Shown piece after piece: positions 1 to 64,000 of a stretch of DNA of 64,000 nt. Each line of letters starts with the position of its first letter. Position 1 is the first letter of the stretch. The stretch is from an uncultured Glaciecola sp. Lineage in GTDB: Bacteria; Pseudomonadota; Gammaproteobacteria; Enterobacterales; Alteromonadaceae. The position numbers and the translations under genes are program-made. The notes under the pieces were generated by a model that made no database searches, was not told where the DNA came from, and saw only the letters and a list, made by a program, of their open reading frames with translations. Location: positions 62,001 through 126,000 of the forward strand of contig CANMCE010000002.1 of the NCBI GenBank assembly GCA_947496235.1. Direction: 5' to 3'.

Positions 1-896
1 GACAACTTGTTCATTGCAACTATTTGGTTTACCTCGGAAATACTGAGCAATATTTTGGTGGTTGGAATTTGCAATCTTTGCGTGAGCAGAGGTTGATTCA
101 TTGATGGGTCATAAGTTGTATAAATTAATTGCTGACTATCTTTCAGTCGATATTTGCGAAGCCCTTGATTTTCAAGATCTGACAGGAATTCTACATCCAA
201 GATTGAAAAACTAAGGCTTTTGGATAAATCATTTTCCAAAGCAGAATTGGTCGATTGAATTGGAAAAATATCAAATTTATCGACTCGTATACATTGTTGA
301 GTAAAAAAAGCGATATCTGATGCATCGTGACTTACCAATACAAACTTGCGTTGATATTTGTCCTGCCAAGATAAAAGTACATTCATTACAATTTCCCGCG
401 ACGTCTTATCGATGGCGGAAAGCACTTCATCCAATAGTAATATGGGTTTACCTGATAGCATAGCGCGAGCTATGAGTACTCGTTGTGTTTCTCCCCCAGA
501 TAGGGTGGCTGCGGGTTTATTTAGCAGGTCTTGAATGCCTAAATCCGCAACAATTTGGTTATAGAAATCATTGTCCTTTACTCCAAATCGTGAATGTTTG
601 TGTACCAGTAAAAGGTTTTTTTCTACTGATAATGTGGTTAAGAGTCCAAAAGTATTACTCACGTATACGCAGGGATTGTTAGCAGTCTCGTTATCCCAAC
701 TCAGGTCGCCGAAGGTCACACTGCATAGGCAATTTGGCAAAAGCCCCGCCATGGTTTTTAGTATACTGGTCTTGCCCGCACCTGAATCACCGATTATCCC
801 AAGATTTCCTGACAGCAGATGCTCTTCAATCTTTTGTATGGCACCAGCGTTTGGCTCTTTCAAGCTAATATTCAGATGAAATGGGATACTGGTCAT
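1..896 (-). CDS. modC: Molybdate ABC transporter ATP-binding protein ModC (partial)
   Basis: ATPase that powers molybdate import with ModB and ModA at the inner membrane. Translating the minus strand from the ATG at 896 gives an open frame to the window edge, so the C-terminus lies outside. Visible motifs are Walker A GDSGAGKT (about residues 36-43), the signature LSGGE, a Walker B segment LLLDEVLSAID and the H-loop LVSHD. After the Walker B glutamate there is Val instead of the usual Pro. The start overlaps the modB stop (ATGA), implying translational coupling. The modAB neighbours fix the substrate; on sequence alone it would be a generic ABC ATPase. Confidence 0.88.
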   Translation of the reverse strand, partial: MTSIPFHLNISLKEPNAGAIQKIEEHLLSGNLGIIGDSGAGKTSILKTMAGLLPNCLCSVTFGDLSWDNETANNPCVYVSNTFGLLTTLSVEKNLLLVHKHSRFGVKDNDFYNQIVADLGIQDLLNKPAATLSGGETQRVLIARAMLSGKPILLLDEVLSAIDKTSREIVMNVLLSWQDKYQRKFVLVSHDASDIAFFTQQCIRVDKFDIFPIQSTNSALENDLSKSLSFSILDVEFLSDLENQGLRKYRLKDSQQLIYTTYDPSMNQPLLTQRLQIPTTKILLSISEVNQIVAMNKL

Positions 897-1594
897 GAGT
901 GTCCACCGAAATCTTTTGCTGGATTGAATCTGGCAGCCGAGCGATTAAAACGGAAAAGTAGAGTTAAAATTGCAAAACTCAGTACCAGTAAAATTAATGC
1001 AAGCTTGTTAGCTGATGCATAATCTAGCATCTCCACATGCTGATACAGAGCGATAGAAACCACTTGAGTTTGACCTGGAATATTGCCACCTATCATTAAT
1101 ATCAACCCAAACTCACCAAGAGTGTGAGCGAAGCCTAGTGTTGCGGCGGTGATTAACGCTGGTTTTATCTGTGGCAGTAACCAGAAATAAAACGCTCTGT
1201 ATTTAGATACACCTAAGGTCTGAGCAATCATTAAAACTTGAGTGCCTTGCTGTTCAAAAGCGGCTATTAAAGGCTGCATCACAAAAGGCATAGAATAAAT
1301 GATGGAGCCAACGAGAATACCGCCAAAACTAAATACAAATTGTTCCCCAAAAAGTTGAATCCACAAACCGCCTAAAAAACTCTCTGGAGAAAACGCAATC
1401 AATAAGTAAAAGCCTAAAACCGTAGGTGGCAGAATTAAGGGTAGAGATACCATGGCTTCGATAAAAGGTTTGAAACGGCCTCTATATCTACTGATTTTCC
1501 AAGCCAGTGGCAGACCTAATAGAAATAAGATCACAACCGTCAATGCAGCTAATTTGAATGTTAGCCATAATGCTTGTAAGTCAGGCAAAATCAT
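893..1594 (-). CDS. modB: Molybdate ABC transporter permease ModB
   Basis: Inner-membrane permease of the molybdate importer, 233 aa, the usual ModB length. It has about five hydrophobic segments and the binding-protein-dependent transport fold: the EAA-type loop (TLGVSKYRAFYFWLLPQIKPAL) precedes GFAHTLGEFGLILMIGGNIPGQTQ, a stretch typical of ModB/CysT permeases. The ATG at 1594 directly abuts the modA stop, and its stop overlaps the modC start. The three genes therefore form one minus-strand operon modABC. Confidence 0.92.
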   Translation of the reverse strand: MILPDLQALWLTFKLAALTVVILFLLGLPLAWKISRYRGRFKPFIEAMVSLPLILPPTVLGFYLLIAFSPESFLGGLWIQLFGEQFVFSFGGILVGSIIYSMPFVMQPLIAAFEQQGTQVLMIAQTLGVSKYRAFYFWLLPQIKPALITAATLGFAHTLGEFGLILMIGGNIPGQTQVVSIALYQHVEMLDYASANKLALILLVLSFAILTLLFRFNRSAARFNPAKDFGGHS

Positions 1595-2365
1595 TTAACA
1601 GCCTTCTTTATGTGTGATTTGGGACAAGTCTGTTTGGTATCCAAGTTTGTTCAATTGAATTTGACTGGTGCACGACAGCAAAAAATCTTTGAAAATAGCG
1701 GCCTCTTTTTTCAACTTAGATTTTTGCAGAACCACACCAAACTGTTCTATAGGGGTATGCAGTGTAGAATTTACCGACTGAAAGGTTAAATATTTCGCAT
1801 TTTGACTTTGTTTATATGCCTGAATAACCATAGACTCAGCAACAAACGCAACGTCAGCATTACCAGAATCTGCGAATTGAAACGCTTGAGCCACATTATT
1901 TCCCTGCACGATTTTGGCGCGATTCACCAAAACAGATCCAAGTACCTGAGCAGCTGCAAGTCCATATGGCGCAGAGGTCTCATTAGCAATTGCGATACGC
2001 TTAGCGTTCGTAATGATAGTGTCGATAGATTCATTGGGTTTACTTGGATACAAGACTAATTTTCCTAGGGCATATCGCCAAGGTGCAGTACTGAGGTTTT
2101 TTGCGGATAAGGATTCAGGTCGCTTTTTATCAGCAGACAGAAAAATGTCAAACGGAGCGCCGTTTAAGGCCTGGGCATATAGTACGCCGGATGATGCTGT
2201 AACTAATCTAACGTCAAAGTCAAACCTTTGATTATTCAATATTTGTGTCAATGGATAATAAAAATTACTCGCTACAGCCACAGTTAACCTAGGCTTTTCT
2301 TGGCTGTATGCCATTGAAAAGAGATTTATGAACAATAGAAGAATGAGGTAATAAATTCGTTTCAA
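1595..2365 (-). CDS. modA: Molybdate-binding periplasmic protein ModA
   Basis: Periplasmic molybdate-binding component, 256 aa. A signal peptide (residues 1 to about 21, ending SMAYSQ) is followed by the ModA pattern VAVASNFYYPLTQI, an ASSGVLYAQALNGAPFDIFLSAD segment and SAPYGLAAAQVL. These match the oxyanion-contact regions of the family. No ATG is available in frame before the signal peptide. The frame is closed by a TAA about 36 bases upstream, so the TTG at 2365 is the only plausible start. First gene of modABC. Confidence 0.9.
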   Translation of the reverse strand: MKRIYYLILLLFINLFSMAYSQEKPRLTVAVASNFYYPLTQILNNQRFDFDVRLVTASSGVLYAQALNGAPFDIFLSADKKRPESLSAKNLSTAPWRYALGKLVLYPSKPNESIDTIITNAKRIAIANETSAPYGLAAAQVLGSVLVNRAKIVQGNNVAQAFQFADSGNADVAFVAESMVIQAYKQSQNAKYLTFQSVNSTLHTPIEQFGVVLQKSKLKKEAAIFKDFLLSCTSQIQLNKLGYQTDLSQITHKEGC

Positions 2366-2861
2366 ATTAGTTTGGTATTTTAGAGCCTGTTTATCTGATT
2401 ATCTGATTATCTTGCCTCAGACGTATACATTTTTCTATGCAAAGCATGCAATAATCAATGAATTATTTTTTAACTAAGTGAAATTTTGGCAAGTATTTTG
2501 CTGCAATATTTTTGGTATCTTAGTAAATCAAAAATGTTTATTAATACAGTTGATTACCTGAAATTATACCTAATATTTCACAAAAATTGGCAGATAAAAT
2601 AATAAGGCAAATTTTTTTACTTCAGCGAGCTTTATTTTAATGCCTTTTAAATACCGAGTTTTCGAGGTTAGTGAAACCAAACAAATTTGGTATAAGGTTG
2701 TGAATTAAATTAGTGAGCAATAAGGATTTACTGAGGATATTCCCAGTTGTTTCGAAAAACTTCTGGAAATTTTAGTATGAAGTGCTATACTTAACTCTCA
2801 GATACTTGCTAAACATGCAAATCTGAAGGGTTACCTATAGTATTAACAAAGGGGGCCAATC
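2366..2861. other. AT-rich intergenic region upstream of modA
   Basis: About 500 bases between the modA start (minus strand) and a 40-codon ORF (plus strand). I see no longer ORF, no tRNA-like fold and no clear ModE-type operator. A short tandem repeat lies close to modA (listed separately). The region presumably holds the divergent promoters. Confidence 0.5.
2391..2414. repeat. Short 8-bp tandem repeat
   Basis: Three consecutive 8-bp units: TTATCTGA, TTATCTGA and TTATCTTG, located 25-50 bases upstream of the modA start. It could be chance in AT-rich DNA or a variable-number tract near the promoter. Confidence 0.5.
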
Positions 2862-2984
2862 ATGAAAATACTCAAGTACTTCAAACCCAAGCTACCATAT
2901 GCGCCGGTCGCGTACATAGGCCGCAAGAAAGTCGAGAAAATTTTGGGTGCAGACATCAAGAAATTCAAAGACGATAAAAAATAG
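2862..2984 (+). CDS. Small basic 40-aa protein, unknown
   Basis: An ATG preceded by an excellent ribosome-binding site (AAAGGGGG, 2848-2855) opens a 40-codon frame ending at TAG. The product starts MKILKYFKPKLPYAP and is very rich in lysine (about 12 of 40). It has no signal peptide and no recognised domain. It stands alone on the plus strand, convergent with the PAAR gene. The strong Shine-Dalgarno and the reasonable composition argue for a real small gene; the length makes chance possible. Confidence 0.5.
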   Translation: MKILKYFKPKLPYAPVAYIGRKKVEKILGADIKKFKDDKK

Positions 2985-3085
2985 CGTATTGAGAGTTGGC
3001 CGCTAAGGCGGTCAGCTCCAAGCTGAAAGTTCTACCTTCCTAATCAAATTTATCACGCTTCCACAAACTTAACCTTCAAAGGTTA

Positions 3086-3376
3086 TCAATCGCCAATTAA
3101 AACCGTTGGACATCCAATTACGATAGAACCGCCATGGGCAGTCATATCACCCATCCTTGCAGCTGGCTTACCGCCAATTAACACACTGGATGAGCCCATA
3201 TTTATGCTATCGGGAGGACCAACGCAGACGCAGGAATCCCCTTGAACAGCAGCAGGTAAACCGCCTATGAGCACGGTTGGACTACCAGGACCTATGACTG
3301 GACCACCAACATGAGGAACAGTAGCAATAACTTGAGGACAAATGTGCATGTCCGTTATGCGCGCAGCGGGCTTCAT
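3086..3376 (-). CDS. PAAR domain spike-tip protein
   Basis: A 96-aa protein consisting entirely of a PAAR domain. It has PAARITDMHICP at the start, HVGGPVIGPGSPTVLIGGLPAA, GDSCVCVGPPDS, a second PAARMGDMTAHGG and a terminal GCPTVLIGD. His and Cys residues (DMHICP, CVCVG, TAHGG) are placed as for the metal site that forms the sharp cone on VgrG-type spikes in T6SS, phage tails and eCIS. No T6SS gene is near. The eCIS locus 16.7 kb downstream has a VgrG-like spike but no PAAR gene, so this may be its tip. It lies 101 bases downstream of the TonB receptor gene on the same strand. Confidence 0.9.
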   Translation of the reverse strand: MKPAARITDMHICPQVIATVPHVGGPVIGPGSPTVLIGGLPAAVQGDSCVCVGPPDSINMGSSSVLIGGKPAARMGDMTAHGGSIVIGCPTVLIGD

Positions 3377-3477
3377 TTATCTAGGGCCTCTAAGTGGGCT
3401 AGTTGCGGATCCTGTACAAATAATATACTAGATCCGCACTAATTCAAGTAAGCCCCATTGCAAACTAATGAGGATTG

Positions 3478-5931
3478 TTAAAACCGAGCTCTTGCGCCGA
3501 GTAGTACGCTTCGGCCCGGTAAAGGAGCTTGGTCACGTAAATAAGAGGTATGTACCCGAGCAAATTCATCGGTTAGATTACGACCTTTGATGAATAATTC
3601 AAATTCATAATCTTGCACTGGAAGATAATAACTGAAATTGACATCAACCATGGTGTAACCGTCAGTTGAGGCTTCCAATGGCGCTGTTTTATCTTGTTCG
3701 AACACATGCATAACGCTGACGTCAGCATACCAATCTTGAGTTTGATATTCAGCACCAATGCTCAAGCGAGCTGGTGGGGTCCGAGGTAGTTCAGAAGAAC
3801 TTTCATCATCTAACCGTGCTCTTACCATGTCCGCTTGAGTGGTTAACTTAAGATTGTCAGTCGCTTGCCAGTTTACTTGAAGTTCAGCACCATAAAGTTT
3901 TGCATCTTGATTACGGAATAACAACACTGGCAAGCCGTCTTCGTGACCTTCTTCCTCAACATGCTCTTCCTCAAGATCGGCTTCTTCCTCATGATCATGC
4001 TCAAAGTCAGCAATAAAGGCTGTGTTGGCGTCATAATAATAGTTATCTACGTGGTTGTAGAACAAATTAAAAATAAAGCCAATATCGCCGTCGAATTTTC
4101 GTACAGAGAAATCGAGGTTGTTAGAAGCTTCAACATCTAAATCAGCCTGATTTTGAACAATATGTCCTTCTTCATCTATGTTATAAAACGCGCCAATTTC
4201 ATAGTTTCCACTGCCTAAATGTGGACCTAATGAAAACAGTTCAGCAGCTGAAGGTGCACGTTCTGCTCGTGCATAAGACAAACTCATATTATAGCCATCA
4301 GTGACATCCCAGACGACACCCAAAGATAAGCTTAAAGGGGTAAAGCTAACATCTATGCTTTCTAGATCGGCATGTTCGTGGTTGTGATCTTCATCTTCGT
4401 GATGATCTTCTTCTAGATGATCGTCCTCTAAAGAAACCAATTCGATATCGGAAGAGAATAGTTCTGCTGCAGAAATTTTTACTCTCTCGATTCGGGCACC
4501 CATCTGTAATAGGTAATCTCCGAAGTGCTTCTCTTCTATCCAACCTAAGCCTAATGTTTGAGTGTCAGAGGGAGGAGTAAAAGCTTCTTCTCCTACAGCT
4601 TTAAAATCTGATTGCTTATAATGGACACTAAAGCCACCACGCCAGTCATACCAATGGCGGTGCAGGGCTTCAACTCTCATTTCTGTGGTTTGATTTTGAA
4701 AGCTTGTGCCAGGAGCGCCATTTTCAATTTCCACATGTTCATAATCTGTGTATGCACCGGCAAAATTAATTGCGCTGAAGGTATCAGATCCTGGTTGATA
4801 ACTTGCTTGGGTTTGGTAACGGGTTTGCTTCATGTCCAAGACAACGGCTTCCTCTTCACCTTCTTCTTCACCCTCGTGTTCCTCGTGACCGCCATGTCCA
4901 GGTACACCGTATAAACTATCTTGACGTTCTACTGCAAAGCCTATGTGTCCGTTGTCGAATAAATAACTAGAGCCAAGGGAAAATCCAGATGACCTGTATT
5001 GGGTATTTTCAACTGTGCTCTCGTTTTCATGCTCGTCATGTTCATCTTCATCATCGTGGTCATCATGTTCTTCTAATATCGCAGCACCGGGGACTGAGTA
5101 TGTCTGTGCATCACGGTAGTACCCTTGGGCGGAAAAAACGAAATCATTGATATCTTTAATAAGGTTGCCGCTAACCGCTTCCTCAGCGTTATTTGAATTA
5201 CGACTAAAGCTTAGTTCACCGGTCGTTTCAGCGTATTTAGGAATTCTGTTATCGACTACATTTATAACACCACCTATGGCGCCACTTCCGTAAAATAAGG
5301 TCGCAGGACCTCTTAGTACTTCTATTTGCTGAGCAGAGGTGCTGTCAGTCGCAACCTGATGATCAGGGCCAACACGTGAAGCGTCCGAGGCATCAAGACC
5401 ATTTTGGGCTATTAAAACCCGCGGACCACTTAGGCCACGGATAATTGGCGTACCTGCGACACCGCCGTGAGCAGAGGAATGCACGCCAACTTCATTTGTT
5501 AAGGTGTCGCCCAATGTAGATGCTTGTCTTCTATTCAGGTCATCACCGGCTAACACACCGACAGGGATCGAAGATTCAAGATTAGAAGCGTGGAAGGCAC
5601 TTGCTGTGACATCGAAGATTTCGATACTGGCATCTTTCACCTTGATAACTAAATCGTCGATACCATTTTCAGGTACATTAATTATCGTGGTGTTATGAAT
5701 AAAGTTTTCAGACGAAACGTGAAGCTCGAATTGTCCTTGGCCGAGATTTTGAAGGCTAAAGCTACCATCTTTTTTGATTGGAGCCCTAAGCTGAGTACCC
5801 ATAATTTGTACTTCACCTGAAGTCACCAAATTACCGGCCTGATCTCTAACTTCTCCAGAGATTTGACAAGCAATTGCAGGAGAGCTAGCAAGACCTAAAA
5901 GTATTGAATATGTGAGAAATTTTTTTGACAT
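3478..5931 (-). CDS. TonB-dependent receptor, probable zinc receptor (ZnuD-like)
   Basis: Outer-membrane TonB-dependent receptor of 817 aa. A signal peptide ends near AIACQ. A carboxypeptidase-regulatory-like beta domain (about 22-100) precedes the plug (LGDTLTNEVGVHSSAHGGVAGTPIIRGLSGPRVLIAQNG) and the barrel, which ends in Arg-Phe. Four predicted extracellular loops are packed with His, Asp and Glu, for example HDDHDDEDEHDEHENE and HLEEDHHEDEDHNHEH. Such metal-binding loops are known in the ZnuD zinc receptors. Two Zur-box-like palindromes sit immediately upstream. Zinc uptake under Zur control is therefore the best inference; another divalent metal is possible. Confidence 0.88.
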   Translation of the reverse strand: MSKKFLTYSILLGLASSPAIACQISGEVRDQAGNLVTSGEVQIMGTQLRAPIKKDGSFSLQNLGQGQFELHVSSENFIHNTTIINVPENGIDDLVIKVKDASIEIFDVTASAFHASNLESSIPVGVLAGDDLNRRQASTLGDTLTNEVGVHSSAHGGVAGTPIIRGLSGPRVLIAQNGLDASDASRVGPDHQVATDSTSAQQIEVLRGPATLFYGSGAIGGVINVVDNRIPKYAETTGELSFSRNSNNAEEAVSGNLIKDINDFVFSAQGYYRDAQTYSVPGAAILEEHDDHDDEDEHDEHENESTVENTQYRSSGFSLGSSYLFDNGHIGFAVERQDSLYGVPGHGGHEEHEGEEEGEEEAVVLDMKQTRYQTQASYQPGSDTFSAINFAGAYTDYEHVEIENGAPGTSFQNQTTEMRVEALHRHWYDWRGGFSVHYKQSDFKAVGEEAFTPPSDTQTLGLGWIEEKHFGDYLLQMGARIERVKISAAELFSSDIELVSLEDDHLEEDHHEDEDHNHEHADLESIDVSFTPLSLSLGVVWDVTDGYNMSLSYARAERAPSAAELFSLGPHLGSGNYEIGAFYNIDEEGHIVQNQADLDVEASNNLDFSVRKFDGDIGFIFNLFYNHVDNYYYDANTAFIADFEHDHEEEADLEEEHVEEEGHEDGLPVLLFRNQDAKLYGAELQVNWQATDNLKLTTQADMVRARLDDESSSELPRTPPARLSIGAEYQTQDWYADVSVMHVFEQDKTAPLEASTDGYTMVDVNFSYYLPVQDYEFELFIKGRNLTDEFARVHTSYLRDQAPLPGRSVLLGARARF

Positions 5932-5938
5932 CTTTGTA

Positions 5939-5977
5939 TTGTTATAATGTTACATTTTGATTGTTATAATATAACAA
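5939..5977. promoter_or_regulatory. Two Zur boxes upstream of the TonB receptor
   Basis: 5961-5977 is a perfect odd palindrome whose core GTTATAATATAAC matches the enterobacterial Zur consensus GTTATANTATAAC exactly. A second, weaker copy with core GTTATAATGTTAC lies at 5941-5953. Both lie within 46 bases upstream of the receptor start at 5931, where a repressor would block transcription. Confidence 0.75.
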
Positions 5978-6026
5978 CACACTTTAAAATCAAGTCATAA
6001 TCTCACCGTCACATAAATTTCATTAA

Positions 6027-6069
6027 AATGGAGCCGTAGTTCATTATAACAATGGAGTCGTAGTTCATT
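6027..6069. repeat. Pair of 19-bp near-identical direct repeats
   Basis: AATGGAGCCGTAGTTCATT (6027-6045) and AATGGAGTCGTAGTTCATT (6051-6069) differ at one base and are separated by 5 bases. They lie just downstream of the binding-protein gene and about 100 bases before the TonB receptor. Function unknown. Confidence 0.6.
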
Positions 6070-6078
6070 CTCCCAATC

Positions 6079-7017
6079 TCAGGGAGTTACCCACCACTTG
6101 GGATCAATATTTTCGAACTCACGGGTTAAACCTGGGGTGTCAACACGAATAACAGTACGCTTATCCATATTTGCTCGTTCAAACGCATCTTTTGAATACT
6201 TATGGTTGCGTAAAAGATGAAACAAACTTCCGTCTTCTAACGCCTTTTCTAGGCCTTTTTCAATTATGGCTTTTAACTTTTTATTACTCGGATGCAGATA
6301 AAAAAATCGCCCAAACGGGTAAAACAAAGTGATGTTTTCATCCACAACAAGGCTATGATCTTTAGGTCCAAATTTTTCTAAAAGCCCATAAGCTTCATGC
6401 GCGCCCAAAGGTAATAAGTGGAACCTTTCGGCATTTACGCGTAAAAAGAGGTTTTGTATCGTAGGCGCGGTAATAACTTTAAAGCCTGCGTTTTCAAGAA
6501 TGACGTTGTCATGCCAACCGGTGCCTTGACCGACCGTAAAAGCAACTAAATCTTGCAGATCATTCACCTTATTTAGTTTGGAGACATTTTCTTTACGGGT
6601 GATAAATAACCGCCATCCACTTACCCCCATATCAATCGGTTTGTAGATTATATCGAGTTCTTCTAAAAATGCGGGTAAGTACCCGCCGTCGATAACATCG
6701 ATTTGATTGGTTGTTGCCATTCTTATAAGTCTTTGAGAATTTACGACTTTATCATCAAGTATTAATTGATAATCTTCTCCAGATTTTTCTAGCGCGAGTT
6801 TAAGAACAGAATAACCAAGTGCAGAGGTACCTATACCATCTCTATTAGGATATACCACTTCAATCGCACTACTGGATTTGCTGAATACTATTGAAAGCAA
6901 TAATGTGATAAAAATCAGACAGGCGCTTATCGCTTTGCTACTAAGCAATTCAGGAAATCCATTTCGATTTTGTCGAAAAAGAAAAGTTACCTTCATATAT
7001 CTGAAGCCAAAATACAC
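6079..7017 (-). CDS. Periplasmic solute-binding protein (SBP family 3-like)
   Basis: A 312-aa protein with an N-terminal hydrophobic segment (AISACLIFITLLLSIVFSKSSSA, a signal peptide or anchor). A two-lobed binding-protein body follows: VVYPNRDGIGTSALGYSVLKLALEKSG, IDVIDGGYLPAFLEELDII and FTVGQGTGWHDNVILENAGF. It resembles the transporter substrate-binding proteins common as orphans in Alteromonadales. No permease or ATPase is adjacent, so the ligand is unknown and it may act as a sensor. The start could be the internal Met at 6996, which gives a more normal signal peptide. Confidence 0.75.
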   Translation of the reverse strand: MYFGFRYMKVTFLFRQNRNGFPELLSSKAISACLIFITLLLSIVFSKSSSAIEVVYPNRDGIGTSALGYSVLKLALEKSGEDYQLILDDKVVNSQRLIRMATTNQIDVIDGGYLPAFLEELDIIYKPIDMGVSGWRLFITRKENVSKLNKVNDLQDLVAFTVGQGTGWHDNVILENAGFKVITAPTIQNLFLRVNAERFHLLPLGAHEAYGLLEKFGPKDHSLVVDENITLFYPFGRFFYLHPSNKKLKAIIEKGLEKALEDGSLFHLLRNHKYSKDAFERANMDKRTVIRVDTPGLTREFENIDPKWWVTP

Positions 7018-7100
7018 TAATAAACTAATTTATAGACTAAAGTCGTTTATTTTTAAAATTTAATATAAAAAATAAACTATTTTTAATCAAAAACTTCCTG

Positions 7101-8360
7101 TTAGTATTCTACGGGATAGTCTTTTTTAAATGCTTCGCCAGCAAATGCTTTTTTCTGGGTCCAGTCTTCAGATGGGCTTTGCCAAAACAGGTCGCTCAAG
7201 GGAAGCCCTAAAGGCAAGAAGCTCGCGGTGGTGATGTACATACTGCCATTATTTGAGTACCAGTCGCTTAAGGCTATATTGGCACCCGTAAATCCTATTT
7301 TTAAGAACCCATCTTCAGAAAAATTATTGTGTTTTACAAAAATAGTTTCATGCACTGCTTTTAAAGCAGCTCTCACCTGGCCTACAGGCAAGGAATCTGG
7401 CAACTTATTTTTCAAGGCTAATTGAGCTAAAGGCTGGAATGCTGCAGTTCGATAGGTAAGAGAACGACCTATTGGCGGGTAGGTACCAGTTGGCGAAATT
7501 AGTCTTTCTAGATGTTCACAGAATCGTTGTGAGCGTTTTATTTCGGTGTCTAGTTCTACCTTTATATCGCCTTTCCAAAAATAAGCCTCTTTATTGGCCA
7601 TAACCTCTAAGATATCCAGTAGCATTGGATGAATGACATAAGAGCCATAATAATCAAACGCAAAATGTTGGCCATCAGCGAACCAACCATCCCCTACATA
7701 CCATTCTTTGAATTTACGAATCGCATAATCTAAGCGAATAGGATCATACTCCTCGTCGATGCTCATTAGAAAAGCTTCGTTCATTGCTGCGAAAAGTAAC
7801 CAGTTAGTATAAGGAGGTTGAATTTTACGCAGAGATTTAATTTCTTTTATAATTCTTTGTTTAGTTTTATTGGATTGTTGTTGCCATAACAAAGGTGCAC
7901 GAATCATTGCTTGAGTGTAATAAGCTGAATCCACTAACATTTGACCATGACCAACATCCCAATCAAGATAATCAGGGCTTTTAGGGTCAACTGAATATTC
8001 ATAGCATTGCAAAGCATTTTCACGCATTTTTAGACGTCTTTGCTGGTATGGACCAGGTTCATTTAGCGCAATCCAAGGCGCAGCGCCCGCTATAGTGCGT
8101 CCGAAACATTCTAAATAAGCCACGCGTTGGTCGCGACCATCGCCATTTTTAGGTACCTGCAAAGGAAATTTTTTATGAAAATTTTGGTTGGCAAAAATAG
8201 ATAAAACTGGGTCAGCTATTTTCTCGAGTAAACCTACAAAAAAATCATAATCTTGAGGAATCTTGGGTGTATTCTTAGCTTGTAAAGAGAAGCTAGGTAA
8301 TCCAGTTAAGCTAAGTAGAGCTCCCATCCCTGCGAAGGTTAAAAATTCCCGTCTTTGCAT
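7101..8360 (-). CDS. DUF2264 domain protein, Tat-type signal
   Basis: A 419-aa protein with a twin-arginine-like leader (MQRREFLTFAGMGALLSLTG), so it is probably exported folded. The body is the DUF2264 alpha-barrel pattern: DYDFFVGLLEKIADPVLSIF, VAYLECFGRTIAGAAPWIAL, YLDWDVGHGQMLVDSAYYTQAMIRAP, NWLLFAAMNEAFL, DGWFADGQHFAFDYYGSYVIHPML and ERLISPTGTYPPIGRSLTYR. Members of this family have been linked to carbohydrate degradation as glycoside-hydrolase-like enzymes. The neighbours give no substrate. The ATG at 8360 is supported by the signal sequence. Confidence 0.85.
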   Translation of the reverse strand: MQRREFLTFAGMGALLSLTGLPSFSLQAKNTPKIPQDYDFFVGLLEKIADPVLSIFANQNFHKKFPLQVPKNGDGRDQRVAYLECFGRTIAGAAPWIALNEPGPYQQRRLKMRENALQCYEYSVDPKSPDYLDWDVGHGQMLVDSAYYTQAMIRAPLLWQQQSNKTKQRIIKEIKSLRKIQPPYTNWLLFAAMNEAFLMSIDEEYDPIRLDYAIRKFKEWYVGDGWFADGQHFAFDYYGSYVIHPMLLDILEVMANKEAYFWKGDIKVELDTEIKRSQRFCEHLERLISPTGTYPPIGRSLTYRTAAFQPLAQLALKNKLPDSLPVGQVRAALKAVHETIFVKHNNFSEDGFLKIGFTGANIALSDWYSNNGSMYITTASFLPLGLPLSDLFWQSPSEDWTQKKAFAGEAFKKDYPVEY

Positions 8361-8394
8361 TTAATTGTCCTGATTTAATAGTAGCGGTAGTGGA

Positions 8395-8925
8395 TCAATT
8401 TGCTTGTGTATACGCAAGTTTAATCCACTGCAAAAGTTGCTCATCAATCTGATCTAAGTTAGTCAGTTGAACTCTATGGGTGCACATAGTGCCAAAAGGT
8501 CCTGAGGTTTCAAGTCTGCCTTGGTGCTCAACGTCATTAAGTTTTAGTCCTAAATCAATGCGTGTTTTAGTAGAGGGCTGAATCAACGCAAATTGCCGTT
8601 TAACTCTAAAGCTCACTGCCGATTTTTTTGGCACGACTTCTACATTGGAACCAAGCTCGGTTATCTTGGCAGTAAGTAAATCAAATATAGGTTTTAAATT
8701 CTCTTTACCCTTATATTGATTGCTCACTAACTCACTGTCTTGAGACGAGCCGGCATCAGCCTCCCGAAATTTAAGGGTAATGAAATTAGCATAACCATGA
8801 GATATTCCCAATTCTGACTTGAGATATTTCATGTACTCGCCATGTTTTGTAAAAGGTAATTTGGCAAGTTCAACTTTCCACTGCGCCAAGGATAAGCCTG
8901 TTTTTTCAAGAAGATTTTGTTCCAT
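8395..8925 (-). CDS. DUF4287/DUF5655 domain protein
   Basis: A 176-aa cytoplasmic protein in two parts. Residues about 1-55 (LSLAQWKVELAKLPFTKHGEYMKYLKSELGISHGYANFI) match DUF4287. Residues about 70-170 (KPIFDLLTAKITELGSNVEVVPKKSAVSFRVKRQFALIQPS, then DLGLKL) match DUF5655. Both are widespread and uncharacterised. It is separated by 34 bases from the DUF2264 gene on the same strand but shows no functional link to it. Confidence 0.8.
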   Translation of the reverse strand: MEQNLLEKTGLSLAQWKVELAKLPFTKHGEYMKYLKSELGISHGYANFITLKFREADAGSSQDSELVSNQYKGKENLKPIFDLLTAKITELGSNVEVVPKKSAVSFRVKRQFALIQPSTKTRIDLGLKLNDVEHQGRLETSGPFGTMCTHRVQLTNLDQIDEQLLQWIKLAYTQAN

Positions 8926-9405
8926 GGAAAATTCTCCGACGGGGCGATTCAGACACTAAAACTATCTAACGAAAGCCTATGGCTAACTAATGTTGGTCAA
9001 TCAAGTATTAGTTAGTTAGGTGTCTAGTTTCAAGCGATTTTTCTTGTTTTCACATTCTAAAATTTACGCACTCGCAAGCAAAAATTTCCCAGTTTATTGT
9101 GCATACTAATTAGAGGATAGGATTTCAATTGACATCTCATGGCCAAGAAAAACAACATAAAGATAATAAAAACAATATGTTGCTTCTTATAGGGCCAATT
9201 CTACGGTTCCTTTAAATAACTGGCGTAATTTCTGCAAAAGTAGTGTTAAAAAATAATAAAAAATGCGGTCTACCGCTATCTACATTAAATGTTCAATCAT
9301 TTTTAACGTCGCAAACTGACTCCTATTTGAGTCACCCTGTACACCGGCATTCGTCCTTTTGGGAAGCAGGTAATTTAAGTTATATAAGGTAATTAAGGAA
9401 AGCTA
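8926..9405. other. Intergenic region upstream of opgG
   Basis: About 480 bases between divergent genes (the DUF4287 protein and opgG). I see no ORF or RNA gene. The region is expected to carry both promoters, but I cannot assign boxes with confidence. Confidence 0.5.
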
Positions 9406-11022
9406 ATGTCGAATAAGCCCTTTCTAATCACGGTTTCTGCATTCATCGTTGGGATATTGAGTATCTTGTATGCGATTGATGTTCAGTCGGCGTTTTTAAA
9501 CAGAGGCGCAGGCCAACTACAAGCGCAAGTATCACAGAAACAACCTACGACCGTCGCGGAAGTATCTGAAAACGATAAACAAGAAAGTCCAAAGCGTCCT
9601 ACTCATGCGTTTGATAGAGCTTGGCTAGAAAGTCATGCAAAAACACTGTCTGAAAAAGCATACGAAGCCAAAACAATACCTGCAGATAATCCACTTAGTC
9701 AGTTAAATTACGACGATTATAAGAAGATTCAGTTTGAGCGTGGCGCGACCATTTGGAATCGAGAAGATAGAAACTTTAGAGTTAATCCTTTACATCCAGG
9801 GTTTCTTTTTAAAACACCAGTCAATTTAAATTTAGTTGTTGGCGGGGTGTCTCGTCGTGTTCTTTATACGTCTGAAATTTTTAATTATGACGAAGGTCAA
9901 GAACAAGTTAAAAATACAAAGGCGCAAGGATATTCTGGTTTTAGCGTTACCACTCCAATAAACAGGGATGATAAGTGGGATGAGTTCATGGTATTTCAGG
10001 GCGGAACTTATTTTCGAGCTGTGGGCAAAACCAATTGGTATGGACTCTCGGCACGAGGGCTTGCCATTAATACGGGAAAGCCAACAGGTGAAGAATTTCC
10101 TGAGTTTACCGACTTTTGGATTGAACGTCCGCGCGAAACAGATGATGCCTTAGTGGTGCATGCTTTAATGGAGAGTCCGTCCGTCACAGGCGCTTTCACC
10201 TTCACGGCTAAACCTGGCGAGCACACTCGCATAAAAGTAAAAAGCACTCTGTACCCAAGAACAGACATAACACATTTTGGCATAGCACCGCTCACTTCCA
10301 TGTTCCTCTTTAATGCCATGAATAATGTCAGATTTGATGATTTCAGACCTTCGGTACATGACTCCGATGGTTTATTAATGCTTAAAGGCAATGGTGAGCA
10401 AGTATGGCGGTCTTTAGCTAATCCATTACGATTAGAAGTGTCGGTGTTTCAAGATCACAACATCAAAGGCTTTGGCTTGATGCAGCGAAGTCGTGATTTT
10501 GAAGATTTTGAGGATTTTGAAGCTCATTATCAAGATCGACCTTCAGCTTGGGTAACACCTCTCAACGATTGGGGGCAAGGTCATGTGGAGTTATTCGAAA
10601 TTCCTACCAATATGGAAATTCACGACAACATAGTTGCATTTTGGCAACCGAAGCAGCCATTAAAAGCGGGTGAGTCTTACGAATTCAATTATGAGATTGC
10701 ATTTGGAAGCGATGCGCCAGTGAAAAACAAAATCGCAAAAGTAGTCGCGAGCGCTTCTGGATTATCTATTGGGTCTAATACTCAAAGAGAGTTTGTCATC
10801 GACTATAAAGCGGATCAGATCCCAGAAGATGTTGTGGTAAACGCTCAATCTAGTACAGGTCGCATAACAGGTACTGTCAGTAAAGTAGTACCACAAACAG
10901 GAAATCTGCGAGTAGTTGTTAAATTTGAACCCGGTGACGAGGATTTGTCAGAAATTCGCGTAGGTCTTCAACAAAATGACAAGCAATGGGGGGAAACATG
11001 GCTTTACAGATGGACTCGTTAA
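9406..11022 (+). CDS. opgG: Glucans biosynthesis protein G
   Basis: Periplasmic protein needed for osmoregulated periplasmic glucan (OPG) synthesis, 538 aa, slightly longer than E. coli MdoG. A hydrophobic leader (ITVSAFIVGILSILYAI) is followed by family hallmarks: NPLSQLNYDDYKKIQFERGATIW, HPGFLFKTPVNLNLV, GYSGFSVTTPIN, FQGGTYFRAVGKTNWYGLSARGLAINTG and the C-terminal Ig-like domain. It is preceded by AAGGAAAG near the ATG and overlaps opgH, the usual opgGH arrangement. Confidence 0.95.
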   Translation: MSNKPFLITVSAFIVGILSILYAIDVQSAFLNRGAGQLQAQVSQKQPTTVAEVSENDKQESPKRPTHAFDRAWLESHAKTLSEKAYEAKTIPADNPLSQLNYDDYKKIQFERGATIWNREDRNFRVNPLHPGFLFKTPVNLNLVVGGVSRRVLYTSEIFNYDEGQEQVKNTKAQGYSGFSVTTPINRDDKWDEFMVFQGGTYFRAVGKTNWYGLSARGLAINTGKPTGEEFPEFTDFWIERPRETDDALVVHALMESPSVTGAFTFTAKPGEHTRIKVKSTLYPRTDITHFGIAPLTSMFLFNAMNNVRFDDFRPSVHDSDGLLMLKGNGEQVWRSLANPLRLEVSVFQDHNIKGFGLMQRSRDFEDFEDFEAHYQDRPSAWVTPLNDWGQGHVELFEIPTNMEIHDNIVAFWQPKQPLKAGESYEFNYEIAFGSDAPVKNKIAKVVASASGLSIGSNTQREFVIDYKADQIPEDVVVNAQSSTGRITGTVSKVVPQTGNLRVVVKFEPGDEDLSEIRVGLQQNDKQWGETWLYRWTR

Positions 11023-13115
11023 ATACTGAAAACCAAGCCGTTCCTCCAGCGGCTAGTTTGCAAATGTTACCCCAAGATTTTTCTACAAAACCAGAGGTTA
11101 ACCATGGTTTTCAGGGGTGGAAGGCATTACTGGCTAGGCTTATCACCTTTGGTGGAGCATTAGCGCTGACTGTTTATGCAACTTATCAAATGGTCCTTAT
11201 CGTTTCTCAAGGCAAAGTCACCATTTTACAGTGGGTGATGGTAGCCTTGTTTTGCATTACCTTTGTATGGATAGCCCTTGCCGCTTGTGCTGGTTTAGTA
11301 GGCTTTCTCTTTTCCGGCAAATCTACTCGTAAAGATAATGTCGATATTACTGACAAAAAGACAGTGTTATTGATGCCGGTTTACAATGAAGATCCAAGCG
11401 AAACTTGCGCGGCTCTTTATGCAATGGGCACGGAGTTGGATGCAAGAGGCTTAGGTGAACAGTTCGAAATTTTTATTATTTCTGATTCGAATAATCCAGA
11501 TGTTTGGATAAAAGAAACTGCAGCCGTGGCTAAACTTAAAGAAGCCTTGCGCGGCAAAATGAATGTTTGGTACAGACGGCGATTTGATAATAGTGCAAAG
11601 AAAGCCGGCAACGTTCATGAATTTGTGAGTCGCTGGGGAGCCAGATATGACTACATGCTAGTGTTGGATGCAGATAGCCTGCTTTCTGCAGACACTCTAC
11701 ACCAGCTTATGCTAGAGATGGCTGCGGATGACCAGAGCGGCATCATTCAAACCCTTCCTTGTTTGTATCGTGGTGATACTTTATTTGCACGATTACAGCA
11801 GTTCGCCGGTAGTATTTATGGCCCCATAGTGGCGCAGGGAATTACGGCTTGGCAAGGTAATGACGGTAACTACTGGGGGCACAACGCAATAATCCGCGTG
11901 AGCGCGTTTGCAGAAACAGCGGGATTACCAAAAATTGGCGGCGTGCGTCCATTCCAAGGGGATATCCTGTCACATGATTTTGTCGAAGCCGCGTTAATGC
12001 GCAGAGCTGGGTGGAAAGTTCGAATGTTACCCGCACTCAAAGGTTCGTGGGAAGAAAGCCCACCGAGTTTAAGTGATGTAGCTGTGCGTGATAGACGGTG
12101 GGCTCAAGGCAATATTCAACATCTTGCAGTGCTAAAAGCCAGAGGACTTCGATGGCCAAACAGGTTTCACATGTTAACAGGTGTTATGGCCTATATGGCA
12201 TCGCCATTTTGGTTAGCACTAATTTTGATTGGGATTGTAATGGCGGTGCAAACTCATTACGCAAACATTGAATACTTTTCTGATCAGATGACCTTACTGC
12301 CAAATTGGCCAGTGTTTGATTCTGAGCGCATGATCCAGTTGTTTATATTTACAATGGTGATAGTGGTGCTACCAAAACTCTTTGGTTTGATTAGGGCATT
12401 CTTTCATACTTCGTTACGAAAGCCTTTGGGCATCATTCGCATGACATTAGGTACTCTAGTTGAAATGTTTTTCTCTATTTTGTATGCGCCAATTTTCATG
12501 CTTATACATACCAAGCATATCATCGATATCTTTCGTGGTAAGGACTCTGGCTGGTCAACACAGCAAAGACAATATTCCGGTATACCCTGGATGCAAGTGA
12601 CCAAACAACATTTCTGGCACACCTTGATTGGCATCGGATTGACAGCTTTAGTCTACTTTAACGCGCCGAGTCTGTTGATTTGGTTATCCCCAATCTTAAT
12701 TGGTTTGGTACTTTCGATTCCTTTGTCGGCGCTAAGCGGTAGCCAAATATTGGCGAAAGTATTCAGAAAGCTGGGTATTTTGAATATTCCAGAAGAACAA
12801 AAGTCCCTTGCCATATTTGAAGCCAGAGATAAGTTTGCTGAAGAACTCAATAACGAAGTAGCTCAGTTATGCAGTTTAGACGTAGCGATAAATCCAAGGC
12901 TGAAACAACGCCATTTTTCCATGGTGCAACCGATTCCGCGATTAAAGAGAGGTCAGGCTCCGGTACACAAGTTAAGTGCTGAGTACAAGTTGAATGACGC
13001 CACTTCATGCGAAGAAGCCTGGTCTTGGTTAGATAAACAAGAAAAAATTGCTGTCCTTAGTGAAATAGCACTGTTCGAAAGGTTCGCAGAACTCAAAAGA
13101 GTTAATGCAGCTTAA
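10998..13115 (+). CDS. opgH: Glucans biosynthesis glucosyltransferase H
   Basis: Inner-membrane family 2 glycosyltransferase that polymerises the OPG backbone from UDP-glucose, about 705 aa. Hydrophobic segments flank a cytosolic GT2 domain with MPVYNEDPSETCAAL, the acidic motif VLDADS, and the RDRRWAQGNIQH signature (Q/RxxRW type). Further C-terminal membrane segments follow. The frame is open from an ATG at 10986, but the ATG at 10998 follows a GGGGGG ribosome-binding site at short spacing and is preferred; 11010 is also possible. It overlaps the end of opgG by 25 bases. Confidence 0.93.
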   Translation: MALQMDSLNTENQAVPPAASLQMLPQDFSTKPEVNHGFQGWKALLARLITFGGALALTVYATYQMVLIVSQGKVTILQWVMVALFCITFVWIALAACAGLVGFLFSGKSTRKDNVDITDKKTVLLMPVYNEDPSETCAALYAMGTELDARGLGEQFEIFIISDSNNPDVWIKETAAVAKLKEALRGKMNVWYRRRFDNSAKKAGNVHEFVSRWGARYDYMLVLDADSLLSADTLHQLMLEMAADDQSGIIQTLPCLYRGDTLFARLQQFAGSIYGPIVAQGITAWQGNDGNYWGHNAIIRVSAFAETAGLPKIGGVRPFQGDILSHDFVEAALMRRAGWKVRMLPALKGSWEESPPSLSDVAVRDRRWAQGNIQHLAVLKARGLRWPNRFHMLTGVMAYMASPFWLALILIGIVMAVQTHYANIEYFSDQMTLLPNWPVFDSERMIQLFIFTMVIVVLPKLFGLIRAFFHTSLRKPLGIIRMTLGTLVEMFFSILYAPIFMLIHTKHIIDIFRGKDSGWSTQQRQYSGIPWMQVTKQHFWHTLIGIGLTALVYFNAPSLLIWLSPILIGLVLSIPLSALSGSQILAKVFRKLGILNIPEEQKSLAIFEARDKFAEELNNEVAQLCSLDVAINPRLKQRHFSMVQPIPRLKRGQAPVHKLSAEYKLNDATSCEEAWSWLDKQEKIAVLSEIALFERFAELKRVNAA

Positions 13116-13158
13116 AATTTTGACTGTATTTTGAAATTCGTAACGAAAGGAGATCAAA

Positions 13159-13359
13159 ATGAGTAAAACAAAGATAGGGCCAATCGCAAGTATGTCAGCG
13201 ATAAAAACGGCCATCGCTAACAATGAGGCTGATAAATTAAAACAACTATTGGAAGGTCAGCAACTGGATGGATTACAGAAAGATTATCTACTCGAGTTGG
13301 CCAAAATGAGTAATAAAGAAATAAGCGAAATAGTTTCATCCACACCAGCCAAACCTTGA
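13159..13359 (+). CDS. Small 66-aa protein, unknown
   Basis: The ATG lies behind a near-perfect Shine-Dalgarno (AAAGGAGA, 13146-13153). The product is small, charged and probably helical (MSKTKIGPIASMSAIKTAIANN, then LKQLLEGQQLDG), with no signal peptide or recognised domain. It follows opgH by 43 bases and precedes a strong terminator, so it probably ends the opgGH transcript. The excellent start signal makes it a credible gene; function unknown. Confidence 0.7.
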   Translation: MSKTKIGPIASMSAIKTAIANNEADKLKQLLEGQQLDGLQKDYLLELAKMSNKEISEIVSSTPAKP

Positions 13360-13380
13360 ATAAGACGGTTTAACATTTAA

Positions 13381-13421
13381 AGAAAAGGCAGTTTGTGGTC
13401 ACCCAAATTGCCTTTTCTCCT
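13381..13421 (+). terminator. Rho-independent terminator after opgGH
   Basis: AGAAAAGGCAGTTTG (13381-13395) pairs with CAAATTGCCTTTTCT (13404-13418), a 15-bp stem with one G-U pair and an 8-base loop, followed by a short T-containing tail. It lies 22 bases after the 66-aa gene. Confidence 0.75.
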
Positions 13422-13479
13422 TAATATCTGAATTACAAACATTAAAATCGATTAAAAAACGGCCATTTAAATAAATGCA

Positions 13480-13498
13480 AATGATAATGGTTATCATT
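13480..13498. promoter_or_regulatory. Fur box
   Basis: AATGATAATGGTTATCATT is a perfect inverted repeat (AATGATAA / TTATCATT around TGG) and matches the classical 19-bp Fur consensus closely. It lies about 100 bases upstream of the TonB receptor start, implying iron repression of the following five genes. Confidence 0.85.
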
Positions 13499-13598
13499 AT
13501 GGTTGACATGAAGATTTCATTCTGTAACATTGAGTCCATTAAGTAAAGAAATACAAAACGAACACGTTTACACACTCAACACATTCAATAGGTTACAA

Positions 13599-15971
13599 AT
13601 GAAATTATCTGCAAGATATTCTTCAATCGCAGCGGCGGTTGTTATAGGACTTGGTGCAAATGCTACTGTACAAGCAACGGCAAAGTATGAAGATGTTGAA
13701 ACTATCGTAATTACAGCAACTGGTTTCGAACAAAAAATTGTAGAGGCCCCCGCTAGTATTTCAGTCATTACTGCGGAAGAGCTTAAAACTCGCTCGTTCA
13801 CTTCTATTTTAGATGCCGTAAAGTATCAAGAAGGTATCGATATTGGTACGACTAGAGACAAGACGGGCCAAGGCAGTGTTAGCATGAGAGGGTTAACAGG
13901 CGAGTACACCTTACTTTTGATAGATGGAAAGCGTCAAAATAATCATGGTGACATCTACCCAAATAATTTTGGTGGTAACGCATTTAATCATATCCCTCCA
14001 TTAGATGTCATTGAACGAGTAGAGGTCATTAGAGGGCCCGCTTCGACTCTTTACGGTGCTGATGCACTAGGTGGTGTCATCAATATAATCACAAAGAAGC
14101 ATAGTGAAAGTTGGGGGGGCGCAATCACTTACGGAAGAAGCGTGCAAAGCGATGACGATTTTGGAGATGATATAACTACAGATGTCACACTTAATGGTCC
14201 TCTAATTGAGAATGTCCTTAGTCTGGGCCTTAGAGCAAGTCTATACGAACAACAGGCTTCATCTCCGCAATTTGAGCCAGCGGTAGATCCAAATGGTGAT
14301 GTTCATGTAAGAGCTTTAGGTTTTGGTAGCGGTGGTCGAACCGTAGATAATACAAATGAGCACTTTGGTTTTAGTTTAAATTATACCATAGCTGACAATC
14401 ATGAACTGATGTTTGATTATGACAATTCACATCAAGAATATGACAACACACCAGAATACGATTTGGATACTGGCACCATCACTTATCCTTTAGGTACAAA
14501 AGATAATATAGACAGTATTTGGGCTTCTCGTCGCGGACAGGTAAACCCGCGAGCAGGCTATGCTGCGGAACAAGAGTTTGATCGTCAATGGTGGTCACTC
14601 GCTTATCAAGGAGAATTTTCATCGTTTTCATTAGATGCTTCGCTTTCTTATGTTGATACTCAAAACAATGGTCGGACATTACCTTTAAGTGTAAGTGAGC
14701 GTTTACTTTTGCAGGAGATGTATGATGGTACGGGTGTTTATGCCGGTTTAAGTGAGGAAGAGCGTCGAGATATAGCTGAAGAGACATTCTTACCTCGTCC
14801 TAACAGACCCTTAGAGAGTAGCCAGTATACGTTTGACCTAAGAGCAGATATTCCAGTAAACAACCTAGCAGGTGATCATAACTTCGTATTAGGCGCCCAA
14901 GCAATTGACGGTGAGTTGCAAGACGGGGTGTTCGGCTTAGAATCAGGTAATGCTGGCGCCATTCAAGAGCAGAAGATGTATTCAGTCTTTGCTGAAGACA
15001 ACTGGATGATGACAGACACTTTCACCTTAACAGCAGGTGTCCGATATGACGACCATGATGTATTTGGTGGTCAAACCTCGCCGCGTATATATGCAGTTTA
15101 CAACCTATCAACTGATTGGGTGTTAAAAGGCGGTGTTAGTACAGGATACAAAACTCCTCAAACGACAGATTTATACGATGGCATTACCGGCTTCGGTGGT
15201 CAAGGTACTAGTCCATTTGCTGGAAATCCTGATTTACAACCTGAAACTAGCGTTAATTCAGAAATCGCATTGTATTGGAATACTGACGAACATAATTTCA
15301 ATATTACATATTTCATGACCGAGTTTGAGGATAAAATAGCCCGAGGAGATACTATTCAAAGTTGTGAAACCACAGGTGGTGTAAGACCCTGTGTTAACCT
15401 TGGCGAATATGATCAACTTGGCTATGACACTTACAGTCAAAAAATCAATATTGACGAAGTAGAAGTACAGGGGATTGAAATTGCTGGTCGATATCAATTT
15501 CTGAAAGATTGGGCTGTTTATGCAAACTACACATGGACCGACAGCGAACAAAAAAGTGGAGTTGAAGAAGGCCTACCATTAACCAATACGGCTGAACATA
15601 TGGCGAACATCAACCTGTCATGGGAACTATCAAGTGATGTAAGTCTTTACTTACAAGGGGAGCTCCGTTCTGATCGTTATCGAGGATATGATTCAATATT
15701 GGAAAGAGAACTATATTATAAAAATTACACCTTACTTAACCTGGGTGCATCGTGGACACTTAACGAGTATACGGTAGTGAATTTGCGCGTAAACAATCTA
15801 TTGGATAGAGATTTCACCTCTTATACAACAACTTACGAAGATTTAAACGGTGACGGTGTGTATGAATATGTCACTGGTCGAGGTGCAGTGAGTGAAGTTG
15901 TGTTTACAGACGATTACAATGTAAAAGACAAAGCAAGAAACTTCTGGGCGAACGTCACTGTTAGTTTCTAA
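13599..15971 (+). CDS. TonB-dependent siderophore receptor (FepA/CirA-like)
   Basis: Outer-membrane receptor of about 790 aa. The ATG at 13599 starts a clean signal peptide (MKLSARYSSIAAAVVIGLGANATVQA); a TTG 69 bases upstream only adds a non-leader tail. Then come a TonB-box-like ETIVITATG, the plug (ASISVITAEEL, VSMRGLTGEYTLLLIDGKRQN and VERVEVIRGPASTLYGADALGGVINIITKK) and a 22-strand-type barrel ending VTVSF. The plug resembles the FepA/CirA catecholate group. With the Fur box upstream and PepSY and reductase genes downstream, ferric-siderophore uptake is likely; the ligand is unknown. Confidence 0.9.
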   Translation: MKLSARYSSIAAAVVIGLGANATVQATAKYEDVETIVITATGFEQKIVEAPASISVITAEELKTRSFTSILDAVKYQEGIDIGTTRDKTGQGSVSMRGLTGEYTLLLIDGKRQNNHGDIYPNNFGGNAFNHIPPLDVIERVEVIRGPASTLYGADALGGVINIITKKHSESWGGAITYGRSVQSDDDFGDDITTDVTLNGPLIENVLSLGLRASLYEQQASSPQFEPAVDPNGDVHVRALGFGSGGRTVDNTNEHFGFSLNYTIADNHELMFDYDNSHQEYDNTPEYDLDTGTITYPLGTKDNIDSIWASRRGQVNPRAGYAAEQEFDRQWWSLAYQGEFSSFSLDASLSYVDTQNNGRTLPLSVSERLLLQEMYDGTGVYAGLSEEERRDIAEETFLPRPNRPLESSQYTFDLRADIPVNNLAGDHNFVLGAQAIDGELQDGVFGLESGNAGAIQEQKMYSVFAEDNWMMTDTFTLTAGVRYDDHDVFGGQTSPRIYAVYNLSTDWVLKGGVSTGYKTPQTTDLYDGITGFGGQGTSPFAGNPDLQPETSVNSEIALYWNTDEHNFNITYFMTEFEDKIARGDTIQSCETTGGVRPCVNLGEYDQLGYDTYSQKINIDEVEVQGIEIAGRYQFLKDWAVYANYTWTDSEQKSGVEEGLPLTNTAEHMANINLSWELSSDVSLYLQGELRSDRYRGYDSILERELYYKNYTLLNLGASWTLNEYTVVNLRVNNLLDRDFTSYTTTYEDLNGDGVYEYVTGRGAVSEVVFTDDYNVKDKARNFWANVTVSF

Positions 15972-16004
15972 ATGATTCTGCTTTAAAGGAGCAAAAAGGT
16001 AAAC

Positions 16005-16625
16005 ATGCGGATCGAAGTGGGTTCTATTAGACAGTGGCACTGGATAAGTGCCTCTTTGTCTTTGGCTGGAATGTTAGTATTCGCGATTACCGGTATTACC
16101 TTAAATCATGCTACTGACATTACCATAGAGCCAGAAATTCAAGTCGTGGAAGCCAGTTTACCCCAAGACTTATTGGATCAACTCTCACAGCTTGCACAGC
16201 AACAAAGTGAACAATCTGGTATGAATGCGCAGCTTCCTCGTTCGGTGCAGTTTTGGTTAGCGCAAATGCATGATATTCAGATTAGCCCATCAGCTTCCGT
16301 AGAATGGACTGAAGAAGAGATCTATCTCGCTATGGCTGGTCCAGGAGTAGATGCTTGGATGGCCATTGATTTGAGCATTAATGAGCTCAGTTATGAGCGC
16401 ACAGATAGAGGCGTAATTGCATATCTAAACGACCTGCATAAAGGGCGGGACACCGGCGTAGTCTGGGGATGGTTTATCGATATATTTGCCATAATCTGCG
16501 TGATGTTTTGTGTTACCGGCCTCATATTGTTATATCGACAAGCAAATCATCGAAGCATGACTTGGCCAATCACAGTGTTGGGGTTGTTGGCACCCTGTAT
16601 CTTACTACTTTTATTTGTTCATTAA
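16005..16625 (+). CDS. PepSY-associated transmembrane protein
   Basis: A 206-aa inner-membrane protein. SIRQWHWISASLSLAGMLVFAITGITLNHA (about 6-36) is the typical PepSY-associated first helix. A periplasmic part follows, then two C-terminal helices (IDIFAIICVMFCVTGLILLY and VLGLLAPCILLLLFV). His residues lie in or near the helices (HW, NH, DLHKG). Family members in iron loci are thought to act in reduction of ferric siderophores. It lies 33 bases after the TonB receptor with AAAGGAGC ahead of its ATG, so it is in the operon. Confidence 0.82.
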   Translation: MRIEVGSIRQWHWISASLSLAGMLVFAITGITLNHATDITIEPEIQVVEASLPQDLLDQLSQLAQQQSEQSGMNAQLPRSVQFWLAQMHDIQISPSASVEWTEEEIYLAMAGPGVDAWMAIDLSINELSYERTDRGVIAYLNDLHKGRDTGVVWGWFIDIFAIICVMFCVTGLILLYRQANHRSMTWPITVLGLLAPCILLLLFVH

Positions 16626-16644
16626 ACAAACAAGGAGAACTATT

Positions 16645-17178
16645 TTGTTAAAACGGCTGTTGGTGGCTACTAGTCTGATAACTTTTTCATTAATCCAGAA
16701 TGTCCATGCATTAGAGCAAGCGACAGAAGTGCATTTACAAATTGAATTGCCAAGGCTGCAAGTTGCCGAATATCACAAACCATATGTAGCAGTATGGTTA
16801 GAAAATGATAAACGTCAGGCTACACAAATTGAAGTTTGGTATGACGTTGCTATGGACAACGAAAAAGGTGAGGAATGGCTTGCTGACTTGCGTCAATGGT
16901 GGCGTCGAGGTGGTCGTAACTTAGAGCTTCCAGTGGATGGTGTATCAGGTGCAACTAAAGGTCCTGGTCGACATCACGTTGAGGCTAATTTAGGCCAAAT
17001 GATGGGTTCGTTACCGCCAGGTAAATATAAATTGAGAGTAGAAGTTGCTAGAGAAGTAGGCGGTCGTGAGCTACTGGATTTAGAAATTGCGCTTCCGCTA
17101 GATACTACACTATTGCCTCTATCAAAAGAGGGTAGCAGAGAAATTAGTCAGATTACCCTGACAGCAACCGCAGATTAA
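16645..17178 (+). CDS. DUF2271 periplasmic protein
   Basis: A secreted protein of about 177 aa. The TTG at 16645 has an ideal AAGGAG seven bases upstream and begins a good signal peptide (MLKRLLVATSLITFSLIQNVHA). The upstream ATG at 16615 lies inside the previous gene and spoils the leader. The mature part shows the DUF2271 pattern: YHKPYVAVWLENDKRQATQIEVWY, WLADLRQWWRRGG and DGVSGATKGPG. DUF2271 proteins commonly sit with PepSY, DUF4198 and flavodoxin-reductase genes, as here. The exact role is unknown; a redox or metal-handling periplasmic partner is an inference. Confidence 0.82.
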   Translation: MLKRLLVATSLITFSLIQNVHALEQATEVHLQIELPRLQVAEYHKPYVAVWLENDKRQATQIEVWYDVAMDNEKGEEWLADLRQWWRRGGRNLELPVDGVSGATKGPGRHHVEANLGQMMGSLPPGKYKLRVEVAREVGGRELLDLEIALPLDTTLLPLSKEGSREISQITLTATAD

Positions 17179-17198
17179 GTTCAACAAGGAAAATTACA

Positions 17199-18029
17199 AT
17201 GACAGTACATCCAATTTTTAAACTAGCGGCAGGCATTTTATTGTCAGCGGTCGTGGTGTCGGCATCAGCACACAGAGCTTGGATAAAACCCAGTGAAACT
17301 GTGTTATCTGGCGATCAAAACTACGTCACTTTTGATGCAGCCGTTTCAAATACTCTATTTTTACCTGAGCATGTACCTTTAAGAACAAACGGAATTTTGG
17401 TGACCGGCCCTACAGCAACCAAAGTAGAATTGGAAAATGTTGCTACAGGTAAATATCGATCTACATTTGATATTAATTTACAACAGCAGGGCACTTATAA
17501 AATTGCATCTGCTTCTTCAGGTTTACGTGCTTTTTGGAAAGATGCTGAAGGTAACCGTAAAATGTGGCCTCCTCGAGGTAGAGGTGCTGGTGAACAAACA
17601 TTTGAACAGGCAGTGCCTAAAGATGCTAAAGAACTACAAGTCAGCTACTCCTCTCGTCGCGTAGAGACTTACGTAAGTCTAGGTGCTCCAGATGAAACAG
17701 CACTAGCGATTACCAAAACTGGACTTGAATTAAAGCCGTTGACGCATCCAAACGATTTGTTTGCAACAGAAACAGCCAGTTTTCAATTTCTAATGGACGG
17801 TGAACCGGTTGAAGGGGTGGAAATAGAAATCGTTCGAGGCAGCATGCGATACCGAAACGACTCAGAAACTATTACCTTGACCTCAGATGCTGATGGCAAA
17901 TTTAGCGTCACTTGGCCAACAGCGGGTATGTATTTTATCGAAGCTAGTTATAGTGATGAGAAAGCGAAAGCACCAGCAACTAGACGACAAGGTGGTTACG
18001 CATTGACCCTAGAAGTATTGCCTTTATAA
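17199..18029 (+). CDS. DUF4198 periplasmic protein
   Basis: A 276-aa exported protein. After a signal peptide (ILLSAVVVSASA) comes HRAWIKPSETVLSGDQNYVTFDAAVSN, the hallmark N-terminus of DUF4198, a family related to periplasmic metal-transport accessory proteins such as those next to nickel, cobalt or iron receptors. The mature N-terminal His is typical. A C-terminal Ig-like domain (about 190-275) carries GEPVEGVEIEIVRG. It lies 20 bases after DUF2271 and three bases before the next gene. Confidence 0.82.
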   Translation: MTVHPIFKLAAGILLSAVVVSASAHRAWIKPSETVLSGDQNYVTFDAAVSNTLFLPEHVPLRTNGILVTGPTATKVELENVATGKYRSTFDINLQQQGTYKIASASSGLRAFWKDAEGNRKMWPPRGRGAGEQTFEQAVPKDAKELQVSYSSRRVETYVSLGAPDETALAITKTGLELKPLTHPNDLFATETASFQFLMDGEPVEGVEIEIVRGSMRYRNDSETITLTSDADGKFSVTWPTAGMYFIEASYSDEKAKAPATRRQGGYALTLEVLPL

Positions 18030-18032
18030 AAA

Positions 18033-19331
18033 ATGTCGGAAAACCTTAGACTACTGATTGCTCTTGGTTTAGCGCTTGCTTGGATATTGTGGGTTTACCG
18101 CATATTCAAGCAAGAGAATAAAACTAAAGCCTCATTTTCGGATGAGCAGCAAACAGTAGTGCTGTATGCAAGTCAATCTGGACAAAGTTTCTCGTTAGCA
18201 AAGAAACTAGCCTCATCCCTTGAGAATGCACCTTTGTTGCCACTTAACAAAGTTACCAGCCAAAGTCTTCAATTGGTGCAAAAGGTGTATTTGTTTGTTA
18301 GTACCTATGGTGACGGTGAGTCCCCTGATAATGGTAGAGGTTTCATCCATCAACTGAAAAAGCTAAACAAAACTGCTTTGCAACATCTTGAGTTCGAATT
18401 AACGGCCTTGGGAGATAGTCGCTATCCTGAGTTTTGTGCTTTTGGTTATGAAGTCTTTAATCAACTAGTCGATTGTGGTGCTAAACCTGTCAATTCAATT
18501 CAGTGCTTAGATGCGAATATGCCGCAGTCACATGAGCGTATCCAAAGTAGCGGCAATACGTCGCGTATTACCTTAGAAAAGCGCACCCACCTAAATCCTG
18601 CCAGCCAGAGTGAAGGGTTGTTTTTACTGGAGTTTAAAACAGAAAACTGCCAGTGGGAGGCCGGGGATATTGTGGATATTTACGTCCCAGATCCTGACAA
18701 TCAAGAGCGTTATTTACACCCCAGAAGCTACTCAATCGCCAGTGCTTATGAGGGTAAAAAGCTAAAACTTATCGTTAGATTGCAAAAACGCTCAGACGGA
18801 ACTTTAGGTCATGCTTCTGGTTATTTGACGCAATTAATGGTTCCCGGGAATGCTTTACCGGTAAATATTGTCGAAAATCCAATGTGCAAAATCACAGACT
18901 CACAAGTGCCCCTGCTGCTAATCGGTGCAGGTAGTGGTCTTGCAGGTTTGGTCGGGCAGATTGAAACCAGAGCATATACCAAACAAAAGATTGGCAATAT
19001 AGGACCTATTTGGTTGATCTATGGTGAACGCGATCCAGAATTAGATTTGCCATTACACGAAAAATTATTGAATTGGCAACAAGAAGGTGTGCTGACAATA
19101 GTCGATAGAGCCTTTTCTCGAAACCCAGCTAAATCACAGTATGTGCAGGATATATTATTGGAAAAAGCCAGTAGCATTGAGGAATTCTTAGGCAATAATG
19201 GACACATTTATTTGTGTGGTAGTAAAGACAAAATGGGCGATAGCGTGGATAAGGCTATCAGCCGCATTTTGGGTGAGGCAGGCAAAGAAAAAATGATTCA
19301 ATCAACTCGCTATCATAGAGACCTGTATTAG
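18033..19331 (+). CDS. NADPH-dependent flavodoxin-type reductase (CysJ/diflavin-like)
   Basis: A 432-aa membrane-anchored diflavin reductase. One N-terminal helix (LLIALGLALAWILWVYRIF) is followed by a flavodoxin domain (VVLYASQSGQSFSLAKKLA, STYGDGESPDNGRGF and ALGDSRYPEFCAFG). An FAD module has the RSYSIAS motif (HPRSYSIASAYEG), and a NAD(P) domain has LLIGAGSGLAGLVGQ, YGERDPELDL and YLCGSKDKMG. It is shorter than CysJ because the connecting domain is reduced. It probably supplies electrons to the PepSY protein for periplasmic ferric-siderophore reduction; that link is inferred from the operon. Confidence 0.85.
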   Translation: MSENLRLLIALGLALAWILWVYRIFKQENKTKASFSDEQQTVVLYASQSGQSFSLAKKLASSLENAPLLPLNKVTSQSLQLVQKVYLFVSTYGDGESPDNGRGFIHQLKKLNKTALQHLEFELTALGDSRYPEFCAFGYEVFNQLVDCGAKPVNSIQCLDANMPQSHERIQSSGNTSRITLEKRTHLNPASQSEGLFLLEFKTENCQWEAGDIVDIYVPDPDNQERYLHPRSYSIASAYEGKKLKLIVRLQKRSDGTLGHASGYLTQLMVPGNALPVNIVENPMCKITDSQVPLLLIGAGSGLAGLVGQIETRAYTKQKIGNIGPIWLIYGERDPELDLPLHEKLLNWQQEGVLTIVDRAFSRNPAKSQYVQDILLEKASSIEEFLGNNGHIYLCGSKDKMGDSVDKAISRILGEAGKEKMIQSTRYHRDLY

Positions 19332-19432
19332 GTTAATTAGCCGCTAAACAGCAATAAGATTAACTAATCATTGACCTGTCTATTGGCGACTGTAAACTAA
19401 CCAAGCTTGGCTTATAAGTTGATGGTGATTAT

Positions 19433-19876
19433 TTGAAAATTTTAGTAGATGCAGATGCTTGTCCAAATGTTATTAAAGACATTCTGTTTAAGGCGGCGCA
19501 ACGGAAAAAAATTCAAACGTTACTCATCGCCAATCACGCCATAAGTATTCCCCCATCACCCTATATCACACGCTTGCAAGTGGCTTCTGGGTTTGATATT
19601 GCAGACAATGAAATTGTCAAACGGGCAGAACCGGATGATTTGGTCATTACTGCGGATATTCCTTTGGCAGACGAAATTATCAGTAAAAATGCCCTAGCAT
19701 TATCGCCACGGGGAGAGTTATTCGACAAACAAACGATTAAAAGTCGATTGAATACCCGAGACTTTATGGAGACAATGCGCGCTAGTGGATTTCAAACCTC
19801 GGGCCCGCCACCACTTTCCCAAAAAGATCGTAAAGCATTTGCTGACCATTTGGATAGAATCCTAGCGAGGTATTAA
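19433..19876 (+). CDS. yaiI: YaiI/YqxD family DUF188 protein
   Basis: A 147-aa cytoplasmic protein of the conserved DUF188 family (PIN-like fold): [21 protein letters not shown] near the N-terminus, then [29 protein letters not shown] and the [21 protein letters not shown] tail. Length is normal. No ATG lies at the conserved N-terminus; the TTG at 19433 (GGTGA upstream) gives the standard [11 protein letters not shown] start. It is a typical chromosomal gene and marks the left boundary of the eCIS locus. Confidence 0.9.
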
Positions 19877-19926
19877 AAAAATTCCTAAATAACTCAGCTG
19901 GTTAATTAATAACCAACCTTTGGATG

Positions 19927-19955
19927 TTGACAGAAGTTTACTTTCTGTTTACTTT
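19927..19955 (+). promoter_or_regulatory. Possible promoter of the eCIS operon
   Basis: A perfect -35 hexamer TTGACA (19927-19932) and a weak -10 TACTTT (19950-19955) are separated by 17 bases, about 107 bases before the first eCIS gene. The leader contains a small hairpin (TTGTC / GACAA, 20005-20019). Confidence 0.4.
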
Positions 19956-20061
19956 TTTAGGATAAGAACGAAGTCGATCAGAGTTTCCAGTTTTTCTTGT
20001 GCCGTTGTCGTTTAGACAAGTGGAATGATCAGAAAAGAAAGATTAAGACGAGAGAAATGGA

Positions 20062-20631
20062 ATGCTTGACTCTGTACTCATGTTCGTTATGAACGAACTT
20101 AACGGCTATCTAAAATCTAAGTCAGCGCTCACTGATGATGTTGTGAAGCTTGGACCTATTGTGGATGACAGCGGTAAATACGCCCTTGATAAAAACAGTA
20201 TTTCCCTATCATTAATCAATGTTGAACAAGAAGCTATAACTAAACAGCAACTCCCTAAAACTACCTACTCCCAGGGCAAAATGTTAACTTTTGCACCTGA
20301 GCTTCGTGTTAATCTTTATGTCATTTTTGCGGCTCGTTTTGATATTTATGATCAGGCATTAAAGTACATGTCGCACATAATGAACTTTTTTCAAACTCGC
20401 CCCTTGTTTACCCCAGATACTTATCCGGAGCTTGATACTACTTTATCGAGAATATCTCTGGATTTGCAGTCGCCCAATTATGACCAGCTAAATCAGATTT
20501 GGGCATTTATCGGCGGTAAACAATTACCTTCTGTTTATTACAAAATACGCGTGGTTAGTTTGCGTGATCAAGAATCGCCTAATATTGGCCCGCCAATATT
20601 GACCGTGAATAACGAGATTCATTCAAAATAA
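20062..20631 (+). CDS. eCIS tube/sheath cap protein, DUF4255 (Afp16-like)
   Basis: A 189-aa protein of the DUF4255 family, the Afp16/Pvc16 cap that terminates the tube in extracellular contractile injection systems. Features are LDSVLMFVMNELNGYLKSK at the start, ISLSLINVEQEA, a short basic region, the central LNLYVIFAA-like pattern (RVNLYVIFAARFDIYDQALKYMSHIMNFFQTRPLFTP) and SPNYDQLNQIWAFIGGKQLPSVYYKIRVV. These residues are strongly conserved in DUF4255. It opens the 15-gene cluster and is followed 30 bases later by an unknown gene. Confidence 0.9.
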   Translation: MLDSVLMFVMNELNGYLKSKSALTDDVVKLGPIVDDSGKYALDKNSISLSLINVEQEAITKQQLPKTTYSQGKMLTFAPELRVNLYVIFAARFDIYDQALKYMSHIMNFFQTRPLFTPDTYPELDTTLSRISLDLQSPNYDQLNQIWAFIGGKQLPSVYYKIRVVSLRDQESPNIGPPILTVNNEIHSK

Positions 20632-20661
20632 ACTAACCGGCAATAGAAAGGAAAGGCTGAG

Positions 20662-21660
20662 ATGGAGTTTAGTAAGTTAATGGACGTCAGCATTACCCAT
20701 GACTTTTACGATGGGCTATGCGGGGACTTGATTTTGAAGCCGGTTGTTAACACCGGCAAACTTATGCACGTGGGGAAAATGCGTAGCGTAAATCAAAACG
20801 GCCAAACGTCTCTTTTTTATCAGCAAAACCCTCTAGCAGAACCAATGCAAAATATGTCAGGTGCGCATTTACTATTTGCATTAGTACCTACATCAACAAC
20901 CTTTAGTGTGATTACTCAATTGGGCAATAAAACCAATCAATTAACTATCTATCGTAATGATGCTGATCCTAATAGCTTATCCGCACAGAGCTTTACCAAA
21001 GCAGGTGAAAGATTTACCTATGAGATTGTGCTTGAACAAAGACCATTAACCTTAACTTTATTGAACAGTGCTGGTGACACCGTTGAAAGTTATGAGATTA
21101 CGGCGGCGCAAAATATTCAATCTTTTACCTTTGAACTTGCACTTTATGAAAACGGCTTGTATCGCATAACGGAACAAACTGACAGTGATAATGCTGAGAC
21201 CAACATTGCGTTTTTCCCAGAGCTGCCTAGCCAGTGTCAGGGATTACTTATTCTCACGGTGGATAGTTCCCACTATAGCTCACCTGTTGACTTCACCATT
21301 AATTTTAATGCGCGCGAAGACAGGCTGAACTACTACATAGTGGCGACAAAATATGCCGAGGCAGATTTGACTGGGCTGTCAGTCACAGATGCAGGTTATG
21401 AAGAACAAAACCGAACCGAAATTACCTTCAATAAATTACAAGTAGCAGATTTCACTGATCAAGAAATTGACAGTAGCTTGCTCACACAAAATGGCAATAA
21501 CGTCATTTTATTCCAATCTCAATCAGCGGTCAGTCGACGTTTAGTTGGTCCTAAGCACATACAGTTGACGCTGAATGATGAAGTTCTCTTTTCGAGTTTG
21601 CCAATACCGGGTAGTAACAGAGTCACGGCGGACTTTTTTATTCATGTTGCTAAGCCCTAG
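20662..21660 (+). CDS. eCIS-associated protein of unknown function (332 aa)
   Basis: I recognise no domain. The protein starts MEFSKLMDVSITHDFYDGLCGDLILKPV and is rich in short beta-strand-like segments (FSVITQLGNKTNQLTIY, FTYEIVLEQRPLTLTLLNSAG). It has no signal peptide or membrane segment. Its place between the cap and sheath genes, with short spacing on both sides (30 and 11 bases), makes it part of the particle operon. It could be a structural accessory or a surface/receptor-binding protein; there is no direct evidence for either. Confidence 0.75.
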   Translation: MEFSKLMDVSITHDFYDGLCGDLILKPVVNTGKLMHVGKMRSVNQNGQTSLFYQQNPLAEPMQNMSGAHLLFALVPTSTTFSVITQLGNKTNQLTIYRNDADPNSLSAQSFTKAGERFTYEIVLEQRPLTLTLLNSAGDTVESYEITAAQNIQSFTFELALYENGLYRITEQTDSDNAETNIAFFPELPSQCQGLLILTVDSSHYSSPVDFTINFNAREDRLNYYIVATKYAEADLTGLSVTDAGYEEQNRTEITFNKLQVADFTDQEIDSSLLTQNGNNVILFQSQSAVSRRLVGPKHIQLTLNDEVLFSSLPIPGSNRVTADFFIHVAKP

Positions 21661-21671
21661 GAGCGTCATCT

Positions 21672-23084
21672 ATGCCAGCATACAAAACGCCAGATGTTTA
21701 TATAGAAGAAATACCGGTTTTTCCTCCCTCTGTAGCTGAGGTGGAAACGGCAATTCCCGCTTTTGTAGGTTACACCGAAAAAGCCACCAAAAGTACGGAC
21801 AATGATTTAATTTTAAAACCGACCCAAATTACCTCAATGAAGGAGTTTGAACAGCTATTTGGTGACTGCTATTACGATACAATTGCCATTAGTATCGAAG
21901 CAAGCGGAGATACCTTTACTTCCTCTTCATTTACGCCACCCACTGCTGAATATTTGCTTTGGTATGCAATGAAAATGTTCTTCGATAATGGCGGCGGGAA
22001 ATGTTACGTGGTTTCCGTCGGACTTTATCAAAGTTCACCCAATATCAGCAATGAAGGTGAAGCAGATTCAGCAGATATTGATGTCAGATACGGCTTATTA
22101 GATGGCATAAAAGCGGTTCAGGATGAAGACGAACCCACATTGTTAGTGGTACCTGAATCGGTGAATTTGGGATCGACCGAATATCAAGCCTTGGTACAAG
22201 CCATGTTATTGCAATGTGCGACGCTACAAGACAGGTTCTCTATTTTTGATATTTTTGACGGGGATACCAAATTAGATAGCAGTCAGCTTGACACAAATCG
22301 GTCTTACTTCGGCAATAATCACCTAAAATACGGGGCTGCATATTATCCGTTTTTAAAAACCGGCATGGTGTATAAGGTAAAAGCGGATAAGTCCAACGTT
22401 AATGTCACTGTTGGGTCGGATGCAGCTGCGCAACTTGGCACTATAGAAACATCCCAAACTGCAGCCTACAACTTTGTCATGAACAAAATCAAAGAAGCCT
22501 ACGTGACTCTGCCGCCATCCGCTGCCGTTGCCGGCATTTATGCGATGACAGATGCCAATCGAGGCGTTTGGAAAGCACCCGCGAATGTCAGCATTAACAA
22601 TGTTATTTCCCCTGTAATTAAAACCGACACTCTATATCAGGATTCTCTTAATGTAGATGCCGCTACCGGGAAATCTATCAATGCTATTCGCAGCTTTATG
22701 GGCAAAGGTACATTAGTGTGGGGCGCTCGCACTCTCGCCGGAAATGACAATGAATGGCGATATGTTTCAGTGAGACGTTTCTTTAATACGGTAGAAGAGT
22801 CAGTGAAGAAATCTACCTATTGGGCAGTATTTGAGCCGAATGATGCCAACACTTGGGTAAAAGTGCGCGGCATGATCGAGGCTTATCTGAATCAAAAATG
22901 GCGCGAAGGCGCTTTGGTTGGCGCAAAGCCCGATGACGCTTTCTTCGTACGTTGTGCTTTGGGTGTCACCATGAATGCTCAAGATATATTGGAAGGTCGC
23001 ATGAACGTTGAAATAGGCATGGCAGTTGTTCGTCCTGCTGAATTTATTGTGTTGAAGTTTTCTCACAAACTTCAAACGTCTTAA
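21672..23084 (+). CDS. eCIS contractile sheath protein
   Basis: The sheath that contracts to drive the inner tube, 470 aa, family phage tail sheath/Afp2-4. The N-terminus YKTPDVYIEEIPVFPPSVAEVETAIPAFVGYTEKA, NGGGKCYVVSVG, PSAAVAGIYAMTDANRGVWKAPANV, GKGTLVWGARTLAGNDNEWRYVSVRRFFNTVEESVKKSTYWAVFEPND and the C-terminal strand AEFIVLKFSHKL are classic. SD TAGGAGCG lies before the ATG. There is only one sheath gene, whereas Afp and PVC clusters carry three; single-sheath eCISs are known. Confidence 0.96.
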   Translation: MPAYKTPDVYIEEIPVFPPSVAEVETAIPAFVGYTEKATKSTDNDLILKPTQITSMKEFEQLFGDCYYDTIAISIEASGDTFTSSSFTPPTAEYLLWYAMKMFFDNGGGKCYVVSVGLYQSSPNISNEGEADSADIDVRYGLLDGIKAVQDEDEPTLLVVPESVNLGSTEYQALVQAMLLQCATLQDRFSIFDIFDGDTKLDSSQLDTNRSYFGNNHLKYGAAYYPFLKTGMVYKVKADKSNVNVTVGSDAAAQLGTIETSQTAAYNFVMNKIKEAYVTLPPSAAVAGIYAMTDANRGVWKAPANVSINNVISPVIKTDTLYQDSLNVDAATGKSINAIRSFMGKGTLVWGARTLAGNDNEWRYVSVRRFFNTVEESVKKSTYWAVFEPNDANTWVKVRGMIEAYLNQKWREGALVGAKPDDAFFVRCALGVTMNAQDILEGRMNVEIGMAVVRPAEFIVLKFSHKLQTS

Positions 23085-23113
23085 TCCATTGAACCAAGAA
23101 CGGAGCTAATAAA

Positions 23114-23548
23114 ATGTCAGAATTATATCCATTGCCAGTGTTTCATTTCGCGGTTCAGTGGGGCGGAACCCGCATCGGCTTTTCCGAAGTGTCAGGCCTG
23201 ACGCAAGAAGTTCAACCCATAGAGTACAGAGACGGCACATTTTTAGAATTTTCCGCGATTAAAATGCCTGGACTGAAAAAGTACAGCAACATCACCCTAA
23301 AACGAGGCGTTACCAAAGGTGATAACGATTTTTTCAATTGGCTGAATACGGTCAGTCTAAACAAAGTAGAACGTCGCGATATCGTAGTATCACTGCTAAA
23401 TGAAGAGCATGAGCCCGTCATGTCGTGGAAGGTGCATAATGCTTTTCCAGTGAAAGTCGAAGGGCCTGGACTCAAAGCTACCGGTAACGAAGTCGCCATT
23501 GAGTCTATTGAATTAGCTCATGAAGGCTTGAGAGTGCAAAACGAATGA
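23114..23548 (+). CDS. eCIS inner tube protein 1 (gp19-like)
   Basis: A 144-aa Hcp/gp19-fold tube subunit. PLPVFHFAVQWGGTRIGFSEVSGL, YRDGTFLEFSAIKMPGLKKYSNITLKRGV and WKVHNAFPVKVEGPGLKATGNEVAIESIELAHEGL are the recurrent tube motifs. Preceded by an ACGGAGC ribosome-binding site. Its stop overlaps the next tube gene by four bases, so the two tube proteins are translationally coupled. This is probably the main tube (Afp1-like). Confidence 0.95.
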   Translation: MSELYPLPVFHFAVQWGGTRIGFSEVSGLTQEVQPIEYRDGTFLEFSAIKMPGLKKYSNITLKRGVTKGDNDFFNWLNTVSLNKVERRDIVVSLLNEEHEPVMSWKVHNAFPVKVEGPGLKATGNEVAIESIELAHEGLRVQNE

Positions 23549-23988
23549 CCGCCTATCATCCACCAGTAGGTTTCCATTTTTCGGTTGAAGTGATGGGATT
23601 CGACAATAGTTCAGATTCAAGGTTTACCGATGTTTCTGGGCTGAATGTTGAGATGGCGACGGAAGAAATTGCTGAAGGCGGTCAAAACCGCTTTACGCAA
23701 AAGTATCCAGTGCGAACCAAGTATCCCGAACTCACCCTTAAGCGAGGTTTACTCAAACAATCGCAAATGATTGATTGGATAGCGCAATGCATAGAAGACT
23801 TCGATATTGAGCCAAGAAATATCAGTCTTAAGTTATTGAACGAAGAGCATGAGCCTTTGATGCATTGGTACCTTGTAGGTGCTTATCCAGTGAAATGGTC
23901 AATCAGTGATTTCTCCGCCACCAGTAATACCTATGTGGTGGAATCGCTGCAGTTCTACTACAAGTTTTTTAGCATTAAGCAGGATTAG
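23545..23988 (+). CDS. eCIS inner tube protein 2 (Afp5-like)
   Basis: A second tube-fold protein, 147 aa: PVGFHFSVEVMGFDN, RFTDVSGLNVEM, YPELTLKRGLLKQSQMIDWI, LKLLNEEHEPLMHWYLVGAYPVKWSISDFSATSNTYVVESLQFYYKFF. It diverges from tube 1 and matches the Afp5/Pvc5 type, which forms the tube layer that joins the spike. It overlaps tube 1 by four bases and is separated by one base from the DUF5908 gene. Confidence 0.93.
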   Translation: MTAYHPPVGFHFSVEVMGFDNSSDSRFTDVSGLNVEMATEEIAEGGQNRFTQKYPVRTKYPELTLKRGLLKQSQMIDWIAQCIEDFDIEPRNISLKLLNEEHEPLMHWYLVGAYPVKWSISDFSATSNTYVVESLQFYYKFFSIKQD

Positions 23989-23989
23989 T

Positions 23990-24154
23990 ATGCCCCTTAT
24001 CATCGACGAAGTTGTTATTTCCATCAATGTAGACAACCGAGGGTCGCCAAGATCAACCGCAAGGTCAGGGCAAAATCCTCAAGCAAAAAAAGAAATAGTT
24101 GAAGAGTGTGTCGAACAGGTGATGGAGATTCTCCGCCAGCAGCAAGAACCCTAA
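23990..24154 (+). CDS. DUF5908 small eCIS protein (Afp6-like)
   Basis: A 54-aa protein starting at ATG 23990, one base after the tube 2 stop. It begins MPLIIDEVVISINVDN and ends in a charged helix (EIVEECVEQVMEILRQ). This small beta-strand-plus-helix pattern is that of DUF5908, the Afp6/Pvc6 family found between the tube and LysM genes. Longer readings of this frame start inside tube 2 and are not credible. The function in the particle is not established. Confidence 0.85.
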   Translation: MPLIIDEVVISINVDNRGSPRSTARSGQNPQAKKEIVEECVEQVMEILRQQQEP

Positions 24155-24169
24155 CACTAGGTAATTTTA

Positions 24170-24832
24170 ATGAAAGGCGAACTAGAAAAACTAAAAATTC
24201 AGGCATTTGCAGAAGCCGATTATTCAGGAGACAAACTCTCTGAGTTCAGTGCTTTTGTAAACCCAAATGAACTGACGTTGGCGTATGAAATGGAATACGA
24301 CAGTGCTCAGGGCAGCGGTACAACCAATAGCCGCATGGATTTTAAGCAAATCAAACCTGGTGATCTTAATGTCACACTTTTCCTTGATGGAACCGGCGCT
24401 AGCGGAGAGAAAATTGACGTTCAAACGCAAATAGAAGCCTTCCAATCTACCACAGGGTACAACGGAGATATTCATCGACCTAATTATCTTATTGTCGCTT
24501 GGGGCAGTTTAACGGTAAGGCGTTGCATCTTAAAATCGGCTTCTATTGCATACAAGCTTTTCAAGCGCAGTGGTGAACCTCTTCGCGCTGTTATAAGTGC
24601 AACCTTTACTGACAATTCTGACGATCAAACCAGAGTTGCTTTGGCGCAAGATCAATCACCAGATTTGACCCATAGCAGGGTATTTAAAGCCGGGGATTCG
24701 TTACCTAACTTATGTCATGAGATCTATGGGAATGCGGCTCTTTATACCCAGGTCGCGAAGCTTAACGCCTTGCATCAATTTCGCAATATTAGTCCGGGAA
24801 CACGTTTGTTATTCCCTCCTTTGGAGAAATAG
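24170..24832 (+). CDS. eCIS LysM-containing baseplate hub protein (Afp7-like)
   Basis: A 220-aa protein matching Afp7/Pvc7. The N-terminal domain (about 1-150) is the gp53/LysM-associated fold (FVNPNELTLAYEMEYDSAQGSGTTNSRMDFKQIKPGDLNVTLFLDGTG). A C-terminal LysM-like domain (about 165-218) has VFKAGDSLPNLCHEIYGNAALYTQVAKLN and ISPGTRLLFPP. In eCIS this protein links tube, spike and baseplate; its LysM serves assembly rather than cell-wall lysis. Its end contains the GGAG that serves as ribosome-binding site for the next gene. Confidence 0.92.
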   Translation: MKGELEKLKIQAFAEADYSGDKLSEFSAFVNPNELTLAYEMEYDSAQGSGTTNSRMDFKQIKPGDLNVTLFLDGTGASGEKIDVQTQIEAFQSTTGYNGDIHRPNYLIVAWGSLTVRRCILKSASIAYKLFKRSGEPLRAVISATFTDNSDDQTRVALAQDQSPDLTHSRVFKAGDSLPNLCHEIYGNAALYTQVAKLNALHQFRNISPGTRLLFPPLEK

Positions 24833-24834
24833 CT

Positions 24835-26544
24835 ATTAGTACTCAACGTCGTTTACCCATCAGTATCAATCACCGTGAGTTTACCATCAGCGTAGAGGGA
24901 AATTTGGTGCCTCGCAGTTACAACTTATTGGCTGTTTCGGTGGTCGCTCAAGCTAATAAAATCGCCCACGCTAAAATCGTGTTTCAAGATGGTGAGGCGT
25001 CTACAGGTTCTTTTCCTATTATCTCAGAAGGTCTGTTTGAATTCGGTCGCCAATTAGAAATAAAAGCAGGGGATTCAGAACAAAACACGACCTTATTTTC
25101 AGGTGTGATTGTTGGACAGCAAGTCAAAGTAAATGAGCGTAAATCCCCTCAACTAGTGATCACGTGCAAACACCAAGCGGTTAAGATGACCTTGCACAAA
25201 CAGGGGCGTTATTTTGAGTCTTTGTCTGACAAAGATGTAATAGAGGAAGTATTTTCACAGCACGGCATTCAAACCGAAATCGATATATTAGAAGAATTCT
25301 ATCATGAGCAGCTAATACAATATGATGAAACCGACTGGGATTATTGTCTTTCTCGGTTAACTGCATCAGGTTTAGTGCTCTTTACCCAAGGTGATAAGCT
25401 TGTCATTAAACCGCCAGCAGTTAACGACCAGCCTAAGCTAACTTTAGAATATGGTGCCACTCTATTAAGTGCGGATCTTAGCACGGATGCCCGCAGCCAA
25501 AAATCTCCCATAGAAGCGATGAAATGGGAAAGCGAAAATCAAGCCATCGCCTTTCGAACAGGTCGCAATGAGTTTGGGGAACAGCCGGGCAATTACAGCA
25601 CAAGTACACTTGCTGACTCCCTCGGTGGAGATATGTCATACATTCGAAAACCTGCCACTTCAGATTCAGAGTTACAGCAACTGGCAAGCGCCCATACCAC
25701 TTACAATGCGGTCAATCGAGTCTCGGGTACATTAAAAACCATAGGCGTGAGCGATGTTATGCCCGGTGACATTGTGAATCTGATGGGTTTGAGTCAGGCA
25801 TTCAATGGGCATTCTTTGGTCACAGGTATTCGCCACGAATTAGATACGGTCAGCGGCTGGCGCACATATTTTCAAGTTGGCGGAATAGAGTTACCAGAAG
25901 ATACTTCAAACCAAATCAGTTCAGGCTTACAGATAGGCAAGGTAGTCGACATTGAAGATCCGGAAAATGAATACAGGGTCAAAGTAAAACTCCCTATGTT
26001 AGATGAGACTACGGATGGCATTTGGGTACGAATAGCGAGCTTAGATGCTGGACCTGACAGAGGATTTTTTGTGCGCCCAGAAATTGATGACGAAGTGGTG
26101 CTTAGCTTCTTACAAAATGATAGCCGACAAGGCGTGATTTTGGGCATGTTGCATAGTAGTGCACATCCCGCTACTGAATCTCCTCAGCCAGAAAACAATA
26201 TTAAAACATGGGTGACGAGAAGCGGGCAGTCCATCACCTTTGATGAAGAAAAAGTCGCAATAAGTTTAGCAACGCCAAATGGAAACAAGCTTGATATCAG
26301 CGAGGATGAAAGTGGCATTTTGCTAACTGATGAAAATGGTAACTCTTACGGTATGACCCCAAGTGGCATAGAAATTAATAGCGCCTCAGATTTATCTATC
26401 AATGCGGATGGAAATGTAATGATTAAGGCTGGCATTAATTTGACCATGGAAAGTGCTTCGAACTTGCAAGTTAAAGGCGCAATGACAACTGTAGAAAGTG
26501 GTGCAGTAACTACAATTAAAGGCTCATTAGTAAAAATAAATTAG
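24835..26544 (+). CDS. eCIS VgrG-like central spike protein (Afp8-like)
   Basis: The central spike that carries the tip. The conserved N-terminal strand (ISINHREFTISVEGNLVPRSYNLLAVSVV) begins before any ATG, GTG or TTG: the first standard codon is TTG 24904, inside that strand. Upstream, the frame is open only to a TAG at 24790-24792, and an ATT at 24835 sits eight bases after GGAG (24823-24826). I therefore propose an ATT start (569 aa). Domains follow: gp27-like (about 10-350), OB-fold (VVDIEDPENEYRVKVKLPMLDE, about 365-440) and a repetitive beta-helix tip (SASDLSINADGNVMIKAG). If ATT is wrong, TTG 24904 gives 546 aa. Confidence 0.85.
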   Translation: MSTQRRLPISINHREFTISVEGNLVPRSYNLLAVSVVAQANKIAHAKIVFQDGEASTGSFPIISEGLFEFGRQLEIKAGDSEQNTTLFSGVIVGQQVKVNERKSPQLVITCKHQAVKMTLHKQGRYFESLSDKDVIEEVFSQHGIQTEIDILEEFYHEQLIQYDETDWDYCLSRLTASGLVLFTQGDKLVIKPPAVNDQPKLTLEYGATLLSADLSTDARSQKSPIEAMKWESENQAIAFRTGRNEFGEQPGNYSTSTLADSLGGDMSYIRKPATSDSELQQLASAHTTYNAVNRVSGTLKTIGVSDVMPGDIVNLMGLSQAFNGHSLVTGIRHELDTVSGWRTYFQVGGIELPEDTSNQISSGLQIGKVVDIEDPENEYRVKVKLPMLDETTDGIWVRIASLDAGPDRGFFVRPEIDDEVVLSFLQNDSRQGVILGMLHSSAHPATESPQPENNIKTWVTRSGQSITFDEEKVAISLATPNGNKLDISEDESGILLTDENGNSYGMTPSGIEINSASDLSINADGNVMIKAGINLTMESASNLQVKGAMTTVESGAVTTIKGSLVKIN

Positions 26545-26555
26545 GACTTCAGGGT

Positions 26556-26975
26556 ATGAATGGACAAGGTTTTCTAGGTAGAGGTTGGCAATTCCCTCCT
26601 GCTTTTTCAGCGACGAGCGGAGAAGTCTTAATGTCTGAGGATGAGCAAGATATTCAAGATAGTCTTAAAATTTTATTGGGCACAACCCAAGGAGAAAGAT
26701 TTTTAGTACCCAAATACGGTATGAACCTGCAACATTTACTATTCGATAATCTCAATACAACCGCTCGTACGTTATTGCGCGACAAAATCAAACGCACCTT
26801 ATTAGTCTACGAATCCAGAATAAATGTCATCGACGTTTTTCTAGATGATAGCATGCTGCAAGAGGGAAAATTGGTTATCCAAATAGATTATGTTGTACGT
26901 GCCAACAACTCCCGATTTAACTTAGTGTACCCATATTATTTGCATGACGGTACCGAAGTTTCGCCAGCGCTTTGA
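26556..26975 (+). CDS. eCIS baseplate gp25-like protein (Afp9-like)
   Basis: A 139-aa T4 gp25/IraD-fold protein that initiates sheath assembly at the baseplate. GFLGRGWQFPPAFSATSGEVLMSEDEQDIQDSLKILLGTTQGERFLVPKYGMNLQHLLFDNL shows the family motif including the ER of the EPR-like core (GERFLVPKYG). It lies 11 bases after the spike gene. No PAAR gene follows, where Afp10 would be expected. Confidence 0.94.
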   Translation: MNGQGFLGRGWQFPPAFSATSGEVLMSEDEQDIQDSLKILLGTTQGERFLVPKYGMNLQHLLFDNLNTTARTLLRDKIKRTLLVYESRINVIDVFLDDSMLQEGKLVIQIDYVVRANNSRFNLVYPYYLHDGTEVSPAL

Positions 26976-26990
26976 TAGGGACCTTGTCAT

Positions 26991-29900
26991 ATGTCACAGA
27001 ACTTTCAAACGCCTGATATCGTTCAACTTTTATTGCCTGAACAAGGTCGTAGCCGACCGCAGAGGCTGCCCCAAGGATTGGCCTCAGACTACGTAAAAAT
27101 CGATGAGCGCCAAGAAGCTGAATATTTTGATTTTATTAAGGAGTTGTCAGCAAAAATTAAGTTCTATTCGAACGATCCTGAAATTACAGATAACAATTGG
27201 GGAAATTTTTTCGATTTTGCACAGGGCCAGTCTGAATCTTGGTTTGAGCAGCATGATGGACAGATTTCACCTCACCTGAGTCTACTCAAGGTATTCGTTG
27301 AAAAATTGATTGAAGGGCCTATTCAGCAACAAAATACCTTTCTTAATTCCTATGTGAATTACTATTACCAAGACGTACTGAGATTCAGCAAAAACAAGGC
27401 TAGTCCAGATCATGCCCATGTGATAATCAGTTTAAAAAACGCCAGCCAACCTGTACTCATTTCCACCGAGCAAGCATTTTTAGCAGGTAAAGATGAGTTC
27501 AATAATCCCATCTTGGCCAACCCTACTATGGACACTGTCATAAACCTTGGCCAAATCGCTGAAAAACGCACTATTTATGTTGATGACCTAGATAAACCAG
27601 GTATTAAAATTGCACCCATTGCAGATTCTTTCGATGGATTGGGGGAAGATTTTCCAGAAGATAAAAAGGTCTGGTCTGGGTTTGGTCATCAAGACCTCAC
27701 TGCCTGTGAAATAGGATTTGCGCTTTCCTCTTCGTTGCTCAATTTAGCAGAAGGAGAGCGCGAGATTTCCATTGAGCTAACGCTTGCTAGCACATTAAGT
27801 AAGAATGAGACGAACTTTGACAGCGTTTTTAAGGTTTACCTTAGTAGCGAAGAGGGTTGGACACAAGGAGTGTTCGCATCTGCAGTCGCCAAAGGTAATC
27901 TATTAACCTTAACTGTCAGGTTAGATGTTGAAGCGCCGGCTATTGTCAATTATTCGCAAGATTTGCATGGATTTTCTTTAGACGCTAATGCACCAGTAGT
28001 TCAAGTCACTATTGATAGCGAATCAACACATCCTCTTTTGTCAAAAATATACAAAGCACACATTGACGAAGTCAAACTGCGCGTGGATGTGACCGGCGTT
28101 ACCAATATTCAAGCCAAGTCTGACGCTGGTCTCGTTTCCACCAACAGTGCTTTTTTTCCCTTTGGTACTAATCCTAAAGCCGGAAGCGAATTTTCAATTA
28201 CTAGCGACGAAATCTTTAGCAAACGCCTAGCTGAAGTTAAGGTTAACATTGAGTGGAAAAAAGCCCCTCGATATCTTTCTTCTATTTATACCGCTTATCA
28301 CGAGTATGAAACCCATGTGCCTGAATTACTCAGTAACGAGTATTTTACCGCTGATGCTAGTGTGGTGGACGGCAATAACAGAAACCTATCTCAGAGAAAT
28401 GTCAGTTTGTTCAGCACTTCGGATGCTAGAGCGCAACAGCAAATCACAGTCTCAGAGAACCCTCCCATAGGACCTAAAATTCTAAACTTCCTAGACTACA
28501 CCAGTGTTCTAGGCAGTTATCAAAGTCTGTGGGCGCAAAAACGCTATGGACAAATTTCGCTAATCTCTCCGATGTTCAGCGCGGTAAATACCAGCAAAAC
28601 TAAGAAAAAATACAATCGACGTTTGAGTTTTGTGTTAGATAAAAGTTTCTTCCACGAAGAGTATCGTAAAGCTTATGTGAAAAGTGTCATGGCCGCTAAG
28701 GATGTAGATTCAAGCATAGTGTCTGAGCCCTACACGCCTGAAATTGGCGCAATTTCAGTGGATTATCAAGCCTATACGCAAAGTGTAAAAATCGCAGGAA
28801 GCAAGTCGGCAGATTTTGCTAACGACGCAATTCGTTTTTATCACCTAGACTGTTTCGGACAGCGCCGCGAACATAGCTATCAGCGCAGCCAAATGCCGTT
28901 TGCAGTAGATCCGCGAGTGAGTTTATTTCCCTATAAAACTGAAAAAGGAAGTTTGTTGCTTGGGTTAGAGAATTTACAGCCGGGAGATAGCTGTCAGTTG
29001 CTCTTTAAAGTGGTAGAGGGAAGTGCTAATCCCAGTTTAGTACCAGCAGATATTACTTGGTCGGTACTCTGTGATAATTATTTTAAACCGCTAGATGAAA
29101 AATCCTTGATATTTGACCACACTCAAGGCCTGCAAACCACTGGTATTGTCAGAGTTATTTTTCCAAAAGAGGCTACTACTGAACACAGCTTAATGCCCAG
29201 TGGGTACCTTTGGATTAAATTAGCTATCACAGGGTCTGCTGCGTCGGTATGCCAGTTGGAAGACATTTTTGCCAACGCCATTGAAGTGGTAGCGGTGCAG
29301 GATGAGGCGCAGATGAATGCCACTAAGATTGCAAGTGGGGCAATTTCAAAACTGCAGAAAACGGTTTCTGCCATTAAAAAAATCGAACAACCCTTTGCTG
29401 GATTTGGAGGGCAGTCTGTAGAGTCTGATGATGACTTTGCAGCTCGTGTTTCAGCTAGATTAAGACATAAAGATAGAGCAATTACGTTGTGGGATTATGA
29501 GTCTATGATATTGGCCAATTTCCCACAGATTCATCGAGTAAAGGCTTTACCTCATGCTCGCCCCGGCCATTGGCAAGCACCTCAACACATTACGCTTTTG
29601 GTTGTACCTTATGTCGAAATGGAGAGCTCCTCAGAGCCTCTTACACCAAAAGTAAGTACTCACACGCTCGAATCTATCAAAGATTTACTCCTACAAAAAT
29701 CTGCCATGCAGGCGCAGCTTCATGTGGTTAATCCAAGCTATGTTTATGTAAGAATGCAGTTTCAAGTGCGTTTTATGCCAGGGATAGATTTTAATTTCTA
29801 TCAACAAGAATTAAATGATGCATTGGTGAGTTTATTTGCGCCCTGGACCAATGATTCTGCAAATGCTGAAGATACATTATCAAGTCCTAAATTTGGCGGT

Positions 29901-30095
29901 AGGGTATTTAAGTCAGTGGTAATGGATTTTATCGAAGAGTTGCCATATGTTGACTTTATTACCCAAGTGGTTATGCAAGCGTCTGAAGACGGTTCGGCAT
30001 TTTATGAAGATACTAATAGCTTGAAGGCAATGTCGCCGGATCAGATTTTAACTTCGGCATCTGAGCATCTTATTACGGAGGTGACAGATGACTGA
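26991..30095 (+). CDS. eCIS baseplate J-like protein (Afp11-like)
   Basis: A large baseplate wedge protein, 1034 aa, related to phage gpJ/T4 gp6. Its N-terminus has the FDFIKELSAKIKFYS and LLKVFVEKLIEGPIQQQNTFLNSYVNYYYQDVLRF pattern of the family. The C-terminal third carries the diagnostic FGGQSVESDDDFAARVSARLRHKDRAITLWDYESMILANFPQIHRVKALPH segment followed by LLVVPYV. The ATG at 26991 is 15 bases after gp25, and the stop overlaps the next gene by eight bases. It is expected to form the heterodimeric wedge with the next protein. Confidence 0.93.
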   Translation: MSQNFQTPDIVQLLLPEQGRSRPQRLPQGLASDYVKIDERQEAEYFDFIKELSAKIKFYSNDPEITDNNWGNFFDFAQGQSESWFEQHDGQISPHLSLLKVFVEKLIEGPIQQQNTFLNSYVNYYYQDVLRFSKNKASPDHAHVIISLKNASQPVLISTEQAFLAGKDEFNNPILANPTMDTVINLGQIAEKRTIYVDDLDKPGIKIAPIADSFDGLGEDFPEDKKVWSGFGHQDLTACEIGFALSSSLLNLAEGEREISIELTLASTLSKNETNFDSVFKVYLSSEEGWTQGVFASAVAKGNLLTLTVRLDVEAPAIVNYSQDLHGFSLDANAPVVQVTIDSESTHPLLSKIYKAHIDEVKLRVDVTGVTNIQAKSDAGLVSTNSAFFPFGTNPKAGSEFSITSDEIFSKRLAEVKVNIEWKKAPRYLSSIYTAYHEYETHVPELLSNEYFTADASVVDGNNRNLSQRNVSLFSTSDARAQQQITVSENPPIGPKILNFLDYTSVLGSYQSLWAQKRYGQISLISPMFSAVNTSKTKKKYNRRLSFVLDKSFFHEEYRKAYVKSVMAAKDVDSSIVSEPYTPEIGAISVDYQAYTQSVKIAGSKSADFANDAIRFYHLDCFGQRREHSYQRSQMPFAVDPRVSLFPYKTEKGSLLLGLENLQPGDSCQLLFKVVEGSANPSLVPADITWSVLCDNYFKPLDEKSLIFDHTQGLQTTGIVRVIFPKEATTEHSLMPSGYLWIKLAITGSAASVCQLEDIFANAIEVVAVQDEAQMNATKIASGAISKLQKTVSAIKKIEQPFAGFGGQSVESDDDFAARVSARLRHKDRAITLWDYESMILANFPQIHRVKALPHARPGHWQAPQHITLLVVPYVEMESSSEPLTPKVSTHTLESIKDLLLQKSAMQAQLHVVNPSYVYVRMQFQVRFMPGIDFNFYQQELNDALVSLFAPWTNDSANAEDTLSSPKFGGRVFKSVVMDFIEELPYVDFITQVVMQASEDGSAFYEDTNSLKAMSPDQILTSASEHLITEVTDD

Positions 30096-32649
30096 ATACA
30101 CCCTCGATAGCAAAGCGGTTGCAAACACAAATCTAGATCCAGTGCATATCTATAACCAAGGTATTGAACGACTAATTGCCTTAAGTCGGGACGTGTGGAG
30201 CGATTATAACAAACATGATCCTGGCATCACTTTTTGGGAAGTATTAAGTTATTTGACCACTGAGTTGGCCTATAAAACTGACTGGTCTGTGTCGGATATT
30301 TTGGTGGACGGTATTGAGCACGCAGATATAAGTGGCAAACAACATCTGCTCAACCAACATTTTCCTGCCCCAGACGTTATTTTACCCTCGGCGCCGTTAA
30401 CTCAAGCCGATTATCGAAAACTCATTGTTGATATACCTAATGTTAACAATGCTTGGCTCATTCCAACTACCGTTAATTTATTCTATGACAGTCTAGATGA
30501 ATCAGTCACTCTTTCAACTAGAAGCGGTAAAACCATTACTGAAATTAAGGTGGCTGGTGGTTATCAGGTCAAAATCCTTCTGGCAGAAGGTTTAAATAAA
30601 GCAGAAAAAGAGCAGGTGTTATCGGAGGTTGCAAATAAATTAGCAGCAAATCGCAACCTTTGTGAATGGTTCTATCCCCCCGAACTAGTTGCAAAACAGG
30701 GTTTTATTTTGTGTGGAGATATAGAAATTGAAGAAAATGCTGATCCTGTACAAGTCAGCGCTGATATTTGGTTCAGTGTGCAACAACATTTACTTCAACC
30801 TATACAGCACCAAACGCCCTCTGAAACAGTAGATAAGCTTGACTGGTCAGAGTCGCTGTTCAATGGTCCCCTACTGGAGCATGGCTATATCAGTGACCAA
30901 GATATTGCAAATTCCGCGCTTAAAACTCACATACGCCTCTCTGATATTATCAATATCATCATGGATTTACCGGGCGTGGTTGCAGTCAAAGAGCTGATCA
31001 TAAATCCCGAAGGGACAACAGAGCCTTTGGAAAACATTTGGGTGATTCCTGTCCAACCAGACAAACAAGCTTTGCTTAAACCACAACAAGGTAATCTTGC
31101 ATTCTATAAGCGTGAATTACCCACCTTTTACGATAAATCTATCGCGTTAACCGAATATAGAAAGTTGCTTAAAAATCTCCAAGACGCTAGCCAACAAGGA
31201 GTTGATTACTCATTAGATGCGCCCCTTTCTGAGAACAGAGAAATTATTGATTATCACAGCGTGCAATGGGATCTTCCCGCAGTATACGGGCTCAGCGAAG
31301 CCGGTTTGGGCGCCAATGCCACTAAATTGCGTAAAGCGCAAGTGTTGCAATTAAGAGGATTCTTATCTTTCTTTGATCAACTGGCGGCAAACTTTCTTGC
31401 CCAAACCCATCATATTAAAGACCTGTTGTCTTTAGACAAAGACCAAGTGAACAGTTATTTCACCCAAATTCCCCAGAGTATTGAAGATTGGCAAAAGCTA
31501 TATGGCACTGAATCGCAAGCGCTTTCAAATCTTCAGCAGCTAGTGCAAAACATAGATATTGATTTAGAACGACGCAACCGCTTCATGGATTTCATGGTAG
31601 CCAGATTCGGGGAGGATATGACCGGCCTTACAGCCATCATGTTAAACGCCTTTGAACCCAGTTGGCAAAAAACACTGAGTTATAAAATTGATTTTTACAA
31701 TGCGTTACCCGAGGTCAGCAAAAATCGCAGTCTAGGTCATAATCTGTCACTTAAACAAGAGGTCTGGAACACAGATAACGTGTCTGGTTTAGCCAAACGA
31801 TTGTGCCGTCTTTTAGGGATCAGTAATCACTCTCGGCGGAACCTTAGTGATATCGCCTTTGATATTTATGCTGAGATAGACACCACGCCTGATGATGAAT
31901 TTCGCTTCCGTATCCGCAATAAAATCGATGACAAAATATTGCTCAGTAGTAGTACCAATTACCTCACAAAAAATGATGCCAAAAAAGAAATGCGCATCGC
32001 CATTAAACTTGGTATGGAAGCTCAAAACTATGTGATCGCTAAGACGGTTGATAATCGATATTACTTCAACATTGTGGACGATACGCAAGAGGTTGTTGCT
32101 AGGCGCATAGAGTATTTTAGAACCTTAAGAGATTGCCGCCGGGCTATCCGCCAAGTTATTGATTATTTGACTATAAATTATAGCGATGAAGGTATGTATA
32201 TCTTCGAGCATTGGTGGTTGTTACCCGATAGTGACCAAGATTCTACTTTGCCAGTGTGTCTGGATCAATCATGCACAGAATGTGTAGACCCTTTTTCCTA
32301 TCAAATTCACATTATTCTGCCCGGATATGGAAAGCGCTTGGGTAACATGGATTTTAGGCGCTATTGCGAAGGGGTGATTAGAAGTGAAGTCCCTGCCCAT
32401 ATCATGCCCAAAATTTGCTGGATAGCGAAAGATCAAATGGCGCTGTTAGAACGCGCTTATAAAGATTGGCTATCGGTTTTTCAAGGTACTGCAAAAGCCA
32501 ATGCAAGCAAGAAAAAGCTCGCTTTGCTAGAAGCACTTAAACAATTACACAATATTTATCCCGTTGAAAACCTTCATGATTGCGATTCTGACGAAACAGG
32601 ATTTGTGATTGGAAGAACTGCGTTAGGGACACTTAAGGAGTCAACATGA
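30088..32649 (+). CDS. eCIS baseplate wedge protein (Afp12-like)
   Basis: A large (853 aa) baseplate component. The N-terminal motif DVWSDYNKHDPGITFWEVLSYLTTELAYKTDW (HDPGIT) is shared by Afp11/12-type wedge proteins. Residues about 606-695 resemble the DUF1508 (YegP-type) paired repeat: FRIRNKIDDKILLSSSTNYLTKNDAKKEMRIAI, YYFNIVDDTQEVVARRIEYF. The C-terminus has PAHIMPKICWIAKDQMALLERAYKDWL, typical of Bacteroidetes-type eCIS wedge proteins. Cys-rich patch at about 730-740 (CLDQSCTECVDP). Overlaps both neighbours. The Afp12 equivalence is inferred from order and the HDPGIT motif. Confidence 0.82.
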   Translation: MTEYTLDSKAVANTNLDPVHIYNQGIERLIALSRDVWSDYNKHDPGITFWEVLSYLTTELAYKTDWSVSDILVDGIEHADISGKQHLLNQHFPAPDVILPSAPLTQADYRKLIVDIPNVNNAWLIPTTVNLFYDSLDESVTLSTRSGKTITEIKVAGGYQVKILLAEGLNKAEKEQVLSEVANKLAANRNLCEWFYPPELVAKQGFILCGDIEIEENADPVQVSADIWFSVQQHLLQPIQHQTPSETVDKLDWSESLFNGPLLEHGYISDQDIANSALKTHIRLSDIINIIMDLPGVVAVKELIINPEGTTEPLENIWVIPVQPDKQALLKPQQGNLAFYKRELPTFYDKSIALTEYRKLLKNLQDASQQGVDYSLDAPLSENREIIDYHSVQWDLPAVYGLSEAGLGANATKLRKAQVLQLRGFLSFFDQLAANFLAQTHHIKDLLSLDKDQVNSYFTQIPQSIEDWQKLYGTESQALSNLQQLVQNIDIDLERRNRFMDFMVARFGEDMTGLTAIMLNAFEPSWQKTLSYKIDFYNALPEVSKNRSLGHNLSLKQEVWNTDNVSGLAKRLCRLLGISNHSRRNLSDIAFDIYAEIDTTPDDEFRFRIRNKIDDKILLSSSTNYLTKNDAKKEMRIAIKLGMEAQNYVIAKTVDNRYYFNIVDDTQEVVARRIEYFRTLRDCRRAIRQVIDYLTINYSDEGMYIFEHWWLLPDSDQDSTLPVCLDQSCTECVDPFSYQIHIILPGYGKRLGNMDFRRYCEGVIRSEVPAHIMPKICWIAKDQMALLERAYKDWLSVFQGTAKANASKKKLALLEALKQLHNIYPVENLHDCDSDETGFVIGRTALGTLKEST

Positions 32650-35309
32650 GTAGCGTCATAACAAGTCTCAAAGAAATATCGCAGCAGTACACGGTATTCT
32701 CCAAAGATCAGGTGTTAACTGATTCTCAGTTAAATAGCATTACGGACTATTTAGATGATCAAACTAGGCTAACCCGCACCGCATTAAGTGGTGTCGGCAT
32801 AATTGAGGGGTTAGTGGTAAGCGCCACTAATACTCAATGCTCTCTAAGTAAAGGCGTTGGTATCACCCGTGATGGTGACTTGTTCGCAAATTACGCTCCG
32901 ATCAGATTTGATCGTGCAAAGGAATTTCCTGATGACGGACCCGAGTATCCGCCTTTTATGAACGCTGAAAAGCGACTCCCCTTGTATCAGTTAGTCGAAG
33001 TCGGTGCTGATGATCCAAAAGCAGCCCCTATTTCACAACTCGATATAGCAATTCAAAACTGCTTGTTTATTTTGTTTGCTGAAAGCGTTATTGAAGATAC
33101 CGATATATGTACTGGCACAAATTGCGACAACGGTAGTCGCACCTATCATACGCGTATGCGAGTACTTGCTATCGATTTAAACTACGCAGAACTATTACGC
33201 TCGCCGAATTTAATTGCCTACCCTTCGGAACAAGAAGTAGCGCGCTTATATCCGCCTAGCATAACCTTTAATGCCTCAATTGATACGCAAACAGAATGGT
33301 TTAGCCGAGTACGTCAGCAGTGTGCCAATATTGGCAAACAATTAAATGCAGCTTTTTCATCATTCTGGCCGAACTACAAAGATTATTTATACCCTTACTT
33401 TGATGGCAACCCCAGTGAAACTTGGGCCGGCCGGCTTCAGGCCGCATTAGCGAAATCGAAAACAGAAAATGCTAGAAATCAATATTTGTACGAGTTTTTA
33501 AGTGACCTCTGTGACACATACAATGCATTAATAGATGCATTAGAAGAAGTGCGACCGGGACTTTTGGTTGGCGCAGATTCCGGAAGTAAGCATCTTCTGT
33601 TGGGAACTATTGGTGGCCAAGGATTGCGCTCTGAATTTATCGCGGCGCCTATTCATGCAAGACAAGCCATGCAACCTGTGCATTTTTATGTAAATAAACT
33701 GACAGAGCTTCTCGCCAGTTTTGGTTGGACCCGCATCAGTGCACTTAAAATTACTCCTTCAAGTCACGTAGAGCCTAGCTTGCCCGGCTATTACGGAGAA
33801 AATACCTTTAACCTTTGGGATTACGCAGCAACACAAAGCAATAAAACTCGCTATTTGTTAGGATACAATGCAGATAAAAATAACCCCAGAGGTGGTGCTC
33901 AAGCTCCCCTTGAACGACGCCAATCTGGGTTTGATTTCTATCGAATTGAGGGGGTTTTAGGCAAGACATTTTCAGCTACACAAAGTCAGTTGAAGCAGTT
34001 AATAAAACAATATCACCTGCCTATTTCAGTTACTGGCGTACTCATTGAAGGCAGTTTCAATGATGTCATTATTCCTATTCGACCTTTCACCAATAATTTC
34101 GGCCATCTGAAGCACATGTTCAAAAAGGATCTCAGTTATCAGTTACAAGATGTGACGAATTTCAGCACCAAATTTAAAAATGAAGTGGTGGAAAAATCCC
34201 AGCAACAACCCTTGGTAGACGGGGAAGATATAGATCTCAGCGACAAAGTACAAACCCGAGATAACGAAATAAGAAGCAAAGCGACTAGCGCTATGTCATT
34301 GCTTAAAAAAGATAAATTGAACACTGAAGAAAAGACAATGTTCAAAGCCGATCTTACTGCGGTGGTAAAGAGCGCAGGTATGTTCAAGTCCGATGTAGCC
34401 AGTGTTTCTACCACCCACTTTCCTACTATGTTTGATCAAATCATTACCAGTCCAACCATCCGCTGGATCGATTGGTTAGATATTTTGGCGGATGATGACG
34501 AAAAAACAGAAAAAGAAAAATCTCAATTACCCTCATTTTTAAGTGAGTTTCCCGGGTTTGAGGTCAGCAATGGGGTAGTGCGCGGAGGAACTTTCGTGTT
34601 GGTCTATAACTCAAGTGGCACTATTGTTGGTACTGGCATGTTATCTCACTATATTCCTATGCCCGTGGAGCGAGTGCCTTTATTGCCCAGTTTACCTAAA
34701 TTTGAGTTTCCATTGGATCAGTTGCGGGTGCCAGGCATTCAAGTAGCGCCATCCTTGGGCAAACGTTTCCTTGATTTTGGTTCTTCTGTTACTCAGCAAG
34801 TCGACGAGCGCTTTTCCAGTAATACTAATTACCTTGATGTGTTTAGAGATTCTATAGGCATAGTGCGCGATATTTATATGCCAGAGACATCTGTAATCAC
34901 GCCTCAGATTCCCGGTGACTACATTCCCATAGAAGATATTTTGGTTGATGGTGCCATGTCCAGCATGGCAGCCGCTGAAAAAGAGATACAATTTTTAGAT
35001 GACAGGATCGCAAGAGCGTCTTCGGCAAACGAAAAACAAGCTCTTGAGTCAAGAAAGCAACAAAAACAACAACAAATGGCTGAAGACATGGTGTTTGTAG
35101 CTAAGTATGTAGAGACCAATACCAGCATTTCCGCTGACAAAGGCAATCAAGTAATTGCAAATTTAGGCAAAACGGGTAAGTCCCTTTCAGGTAATGATCA
35201 AGCCATCGACATGGTAAAAGCTGAAGTCGAAAATGTGGCGAATGACAGTCAAAATGCGACCTTTAAAATGAACTTAAAAAATGTACTAGGTGCGAATTTT
35301 GGATTCTAA
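32646..35309 (+). CDS. eCIS-associated 887-aa protein, unknown (baseplate or fibre candidate)
   Basis: No named domain recognised. The N-terminus ITSLKEISQQYTVFSKDQVLTDSQLNSITDYLDDQTRLTRTALSGVGIIEGLVVS looks like a conserved module that recurs in eCIS loci of other marine bacteria. A four-Cys cluster sits near residue 155 (TDICTGTNCDNG). The C-terminal part (about 760-860) is coiled-coil-like and Gln/Lys/Glu-rich (EIQFLDDRIARA, ESRKQQKQQQMAEDM). No signal or membrane segment. It occupies the slot of Afp13 (fibre) between the wedge and tape-measure genes but lacks visible fibre repeats. Its ATG overlaps the previous stop by four bases. Confidence 0.75.
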   Translation: MSSVITSLKEISQQYTVFSKDQVLTDSQLNSITDYLDDQTRLTRTALSGVGIIEGLVVSATNTQCSLSKGVGITRDGDLFANYAPIRFDRAKEFPDDGPEYPPFMNAEKRLPLYQLVEVGADDPKAAPISQLDIAIQNCLFILFAESVIEDTDICTGTNCDNGSRTYHTRMRVLAIDLNYAELLRSPNLIAYPSEQEVARLYPPSITFNASIDTQTEWFSRVRQQCANIGKQLNAAFSSFWPNYKDYLYPYFDGNPSETWAGRLQAALAKSKTENARNQYLYEFLSDLCDTYNALIDALEEVRPGLLVGADSGSKHLLLGTIGGQGLRSEFIAAPIHARQAMQPVHFYVNKLTELLASFGWTRISALKITPSSHVEPSLPGYYGENTFNLWDYAATQSNKTRYLLGYNADKNNPRGGAQAPLERRQSGFDFYRIEGVLGKTFSATQSQLKQLIKQYHLPISVTGVLIEGSFNDVIIPIRPFTNNFGHLKHMFKKDLSYQLQDVTNFSTKFKNEVVEKSQQQPLVDGEDIDLSDKVQTRDNEIRSKATSAMSLLKKDKLNTEEKTMFKADLTAVVKSAGMFKSDVASVSTTHFPTMFDQIITSPTIRWIDWLDILADDDEKTEKEKSQLPSFLSEFPGFEVSNGVVRGGTFVLVYNSSGTIVGTGMLSHYIPMPVERVPLLPSLPKFEFPLDQLRVPGIQVAPSLGKRFLDFGSSVTQQVDERFSSNTNYLDVFRDSIGIVRDIYMPETSVITPQIPGDYIPIEDILVDGAMSSMAAAEKEIQFLDDRIARASSANEKQALESRKQQKQQQMAEDMVFVAKYVETNTSISADKGNQVIANLGKTGKSLSGNDQAIDMVKAEVENVANDSQNATFKMNLKNVLGANFGF

Positions 35310-36786
35310 TTTGCACCGCGTTAAACGTTTGCGATTTAACGCTTCTGTTAATTCTACAAACAATGGTTTTGCATTGCGCCAACTCTTGCAGTCCAGCGTG
35401 CCTGAGCTCGAGAGCGTTTTGAGTCATACGCTGGATCAAGAAATGCCGGTACAGGATTGGTTGTTCATTCCGAGTTTACATCTAGATATTGATCTGGCTG
35501 ATACACAAATGCAAGATCGTGAAGCCATACTAGATGCCATTCAAAAAGCACTGTTAAGCCAAATCGAAGGCGTAAAAAATGCCGTTAGGAGCACTAGCAA
35601 TCTAGCTTCTGGTGAATTTAGTGAAATTTTGACCAACCAAAATGGCAAAGCTGATAGAAATGCTAGTACCAAAAAACCAAAGGCTTTTAGTAATCAAGAC
35701 AATCTAATTGATGTGTTGTTTTACTACTTATCTGAGGGGATTTTGCCATGGTATCGCCAAACCGATAATGATATTGAACGCCAATGGAAAGGACTATTTA
35801 AAAATCAGCAAACGGTCAAAAACTGCAACCAGAAAATTCATTTGCAAAGCATGCGGGAGCGCTGGATACACCTGCTTATAACCCATACTGAAGACTTTGA
35901 ATTGTTAACTGTTATCTTAAATTCGGAGTTGATAAATCAAGAAACGGCTAAGTTATTGATTCGATTTTTCGAACAGCATACTCAATCAACAACGCACTCC
36001 GACATTATTAGTTTGCTTTTAGTGTTTACTGCGCCCAAATTAACTACTTTGGATAAGCGCTCCCTCGATCAAGCTGAACGAGCTATTTCAGTTCTATTCA
36101 AAAATGTTCAAGGCGTTAGCGCAAAATCTGAACTACAGCAAATTCAAAAAAGGCTTCTTAATGCAATTAGCAGCCTTGATGCCAACTCGCTGCCTGATTC
36201 TATCGCGCGGTCTCAAATCTTGGATACTCCACAAGTATCAGTTGAAACTAATCAGCCAAGATCACATGAAGAACAAGCAGGTGCTGAGATTATTTCGATA
36301 CCTTTTGCTGGGCTGATCTTACTGCACCCTTATATGTCTCGATTATTTAGCGGACAGGGATGGCTTGATGATCAAAAACAATTAAAAGCATCGGCAATAA
36401 ACACAGCAGCAAAAGCACTTTGTTATTTGAGCACTGGCAATGCAAGCCTACCTGATTACCAATCAGGCACCATAAAGCTATTGTTGGGATTACCGCTGGC
36501 CACATTTTTACCTTTAAATGAAGAACCATTAGAACAGAAAGTCATTCATGACTTAGATAACCTGTTGAGCAGTTTTATTACCCATTGGGGAAAAATTGGC
36601 AATATCTCTCATCAAGGGTTACGCGCCGGTTTTATGCATCGACAGGGGCTATTGCAACACACAGAAGAATACTGGCAATTGAGCATAGACAGAAAAGCCC
36701 ATGACGTATTACTGGATTTTCTTCCTTTTAGCATTTCAACAGTGAAACTCCCATGGATGCCACTACCAATTCACCTAACCTGGTAA
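35290..36786 (+). CDS. eCIS tape-measure/length-control protein (CIS_TMP, Afp14-like)
   Basis: A 498-aa protein with the two marks of the contractile injection system tape-measure family. The N-terminal segment is HRVKRLRFNASVNSTNNGFALRQLLQSSVPELESVLSHTLDQ, then WLFIPSLHLDIDL. The C-terminal segment is AGLILLHPYMSRLFSGQGWLDDQKQLKASAINTAAKALCYLSTGN. It is expected to set tube length. Start GTG 35290 overlaps the preceding gene by 20 bases. Compared with Afp14 it is short, which fits a shorter particle, but length rules are only partly known. Confidence 0.92.
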   Translation: MRILDSNLHRVKRLRFNASVNSTNNGFALRQLLQSSVPELESVLSHTLDQEMPVQDWLFIPSLHLDIDLADTQMQDREAILDAIQKALLSQIEGVKNAVRSTSNLASGEFSEILTNQNGKADRNASTKKPKAFSNQDNLIDVLFYYLSEGILPWYRQTDNDIERQWKGLFKNQQTVKNCNQKIHLQSMRERWIHLLITHTEDFELLTVILNSELINQETAKLLIRFFEQHTQSTTHSDIISLLLVFTAPKLTTLDKRSLDQAERAISVLFKNVQGVSAKSELQQIQKRLLNAISSLDANSLPDSIARSQILDTPQVSVETNQPRSHEEQAGAEIISIPFAGLILLHPYMSRLFSGQGWLDDQKQLKASAINTAAKALCYLSTGNASLPDYQSGTIKLLLGLPLATFLPLNEEPLEQKVIHDLDNLLSSFITHWGKIGNISHQGLRAGFMHRQGLLQHTEEYWQLSIDRKAHDVLLDFLPFSISTVKLPWMPLPIHLTW

Positions 36787-38132
36787 AACAGGCTAACACT
36801 AACGCTAACGCCCTAGAACTTGAGCTTCTGTGGTTGGCTGAGGTTTTGGATGCGCGGATTCAAGCCTATTTCTACGACCAGGGCGGCCCCTTACATTTTC
36901 AATTCGAAAAAGCTCAGCCACCTGATCTAGATCCTAGCTCTAATTTAGCCCGCCTGATTACTAAGTATTCACTAACGGCTGCGCAAAGGCTGGTTATTGC
37001 GTTAGTTATTGCGCCCTACATTCGACCGCAGTTGTTAGATGTGTTTTTTGTGCCTAACAAGTATATCCAACGAGGGCACACCGAATTTGGCGGCTTACAA
37101 GCGCAGGGGCACAGTGGCTTTATTCCGACCATAGAAACCGCGTTATTCGTACTTTGTGGCGATTGTCTTAACGAGAGATTCAATCTAACCCAAGAGTTCA
37201 CTCTATCCAGCGTACTGTTTACCCAAGGGATTATTGAACATGAGTCGCTAGGGCCTTTAGAACCTTGGACCAGTAGTGTTCTTACCATGCCTAAATCTAT
37301 GCTTGATCACCTCACCACTGGCGGGCCTTACGAACCTGCTTATGGAAAAGACTTTCCAGCCAAAAAAATTACGACCTCTCGCAAATGGGAAGAATTGGTA
37401 TTACCAGAAAGTTTACTCAGTCAATTAAGAGAAATTGCAGATTGGGTCACATATAGCCCTGTGTTAATGCAAGACTGGGGGATGGACAATAAGCTTTCAC
37501 CAGGTTACACGGCGTTGTTTTATGGGCCGCCGGGGACAGGAAAAACGTTTTCTGCGAGTTTACTAGGGTATTTGACCAACCGAGATGTGTACAAAATTGA
37601 CCTGAGTTTGTTGGTGTCGAAATATATTGGTGAAACCGAAAAGAATTTAGCCAAAGTATTTGATGCTGCCGAGCATAAAGGCTGGATTTTATTCTTTGAC
37701 GAAGCGGATGCCATTTTTGGTAAACGCACGCAAGTGGATGATGCAAAAGATAGATACGCGAACCAAGAAGTAAGCTATCTGTTGCAACGTATAGAGTCAT
37801 TTGATGGCATTGTCATATTGGCATCCAATTTAAAAGCCAACATAGATGATGCCTTTATCCGACGTTTCCAAAGCATTGTGGCTTTTCCTATGCCAAGTGC
37901 AGCTGAACGTTTAGCCATTTGGCAAGGGGCGTTTTCAGAAAAATCCAGACTGGATGATGATGTAGATTTAAGGCAGTTAGCCAAAAAATACGAAATAGCC
38001 GGTGGCACCATCATGAACATTGTTCGCTTTAGTAGCCTGAAGACCCTAAGCGAAGGCTCGAAAGTTATTAGGTTAGCCTCTATAGAGCAGGGGCTAAGGC
38101 GAGAGTTTGCCAAAGAAGGTAGACGCATATGA
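36753..38132 (+). CDS. eCIS AAA+ ATPase (Afp15-like)
   Basis: A 459-aa ATPase found in nearly all eCIS clusters. The N-terminal 200 residues are family-specific. The AAA core has Walker A GPPGTGKT (258-265), Walker B WILFFDEADAIFGKR (FFDEAD 314-319), sensor-1 IVILASNLKANID and the arginine-finger region DAFIRRFQSIVAFPMP. Afp15 is required for assembly and/or cargo loading of the particle. The ATG overlaps the tape-measure gene by 34 bases, and the stop overlaps the toxin gene by four bases. Confidence 0.93.
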   Translation: MDATTNSPNLVKQANTNANALELELLWLAEVLDARIQAYFYDQGGPLHFQFEKAQPPDLDPSSNLARLITKYSLTAAQRLVIALVIAPYIRPQLLDVFFVPNKYIQRGHTEFGGLQAQGHSGFIPTIETALFVLCGDCLNERFNLTQEFTLSSVLFTQGIIEHESLGPLEPWTSSVLTMPKSMLDHLTTGGPYEPAYGKDFPAKKITTSRKWEELVLPESLLSQLREIADWVTYSPVLMQDWGMDNKLSPGYTALFYGPPGTGKTFSASLLGYLTNRDVYKIDLSLLVSKYIGETEKNLAKVFDAAEHKGWILFFDEADAIFGKRTQVDDAKDRYANQEVSYLLQRIESFDGIVILASNLKANIDDAFIRRFQSIVAFPMPSAAERLAIWQGAFSEKSRLDDDVDLRQLAKKYEIAGGTIMNIVRFSSLKTLSEGSKVIRLASIEQGLRREFAKEGRRI

Positions 38133-41100
38133 TGCAGACGGCGAGTAAAACGAAAACTACCACAAAACGTGCTGACACTAGCGCGTCTGTGGTGTTTCGC
38201 TCCGCTGCCAACAAAGACAAAGAAAAAGATCCAGTTCAAGGCAAATTCTTCAAAGCTGCATTAAAACCAATGCGAGTTTCATCTCCTGATGATCCTGAAG
38301 AAAAGGAAGCCGACGCCACCGCAGATAAAGTCATGCGAATGGCCGAAAAAGAAGAAACACCAGTAAGTTCTTCTCAGCCAGCAATCTCGACCAAGAAGCA
38401 AGAGGAAGAAGATACCAGTATAAAACGTCAAACAATGCCTGAATTAGCGCGTAAAGCCCAAGGCAGCGTGAATATGAAAGCCAATGTGCAAGCGGACATA
38501 AATCGCGCAATGTCAGATGGAAGCCCTCTACCGTTGTCGGTTCGCAAATTTATGGAGCCCAGATTTAAAGCAGATTTTAGTAAGATAAAAATCCATACGG
38601 ATACAACCGCGGCTAAACTAAATCGCCGTTTGAGTGCAAAAGCATTTGCTTATAAAGAGCATGTATTTTTTGCTGAAAATCAGTTTAAACCTGACAGTAA
38701 AGATGGCAAACAGCTGATAGCACACGAACTCACTCACAGCATTCAGCAAGGTGCCGCGCCTCAACAGCAGCAATCTACCACCAAGCAAACAGAATCTACA
38801 GCAAAAACTACTAATAAGTCTTCCGCAACCACTAATTCTCCAGCATTATCACGGAAAGCAGAGGTTACTCACAGAACGCAACCTAGTATTCAACGTTTAG
38901 GTGTTCAAGACGCCTTGGACTTTTTTGCAGATGCTGCTTATCTCATTCCTGGTTTTCGCATGCTATGTATATTGCTGGGCAGAAATCCTATTAGTGGCAG
39001 CAGAGTTGAAAGAAGCGCAGCCAATATTTTAAGGGCCGTGGTCGAGTTTTTACCCGGCGGTATTATCATTACCACGGTGCTGGACCGCTATGGCCTTTTC
39101 GAACGAGCCGGTAATTGGATTAACGAACAACTAGACAGTTTAAATCTCACCTATGACAGCTTGTCTCGCTCTTTATCACGTTTTTTAGACAGTTTAAGTT
39201 GGAGCGATATTTTCGATTTGGATGGGGTTTGGCAAAGGGCTAAACGCATATTTACTGAACCTATAGATCGAATCGTCAGGTTTGCTCGGAACCTGTTCAA
39301 CACTATTAAACAGATGATAAAAGACGCGGTTTTGATCCCACTCGCACAATGGGCATCCCAAACCCGAGGTTGGGATTTATTATGCGCGGTGCTAGGACGA
39401 AACCCTATTACTGATGAAGTTGTTGAGCGCTCACCTGAAAATCTTATCGGTGGCTTCATGAAGTTTATTGGGCAAGAAGAAGTGTGGGAAAATATAAAGC
39501 GCGCAAATGCTATTCCTAGAGCTTGGGTCTGGTTTCAAACTGCTTTGGCCGGAATAAGTCGTTTGGTAAGGGGTATTCCACTCACCCTAATGCGAATATT
39601 CGAGGCACTACGCGTTGCAGATTTACTTAACATTCCCGAGGTTTTTGCTCGGATTTTGGGCACCTTTGCAAACTTTGCTATTAATTTTATTCGCTGGGCT
39701 GGTGGTACAGTAGCAGATTTACTCAAAATCATTTTTGAAGTCCTAGCGCCAGGGATGATGCCCTATCTTCGCAGAGCTAGAGGGTCGCTAATGTCTATTA
39801 TTAGAAACCCGATTGACTTTGTGAAAAACCTTATTCGAGCCGGCGTTTTAGGCTTTAGACAATTTGCCCAACGATTTTTACGCCATTTGCGAACAGGGTT
39901 TATCAATTGGTTGACAGGTTCTCTTGCAGGTACCGGCGTGCATATTCCGACCTCATTTTCATTGACCGAAATAATCAAATTTGTGCTTAGTGTGTTAGGT
40001 GTTACTTGGCAAAGAATTCGCCAGAAACTGGTGACGAAAGTGGGCGAGCCCGCAGTGACTGCTATGGAGCGAGGATTCGATATTGTAAGAAAGCTGGTAA
40101 CAGAAGGTCCTATGGCATTATGGGAGCAATTAAAAGAGACTCTGGCTAACTTACGAGATACTGCCATTGAACGTATTATGAATTTTGTGTTGGAACGAGT
40201 GGTTCAATCTGCTGTTACCCGCATCATATCTATGTTGAATCCAGCTGGTGCATTTATTCAAGCCATCATGGCCATTTACAACACCATCATGTTTTTTGTT
40301 GAGCGCATGAGAACCATAATCCAAGTTGCGCAATCTTTTCTTAATTCCATTATGGATATTGCAGCAGGTAGATTAGCCCCAGCAGCTGCTAGAGTTGAAC
40401 AAACATTGGCAGGCATGTTGAGCCTTGCGATTAGCTTTCTTGCACGTTTTATTGGGTTAGGCGGAATTTCTGGTCATATTAGTAGAATTCTAACGCGTAT
40501 TCGTGCACCAATAGATCGTGCATTGAATAGCGCTATTGATTGGGTGGTACGGCAAGCCAGAAGAATTGGTGGCTTTATAATGCAAGCCGGTGTGCCCAGA
40601 GATCCTCGCATTCGTTTACGACGAGGTTTAGATGCGGCTAAAGCCATTGTGCGAAGATTACCAACCAACGGGTTGGGGGAAGCTGTTATTGTTCGAGCAT
40701 TGAGGGTAATTAAAGAGCGCTATGGATTTCAGCAATTAATCCCCAGAATAAAAAATGGAAGTTGGTGGATATTTGCCAAAATTAATCCTGAACTAGATGA
40801 AAATTCAGGCAAGGCTGCAAACGGCGCTACAGAGCAGCAAGTGGCAGGAAATATGCCTGACATCGTAGATGTTTTAGATCCCAGTGACACATTGCTCATC
40901 AGGCAATATTCCAGAGAGCGACGCTCAGGGGAGTTTACCAATGCGATACACAACGGAAATCAAGTTACTCTGAGTAAAGTTGGATTTCAGCGAGATAACG
41001 AGTATGTGAAACAAGCTGTTGGTAGCCAACAAAGTGTCAAATACACAATTTCTGAAGCTAGCGATAAATACCCAACGCCGCCGCGAATAGTCGGCATAGT

Positions 41101-41605
41101 AGATAGCGGCAACCCAGAAGAAGCCACTACCTATGATCAGCATCGCCGCGCGTTTGGTACTACGAAAAGGCGTTGGTGGCGAGGTGATGAACCTACAAGC
41201 CCAAATGTTGCTTGGTTAATTGAAAAAGGTTGGTTATTGCCAGGTGACAAAAAAGGATTACAGTCGGGCACTCGCAAATGGCGTTTTATTCGCAATTTGT
41301 TCAATGCAGAAGAAGCAAAATTTTATGGTAACAAGTCGGCCAGTAAAGCCAATATGCTGGCTGCCTTTGATCAACATCCGAATAAATTTAGAGTTGAAAC
41401 CTTTTATCAAGCATGGGATCGCCGCATCGCAGAACAAACCGAAATTCATCATCTTCTTCCTCTAGATTTTGGCGGAACGAACAATCAAACCTTTATTCCA
41501 CTGTCCCGTGACATGCATACCAAAGACGGCAGTAAAAGTATTCATTTAGCTTTTTGGAATCCAATGAAACGCTGGTTATTAGGCTTACGTGGCGCGCAGG
41601 CCTAA
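38129..41605 (+). CDS. eCIS cargo candidate: DUF4157 protein with C-terminal HNH nuclease motif
   Basis: A 1158-aa modular protein. An N-terminal charged linker leads to a DUF4157 domain (about 120-207) with the zinc-protease-like motif HELTH (199-203). DUF4157 is a known marker of eCIS-associated effectors. The long middle contains two copies of a module (about 277-310 and 417-450) with LGRNPI and VER motifs, plus many amphipathic and hydrophobic helices (VLSVLGVTWQ, MLSLAISFLARFIGLGG). The C-terminal 54 residues read EIHHLLPLDFGGTNNQTFIPL with His-1107/1108, Asn-1118/1119 and His-1130, an HNH/ββα-metal nuclease-like motif. No immunity gene follows. Delivery of a DNase is inferred; activity is not shown. 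Confidence 0.88.
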   Translation: MMQTASKTKTTTKRADTSASVVFRSAANKDKEKDPVQGKFFKAALKPMRVSSPDDPEEKEADATADKVMRMAEKEETPVSSSQPAISTKKQEEEDTSIKRQTMPELARKAQGSVNMKANVQADINRAMSDGSPLPLSVRKFMEPRFKADFSKIKIHTDTTAAKLNRRLSAKAFAYKEHVFFAENQFKPDSKDGKQLIAHELTHSIQQGAAPQQQQSTTKQTESTAKTTNKSSATTNSPALSRKAEVTHRTQPSIQRLGVQDALDFFADAAYLIPGFRMLCILLGRNPISGSRVERSAANILRAVVEFLPGGIIITTVLDRYGLFERAGNWINEQLDSLNLTYDSLSRSLSRFLDSLSWSDIFDLDGVWQRAKRIFTEPIDRIVRFARNLFNTIKQMIKDAVLIPLAQWASQTRGWDLLCAVLGRNPITDEVVERSPENLIGGFMKFIGQEEVWENIKRANAIPRAWVWFQTALAGISRLVRGIPLTLMRIFEALRVADLLNIPEVFARILGTFANFAINFIRWAGGTVADLLKIIFEVLAPGMMPYLRRARGSLMSIIRNPIDFVKNLIRAGVLGFRQFAQRFLRHLRTGFINWLTGSLAGTGVHIPTSFSLTEIIKFVLSVLGVTWQRIRQKLVTKVGEPAVTAMERGFDIVRKLVTEGPMALWEQLKETLANLRDTAIERIMNFVLERVVQSAVTRIISMLNPAGAFIQAIMAIYNTIMFFVERMRTIIQVAQSFLNSIMDIAAGRLAPAAARVEQTLAGMLSLAISFLARFIGLGGISGHISRILTRIRAPIDRALNSAIDWVVRQARRIGGFIMQAGVPRDPRIRLRRGLDAAKAIVRRLPTNGLGEAVIVRALRVIKERYGFQQLIPRIKNGSWWIFAKINPELDENSGKAANGATEQQVAGNMPDIVDVLDPSDTLLIRQYSRERRSGEFTNAIHNGNQVTLSKVGFQRDNEYVKQAVGSQQSVKYTISEASDKYPTPPRIVGIVDSGNPEEATTYDQHRRAFGTTKRRWWRGDEPTSPNVAWLIEKGWLLPGDKKGLQSGTRKWRFIRNLFNAEEAKFYGNKSASKANMLAAFDQHPNKFRVETFYQAWDRRIAEQTEIHHLLPLDFGGTNNQTFIPLSRDMHTKDGSKSIHLAFWNPMKRWLLGLRGAQA

Positions 41606-41608
41606 TGT

Positions 41609-41640
41609 AGTGACGTTTATTACTACTGAGAATCGTCACT
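41609..41640 (+). terminator. Possible weak terminator after the eCIS operon
   Basis: A perfect 7-bp inverted repeat AGTGACG / CGTCACT (41609-41615, 41634-41640) with an 18-base loop lies just after the last eCIS gene, followed by a second small hairpin (GAGAT / ATCTC). Neither has a T-tract, so termination here is uncertain. Confidence 0.3.
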
Positions 41641-41807
41641 GAGATGGCAATCTCGCTCTTGATGAAATTTACGGATGTTTATATAGCTAGCGTATGGTCG
41701 AGCTGATTTAAATAGTAGTAACAAATAACAAAGCCTACGCTTGCGTAGAGTTTAGAATACGAGGCACTTTTTCAGTCAGGAGAAAAGCGCGTCTCTGGTT
41801 AAGTTTA

Positions 41808-42629
41808 CTACCAAATCAAAACTAATTTACCCACAATATTTTCTGCAGGTACCATTCCCCACATTCTACTGTCTCTTGAATTGTCTCGGTTATCACCCAT
41901 TACAAAATATGCATTTTCAGGAACCCTAAATTGAAAATTCCGGTTTGGGATGCCTTGTAATGAATATTGAACAGAATAAGGATTCTCTCCTAAATTCTCA
42001 ATATAGGTATTACCGTCGTCTCCTCTCGTTGTTTCAATCTTTACACCATTAATTGTAAGTTGTTTATTTGAAAACTCTACAATGTCACCAGGTATACCTA
42101 TTATTCTTTTTACAACTAGCATCGACTCGTTTGGTGGATATAGAACAAATACTTCGCCTCTTTTAGGCTTTTTTCTGGAATCAACTTCAGTACTCAACAC
42201 CTCGATTCCGAATGTTCCATAAAGACCATAACCTAACTTCGACACTACAATGTGGTCTCCAACGCTTAATGTTGGAAACATGGATTTAGATGGCATTTCG
42301 AATGGCTCATATAAGAAAGACCGGAAGGAAAATATGCTACTGACGAGTATAACCGGAATTATAAGCACTCCCCACCATTTGCTATACCATTTACGGCCAT
42401 CTTCAAAAATAACATTTTTTGCCATTTCAAAAGCATGAATGCAACAAACAATAGAGAGCATAAATCCCAATCCTGAATATCCAAGTTTTCTATTCAGGAC
42501 AAAGTCCAATATACCCGTTATTACAGCGGCTAAAAAGTATACCAATGCCCACTTAAATCTTGCCAAATATATAAAAGCTAAAGGGGGAAATAAGAACCCT
42601 AACACAGCAGAAAACCATTTGTTGGGCAT
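41808..42629 (-). CDS. lepB: Signal peptidase I
   Basis: Inner-membrane serine protease that removes Sec signal peptides, 273 aa. Several hydrophobic N-terminal segments (about 5-105) precede the catalytic domain. It has the nucleophile motif MPSKSMFPTLSVGD (Ser-116), Lys-174 in LVVKRIIGIPGD, and the GDNRDNSRDSRMWGMVP box. It is shaped like an extra, membrane-rich paralogue rather than the usual lepB between lepA and rnc, which are not here. Its position next to the eCIS island suggests an accessory copy; the particle proteins themselves lack signal peptides. Confidence 0.9.
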   Translation of the reverse strand: MPNKWFSAVLGFLFPPLAFIYLARFKWALVYFLAAVITGILDFVLNRKLGYSGLGFMLSIVCCIHAFEMAKNVIFEDGRKWYSKWWGVLIIPVILVSSIFSFRSFLYEPFEMPSKSMFPTLSVGDHIVVSKLGYGLYGTFGIEVLSTEVDSRKKPKRGEVFVLYPPNESMLVVKRIIGIPGDIVEFSNKQLTINGVKIETTRGDDGNTYIENLGENPYSVQYSLQGIPNRNFQFRVPENAYFVMGDNRDNSRDSRMWGMVPAENIVGKLVLIW

Positions 42630-42792
42630 GTAAGTTATTCCTTGGTTAACCTAACTTTGTTCATTAGATAGCTATCGCTTAAAAAATATTGTATATCGAA
42701 CTGTAATTCAGTGAAAATTTGTAAAGGTTAATTCCCAGCCTGTTTTTCCTTGTCTTTGACACAGTTCTGTATACTTTTCTAAGTTACACTTT

Positions 42793-42817
42793 AACGCCCC
42801 GAAGGGGGCGTTTTTTT
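42793..42817 (+). terminator. Strong Rho-independent terminator on the plus strand
   Basis: AACGCCCC (42793-42800), loop GAAG, GGGGCGTT (42805-42812) and a run of seven T form a textbook intrinsic terminator in the plus direction. No plus-strand gene precedes it within 1.1 kb apart from the eCIS operon. What it terminates is unclear. Confidence 0.85.
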
Positions 42818-42898
42818 GATTTAGCTATTAATAGCAGATCAAAAATCCATGTACCAGCACTTATATATTTAGCTGATATCTGAATGTCCTTGCAGATT

Positions 42899-43291
42899 TC
42901 AGGTAAGTTTTCTTTGGTTAAGCCAGGCATTAAGTGTTTTAACTTTGGCACTACACATTAAGGCCACAAATACTTTTGGCCAGTATATACCGAAAATTAC
43001 ACAACTTATTAATGAGATCAAGAGCAGTCTTAAGTCTTTTAGCCAAAGTGATAATGCCACCCCCGAAATACTTGACCAACCCCAAGGTGCTGCAAAGGAA
43101 AATAGAAAACCCAATGGTAAAACCGCAATCATTCCGAGAATGTCATCAATTGGTTGCCAATTTACATTTGCCTCAGAAACCTAGGTGTAGTCCCAATAAT
43201 ACAGCGATAGGATTGTCGCTACAAAAGCAACAATCAAGCTGCTTAGAATCCAATAAAGAAACACTTTTTTTCTATTTGCTTTAAATTCCAT
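42899..43291 (-). pseudogene. Small membrane protein interrupted by an in-frame amber codon
   Basis: Reading the minus strand from ATG 43291 gives 36 residues with one transmembrane segment (VFLYWILSSLIVAFVATILSLYYW), then a TAG at 43183-43181. The same frame continues without another stop for a further 93 residues with more hydrophobic segments (MIAVLPLGFLFSFAAPWGW, LLLISLISCVIFGIYWPKVFVAL), to TGA/TAA-type termination at 42899. Restoring one base would yield a single 130-residue membrane protein. A nonsense mutation is the simplest reading; two small genes or sequencing error are alternatives. Family not recognised. Confidence 0.6.
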
Positions 43292-43312
43292 TTTTATCTT
43301 TCAGCGAAAACA

Positions 43313-44116
43313 CTATTCCTTTTGACTTGGCGCGGCGCTGCTACCAGCTAAAATTCCGCCGTCGATATTAAGTTCGATTCCGGTAACATATTGAGATTCG
43401 TTACTGCCTAAATAAACTGCCGCATAAGCCACATCTTTTGGGGTGCCCATACGACCTAAAGGCACGTCAGATGACACCTGTTTAATTGCTTGTTCTCTCG
43501 CTTCGCCTTCACCTAACATGGCGTCCCACATGGGGGTTAATATTGCGCCGGGATGAATAGAATTACAGCGAATAGGATAGCCTTTTTGAGCACAATACAA
43601 GGCAACGGTTTTAGTGTGATTTCGCACTGCAGCCTTACTTGCGGCATAAGCTGCGGCTGCCGGAATACCAACAATACCCGAGCGTGATGAAATATTCACA
43701 ATACTTGCGCCATTGGAGTTTTTCATTAATCCTATTGCGGTTTTACAACCTAAAACCACTCCGTCAATGTTTACGCCATTAACTTTGTGCCAACTTTCCA
43801 TATCCAAATTCTCAGGATCATGGGGCCCTGAGGTTTCTAAAAAGCCAGTGATACCTGCATTGTTGACTAAAATATCCAATCCACCAAAGGTATCTGATAT
43901 TGATTTTGCCACCGTTTTCCAATCATCAGCGCTAGCAACATCTAAATGGAGGTAACTGGCGCAGTTACCAAGTTCACTTGTGCGTAGCATTCCGTCTTCA
44001 TCATTAACATCTGAAAGGATAACGTTTGCACCTTGCTCTATATACATGGAGGCAATACTTAAGCCAATGCCTCGGGCTGCCCCTGTCACCAAAGCTGTTT
44101 TACCCTGTAAACGCAA
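43313..44116 (-). CDS. SDR-family NAD(P)-dependent dehydrogenase
   Basis: Classical short-chain dehydrogenase/reductase, 267 aa. It has the TGxxxGxG motif TGAARGIG (about 11-18), NNAG (about 87-90), catalytic Ser in VNISSRSG, YAASKAA (YxxxK) and the C-terminal YVTGIELNIDGG. Asp at the end of the second strand (LSDVN) suggests NAD preference. It most resembles cyclopentanol or 3-hydroxysteroid dehydrogenase types; the substrate cannot be named. ATG 44116 is near GGAGAG. No operon partner. Confidence 0.9.
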   Translation of the reverse strand: MRLQGKTALVTGAARGIGLSIASMYIEQGANVILSDVNDEDGMLRTSELGNCASYLHLDVASADDWKTVAKSISDTFGGLDILVNNAGITGFLETSGPHDPENLDMESWHKVNGVNIDGVVLGCKTAIGLMKNSNGASIVNISSRSGIVGIPAAAAYAASKAAVRNHTKTVALYCAQKGYPIRCNSIHPGAILTPMWDAMLGEGEAREQAIKQVSSDVPLGRMGTPKDVAYAAVYLGSNESQYVTGIELNIDGGILAGSSAAPSQKE

Positions 44117-44373
44117 AATTGCTCTCCTTCTAAAGTATAAAAATCAAGCAATATCATAAACATTGCTAATTTGCCAAGCTTTACTGCCGATACCCTATGG
44201 GAATATATGGACGTTAGCCAGTAACGTTAATTAAACCCTATAGGTAAAGGTTTTCATTATCAGGTTAACAAAGTCAAATTAAAGTGAAATAAACTTACGC
44301 AGTAGAAATTTTTGTTGCCGTAATAAAAAACACTGAAGCACTATTACCTGCAGGGACTAAGAAATACAACCGG
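44117..44373. other. Divergent intergenic region
   Basis: About 260 bases between the SDR gene (minus) and the EAL-domain gene (plus). No ORF or structured RNA seen. Confidence 0.4.
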
Positions 44374-46722
44374 ATGATATTTTTAGGTAAATTTCGGCAG
44401 CTAAGCCTTAGTACACAGATATTGATACTCACATTGAGCCTGGTCATCTTAACGGTCAGTGTGCTCTCTTTGAATTATTGGTATCAGTCGGTTAAGTACA
44501 ATAAGGCACAAATTTCACGTCATATGAATGCTGCTGAAAACGTCATTCTTCAATACATAGATGCCAAGCAAGATTTACTCACATCTGCAGCTAAGAGTCT
44601 TAATCAAAATTCAGAGTTTAAACGAAGCCTGCTTACTTCAAATAAAGCTAATCAGACATTAGTCATGGACAATCTTTACGCGCAAACTAATGCGGATGTG
44701 GTCGTATTGTTAAGTGCAAACGAAGAAATCCATGCGGCTGCTAATAAAAACAAGGTATCAGTAAAACAAATTACTAATGCTCTGGTAAGTATCAAATTGA
44801 AGTCGCCAGAGTTCCAATTTATCGAAATGAACAATAACGTACATTTGCTGCTATCAGTGCAGATTGATTTGTATGAGTCCACCAAAGGTTTTGTCGTAAT
44901 GGGCTATCAACTAGATTCATCTGCACTAAATGAACTAAACCAATTGACCGGATTGTCCCTTTCTTTGTACAAGGGGCAGAATGTTATGGGATTTAGTGAG
45001 CGGACAAATCCTGAATTAAACGAAAAACGTTATTCCATTATGGTTAATCAGATGGCCTATTGGCGGGAAAATCAATACGAATATAAGCGTATATTGTTGG
45101 ACCGGCCAGCCGACGTATCCATCGTTATTAGTAAATCTTTGAGGGAAAACAATAAAGAATTGACCCAATTATTTACTTCATTATTTGTATTAGGATTCGG
45201 TGTAATTTTACTTTCAGTTATCTTGTCCGGCTGGGTTTCTCGCCGCATAACAACACCTCTCTCTCAACTGATTGAAGTCACTAAGCGCATCGCCAAAGGT
45301 GAATTTTCAGTGTCTGAATTACAAGCATCATCTTCACCAGAAATAAGAGATCTCAATAGCGCATTTATTGCGATGGAAAACGCTATTGAAACTCGAGAAT
45401 CTGAAATTACTTATCAAGCTGAGCATGACAAACTGACCAATTTATTGAATCGTCAGCATCTATTAGCTCGCATTGAGCAGGAAATCTCAACGGGCAACAG
45501 GTTTATCTTAGTTGGGATTAACGTACGACAGTTTTCCCAAGTAAATGACACCATGGGCCCGCAAATAGGCGACAAAATTTTGCAATTAGTCGCATTGCGG
45601 TTATCTCATTATTTGGGCACAAACGAAGAACAAAATGCAGCTTTTGCAGCTCGTCTAAGCGGTGACGACTTTTTGGTTTGCATTCAATACCGAGTAGTAA
45701 CCAAAATAAACCATATTGTAGACGATCTTTACAATAACCTTTGTCGCGCCTATACCATGGGTGAGTTAACTCTGAATTTAAATTTTCGAATCGCTATTGT
45801 ATCGAGTTTTAATCAGAAAAATTCGGCCGATGTTTTAGTTAGACGCGTTGCTATTGCAATGAATGCTGCAAGAAATGAGCAACTTAGAATTCGATTCTAT
45901 AGGGATGGTGAAGATGAAGCCTATTTATCCAAGTTGCAAATCATCGAGAATTTGCGCGTTGCGTTAGAAGCTGACAATGGAGAGTTATATCTTACCTATC
46001 AACCCAAACTAGATTTAAAAACCCAAAGTGTTGATAAAGCCGAAGCTTTAATCCGCTGGATTGACAAAGATGGTGAGTTTGTGAATCCCGAAGTCTTTAT
46101 TGGCTTGGCTGAGCAATCCGGATTAATAGTCACCTTAACCCGCTGGGTAATAAGAGCTGTCGTTAAGCAATTAGCACAATGGCACAAAATGGGCCATAGT
46201 TTTAAAGTGGCTATTAATATGTCGGCACAAGATATCCAACATCCGCAATTTGTAAATTATCTGCTCGATCAAGTGACCATTCATGATGTTTCGGCGGCGC
46301 AAATTATTATTGAATTGACCGAGCGTGACCTAGTGGATAACGAAGAGTTAGTGGTTGAGCGACTTACCTATTTGAAATCCCTTGGCTTTGAAATTTCCGT
46401 AGATGATTATGGGATAGGACAATCATCACTTTCGAAACTCAAACACTTGCCTATTGATGAGCTTAAAATTGATAAGAGTTTTATTATGACCTTATCAGAA
46501 TCAGAAATTGATCAAAATATTGTAAGCTCCACCATAGCCTTGGGCCATAAGTTAGATTTACGAGTAGTTGCTGAAGGCGTTGAAGACAAAGAGAGTTTGC
46601 GCTTGTTGGAAAAATTTGGTTGCGATCAGGTACAAGGCTACTATCTATCACACCCAGTTAAACCTAAGGCTTTTATTGATTGGTACATCGCTTATAGTAC
46701 TGATGCAGTTGCCGTTTCTTAA
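44374..46722 (+). CDS. Membrane sensor c-di-GMP phosphodiesterase (degenerate GGDEF + EAL)
   Basis: A 782-aa inner-membrane protein. Helix 1 (ILILTLSLVILTVSVLSL), a periplasmic sensor of about 230 residues, and helix 2 (FTSLFVLGFGVILLSVILSGWV) are followed by HAMP (TPLSQLIEVTKRIAKGEF), GGDEF and EAL. The GGDEF active site reads SGDDF, so cyclase activity is unlikely. The EAL domain is intact: AEALIRW, IELTERD, DDYGIGQSS, LKIDKSFI, VVAEGVED and GCDQVQGYYLSHP. The likely role is c-di-GMP hydrolysis controlled by a periplasmic signal, affecting motility or biofilm. Transcribed alone. Confidence 0.92.
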   Translation: MIFLGKFRQLSLSTQILILTLSLVILTVSVLSLNYWYQSVKYNKAQISRHMNAAENVILQYIDAKQDLLTSAAKSLNQNSEFKRSLLTSNKANQTLVMDNLYAQTNADVVVLLSANEEIHAAANKNKVSVKQITNALVSIKLKSPEFQFIEMNNNVHLLLSVQIDLYESTKGFVVMGYQLDSSALNELNQLTGLSLSLYKGQNVMGFSERTNPELNEKRYSIMVNQMAYWRENQYEYKRILLDRPADVSIVISKSLRENNKELTQLFTSLFVLGFGVILLSVILSGWVSRRITTPLSQLIEVTKRIAKGEFSVSELQASSSPEIRDLNSAFIAMENAIETRESEITYQAEHDKLTNLLNRQHLLARIEQEISTGNRFILVGINVRQFSQVNDTMGPQIGDKILQLVALRLSHYLGTNEEQNAAFAARLSGDDFLVCIQYRVVTKINHIVDDLYNNLCRAYTMGELTLNLNFRIAIVSSFNQKNSADVLVRRVAIAMNAARNEQLRIRFYRDGEDEAYLSKLQIIENLRVALEADNGELYLTYQPKLDLKTQSVDKAEALIRWIDKDGEFVNPEVFIGLAEQSGLIVTLTRWVIRAVVKQLAQWHKMGHSFKVAINMSAQDIQHPQFVNYLLDQVTIHDVSAAQIIIELTERDLVDNEELVVERLTYLKSLGFEISVDDYGIGQSSLSKLKHLPIDELKIDKSFIMTLSESEIDQNIVSSTIALGHKLDLRVVAEGVEDKESLRLLEKFGCDQVQGYYLSHPVKPKAFIDWYIAYSTDAVAVS

Positions 46723-46833
46723 ATTCAAACTGCCTAACCAAAAGGGGGGAATCGTCTATCGCAGTATGTGTTCCCAAAGTGTGTGTATTGGCTGCGTACT
46801 TCAGACGATTGCTAGAACAAACCTTTTAAAGCT

Positions 46834-47169
46834 TTAATTTAGGCTCGCGACTATTTCTTCTTCACGGGCTTTGGTTCTTTTGGTTATCAAATCAAAATTT
46901 TCATCAGCATCATGGTATTTCGCAAACGATAAAGCATCCTGACCGTTACATACCAAACCTTTGGCCATTTCATCAAAAGTAATGCGATTTTTATGCAGTA
47001 CTTTGTTTAACTTTACTTTGGAATTGCTTTTTATTGCCTTGCAAACTTCTACCAACATTCTTTTGTCTGAATCTGTATATTGAATGCTGCTTCCTGCATT
47101 CGCGTTAACAGAAAATAGAAACGCTAAAGAAGCCGATACTGCTAATATTAATTTTGCTCTGCTTTTCAT
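46834..47169 (-). CDS. DUF3718 secreted protein
   Basis: A small exported protein, 111 aa from ATG 47169. AGGTGA sits just upstream of this ATG and a standard signal peptide follows (MKSRAKLILAVSASLAFLFS, cleaved near NANA). The Met 15 bases upstream would lack a good start signal. The mature part (DSDKRMLVEVCKAIKSNSKVKLNKVLHKNRITFDEMAKGLVCNGQDALSFAK) is DUF3718, with its two Cys probably forming a disulfide. The family is common in Alteromonadales and Vibrionales and has no known function. Confidence 0.85.
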   Translation of the reverse strand: MKSRAKLILAVSASLAFLFSVNANAGSSIQYTDSDKRMLVEVCKAIKSNSKVKLNKVLHKNRITFDEMAKGLVCNGQDALSFAKYHDADENFDLITKRTKAREEEIVASLN

Positions 47170-47350
47170 GTTATCACCTATCATATTTACTATTTTGGGA
47201 GAGATGTCGCTTTCAAGTTGACTGGCGACGATTTCACTATAGGCCGGTAAATGAAAAAAAGGGTGATGAAAAAATGATTGTTTTCTAATTTACTTATGAT
47301 GAAAAAATCATTAACAAAATCATTTAGATATCGTGAATCTTATGGCGATC

Positions 47351-47384
47351 AAAAAAAGTAATGGACTATAATATTATAGTCCAT
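47351..47384 (-). terminator. Terminator after the 5'-nucleotidase gene (24-bp perfect palindrome)
   Basis: 47361-47384 is a perfect 24-bp palindrome with core GGACTATAATATTATAGTCC. On the minus strand it lies eight bases after the nucleotidase stop and is followed by TACTTTTTTT (47360-47351), so it works as an intrinsic terminator. Confidence 0.75.
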
Positions 47385-47392
47385 AAGCTTTT

Positions 47393-48940
47393 CTATTCAG
47401 CTAAATCCACTTGTCTTCCCAAAGATGGCAAAGTGACCTGCTTTAATTGATGTAAACCGTCAAATAAAGCGTCAGCCATCATGGTGTCAGAGGCTAGAGG
47501 TTTACCTTTAGTAAATACGCTATAACCATCACCACCTTTGGCGACAAAAGCCGTGGTCGCTACTGAATAGTTTTGTTCAATGACTAGAGGAGTACCATTG
47601 ATTGAAATACTCTTCACCCGCTGCATTTCAGGTAAAGATGAGTCATAAACAATCTCAACGCCTGAAAATTGCCCAATTCCATAAGGCAAGGTACAGCTGT
47701 ATTCTATAAGTTCTCTAACTTGTTTACCGCTAAGTTCGACCACGGAAAGCTTATCAACGAATGGATATACATTGATCAAGTGTTCGCGGGTGATTTCTCC
47801 AGCATTGAGATCGGCTCTAATGCCGCCAGAATTCATCATGGCGATATCGCTATCTGCACTTTTTCGCATCATATCGGTAAGCAAATTGCCGATACTGGAT
47901 TCTTTGTTGTATCTACGCATGGCGGCTTTGTCTAGGATTCCCACATGTTCGGTCACTTCAGGATATTTTGCTCGTTGTGCTTGAATTAACCCCAAGGCTT
48001 TTTGGTTTGCCTTGAGCTTGCCGGCGTCTACGGGAATGAGTCTGCCTTCAATAAACTCAACATTATGACCTTGGGTATCCACTTTGAACTTGGTATAGCC
48101 TAAGTGCATGGCTTGTCCAAAGGTAATACCGATAACAGTGCCTGTATCTGGGTGCACTTCTGGCTCGGGTAATCCATTATCAGAGTGTCCACCAAAGATA
48201 ACATCTACCCCTTTAAGCTTGCCCGCCATAGCATAGTCTTCATGAAAGCCGCGTTGTACAGAAGGGTCAGATTCTTTGTTGGTTTGCATGGGGGCAGTTT
48301 TATTTTGATGGGTTAATACCACCACCATATTAACTTCGGGACGAATAAGGTCGACCCAGTATTGCGCCGTTTCAATAGGATCCTTTATGGTCAGTTCTTC
48401 CCTTTGAAATACGGCTGTAGTGTTGTAAAACGCATCTATACCCATGACCCCGACAACACCAATGCGTACGCCATCTCTTTCTAAAATGGTATAAGGTTGA
48501 GCGATCATAGTGCCAGAATCTTTATGTACAATGTTTGCGTTTAGTACTGGAAAGCCGGCTCTTGGCATAGTTTCGATCAATGATTGCCAACCATATTCAA
48601 ATTCATGATTACCCAAAGTAATAACGTCGTATTTCATTGCGGTATACAGATCAAAAGGCAATTTGCCTTTCGACTTTTTAGATAGCGCTCCTGTATAGAT
48701 ATCACCCGCATCAAATAAAAAGCTGGTGGTTTCTTTAGCCCTAACTTGCTCAATCAATGTTGCCAAATAAGGCGTTCCGCCAATAAGCTCAATGTCATCA
48801 CGCCATGCCGCTTCCAAAGGCTCATAAACACTTTCGATATCGTTGGTGTGTAGCAGGGTGATTTCTTTAATCTCCGCGTTAAGATTAAATGCTACTATAC
48901 CGATGACTAGTACCGAGATGGTATGGGATTTTTTTAACAT
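47393..48940 (-). CDS. Periplasmic 5'-nucleotidase / metallophosphatase (UshA-like)
   Basis: A 515-aa exported enzyme. After a signal peptide (ISVLVIGIVAFNLNA) come metal-site motifs of the metallophosphatase domain: LLHTNDIESVYEP, FDAGDIYTG, GNHEFEYG, VVLTHQNK and GGHSDNG. The C-terminal 5_nucleotid_C domain (about 325-490) has GNLLTDMMRKSADSDIAMMNSGGIRADL and FVAKGGDGYSVF. It hydrolyses extracellular nucleotides or related phosphoesters to release nucleoside and phosphate. His after Asn in HTND is conserved. Single gene with its own terminator. Confidence 0.92.
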   Translation of the reverse strand: MLKKSHTISVLVIGIVAFNLNAEIKEITLLHTNDIESVYEPLEAAWRDDIELIGGTPYLATLIEQVRAKETTSFLFDAGDIYTGALSKKSKGKLPFDLYTAMKYDVITLGNHEFEYGWQSLIETMPRAGFPVLNANIVHKDSGTMIAQPYTILERDGVRIGVVGVMGIDAFYNTTAVFQREELTIKDPIETAQYWVDLIRPEVNMVVVLTHQNKTAPMQTNKESDPSVQRGFHEDYAMAGKLKGVDVIFGGHSDNGLPEPEVHPDTGTVIGITFGQAMHLGYTKFKVDTQGHNVEFIEGRLIPVDAGKLKANQKALGLIQAQRAKYPEVTEHVGILDKAAMRRYNKESSIGNLLTDMMRKSADSDIAMMNSGGIRADLNAGEITREHLINVYPFVDKLSVVELSGKQVRELIEYSCTLPYGIGQFSGVEIVYDSSLPEMQRVKSISINGTPLVIEQNYSVATTAFVAKGGDGYSVFTKGKPLASDTMMADALFDGLHQLKQVTLPSLGRQVDLAE

Positions 48941-49097
48941 GATGCGCCTTAGCTATTTTTTCGATGATTAACATGATCATCAAGATAAACACGCTCTAAT
49001 GTATTCATTCCGCACAATAAATTCAATGTCTGCAAGACATTCACAAAAGTATTGGTCTTGTGCTAACATTTGTGCGCACATTTTAAAGGGGACTATT

Positions 49098-49382
49098 ATG
49101 GATACTCGCATACAATTTAGAGTTGATGAAGAAACCAAACGTTTGGCTCAGCAAATGGCTGAAAGCCAAGGTCGTACCCTAAGTGATGCCTGTAGACAGC
49201 TGACGGAAGAACTTGCAGAGCAGCAACGCAGAGCTTTGACACATGAAAGTTGGCTTTCTGAACAAATCAATGCTGCATTTCAAGGGTTAGAGAGCGGTAC
49301 GAGCGAATTTGTAAAGCATAAAGAAGCGAGTTTAGACATGGAAGCCAGAAAAGAAAAAATTAGAAATAGAGCGAATAAATGA
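49098..49382 (+). CDS. RelB/DinJ-type antitoxin
   Basis: A 94-aa ribbon-helix-helix antitoxin. The N-terminal strand MDTRIQFRVDEETKRLAQQMAESQGRTLSDACRQLTEELAEQ matches RelB/DinJ; a charged C-terminal tail would cover the toxin. ATG 49098 has AAAGGGGA at good spacing. An earlier in-frame Met at 48999 only adds a non-homologous tail. Its end overlaps the toxin start by four bases (ATGA). It likely represses its own promoter. Confidence 0.88.
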   Translation: MDTRIQFRVDEETKRLAQQMAESQGRTLSDACRQLTEELAEQQRRALTHESWLSEQINAAFQGLESGTSEFVKHKEASLDMEARKEKIRNRANK

Positions 49383-49651
49383 TCCTATGGGAAAAACGAT
49401 CATTGGACGATCGTGCGGCTATTTTTGAATTTCTGTATGAGTTTAATCCAACAGTTGCTGAAAAGACCGATTTAATAATTGAATCAAAAGTGGAAAATTT
49501 ATTACAGCAACCTTTGATGGGCGTTGAGAGACAAGGTATACCTGGGAGATTATTGATAATTCCTGAGGTCTCTATGATTGTCTCATACTGTATAATTGAT
49601 GATGTTATTCACATTTTGCGGGTGTTACATCAAAAACAGCGCTTTCCTTAA
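49379..49651 (+). CDS. RelE/ParE-type toxin
   Basis: A 90-aa RelE/ParE superfamily toxin: ILWEKRSLDDRAAIFEFLYEFNPTVAEKTDLIIESKVENLLQQPLMGVERQGIPGRLLIIPEVSMIVSYCIIDDVIHILRVLHQKQRFP. The basic R(Q)GIPGR and terminal VLHQKQRFP are family marks. Target (ribosome-bound mRNA or gyrase) cannot be told from sequence. Coupled to the antitoxin by a four-base overlap. Confidence 0.88.
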   Translation: MILWEKRSLDDRAAIFEFLYEFNPTVAEKTDLIIESKVENLLQQPLMGVERQGIPGRLLIIPEVSMIVSYCIIDDVIHILRVLHQKQRFP

Positions 49652-49676
49652 GAAAACGGATGTATCAGCCATATCT

Positions 49677-49922
49677 TTAGTAAGTAAGCAAAAGTAAAAT
49701 CACAATGATAACTGTGATTGCTAAAAATATTCTCCCGAGTTTAGCTCTTGCATCATGCTGGGATTTGATTTGTTGCTTGACCTGTTGAAGTTCGCCATCA
49801 GAAAGACCGTAACAATAGGGACATTCTGCATCTTCTTGAGGGAACCTCAAACTACAGCGTTCACAACCTTTAGTTGGCTTGGGTTTTAGAGATAAACGAG
49901 CAAGGGCAGGTCCGATTCTCAT
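49677..49922 (-). CDS. Small zinc-ribbon membrane protein, unknown
   Basis: An 81-aa protein with a four-Cys zinc-ribbon (GCERCSLRFPQEDAECPYCYG, about 19-39), a charged helix (about 41-62) and one C-terminal transmembrane helix (IFLAITVIIVILLLLTY). The ribbon should face the cytoplasm as a tail-anchored protein. Not assigned to a family. Convergent with the toxin-antitoxin pair. Confidence 0.7.
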   Translation of the reverse strand: MRIGPALARLSLKPKPTKGCERCSLRFPQEDAECPYCYGLSDGELQQVKQQIKSQHDARAKLGRIFLAITVIIVILLLLTY

Positions 49923-49961
49923 TTATAATTATCCAAAGCTATACTGATTTGATAAATAAAT

Positions 49962-50165
49962 TTAGTTGTTGCCATCATTATTTCCTCCACCTACAAGATC
50001 TGAAATACTATTTACGGCAGAGCTGAATCTTTTTAAGGTACAAAGAAAACAAATTAAACAAAAGACCATTATCCACAAAGGAAAAAACCATTCGCCGGTC
50101 TTAAATCCACCGTATAATGCAATCGCTAAGGGTAACAAAAGAAAATATCTAAATCCTTTTTTCAT
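49962..50165 (-). CDS. Small membrane protein, unknown
   Basis: A 67-aa protein with two hydrophobic segments (YFLLLPLAIALYGGF and WFFPLWIMVFCLICFLCTL) and a polar C-terminus. It lies 39 bases upstream of the zinc-ribbon gene on the same strand and may form an operon with it. No family recognised. Confidence 0.55.
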   Translation of the reverse strand: MKKGFRYFLLLPLAIALYGGFKTGEWFFPLWIMVFCLICFLCTLKRFSSAVNSISDLVGGGNNDGNN

Positions 50166-50212
50166 TTTTTAAGTGTCCAATTTATTGCTTTAAAATTCAA
50201 TTCTTTTTATAT

Positions 50213-51499
50213 TTAAGCGGCGCTAATCGGTGCTGAACAAGGCTCACTGGTAAAGCTACGAAAAGAACTTTTAATTATGCTTTTCATCTTAGTTTTATCC
50301 GAGGTCGGGCTTCCATCTGAGATAGTTTCAAAAAAAACATTTTCATGCATAAACCTTGGATCTAGCTGTTTGTTTCGCATTTGAGTTAATAGCAAATTAG
50401 CAGTGCTGTATTCTGGTGCTATTTTTAACACTTGCTCAAGTATTTTAACGCTTGCGTTATAGCCTGATAGCGTATCTTTTTGCATTTCGACAAGGCTTTT
50501 TCGAATTAAAGATACCACTTCTGAATCAGGTTGATAGGTAAGGGCATCGGGATCAAAAGCACCTGTTAACACACCCACTACAGAGGTCGTTAATTCATCT
50601 TGAATGGGAAAGATATTATTTGCATCGCCATCAAAATGACCCGACCAAATCTCTTTTTCAGTCGCCGCTTCGATAATTCTCGCCATGACTCGTATTTGAT
50701 TATCATGAATCTGAATACTGCCCTCTAAAATATGCTCAACTTGTAAAGTGTCACCAATTTGTTTGGCTGTCAGCGCTTTTTTAGCGATAGCATTGGTTGA
50801 CGTTTTGCCAGCAACTTCGACACTTTGAATTCTGGAGAGCAAATGAATCACAGTATCAGTCATCTCCAATGCCATTGAGGCTGAATCCTGCTCATTACTA
50901 AAATAGGTAAAAGGCATCACGGCAATACTGGGCGCTTTAGACGCTTGCGGTGGTCCGTCTTTTTTGAACAAATTAATGCTTAATAAAGCACTAGATAACA
51001 AAAGACTAAAGATAAGAAAAACTGGAAACCAAGGTCTTACTGATGCACCCCTTTGCGCGGTGGATAAAATAATAGCCGCAAATACGGATTTATTTTTAGC
51101 AGATTTGTCTGGGTTATTCTCATTGTTAACCGAAATAGTTTCTTCAAGTTCACTGTTTGAAACTTTATGCTCTTGATGTAAGTGGCATATTTTTACATTT
51201 GAGAAGTGCGCGATATAGCCTTTGCGAGGAAGGGTTTCAATGTAAAGGTTTTTGGCTTGATGACTAAGGGTATGCCGGATAATTGAAATACAGCGATTAA
51301 CTGGTTCATTGGAAACAATGCGATTGTCCCATACATTTTCAATAAGTTCATCGCGGGTGAGCAACCTGTCTGGGTTTTCAATCATGTAGATTAATAGACG
51401 CGCAACCGTAGGTTCAAGTCGTTTTACGGTTTCACCATTAGACACCTCTCCGGTGTCGGAGTTAAAGGTCCAATTGTCAAACTTATAAAGTTGACCCAT
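50213..51499 (-). CDS. CadC/ToxR-like membrane transcriptional regulator
   Basis: A 428-aa one-component regulator. The N-terminal OmpR/PhoB-type winged helix (KFDNWTFNSDTGEVSN, LEPTVARLLIYMIENPDRLLTRDELIENVWDNRIVSNEPVNRCISIIRHTL, TLPRKGYIAHF; about 5-100) is cytoplasmic. One transmembrane helix follows (VFLIFSLLLSSALLSINLF, about 155-175). The periplasmic part is a TolB-like domain (IAVMPFTYFSNEQDS, HILEGSIQIHDNQIRVMARII). ATG 51499 is preferred; TTG 51511 is in frame but unnecessary. Targets unknown. Confidence 0.85.
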   Translation of the reverse strand: MGQLYKFDNWTFNSDTGEVSNGETVKRLEPTVARLLIYMIENPDRLLTRDELIENVWDNRIVSNEPVNRCISIIRHTLSHQAKNLYIETLPRKGYIAHFSNVKICHLHQEHKVSNSELEETISVNNENNPDKSAKNKSVFAAIILSTAQRGASVRPWFPVFLIFSLLLSSALLSINLFKKDGPPQASKAPSIAVMPFTYFSNEQDSASMALEMTDTVIHLLSRIQSVEVAGKTSTNAIAKKALTAKQIGDTLQVEHILEGSIQIHDNQIRVMARIIEAATEKEIWSGHFDGDANNIFPIQDELTTSVVGVLTGAFDPDALTYQPDSEVVSLIRKSLVEMQKDTLSGYNASVKILEQVLKIAPEYSTANLLLTQMRNKQLDPRFMHENVFFETISDGSPTSDKTKMKSIIKSSFRSFTSEPCSAPISAA

Positions 51500-51810
51500 A
51501 AGATTTCTCAATTTAGCACTTAGATTGAAAAGCCATTAACTAGAAATGGCGTTTTGTCATAGTTAGCAGTATATGCCTTAAGATGTGTCTCTATATTATC
51601 ACTATGTAACATTTTGTTAACGGGTGCCGGTGAGACTGATTTACAAGATAATTCTTTAGTCGAATAAAAAATTCATCAACTACTTCACAAGGCCTATAAA
51701 TCAGAGATTAGCAATTTATTTATACAAAAATTAAGCAAAAAAAAGCTGATAAATTAACAAAAAGGGTTATGCTAAATGTATCCGAATAAGAAAAATTGCG
51801 AGGAGTAATC
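51500..51810. other. Divergent intergenic region before the CBS gene
   Basis: About 310 AT-rich bases between the CadC-like regulator and the CBS protein. I see no ORF or structured element. Confidence 0.4.
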
Positions 51811-52224
51811 ATGGAATCACTCAAAATTAGCGATTACATGAACAAGAGACCCGCCAAATTCACCCTAGAAATGTCTGTAGCAGAAGCGGTAGAGAAGTTA
51901 TTAGATACTCACCAAACTGGCGGTCCTGTAGTAACCGAACAAGGTCAACTGGTTGGTTTTTTATCAGAACAGGATTGCCTTACTCGTATGTTAGAATCGA
52001 GTTACTATCGCCAGCAAGTCGCGAGAGTGAAAGACATCATGAAAACCGAAGTGCTGTCAGTGAATAGTTATGATTCAGTATTGGAACTGGCCCAACGAAT
52101 GTTAGGGGAAAAACCCAAGGTGTATCCAGTGATTGACGAAGAGGGCTTTTTACAAGGCACGATAAATCGAACGGATGTATTACGAGCAATCGATATTCAG
52201 TTGAGAGACGGCTATCCAAAATAA
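51811..52224 (+). CDS. CBS-pair domain protein
   Basis: A 137-aa cytoplasmic protein of two tandem CBS domains (about 10-60 and 75-130): RPAKFTLEMSVAEAVEKLLDTHQTGGPVVTEQGQLVGFLSEQDCLTRML, then VKDIMKTEVLSVNSYDSVLELAQRMLGEKPKVYPVIDEEGFLQGTINRTDVLRAI. Such pairs bind adenine nucleotides and regulate partners. ATG 51811 follows GAGGAG; an upstream TTG is not needed. Partner unknown. Confidence 0.9.
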   Translation: MESLKISDYMNKRPAKFTLEMSVAEAVEKLLDTHQTGGPVVTEQGQLVGFLSEQDCLTRMLESSYYRQQVARVKDIMKTEVLSVNSYDSVLELAQRMLGEKPKVYPVIDEEGFLQGTINRTDVLRAIDIQLRDGYPK

Positions 52225-52247
52225 ATTAGTTGTTTGGCTTACCCTAA

Positions 52248-53462
52248 GTGTTTGACGATATAACGCGATTACAACAAATCGCAAGTAAAGATGAGCGCAT
52301 TATTTTAGGTTTAATGAGTGGTACCTCGTTAGATGGGCTTGATCTTGCCCTGTGTAAAGTATCGGGCTGTGGCCAGCATACTCGCCTCGAATTATTGCAA
52401 TTTGCTACCTTAAATTATGATGCAGAATACAGGGATAAAGTACTCAAAGTGTTTGCGCAGTCCCAAGGTGACTTGCAGCATTTATGTCTGCTAAATCCAT
52501 GGATTGGGCTGTACCATGCTAAATTGATCAATCAGTTTTTAGCCCAGAACCAATTAACGGCTGGAGAGGTCGATCTTATTGCTAGTCATGGTCAAACGAT
52601 TTTTCATGCTCCTGCACTACAGCATAAACTTGTAGATTTCCCCAACGCAACTTTGCAACTGGGTGATGGCGACCATATTGCAGTATCTACAGGAATTATT
52701 ACGCTAAGCGATTTTCGGCAAAAACACATTGCCGCTGGAGGTCAAGGTGCGCCTTTAGTGACTTATGGCGATTATTTGCAATTTGTTAGTCAGCAAGAAG
52801 ATCGCATATTGTTGAATATTGGCGGCATTGCCAACTTCACTTGGCTCCCTAAAAACGCAACCTTTGAACAGGTTATTAGTTCAGATGTTGGACCAGGAAA
52901 TACAATTTTAGATGCTGTTGTGAGAGCGCATTTCCCAAATTTGCATTACGATAAAGATGCTCAACTTGCCAGCGCGGGTAAAGTGAGTCCAGATTTGTTA
53001 AATGTGTTAAAACAGCATGATTTTTTTCACCAAGGCATCCCAAAAACCACAGGCCCAGAAGTCTTTAATCTGAGTTTTGTAAAACAAGCGCAGCTAGCGT
53101 CTGGCAATGAAAATATGAGTGTCGAAGATCTTTTGGCAACCTTAGTTGCGTTTACAGCAGAGACTATTATTGAATCAATGGAATCCTACATAAACAACGC
53201 AACAAAATTGTCTGTTTATGTCAGTGGCGGCGGTATTCACAATCCTTTGTTAATGCAGGTGCTGGAAACTAAATTACAGAATTTATCCAAAAATGCGGTA
53301 ATATCCTCTACTCAAGCTCTTGGTATTGATCCTGATGCTAAGGAAGCTATTTTGTTTGCGCTTCTTGCCAATGAATGTGTTGCCGGAAGAACGCAAACAT
53401 TTGCCAATAGCGATGAGCAAAGACCCAACATCAGTATGGGGAAAATCAGTTTTCCCAATTAA
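52248..53462 (+). CDS. anmK: Anhydro-N-acetylmuramic acid kinase
   Basis: Cytoplasmic kinase that opens and phosphorylates anhydroMurNAc to MurNAc-6-phosphate in peptidoglycan recycling, 404 aa. Marks are ILGLMSGTSLDGLDLALCKV, LIASHGQTIFH, LGDGDHIAVSTGI, TLSDFRQKHIAAGGQGAPLV, LLNIGGIANFTWLP and VGPGNTILDAVVR. GTG 52248 gives a short extra N-terminus before the conserved core; no ATG is available before the core, so the exact start is uncertain. It precedes nagZ by 18 bases, a functional pairing. Confidence 0.95.
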   Translation: MFDDITRLQQIASKDERIILGLMSGTSLDGLDLALCKVSGCGQHTRLELLQFATLNYDAEYRDKVLKVFAQSQGDLQHLCLLNPWIGLYHAKLINQFLAQNQLTAGEVDLIASHGQTIFHAPALQHKLVDFPNATLQLGDGDHIAVSTGIITLSDFRQKHIAAGGQGAPLVTYGDYLQFVSQQEDRILLNIGGIANFTWLPKNATFEQVISSDVGPGNTILDAVVRAHFPNLHYDKDAQLASAGKVSPDLLNVLKQHDFFHQGIPKTTGPEVFNLSFVKQAQLASGNENMSVEDLLATLVAFTAETIIESMESYINNATKLSVYVSGGGIHNPLLMQVLETKLQNLSKNAVISSTQALGIDPDAKEAILFALLANECVAGRTQTFANSDEQRPNISMGKISFPN

Positions 53463-53480
53463 AATTTTATAGGTAGTTAA

Positions 53481-54497
53481 ATGACAGTCCCCAGCAATCT
53501 TATTTTAGGGATAGCGTCTACTCAATTGAGTAACGAAGAAATAGCACTTTTTTCAGAGTTAAAGCCACTGGGGCTTATTTTATTCGCTCGAAACTTAGAA
53601 AACCCAACTCAAGTGACAGCGTTAACCGAAAAGTTTCGTCAGGTAACCCAAAATGAAAGGGCGCTTGTACTTATTGATCAAGAGGGCGGACGAGTTTCTC
53701 GCTTACCAGAAAAATACTGGAGAATTCCTCCAAGTCCAACTGTGTTTGCTAAGCTGTATGCTAAAGATCCAGAGAAAGCACTAAGAGCTTGTTTATTAAA
53801 CCATATATTGATTGGTCATGAGCTGAAAACCTTGGGCATAAATGTCAATTGTGCGCCTATGATAGATATCCCACAACAAAATGCGTCTACCATAGTGACT
53901 GAGCGAGCCTTTGGCGCGACACCTGAACAAGTTATCACTCTAGCTAAAACCGTAATAGAGGGATTACAGACCTGTGGCGTTGAACCTGTGATTAAACATG
54001 CGCCTGGACATGGTCGAGCAACTGCCGACAGTCATTTAGAATTACCCTATGTAGACGCTTCTTTAACTGAACTCACGGATTGGGATTTTATACCTTTTAA
54101 GGCTCTCAATGATCAAAGCATGCTGATGACCGCGCATATCAATTTCAGCCAAATTGATCCTGAGTTTCCTGGTACTTTAAGTCAAAAAGTGATTCAGGGA
54201 ATAATCCGAGAAAATTTAGGATTCGAAGGTTTGATTATGACCGACGATATCGATATGCATGCGTTAAGTGGTACGGTCGAATCTAAAGCTCAGCAAGCAA
54301 TAGCGGCTGGCTGCGATGTGGTGCTGCAATGCAGTGGTGAAATAGAAAAAATGCAAGCGCTGAGTAAGGTCGCACAGAAGTTATCAGGCGCTTCTTTAGC
54401 AAGAGCCGAAAAAGCACAAGCATTAGCGCACAAGCAGGGAGATAGCATTGATTGTCAAGCTATTTTGTCAGAACTTAACCAATTGTTGAGCAAGTGA
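53481..54497 (+). CDS. nagZ: Beta-N-acetylhexosaminidase
   Basis: Cytoplasmic glycoside hydrolase family 3 enzyme that removes GlcNAc from muropeptides during cell-wall recycling, 338 aa. Motifs are GLILFARNLENPTQ, VLIDQEGGRVSRLP, NCAPMIDI, the NagZ loop IKHAPGHGRATADSHLELP (His and Asp acid/base pair; Ala replaces the common Phe in KHFPGHG) and MTDDIDMHAL with the nucleophile Asp. Coupled to dgkA by a four-base overlap (GTGA). anmK-nagZ form a recycling operon; NagZ products also feed AmpC regulation in other species. Confidence 0.95.
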   Translation: MTVPSNLILGIASTQLSNEEIALFSELKPLGLILFARNLENPTQVTALTEKFRQVTQNERALVLIDQEGGRVSRLPEKYWRIPPSPTVFAKLYAKDPEKALRACLLNHILIGHELKTLGINVNCAPMIDIPQQNASTIVTERAFGATPEQVITLAKTVIEGLQTCGVEPVIKHAPGHGRATADSHLELPYVDASLTELTDWDFIPFKALNDQSMLMTAHINFSQIDPEFPGTLSQKVIQGIIRENLGFEGLIMTDDIDMHALSGTVESKAQQAIAAGCDVVLQCSGEIEKMQALSKVAQKLSGASLARAEKAQALAHKQGDSIDCQAILSELNQLLSK

Positions 54498-54877
54498 AAC
54501 CCGATATCAGCAAAAATGTCAGTGGCTTGAAAAGGCTTCCAAGAGCTATTAGCTGCTCGATGAAAGGCTACGGGGCAGCATGGCGCTATGAATCTGGTTT
54601 TAGACAATACACGGTTATTTCTGCACTCTTATTTCCTGTGAGCTTTTTCATTGCGCAAACTTTGGTGCATTGGATTCTGTTAATAGCTAGCTTGGTTTTT
54701 GTGTTGTTTTCAGAGATTGTAAATTCCGCAGTTGAGTCAGTAGCAGATGCGTTAAAACCGGAATACGATCCACTGATTGGTCGCGCCAAAGATCTAGGTT
54801 CGGCGGGCGTTTTTACTGCGTTGATGTTTGCTCTTGTGGTTTGGAGTATTAGTTTTTATCAATATTTTATTGGATAA
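54494..54877 (+). CDS. dgkA: Diacylglycerol kinase
   Basis: A 127-aa inner-membrane enzyme with three helices that phosphorylates diacylglycerol to phosphatidic acid. RAISCSMKGYGAAWRYESGFRQYTV and the active-site helix LFSEIVNSAVESVADALKPEYDPLIGRAKDLGSAGVF are diagnostic. GTG start overlaps the nagZ stop. It probably belongs to the anmK-nagZ transcript. Confidence 0.95.
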   Translation: MKPDISKNVSGLKRLPRAISCSMKGYGAAWRYESGFRQYTVISALLFPVSFFIAQTLVHWILLIASLVFVLFSEIVNSAVESVADALKPEYDPLIGRAKDLGSAGVFTALMFALVVWSISFYQYFIG

Positions 54878-54975
54878 TACCAAGGCAAAATAGCGAATAA
54901 AAGCCGGTTAATTTCACCTTAATATCACTTGCGAAACCGTAAAATGGACGTGGATTTTTAGTGTAGAGGAAGACC

Positions 54976-55665
54976 ATGCGCAAGAAGTTACATATATTGC
55001 TGATTGAAGACAATGAAGCCATTGCGACTCAGATTTTAGATTTTCTGGCAGTTCATGGCTGGGAAACCGATTATTCATCTACGGCCAAGCAAGGCATAGA
55101 GTTAGCGCTGAATCATTATTTTGATATTATCATATTGGATTTAAACCTGCCGGACATAGATGGTTTAGAAGTTTGTCGCACTATCAAACAAACAGCTACT
55201 CGCAACATTCCGATTCTAATGTTAACGGCAAGAGATGCTTTTGAAGACAAGGTGAAAGGCTTTGGACAAGGAGCGGACGACTATTTGACCAAACCCTTTG
55301 ATTTACGAGAATTGGCTTTACGATGTGAAGCTGTGGCCAGACGACCGCAATTACATGCCAACACAGAAATAACCCAAGGCGCGTTGAGCATAGATACAAG
55401 GGCACATTCCGCCTGCTGGAATGGCCAACCGTTAAAAATTACCAAGCTAGGATTCTCAATTTTACATAAGCTACTTGAAGCTTATCCATATCCCGTTAGT
55501 CGTTCTGAACTCGTGCAGCATTTGTGGGGAGATAATCCTCCAGAAAGTAATGCTTTAAAATCACACACTTATGCCCTGCGCAAAGCATTTGAAGCTTATA
55601 CGGATGCACAGGTTCTGTATACCATTAGTAATATAGGCTATCAATTGAAGGATCTTGATGATTAA
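54976..55665 (+). CDS. OmpR-family response regulator
   Basis: A 229-aa two-component regulator. The receiver domain (about 5-118) has the acidic pair ED (11-12), phospho-acceptor Asp-55 (ILDLNLPDIDG), Thr in LTARD and Lys in TKPFD. The C-terminal winged helix (about 130-226) has GFSILHKLLEAYPYPVSRSELVQHLW and the SHTYALRKAF recognition helix. It overlaps the kinase gene by eight bases, so the two form one system. Targets unknown. Confidence 0.93.
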   Translation: MRKKLHILLIEDNEAIATQILDFLAVHGWETDYSSTAKQGIELALNHYFDIIILDLNLPDIDGLEVCRTIKQTATRNIPILMLTARDAFEDKVKGFGQGADDYLTKPFDLRELALRCEAVARRPQLHANTEITQGALSIDTRAHSACWNGQPLKITKLGFSILHKLLEAYPYPVSRSELVQHLWGDNPPESNALKSHTYALRKAFEAYTDAQVLYTISNIGYQLKDLDD

Positions 55666-56863
55666 GTTCAAAAGTCTGAATAGTCGTTTACGTGCGGTAT
55701 TTTCTGTTCTATTGATTGTGGTTTGCTTATTTTTCGCAAGAATGACTATGTTATTGGTTGATTCAGCCCAAACCAATGCGTATCAATCGGTTTTAAATCA
55801 ACAAGTCGCGCAGCTCGAACAAATGACGGCTGAGGACTTAAGCTCCCATCAATACCTGTTACCTGATTATGTACAACTGTATGAAGAAGCTAAATTACCG
55901 GAAAAATTTAGTTCTATAGCACTTTCGGGTCAAAGAGGTGACGTCTGGTTAGACGGCAACAAGTATTTGTTTGCAAAGGGCAGTAGTAAAGATAGTGATG
56001 CCTGGGTGCTTTTGATGAATAGCTCTACTCTAGAAGCAAATGAACATTTGAATCAATTTATGCCGCTTTTGTTTAATAGCGTGATAGTCGGAGCGCTAAT
56101 CTTAAGCTTACTCAGCACATGGTATTTAGCTAAATGGCTTTCGACCCCGATTCAGCACCTAACTCAAGATGTGGCCTTGAGAGCTAAGAACCAAGAAACC
56201 GCGATTTACGGAGTTAAGCGAGCTGATGAAATCGGGCAACTAGCCAAAGCGTTAGAAGCTTCATATTCACAAATAGAAGCCTTATTGCAACGAGAGCAGA
56301 ATTTTACCCGAGATGTGAGTCATGAGTTAAGAACCCCCATCACATTAATAAAAAATACCTTATCGCTTAACCAAAACACCAGCTTACACCCGCAAGCGAC
56401 AGAAGTGATTTTCCAAGCTGCTAAAGAATTAGAGCAAACCGTTGAAGTGTTACTTGCGTTGGCTCGACAGGAAAATCTTCAATTTACTAAGCAGCCCATA
56501 GTGCCAATCGTCGAAAAATCTATTTTAAGTATTTACAACAGATATCCTCAGGCAAATTTCAATGTGGATTTAGAAGTGGATAATGGATTAATGGTAACAG
56601 GCAATGAGTACCTGATAAGTTTGTTATGTCAAAACTTGGTGAACAATGGTTTCTATCACAGTAATAGCGCAGGGATGCACATATATTCAAAAGGCAATAC
56701 AGTAATTTTTGAAAATGCGATAACAGGAAATGAATCTCGCCCCTATTATCAGGGTTTGGGACACGGACAATATTTAATGACACGTATCGCAGAAGAAATG
56801 CATTGGCAATTAAAAGTAGAACAGAGTAATAATCGATACAAAGTAGAAGTTCTTACAAGTTAG
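55658..56863 (+). CDS. Sensor histidine kinase
   Basis: A 401-aa membrane kinase starting at ATG 55658 inside the end of the regulator gene. Helix 1 (AVFSVLLIVVCLFFARM), a periplasmic domain of about 100 residues, and helix 2 (NSVIVGALILSLLSTWYLA) precede HAMP and HisKA with His-222 (RDVSHELRTPITL). The ATPase domain has the N-box (NLVNNGFYHS), but at the G1 position reads ENAITGN rather than DxGxG, and it is short. Such shortened domains occur in a subclass of these kinases. The signal is unknown. Confidence 0.9.
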   Translation: MIKFKSLNSRLRAVFSVLLIVVCLFFARMTMLLVDSAQTNAYQSVLNQQVAQLEQMTAEDLSSHQYLLPDYVQLYEEAKLPEKFSSIALSGQRGDVWLDGNKYLFAKGSSKDSDAWVLLMNSSTLEANEHLNQFMPLLFNSVIVGALILSLLSTWYLAKWLSTPIQHLTQDVALRAKNQETAIYGVKRADEIGQLAKALEASYSQIEALLQREQNFTRDVSHELRTPITLIKNTLSLNQNTSLHPQATEVIFQAAKELEQTVEVLLALARQENLQFTKQPIVPIVEKSILSIYNRYPQANFNVDLEVDNGLMVTGNEYLISLLCQNLVNNGFYHSNSAGMHIYSKGNTVIFENAITGNESRPYYQGLGHGQYLMTRIAEEMHWQLKVEQSNNRYKVEVLTS

Positions 56864-56895
56864 ATCAAAGAGTTTGCTGTTAGCACTAGCTAAAT

Positions 56896-56923
56896 GCACA
56901 TAGATGGGTAAAATGTGCGGTTT
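56896..56923 (+). terminator. Possible terminator after the two-component genes
   Basis: GCACAT (56896-56901) and ATGTGC (56913-56918) form a 6-bp stem with an 11-base loop, followed by GGTTTTT. It lies 30 bases after the kinase stop. Confidence 0.45.
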
Positions 56924-56945
56924 TTAGCCCGCTGTAACCAAATAA

Positions 56946-58052
56946 ATGCTGACAGAGCCAAGCCCTTACCAAGATATCCAACCATACAACGACGAGCAGG
57001 TGCCTGCTTCCATTGAGCGATTGATAAACGATCAAGAGTTTATCAATGCTATCGTCAATCACCGCTTTGAACATAGTCCGCGCTGGATGTCTACTTTGCT
57101 TAGTCCATTTGTAAAGCTGGTTCTACGCTTTAAATGGCGTAAATTTAAAACCGTTGCCCATATTCAAAATGAGGTCGGTGAGCACTTAGATAAGCTACTA
57201 GTGCGCACAAGTAAAGGCATCAGCGTAAATGGGTTGGACAAACTTGATCCCAATAAAGCCTATATCTTTATTTCAAATCACAGAGATATTGCAATGGACC
57301 CAGCTCTGGTGAATTTTGCACTGCATAGGGCGGGACACCAAACAGCCTTAATAGCTTTCGGCGATAATCTGCTAAAAAAAACCAGCGTGACTGAGCTTAT
57401 GAAGCTAAATAAAGGCTTTGTGGTTAAGCGTTCGGTGAAAGGCCCAAGAGAATTGCTTAAAACATTGACTCAGCTATCCAATTTTATCCGTGATTCCCTA
57501 AGTAGCAACAAATCTATTTGGATTGCACACAGGGAAGGGCGAGCTAAAGATGGCATGGACATCACAGATCCGGCTATTTTGAAAATGTTTTACGTGGCAG
57601 GCAAGCAACAAGGTATTCCATTTTCTGAGTACATGAAATCGTTGAATATTGTGCCTGTGGCAATTTCTTACGAAAATGATCCTTGCGATATAGCCAAAGC
57701 AAAAGAGCTATATCAACGCAAAGATTTAGGCATTTACAATAAAGGCGAATTCGAAGATATCGAAAGTATTATTCAAGGGATTATCGGCAACAAATACCGC
57801 ATTAGTGTGAATTTCGGCGAGGTAATTGACGCTGATTTTGAGACACCTGTCGCCCTAGCTGAACATATTGATGAGCAAATACACAAGCATTATCAACTAT
57901 ATCCAATCAACTATTTAGCCGCTGGTGAATCGAACAAGGATATTACCGAAGATTGTAAAGCGCGATTAGCAGATAAACTTAAACAGTTACCCGAACATGC
58001 TCAAGAATATCTCATTGCCAATTATGCTAATCCAGTAAAAAATGCCAAATAA
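56946..58052 (+). CDS. PlsC-type acyltransferase
   Basis: A 368-aa acyltransferase of the 1-acylglycerol-phosphate acyltransferase superfamily. The catalytic motif reads FISNHRDIAMDPALV (His-112 with Asp-114 or Asp-118), one residue longer than the usual HX4D. The acceptor-binding motif follows as WIAHREGRAKDG. One amphipathic N-terminal segment (about 45-62) may dock it on the membrane. The family is widespread in gammaproteobacteria and its substrate is not established. Transcribed alone after a possible terminator. Confidence 0.8.
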   Translation: MLTEPSPYQDIQPYNDEQVPASIERLINDQEFINAIVNHRFEHSPRWMSTLLSPFVKLVLRFKWRKFKTVAHIQNEVGEHLDKLLVRTSKGISVNGLDKLDPNKAYIFISNHRDIAMDPALVNFALHRAGHQTALIAFGDNLLKKTSVTELMKLNKGFVVKRSVKGPRELLKTLTQLSNFIRDSLSSNKSIWIAHREGRAKDGMDITDPAILKMFYVAGKQQGIPFSEYMKSLNIVPVAISYENDPCDIAKAKELYQRKDLGIYNKGEFEDIESIIQGIIGNKYRISVNFGEVIDADFETPVALAEHIDEQIHKHYQLYPINYLAAGESNKDITEDCKARLADKLKQLPEHAQEYLIANYANPVKNAK

Positions 58053-58186
58053 ACAAGGCAATTTAATCAGGTTGCTAGCGCAAACCTATTGATCTGAAAC
58101 AATCAGGGTTTTGTTTTATCTAAAAGTCGCTTAAGCCAACAAGGTTTTTGCGTATACTGATGTTAGTAGACGGATGTTTGGCTAGC

Positions 58187-59776
58187 ATGATGCTTTCACT
58201 ATTTTTTTCGTATCTTCCTATTTTGCTTCTGATTTATTTGATGACCAAACCCAAGAGTATGGCATCAAGTAAAGCGTTACCTTTAAGTGCGCTGATAATA
58301 TATCTGATCAGCCTGTTTGTATTTAAGCAAGATCTATTGCAACTGAATGCCACCGTGATAAGCGGATTGTTGCTTGCCTTAACTCCACTTTCTATTATTG
58401 CTGGCGCTATATTTCTGTTTAAGGCCATGGAAGTTTCTGGTGCCTTGGATCTGATAAAACAATGGTTAAACAGTGTTAGTACAAATCAACTAGCGCAGGT
58501 GATGATTATAGGTTGGGCGTTTGCATTTTTAATCGAAGGTGCTAGTGGTTTTGGGACACCAGCGGCGATTGCTGGGCCAGTGTTATACAGTCTAGGATTC
58601 CCAGTCCTCAGAGTCGCAATTTTCTGCTTAGTATTAAATACCATTCCAGTGACCTTTGGCGCAGTTGGAACGCCAATATGGTTCGGTCTTTCAGTCGTTG
58701 ATCTCAGCAGTGCCCAAATATCTGAAATTGCTTGGAAAGCGGCGTTACTGAATACCATAGCGGCACCTTTTATAGTGATAGCTGCCCTGTACATCATTTT
58801 GCAACAGCGAACTGCTATCTTGCGCCAATGGATATTTGTATTAGCTTCAACCTTCGCATGTACTTTGCCCTATTTACTTTTAAGCCTCATAAGCTATGAG
58901 TTCCCGTCTTTACTTGGCGGCATGATTGGGTTAGTGGTTACCCTTCTGTTAGCAAAATATAATATCGGATTATCCAAAGATTTTGCCCAATCTGACAGCA
59001 AAGATACAACCGCCGACTTAACGCTAAGCACCTTGTTTAAAGCCAGTTTCCCGTTGTTGGGTACGGTACTTCTGCTGGTGATTACGCGCATTCAAGAATT
59101 GGGAATTAAATCAATGCTGCAGGCTAAATCGCCTGCGTTCGGATTATCCTTAGGCAGTTTTGGCGATCTTTCAGTTAGCAGTGCACTTGTGGTCAGTTTA
59201 CAAAATATTTTGGGTACAGATGAATCTTGGCAACATGCGTTTTTATATGTGCCATCTATTTTGCCTTTTTTATTGATTGGTGTAATTACCATTGTTTGGT
59301 TTGGCAAAGGATCTATTAAACATACTGCAAAAAATACTATGGATAAAATCAAATCGCCTTTCTTTGCGTTACTTGGCGCCTTAGTATTTGTGAATCTAAT
59401 GATGTTTGGTGATGACCAGTCGCCGGTTACCCAAATCGGTAATCATTTGGCTGAAGTCACGGGACAAAGCTGGCAGTTTTTCGCGCCTGTATTAGGCGCG
59501 TTAGGTTCATTTTTTTCTGGTTCAGCAACGATTTCAAATTTAACCTTTGCCGGCATTCAACAATCAATCGCTACTCAACTGGGATTAAATCTTACCACTG
59601 TTCTAGCGCTCCAGTCTGTAGGCGCAGCCATGGGTAATATGGTTTGTATTAATAATATTGTAGCCGTTACCTCAATCTTAGGTATACAAAATAAAGATGG
59701 TGTTATCTTAAAACGGACTGCCATTATTTTACTGTTATATGCAGTTATTGCTGGTGGAGCGGGTCTTTTAATTTAA
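58187..59776 (+). CDS. LctP-family lactate/glycolate permease
   Basis: An inner-membrane symporter of about 530 aa with 12 or more hydrophobic segments. The family signature is EGASGFGTPAAIAGPVLYSLGFPVLRVAIFCLVLNTIPVTFGAVGTPIWFGL. The C-terminus has FAPVLGALGSFFSGSATISNLTFAGIQ and ALQSVGAAMGNMVCINNIVAVTSILG. The substrate is L-lactate or a related 2-hydroxy acid by family knowledge. The frame is open from a TTG at 58148, with ATGs at 58160 and 58187; I chose 58187 because it begins the first helix, but no start has a good ribosome-binding site. Confidence 0.88.
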   Translation: MMLSLFFSYLPILLLIYLMTKPKSMASSKALPLSALIIYLISLFVFKQDLLQLNATVISGLLLALTPLSIIAGAIFLFKAMEVSGALDLIKQWLNSVSTNQLAQVMIIGWAFAFLIEGASGFGTPAAIAGPVLYSLGFPVLRVAIFCLVLNTIPVTFGAVGTPIWFGLSVVDLSSAQISEIAWKAALLNTIAAPFIVIAALYIILQQRTAILRQWIFVLASTFACTLPYLLLSLISYEFPSLLGGMIGLVVTLLLAKYNIGLSKDFAQSDSKDTTADLTLSTLFKASFPLLGTVLLLVITRIQELGIKSMLQAKSPAFGLSLGSFGDLSVSSALVVSLQNILGTDESWQHAFLYVPSILPFLLIGVITIVWFGKGSIKHTAKNTMDKIKSPFFALLGALVFVNLMMFGDDQSPVTQIGNHLAEVTGQSWQFFAPVLGALGSFFSGSATISNLTFAGIQQSIATQLGLNLTTVLALQSVGAAMGNMVCINNIVAVTSILGIQNKDGVILKRTAIILLLYAVIAGGAGLLI

Positions 59777-59850
59777 TATTGAAGTTGTTTTTGGTGTCTA
59801 TTTTTTCATCATATACTAGGTTACACTGATGTAAACAAAGTAACGAATGG

Positions 59851-60768
59851 ATGCCTAGGATGGATTCCACCATTGCGCCTTTCCAACATATTCTAGTGGT
59901 TTTAGATGCCTCTGAAGATTTTGCAATACCACTGACGCGAGCAAGTCAAATGTGCAAACTCATGGACGCAAAGATGAGTGTGTTAATTTCTTGTTTCGCT
60001 GTGTTATCGGTAAAAAATAAATCAGCACTGAACGACGACCTAGGCGATATGGTTGATCAATTGCGGGAAGATGTAAAAGAGCAACTTGAGCAACTCAAAA
60101 CAGTTGAATTACTCGATAAAACCTTTCTTTCATGGCAAGAAAAAACCTCGCTAGCAACTCAAAGATTAATTGAAGATAGAAAATTTGACCTAGTGATAAA
60201 AGCACCTGTACAGCAAGGTGAATTCAAAAAGCTATTCCGCAGTGGATTAGATAAGTATTTTGTAAGTGATTGCCCACTTCCCGTTTGGATGATTAAACCT
60301 AGAGAATGGGATCAAGACATTCAAGTGATGGCCTGCATCGATATGGCAGATAAAGCGCACGAAAATGTGCTTATGAACAAGCATATTTTATCTATCAGTG
60401 ATCGTTTGACCGGATTGTTAGGTGGGCATATGCATGTGACCGATTGTTTTTACGGTGAGATCGGCTCCATGCGAGTAGATTATAACTCGAAACGCGGATT
60501 CAAACGCCAAGCGTCTGTGAAAGAACAACACTTAGAGCAATTAAAATCTTACATTCATGACTATTCACTAATGGATGATCAATTGCATTTTGAAGAAGGG
60601 ATTCCTGACGATGTCATTCCAAGCAGAGCAGCAGCACTTGGCGCTGAATTAGTCGTTATTGGAAATAATGAAGATAGCAATATCTTCGACAGAATTATGG
60701 GAGATACAGCCGTTACTTTAACCCAGGCTATGCCTTGTGATATCCTCATTTTAAAATTAAACAATTAA
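59851..60768 (+). CDS. Tandem universal stress protein (UspE-like)
   Basis: A 305-aa cytoplasmic protein with two Usp domains. The first (about 10-148) has QHILVVLDASEDF and DLVIKAPVQQG. The second (about 160-303) ends with ELVVIGNNEDSNIFDRIMGDTAVTLTQAMPCDILIL, where the G-x-x-G-x-x nucleotide loop is modified (IMGDTA). The layout equals UspE, linked to stress and motility in enterics. Start may be ATG 59851 or 59860. Not clearly linked to its neighbours. Confidence 0.87.
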   Translation: MPRMDSTIAPFQHILVVLDASEDFAIPLTRASQMCKLMDAKMSVLISCFAVLSVKNKSALNDDLGDMVDQLREDVKEQLEQLKTVELLDKTFLSWQEKTSLATQRLIEDRKFDLVIKAPVQQGEFKKLFRSGLDKYFVSDCPLPVWMIKPREWDQDIQVMACIDMADKAHENVLMNKHILSISDRLTGLLGGHMHVTDCFYGEIGSMRVDYNSKRGFKRQASVKEQHLEQLKSYIHDYSLMDDQLHFEEGIPDDVIPSRAAALGAELVVIGNNEDSNIFDRIMGDTAVTLTQAMPCDILILKLNN

Positions 60769-60887
60769 CATAAAATATACATTTAGTGGTAAAGTTTGTT
60801 TTAGAGGTTTTTTGCATGACATCTCATTGAATATTGTTAGCTAAAAATTCTCCTGTAATCCCACACAACTGGCAAAGGACGCTATAG

Positions 60888-62873
60888 ATGTATTGTTGTA
60901 TCAAAAAAATAATTTCCGCTTTAGTTCTTACTCTTATATTTTCGCAAGTTTCAGCTCAACCTAGTATTGATGATTTTCTCAGAGAAGCAGATTATCGCAT
61001 GGCTAAAATATCACCTGATGGACGGTATTTAGCTGAGCTTTGGAACAAGCGAGAAGACAATACTCGCTTTGTAACAATCAAAGATCTCAGTAAAGCTGAC
61101 CGACCAATTATTAGCAGTACGGGCGATTCAGTAGTGCGTCCATATTCTATCAGTTGGGCGAATAACAAAAGGTTGTTAATTCATCTCCATGTACCTTATC
61201 GTACTGACTCTGTAAGAAGGGAGCAGGAAACAGAAGAAGATTTCAACATTTACGACTATTTTATGTTTAGTCGGACAGTGGCAATTGACCCAGATGGAAG
61301 CAATTTAGTCCAATTAATGGAGGATGATCGAAAGGCTAGAAGGAACGTTAGTCTTTCCAAAATTCGACATTTTCTACCAAAAGACCCTGAACATATTCTA
61401 ATGACGGCTTGGCGCAATGAGCGTCTAGCCCTGTTGAAAGTTAATGTGTACACCGGAGATTCCAAAATCTTAACTTCTGGAGGACGACTAACCTATGCAT
61501 TTATTAATGACGAAGAAGGTAATCTGTTGTATCGACTGGATTATCTAAGAATCGCTAAGCGCATAGATATTTTTGAGCTTGATGAAGATAACGATTGGTA
61601 TCGAACGCGGGAAATAGATTTAGAGCAAGAGGAAGAAGATGACGAAAACACTTCCTTAGCCGACTTGATTGGTCTCTACGAAAATAAGTTGGTGTACCGA
61701 CAACGTAATAGCGAAACAGGCTTTTATGAACTCATTATTTTAGATGATAAAAACAGTGAGCCTGAATTGCTAGCGAGTTCTCCCAACAAAGATATTTTGT
61801 ATCCATTAACCTCTACCCGTTCCAATAACATTATTGGCTATGCCTTTGATGGAGACGTAATCACCTATAAATTTTTTGATAAAGAGATTCAAGCGCAATA
61901 TGAACAGTTACAGCAAAAAATAGGATTAGCTAACTATTCGATAACCTCTTTTACCGATGATGGCAGTACCGCTACAGTCAATGTATACGGTGGTGACAAT
62001 CCAGGCATGTACTTCATTTATCATTTAGAGAGTAATAAACTGGAGTTTTTGCAAAATAGATATTTCAATATAGCGAGTAAAAACTTATCCCTAATTTCAC
62101 CCATTGATTACACCACTCGTGATGGACTCTCTATCCGCAGTTATTTGTATCATCCGGAAAACCTAGAAGACAAATTATATCCGCTAATCATAATGCCTCA
62201 TGGTGGGCCTCACGCTCGCGACCGTGCTACTTATGATGATTTTGCACAGTTACTCGCAACACGTGGGTATTTGGTGCTTAAGCCCAATTTCCGTGGTTCT
62301 TTGGGGTTTGGCAAAGCTTTTGAAGAAGCGGGATATAAACAATGGGGTCAAGCCATGCAAGATGACTTGACTGACGGCATAAACGAACTGGTTAAAGGGC
62401 AATTGGTCGATCCTAAACGCGTATGCATTGTCGGTATTTCTTATGGCGGTTATGCAGCCATGATGGGGATTGCAAAAGACCCAGACTTATACCAGTGTGC
62501 TGTGGCGATTAATGGCATTTCTGATTTGCACGCAATGATCGAATTTGACGAGGGAAAGTTAGATGATAAACAGGTCGAAAGATACGTATATAGACGTGTT
62601 GGTCATCCAGAGCAAGATGCAAAAATGCTAAGCGACTTTTCGCCCATCAATCACATCGATAAAATTAAAGCGCCCTTATTACTCATTGCGGGCACAGATG
62701 ATGATGTAGTGGATTATGATCAGTCTGACGACATGTTCGAAGCCATGAAAGAAAAGGATAAAACGGTTAAGTTCATAACACTTGAAGATACAGGGCATAA
62801 TCCTTTCTATTATCATGTAGACATAGAAGTAGTTTACAATGAGGTGGTGGAGTTTTTAGATAAGCACTTGTAG
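60888..62873 (+). CDS. S9 family prolyl oligopeptidase-like peptidase
   Basis: A 661-aa exported serine peptidase. A signal peptide (IISALVLTLIFSQVSAQ) precedes a beta-propeller-like domain (about 25-390, with ISPDGRYLAELW) and an alpha/beta-hydrolase domain. The catalytic triad is visible as Ser-518 (GISYGGYAAM), Asp near 604 (GTDDDVV) and His-637 (DTGHNPFY). The oxyanion region HGGPHARD and the NFRGSLGFGKAFEEAG motif are typical of S9C peptidases. It cleaves oligopeptides, probably in the periplasm. Monocistronic. Confidence 0.93.
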   Translation: MYCCIKKIISALVLTLIFSQVSAQPSIDDFLREADYRMAKISPDGRYLAELWNKREDNTRFVTIKDLSKADRPIISSTGDSVVRPYSISWANNKRLLIHLHVPYRTDSVRREQETEEDFNIYDYFMFSRTVAIDPDGSNLVQLMEDDRKARRNVSLSKIRHFLPKDPEHILMTAWRNERLALLKVNVYTGDSKILTSGGRLTYAFINDEEGNLLYRLDYLRIAKRIDIFELDEDNDWYRTREIDLEQEEEDDENTSLADLIGLYENKLVYRQRNSETGFYELIILDDKNSEPELLASSPNKDILYPLTSTRSNNIIGYAFDGDVITYKFFDKEIQAQYEQLQQKIGLANYSITSFTDDGSTATVNVYGGDNPGMYFIYHLESNKLEFLQNRYFNIASKNLSLISPIDYTTRDGLSIRSYLYHPENLEDKLYPLIIMPHGGPHARDRATYDDFAQLLATRGYLVLKPNFRGSLGFGKAFEEAGYKQWGQAMQDDLTDGINELVKGQLVDPKRVCIVGISYGGYAAMMGIAKDPDLYQCAVAINGISDLHAMIEFDEGKLDDKQVERYVYRRVGHPEQDAKMLSDFSPINHIDKIKAPLLLIAGTDDDVVDYDQSDDMFEAMKEKDKTVKFITLEDTGHNPFYYHVDIEVVYNEVVEFLDKHL

Positions 62874-63393
62874 TAGGCACGTAGTAGGTACGCCTGAAAT
62901 GGGAAAGGATACTGTCACCGTGAACTTTCCTGTCACCGAGTGCTCTACCGCCGTCACCGTGGACTCTACCTCCGTCACTGTGGACTCTACCGCCGTCACC
63001 GTGGACTCTACCTCCGTCACTGTGGACTCTACCGCCGTCACCGTGGACTCTACCTCCATCACTGTGCATTTTACCGCCGTCGCTGTGACGAAAGTCGCGG
63101 CCTCCAAAGTAGCCCTCTGGCGTGCAATTGTCAGTGACTTGGCACTCTTATGGCGTTGGCGCCATTGCAATTCATTTAAACATTGAAGATATGACCTCAA
63201 ATAAATACATACATGCTTGGGGCATAAATATACTGGAGTTGTTGTACGCCGGCTTGTTTGCAGAAATTGTCTTGCGCCCGTTAAAATTTAAATTAACGAG
63301 CGCGCTATAAGAGTTTCATTATTATAAAATTTATCCCTACTAAATTGGCTGGCTTACAAAACTAGTTAGGGATTATATGTTAGATACAGCCGT
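62874..63393. other. Non-coding region with the minisatellite and small remnants
   Basis: About 520 bases between the S9 peptidase and the PEP-CTERM gene. It holds a near-duplicate GTAGTAGGCAC / GTAGTAGGTAC right after the peptidase stop, then the minisatellite, then a palindromic patch (TGGCGTTGGCGCCA, about 63152-63165). A 39-codon plus-strand ORF (63191-63310) has no ribosome-binding site; I do not call it. Confidence 0.6.
62943..63089. repeat. GC-rich 21-bp minisatellite, seven units
   Basis: Seven adjacent 21-bp units. Types A (CTCTACCGCCGTCACCGTGG + A) and B (A's seventh-to-eighth G becomes T, and C-C-G becomes C-T-G) alternate A-B-A-B-A, then B and A in degenerate form, so the true period is 42 bp. 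The tract is far richer in G and C than the neighbourhood. Degenerate half-units precede it (from about 62911). In any frame it translates to a 7-residue repeat, such as VDSTAVT. Confidence 0.92.
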
Positions 63394-64000
63394 TTAGGGT
63401 CTTCTGCGTAACGCACCAGCTACAATAGCTAAAGCACCAAATAATAACATTATCATCGGTGGTTCGTTTACCGAAGAAAATGTACCGGTGTTGGTTAAAA
63501 TGTTGATATTATCTATACCAAAAGGACCTGAATTACTAGTAAATCTCATTCTGTTGTCGCTTCTTAGATCAGAAAAGATAGTATCAGAGAACATGAATTG
63601 ATTGTTTATATAAACGTCAACAAGCTGATCAAGGTAGTTGACATCGAATAAATAATTATTCCATTGGGACAAATCAAATAGGGTACCAACATCATGTGAT
63701 GCTTCATAAATATTATCATATCGGACACAGCATCCTTCAAAGCGTCGAGATGTAGGGTCAATGTTTTCAGCTGTAATGATACCGGTTGCATAAAAGTCAT
63801 ATCGTTGGATATTAGGAATATCAAAGAAAAAAGTAGCTTGCTCCGACACTTTTAAATCAAAAGAAAATTGCAAAGTGTCAGTATAGTTAGATCGAGATAC
63901 TATAACTTGATCATATGGGGACGCTCCCCCATTATCAGAGGCATTCAATTCTAGATACTTGTTACCATCTTCCTCTCGGATTTTTGGATCTCCAAACCTA
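63394..64000 (-). CDS. PEP-CTERM-type exported protein (partial, N-terminus outside)
   Basis: The minus-strand frame stays open to the right window edge, so the start lies outside; at least 202 residues are visible. The C-terminus reads VNEPPMIMLLFGALAIVAGALRRRP: an E-P motif, one transmembrane helix and an Arg cluster, the PEP-CTERM sorting signal recognised by exosortase. The body looks like a beta-sandwich of a surface protein (FSFDLKVSEQATFFFDI, VDVYINNQFMFSDTIF). No exosortase is in view. Secretion and surface display are inferred from the tag. Confidence 0.8.
   Translation of the reverse strand, partial: RFGDPKIREEDGNKYLELNASDNGGASPYDQVIVSRSNYTDTLQFSFDLKVSEQATFFFDIPNIQRYDFYATGIITAENIDPTSRRFEGCCVRYDNIYEASHDVGTLFDLSQWNNYLFDVNYLDQLVDVYINNQFMFSDTIFSDLRSDNRMRFTSNSGPFGIDNINILTNTGTFSSVNEPPMIMLLFGALAIVAGALRRRP

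Follow-up and report, generated by a model that had tools for sequence, protein, structure and literature searches.

A co-directional run of 15 genes, all on the forward strand and all present, occupies positions 20062–41605 of the window, by which we mean the whole stretch of 64,000 nucleotides analysed, from an uncultured Glaciecola sp. Neighbouring genes are separated by gaps of 1–30 bases or overlap by 4–34 bases. Both the completeness of the run and its spacing (overlaps of 4–34 bases, gaps under 31) agree with a preliminary description of this DNA. Promoter scans at both ends of the operon found none. The features, including one gene away from the run, are as follows.

20062..20631 (+), cap (Alg16A/Pvc16_N, DUF4255): Pfam Pvc16_N, 4.6e-32; solved AlgoCIS cap 7adz_0A, 1.7e-20
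20662..21660 (+), cap adaptor (Alg16B type), 332 aa: fold match
21672..23084 (+), single contractile sheath: Phage_sheath_1C, 5.8e-15; AlgoCIS sheath, 5.2e-136; All3325, 1.5e-130
23114..23548 (+), inner tube A (gp19): Phage_T4_gp19, 7.9e-49
23545..23988 (+), inner tube B (gp19): Phage_T4_gp19, 1.8e-41
23990..24154 (+), DUF5908 small protein (Alg6/Afp6): DUF5908, 1.5e-16
24170..24832 (+), CIS tube/LysM spike-hub protein (Alg7): CIS_tube, 8.3e-47
24835..26544 (+), VgrG-like spike (Alg8): Phage_base_V, 1.5e-22
26556..26975 (+), gp25 sheath initiator (Alg9): GPW_gp25, 2.7e-21
26991..30095 (+), baseplate J protein with spike-cage region (Alg11): solved Alg11 7aeb_G, 1.6e-114
30088..32649 (+), baseplate wedge (Alg12): solved Alg12 7aeb_A, 4.5e-111 over residues 15–849
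32646..35309 (+), tail fibre/crown (Alg19/Cis19), 887 aa: AlgoCIS fibre 9wt0_a, 1.1e-41; All3314, 3.8e-16
35290..36786 (+), tape measure (CIS_TMP): CIS_TMP, 3.8e-68
36753..38132 (+), AAA+ ATPase (Pvc15 type): AAA, 2e-26
38129..41605 (+), cargo, 1158 residues: eCIS_core, 2.3e-27
3086..3376 (-), solitary PAAR protein: PAAR_motif, 7.6e-27; only PF05488 match in the genome

Profile searches of all 15 proteins gave Pfam matches below 1e-14 for 11; one more matched below the cut-off (Baseplate_J, 6.4e-4), three had no useful match, and this remainder was partly named through solved structures. The core set of an extracellular contractile injection system (eCIS), namely sheath, tube, spike, gp25, baseplate J, cap, ATPase and DUF4157, is present in this single locus. 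Parts supported by sequence or fold are the cap with its adaptor, sheath, gp19 tubes, plug, hub, spike and gp25, together with a two-protein baseplate with spike cage, an Alg19-type fibre, the tape measure and the AAA+ ATPase. As had been described, the locus is an eCIS that carries a DUF4157 cargo and has a single sheath. This sheath is the sole PF04984 match in the genome. By contrast, the Afp/PVC-like gene content and order previously attributed to it were not upheld, the cluster being of the AlgoCIS/tCIS type. The AlgoCIS-type syringe is already known, and the locus adds a well-preserved member to that family, unusual in some of its components, for instance a probable spike-tip gene located far from the remaining genes. 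With it, every structural part of an AlgoCIS-type particle has an assignment in a marine gammaproteobacterium.

AlgoCIS of Algoriphagus machipongonensis, a clade Ib eCIS, shares the single sheath, the cap with its adaptor and the plug, as far as the available text of PMC8894135 and PMC13314943 describes it, and also the Alg11/Alg12 baseplate with cage and the Alg19 fibre. The single sheath is likewise common to the tCIS of Anabaena (all3313–all3327; PMC8894136), as are Cis19 and the cap complex. Of the two proteins left unnamed earlier, the one at 20662–21660 now has a cap-adaptor fold: its best fold rows are two cap adaptors, the lower rows matching mostly an Ig-like part (about residues 112–189), and sequence alone does not reveal it as a cap adaptor. 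Inner tube B is probably the tube initiator, judging from its position, and the DUF5908 protein, by position and size, is probably the plug described in the accessible part of PMC8894135.

Relatives were placed on a sheath tree of 88 rows, including one Algoriphagus and one Nostoc row and none for phage, MAC, T6SS-iv, Afp or PVC. One genome (G024), whose sheath match was in two pieces, was omitted. On this tree of sheath sequences, drawn from a scan in which 80 of 541 matches were listed, the lineage of the window is set apart. Two further rows (L090 and L100) fall in the clade on a branch of length 1.3, yielded no further operon gene and were not counted as members. Membership suggests a lineage mostly of Pseudomonadota, with partial relatives in Bacteroidota. 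Among the matches listed, the closest cluster is that of Neiella marina J221 (L058, L157), whose sheath is sister, with 75% identity and support of 100/96; gene order agrees for the genes seen, and the cargo matches near full length, tip included. Hence the proposal of a distinct lineage survives on the sheath tree. The reasons once offered for it do not, since fibre and cap adaptor are present, a PAAR gene lies elsewhere, and a single sheath is common to AlgoCIS and tCIS.

The hub protein at 24170–24832, earlier named a LysM protein, is a CIS_tube protein with a weak match (0.023) for its LysM part. Against solved structures the spike scores 7.8e-105 with All3320 and 6.8e-104 with AlgoCIS. 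Its start had been placed at TTG 24904, but homology extends to about 24835, so TTG 24904 is not the start. From the preceding stop to 24904 this frame has no ATG, GTG or TTG; the only candidates where homology begins are ATT 24835 and ATA 24829, and from the sequence ATT is probably the start codon. The Neiella spike, by contrast, starts at ATG. Neiella also differs in carrying a PAAR gene between spike and gp25, where the window operon has no ORF; AlgoCIS too has a PAAR protein, Alg10, in its operon. The absence of PAAR reported earlier therefore holds for the operon and not for the genome, whose PAAR protein is encoded within the window at 3086–3376 (-). Of 17 genomes with CIS_TMP, 12 carry a PAAR gene no more than 15 kb from it, and the present genome is among the other five; an in-cluster PAAR tip is common in eCIS and not universal. 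In a tree of 96 columns, from which PAARs with a match of fewer than 86 residues (among them G101, G144, L067 and L078) were omitted, the window protein groups with eCIS PAARs, outside a group of five labelled as from other loci for lying away from eCIS clusters. The alternative that it serves as the tip of a type VI secretion system (T6SS) was rejected: the T6SS cluster of this genome, on contig 19, has its own DUF4280 protein, which we take to be PAAR-like, and the tree separates the window PAAR from the other-locus group. Tree and DUF4280 evidence together support, short of proof, assignment to the eCIS, and the solitary PAAR is probably the spike tip of the operon's particle. With the PAAR gene displaced, one can test cleanly whether PAAR is required by an eCIS and whether an unlinked gene can supply one. 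The PAAR gene is adjoined by a TonB receptor gene with matches in all 12 same-genus genomes searched.

Alignment of the baseplate J protein spans Alg11 residues 90–507 and 545–1035 and so covers most of the cage domain (278–643). Its gene overlaps that of the Alg12 homologue, with none between, the position that the Cis13 anchor occupies in Anabaena. In AlgoCIS, the cysteine pair C268–C1000 of Alg11 is critical for firing, according to the available portion of PMC13314943; the window homologue has no cysteine aligned with either residue, and none in its last 280 residues. A canonical fibre had been thought missing, yet the protein at 32646–35309 matches the AlgoCIS tail fibre. At 887 residues it is shorter than that of AlgoCIS (1443), its length in nine aligned relatives being 897–1000 residues. 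In the alignment with these nine, conservation is lowest over its last 137 residues, a pattern that fits receptor binding or, alternatively, weak constraint.

The cargo comprises an eCIS_core/DUF4157 domain (residues 133–209), a hydrophobic carrier (about 260–890) and a variable tip (about 890–1158). The tip had no match in Pfam, NCBIfam, PHROG or PADLOC, and its single-sequence AlphaFold model (pLDDT 34.7) gave an unusable fold. It contains a stretch of H-H, N, H and H positions, identical in Neiella, which we take to be an HNH motif. This motif and the different tips of relatives suggest that the tip is probably an HNH-like nuclease. In 13 searched clusters with the same cap adaptor, the carrier was clear in 10, weak in one and absent in two; only Neiella among the 10 shares the window tip. 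Pfam matched three of these 10 tips above the cut-off (Endonuclea_NS_2 twice, Ntox15) and two below it (GH-E, SsdA_C), the other five having none. The tip differs between relatives whose carriers are related, as in polymorphic toxins, and such clusters form a natural series in which the role of the DUF4157 carrier becomes testable. Two Bacteroidetes cargos of the clade had no eCIS_core match. Searches for relatives of the tip in viral contigs gave 112 pattern matches, none a relative, and none was confirmed in phages or plasmids. Tape-measure PHROGs matched the cargo (7.9e-9, 1.4e-7) and three of four relatives' cargos scanned, that of Neiella giving none. A reversed carrier control also matched three tape-measure PHROGs (best 4.7e-7), so homology of the carrier to tape measures is not claimed. 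Between the cargo and a convergent gene 202 bases further along, no same-strand ORF reaches 90 residues; the next long frame of Neiella, 99 bases from the cargo, is also convergent. A missing adjacent immunity gene is unusual for an antibacterial toxin; most eCIS toxins lack one, according to the available text of PMC8213781.

Combined, these results are best explained, with a probability of roughly 0.7, by an operon that would build a contractile AlgoCIS/tCIS-type particle without a head, with a PAAR tip supplied in trans and a fired cargo whose tip acts as the toxin, by analogy with AlgoCIS and with the Tme effector of Streptomyces davawensis (PMC8894135, PMC13314943 and PMC11126660, each in its available part). 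PAAR from the distant gene would sharpen the spike; loading of the tube with the cargo of 1158 residues would fall to the ATPase together with the DUF4157 domain; and cell lysis would free the particle from the producer. The fibre would then bind the target cell through its variable C-terminal part, the cage would open, and contraction would push tube and cargo into the target. There, the hydrophobic carrier may lodge in or cross the membrane and present the tip, the probable HNH-like nuclease at the C-terminal end. That a trans PAAR tip goes together with a common carrier bearing swapped tips within the lineage, and that the window tip represents a nuclease family outside the libraries, is put forward tentatively, as somewhat doubtful.

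Instead of being released, the same particle might stay in the producer's cytoplasm and fire at the membrane of that cell, which would die or release DNA; such behaviour is reported for Streptomyces CIS and the Tme effector in the accessible text. Tme shares with the cargo an N-terminal DUF4157 domain, a hydrophobic middle and a C-terminal nuclease-like domain (PMC11126660, available part). The window tip, by contrast, has no match to EndA-type families, and a tape-measure similarity like that of Tme is indistinguishable from composition in the window cargo. The lack of an adjacent immunity gene and a fibre of 887 residues, compared with 1443 and 1476 in solved relatives, would fit cytoplasmic firing as well. 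However, intracellular Streptomyces CIS are assumed, in the part of PMC12923769 at hand, to be without fibres, yet a fibre is kept in the nine aligned relatives, and we consider this alternative unlikely.

Less probable still is a system anchored in a membrane, such as the tCIS of Anabaena or a T6SS of subtype iv, both close relatives with a spike cage, the former also sharing Cis19 and the cap complex. Unlike tCIS, the window cluster has no Cis13-like thylakoid anchor; its Alg12 homologue has 853 residues against 1335, and its Cis19 homologue 887 against 1476. By hydropathy the fibre is free of strongly hydrophobic segments; no 19-residue window rises above 1.6 in fibre or Alg11, and those found in Alg12 (one) and the ATPase (three) were all borderline. 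None of the 15 genes encodes a TssJLM membrane complex, as had been noted, the T6SS on contig 19 being separate.

A defective prophage tail or tailocin is hardly tenable: sheath, tube and baseplate folds are common to phage tails, and viral sheath profiles match at 3.2e-51 (phrog_17610) and 3.9e-41, but the locus has a DUF4255 cap, CIS_TMP, DUF5908, an AAA ATPase and a DUF4157 cargo, the 10 flanking proteins scanned gave no head or tail PHROG, and among solved structures the named eCIS sheaths, down to Afp4 (7.5e-41), outscore those of pyocin (9.7e-9) and T4 gp18 (3.2e-8) by 30 orders of magnitude or more. No grouping of the sheath with prophage tails was found in this comparison, which rests on solved-structure scores and gene content, the sheath tree being without phage rows. 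Downstream of the operon lies a signal peptidase gene with matches in 12 of 12 same-genus genomes searched.

All 15 genes of the operon were found, closely packed and on the same strand (20062–41605, +), bearing out the preliminary description. With Pfam, 11 of the 15 proteins gave matches below 1e-14, one gave a weak Baseplate_J match and three had no useful match. Searches of solved structures assigned the weak Baseplate_J protein and two of the latter three:

26991–30095 (+), AlgoCIS baseplate protein Alg11, weak Baseplate_J in Pfam; solved-structure match 1.6e-114
30088–32649 (+), AlgoCIS baseplate protein Alg12; solved-structure match 4.5e-111
32646–35309 (+), tail fibre; 9WT0, 1.1e-41, and Anabaena All3314 (= Cis19), 3.8e-16

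The match of 32646–35309 to the solved 9WT0 tail fibre overturns the earlier statement that a canonical fibre is missing; the identities of the 9WT0 fibre and All3314/Cis19 follow PMC13314943 and PMC8894136. At the start position indicated by homology, the spike gene (24835–26544, +) offers no ATG, GTG or TTG codon; translation likely begins at the ATT at 24835, preceded by GGAG, whereas the spike genes of the Neiella marina cluster and of genome G101 start with ATG.

Sheaths were scanned in one genome per species. Among the best 80 of 541 matches, the closest came from Neiella marina (75%), a gammaproteobacterial metagenome-derived genome (MAG; 70%) and a Geobacteraceae MAG (69%), followed by a Verrucomicrobia MAG (68%), Bacteroidetes MAGs (66–67%), Gallionella (64%) and Variovorax (62–63%). 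A tree built from 88 sheaths placed these and the window in one clade (16 rows, 100/100) with genomes G101 and G144 and two long-branched MAG rows, Neiella being sister to the window (100/96). The cap adaptor (20662–21660, +) was detectable in 11 of the 80 loci, all inside this clade, a number of the 80 carrying too little sequence upstream of the sheath to reveal it; among eight relatives' clusters it was seen in G101 and G144. Within the genus, CIS_TMP occurred in two of 13 genomes searched, the window's own and G002, whose cluster has a different sheath lineage and no detected adaptor of this kind. Horizontal spread is the simplest reading of this distribution, to which MAG binning errors could add noise. 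In the papers searched, "contractile injection system" never co-occurred with "Neiella", and co-occurred with "cap adaptor" only in two papers on AlgoCIS. On two Alteromonadaceae MAG contigs (L090 and L100, about 10001–11360) lies a sheath-like gene whose tree branch is very long; next to it, none of the operon's other genes was detected.

The cargo (38129–41605, +; 1158 residues) was divided as follows:

residues 133–209, eCIS_core, with HELTH at 199
residues about 260–890, hydrophobic, arginine-rich middle segment, followed by the C-terminal tip

PMC8213781 describes DUF4157 proteins that combine a long linker with a C-terminal toxin, and PMC11126660 a nuclease-tipped one. Across 13 clusters with this cap adaptor, the cargo had a clear match in 10, a weak one in the Verrucomicrobia MAG (5e-6) and none in the Geobacteraceae MAG and one Bacteroidetes MAG. 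Of 10 cargos aligned, the eight non-Bacteroidetes ones shared 22–80% identity with the window cargo in the 50-residue blocks over residues 51–800; the two Bacteroidetes ones reached 30–48% only at about 550–800, with 4–22% upstream. Past residue 900 identity fell to 0–22%, Neiella excepted (44–80%). The eCIS_core domain was present in five of seven relatives' cargos scanned (G101, G144 and genome G155 being outside the scan) and was not found in the two Bacteroidetes cargos.

When the tips were compared with each other at 1e-3, window and Neiella matched with 59% identity over 253 residues, and the Bacteroidetes pair with 34% over 113; beyond these pairs only a few short matches near tip beginnings appeared. 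Among 10 relatives' tips, Pfam placed Endonuclea_NS_2 in two and Ntox15 in one above cut-off, GH-E and SsdA_C in one each below it, and nothing in five. Profile searches of the window tip (Pfam, NCBIfam, PHROG, PADLOC) gave no match; its end carries a EIHHLLPLDFGG-N-H-H pattern, which we take to be HNH-like, with H, H, N, H and H conserved in Neiella.

In AlgoCIS, the Alg19 fibres attach to bacterial cells and the cage opens ahead of contraction (PMC13314943); by analogy, we read the particle as a released injector that would deliver a nuclease-type toxin. Across nine relatives the first 50 fibre residues are 52–64% identical and the last 137 are 0–29% identical, Neiella excepted; this fits a target-specific end or weak constraint. 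The main rival to a released injector is a Streptomyces-like use of the particle against the producer itself. No immunity gene was seen adjacent to the cargo in the window or in Neiella.

The earlier claim that PAAR is absent holds for the operon, which leaves no space between spike and gp25 (26556–26975, +), but not for the genome, whose sole PAAR_motif match lies at 3086–3376 (−), about 17 kb away on the opposite strand. CIS_TMP was present in 17 of 147 genomes searched, the window's own included, and in 12 of the 17 a PAAR lay within 15 kb of it. Behind the spike, PAAR was found in nine of the 12 clusters with this cap adaptor covering that stretch; the three without it, from Variovorax, resemble the window. 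The nearest relatives of the solitary PAAR are eCIS-operon PAARs (75.8% to the best-scoring one), and in a tree of 62 rows and 96 columns it fell outside a group of five non-eCIS-cluster PAARs (SH-aLRT 98). We infer that it tips the eCIS spike. The solitary PAAR gene is flanked by a TonB-receptor-like gene on one side and molybdate-transport-like genes on the other, these neighbours being named from translations. Apart from the eCIS, contig 19 of the same genome (L180) carries a T6SS cluster that encodes VipB, VgrG and its own DUF4280 protein. In L040, from a same-genus genome without CIS_TMP, a VgrG-like spike gene stands directly ahead of a PAAR gene at 1471–3206 (−); the closest tree rows of this PAAR are eCIS PAARs, and the pair possibly belongs to another contractile system.
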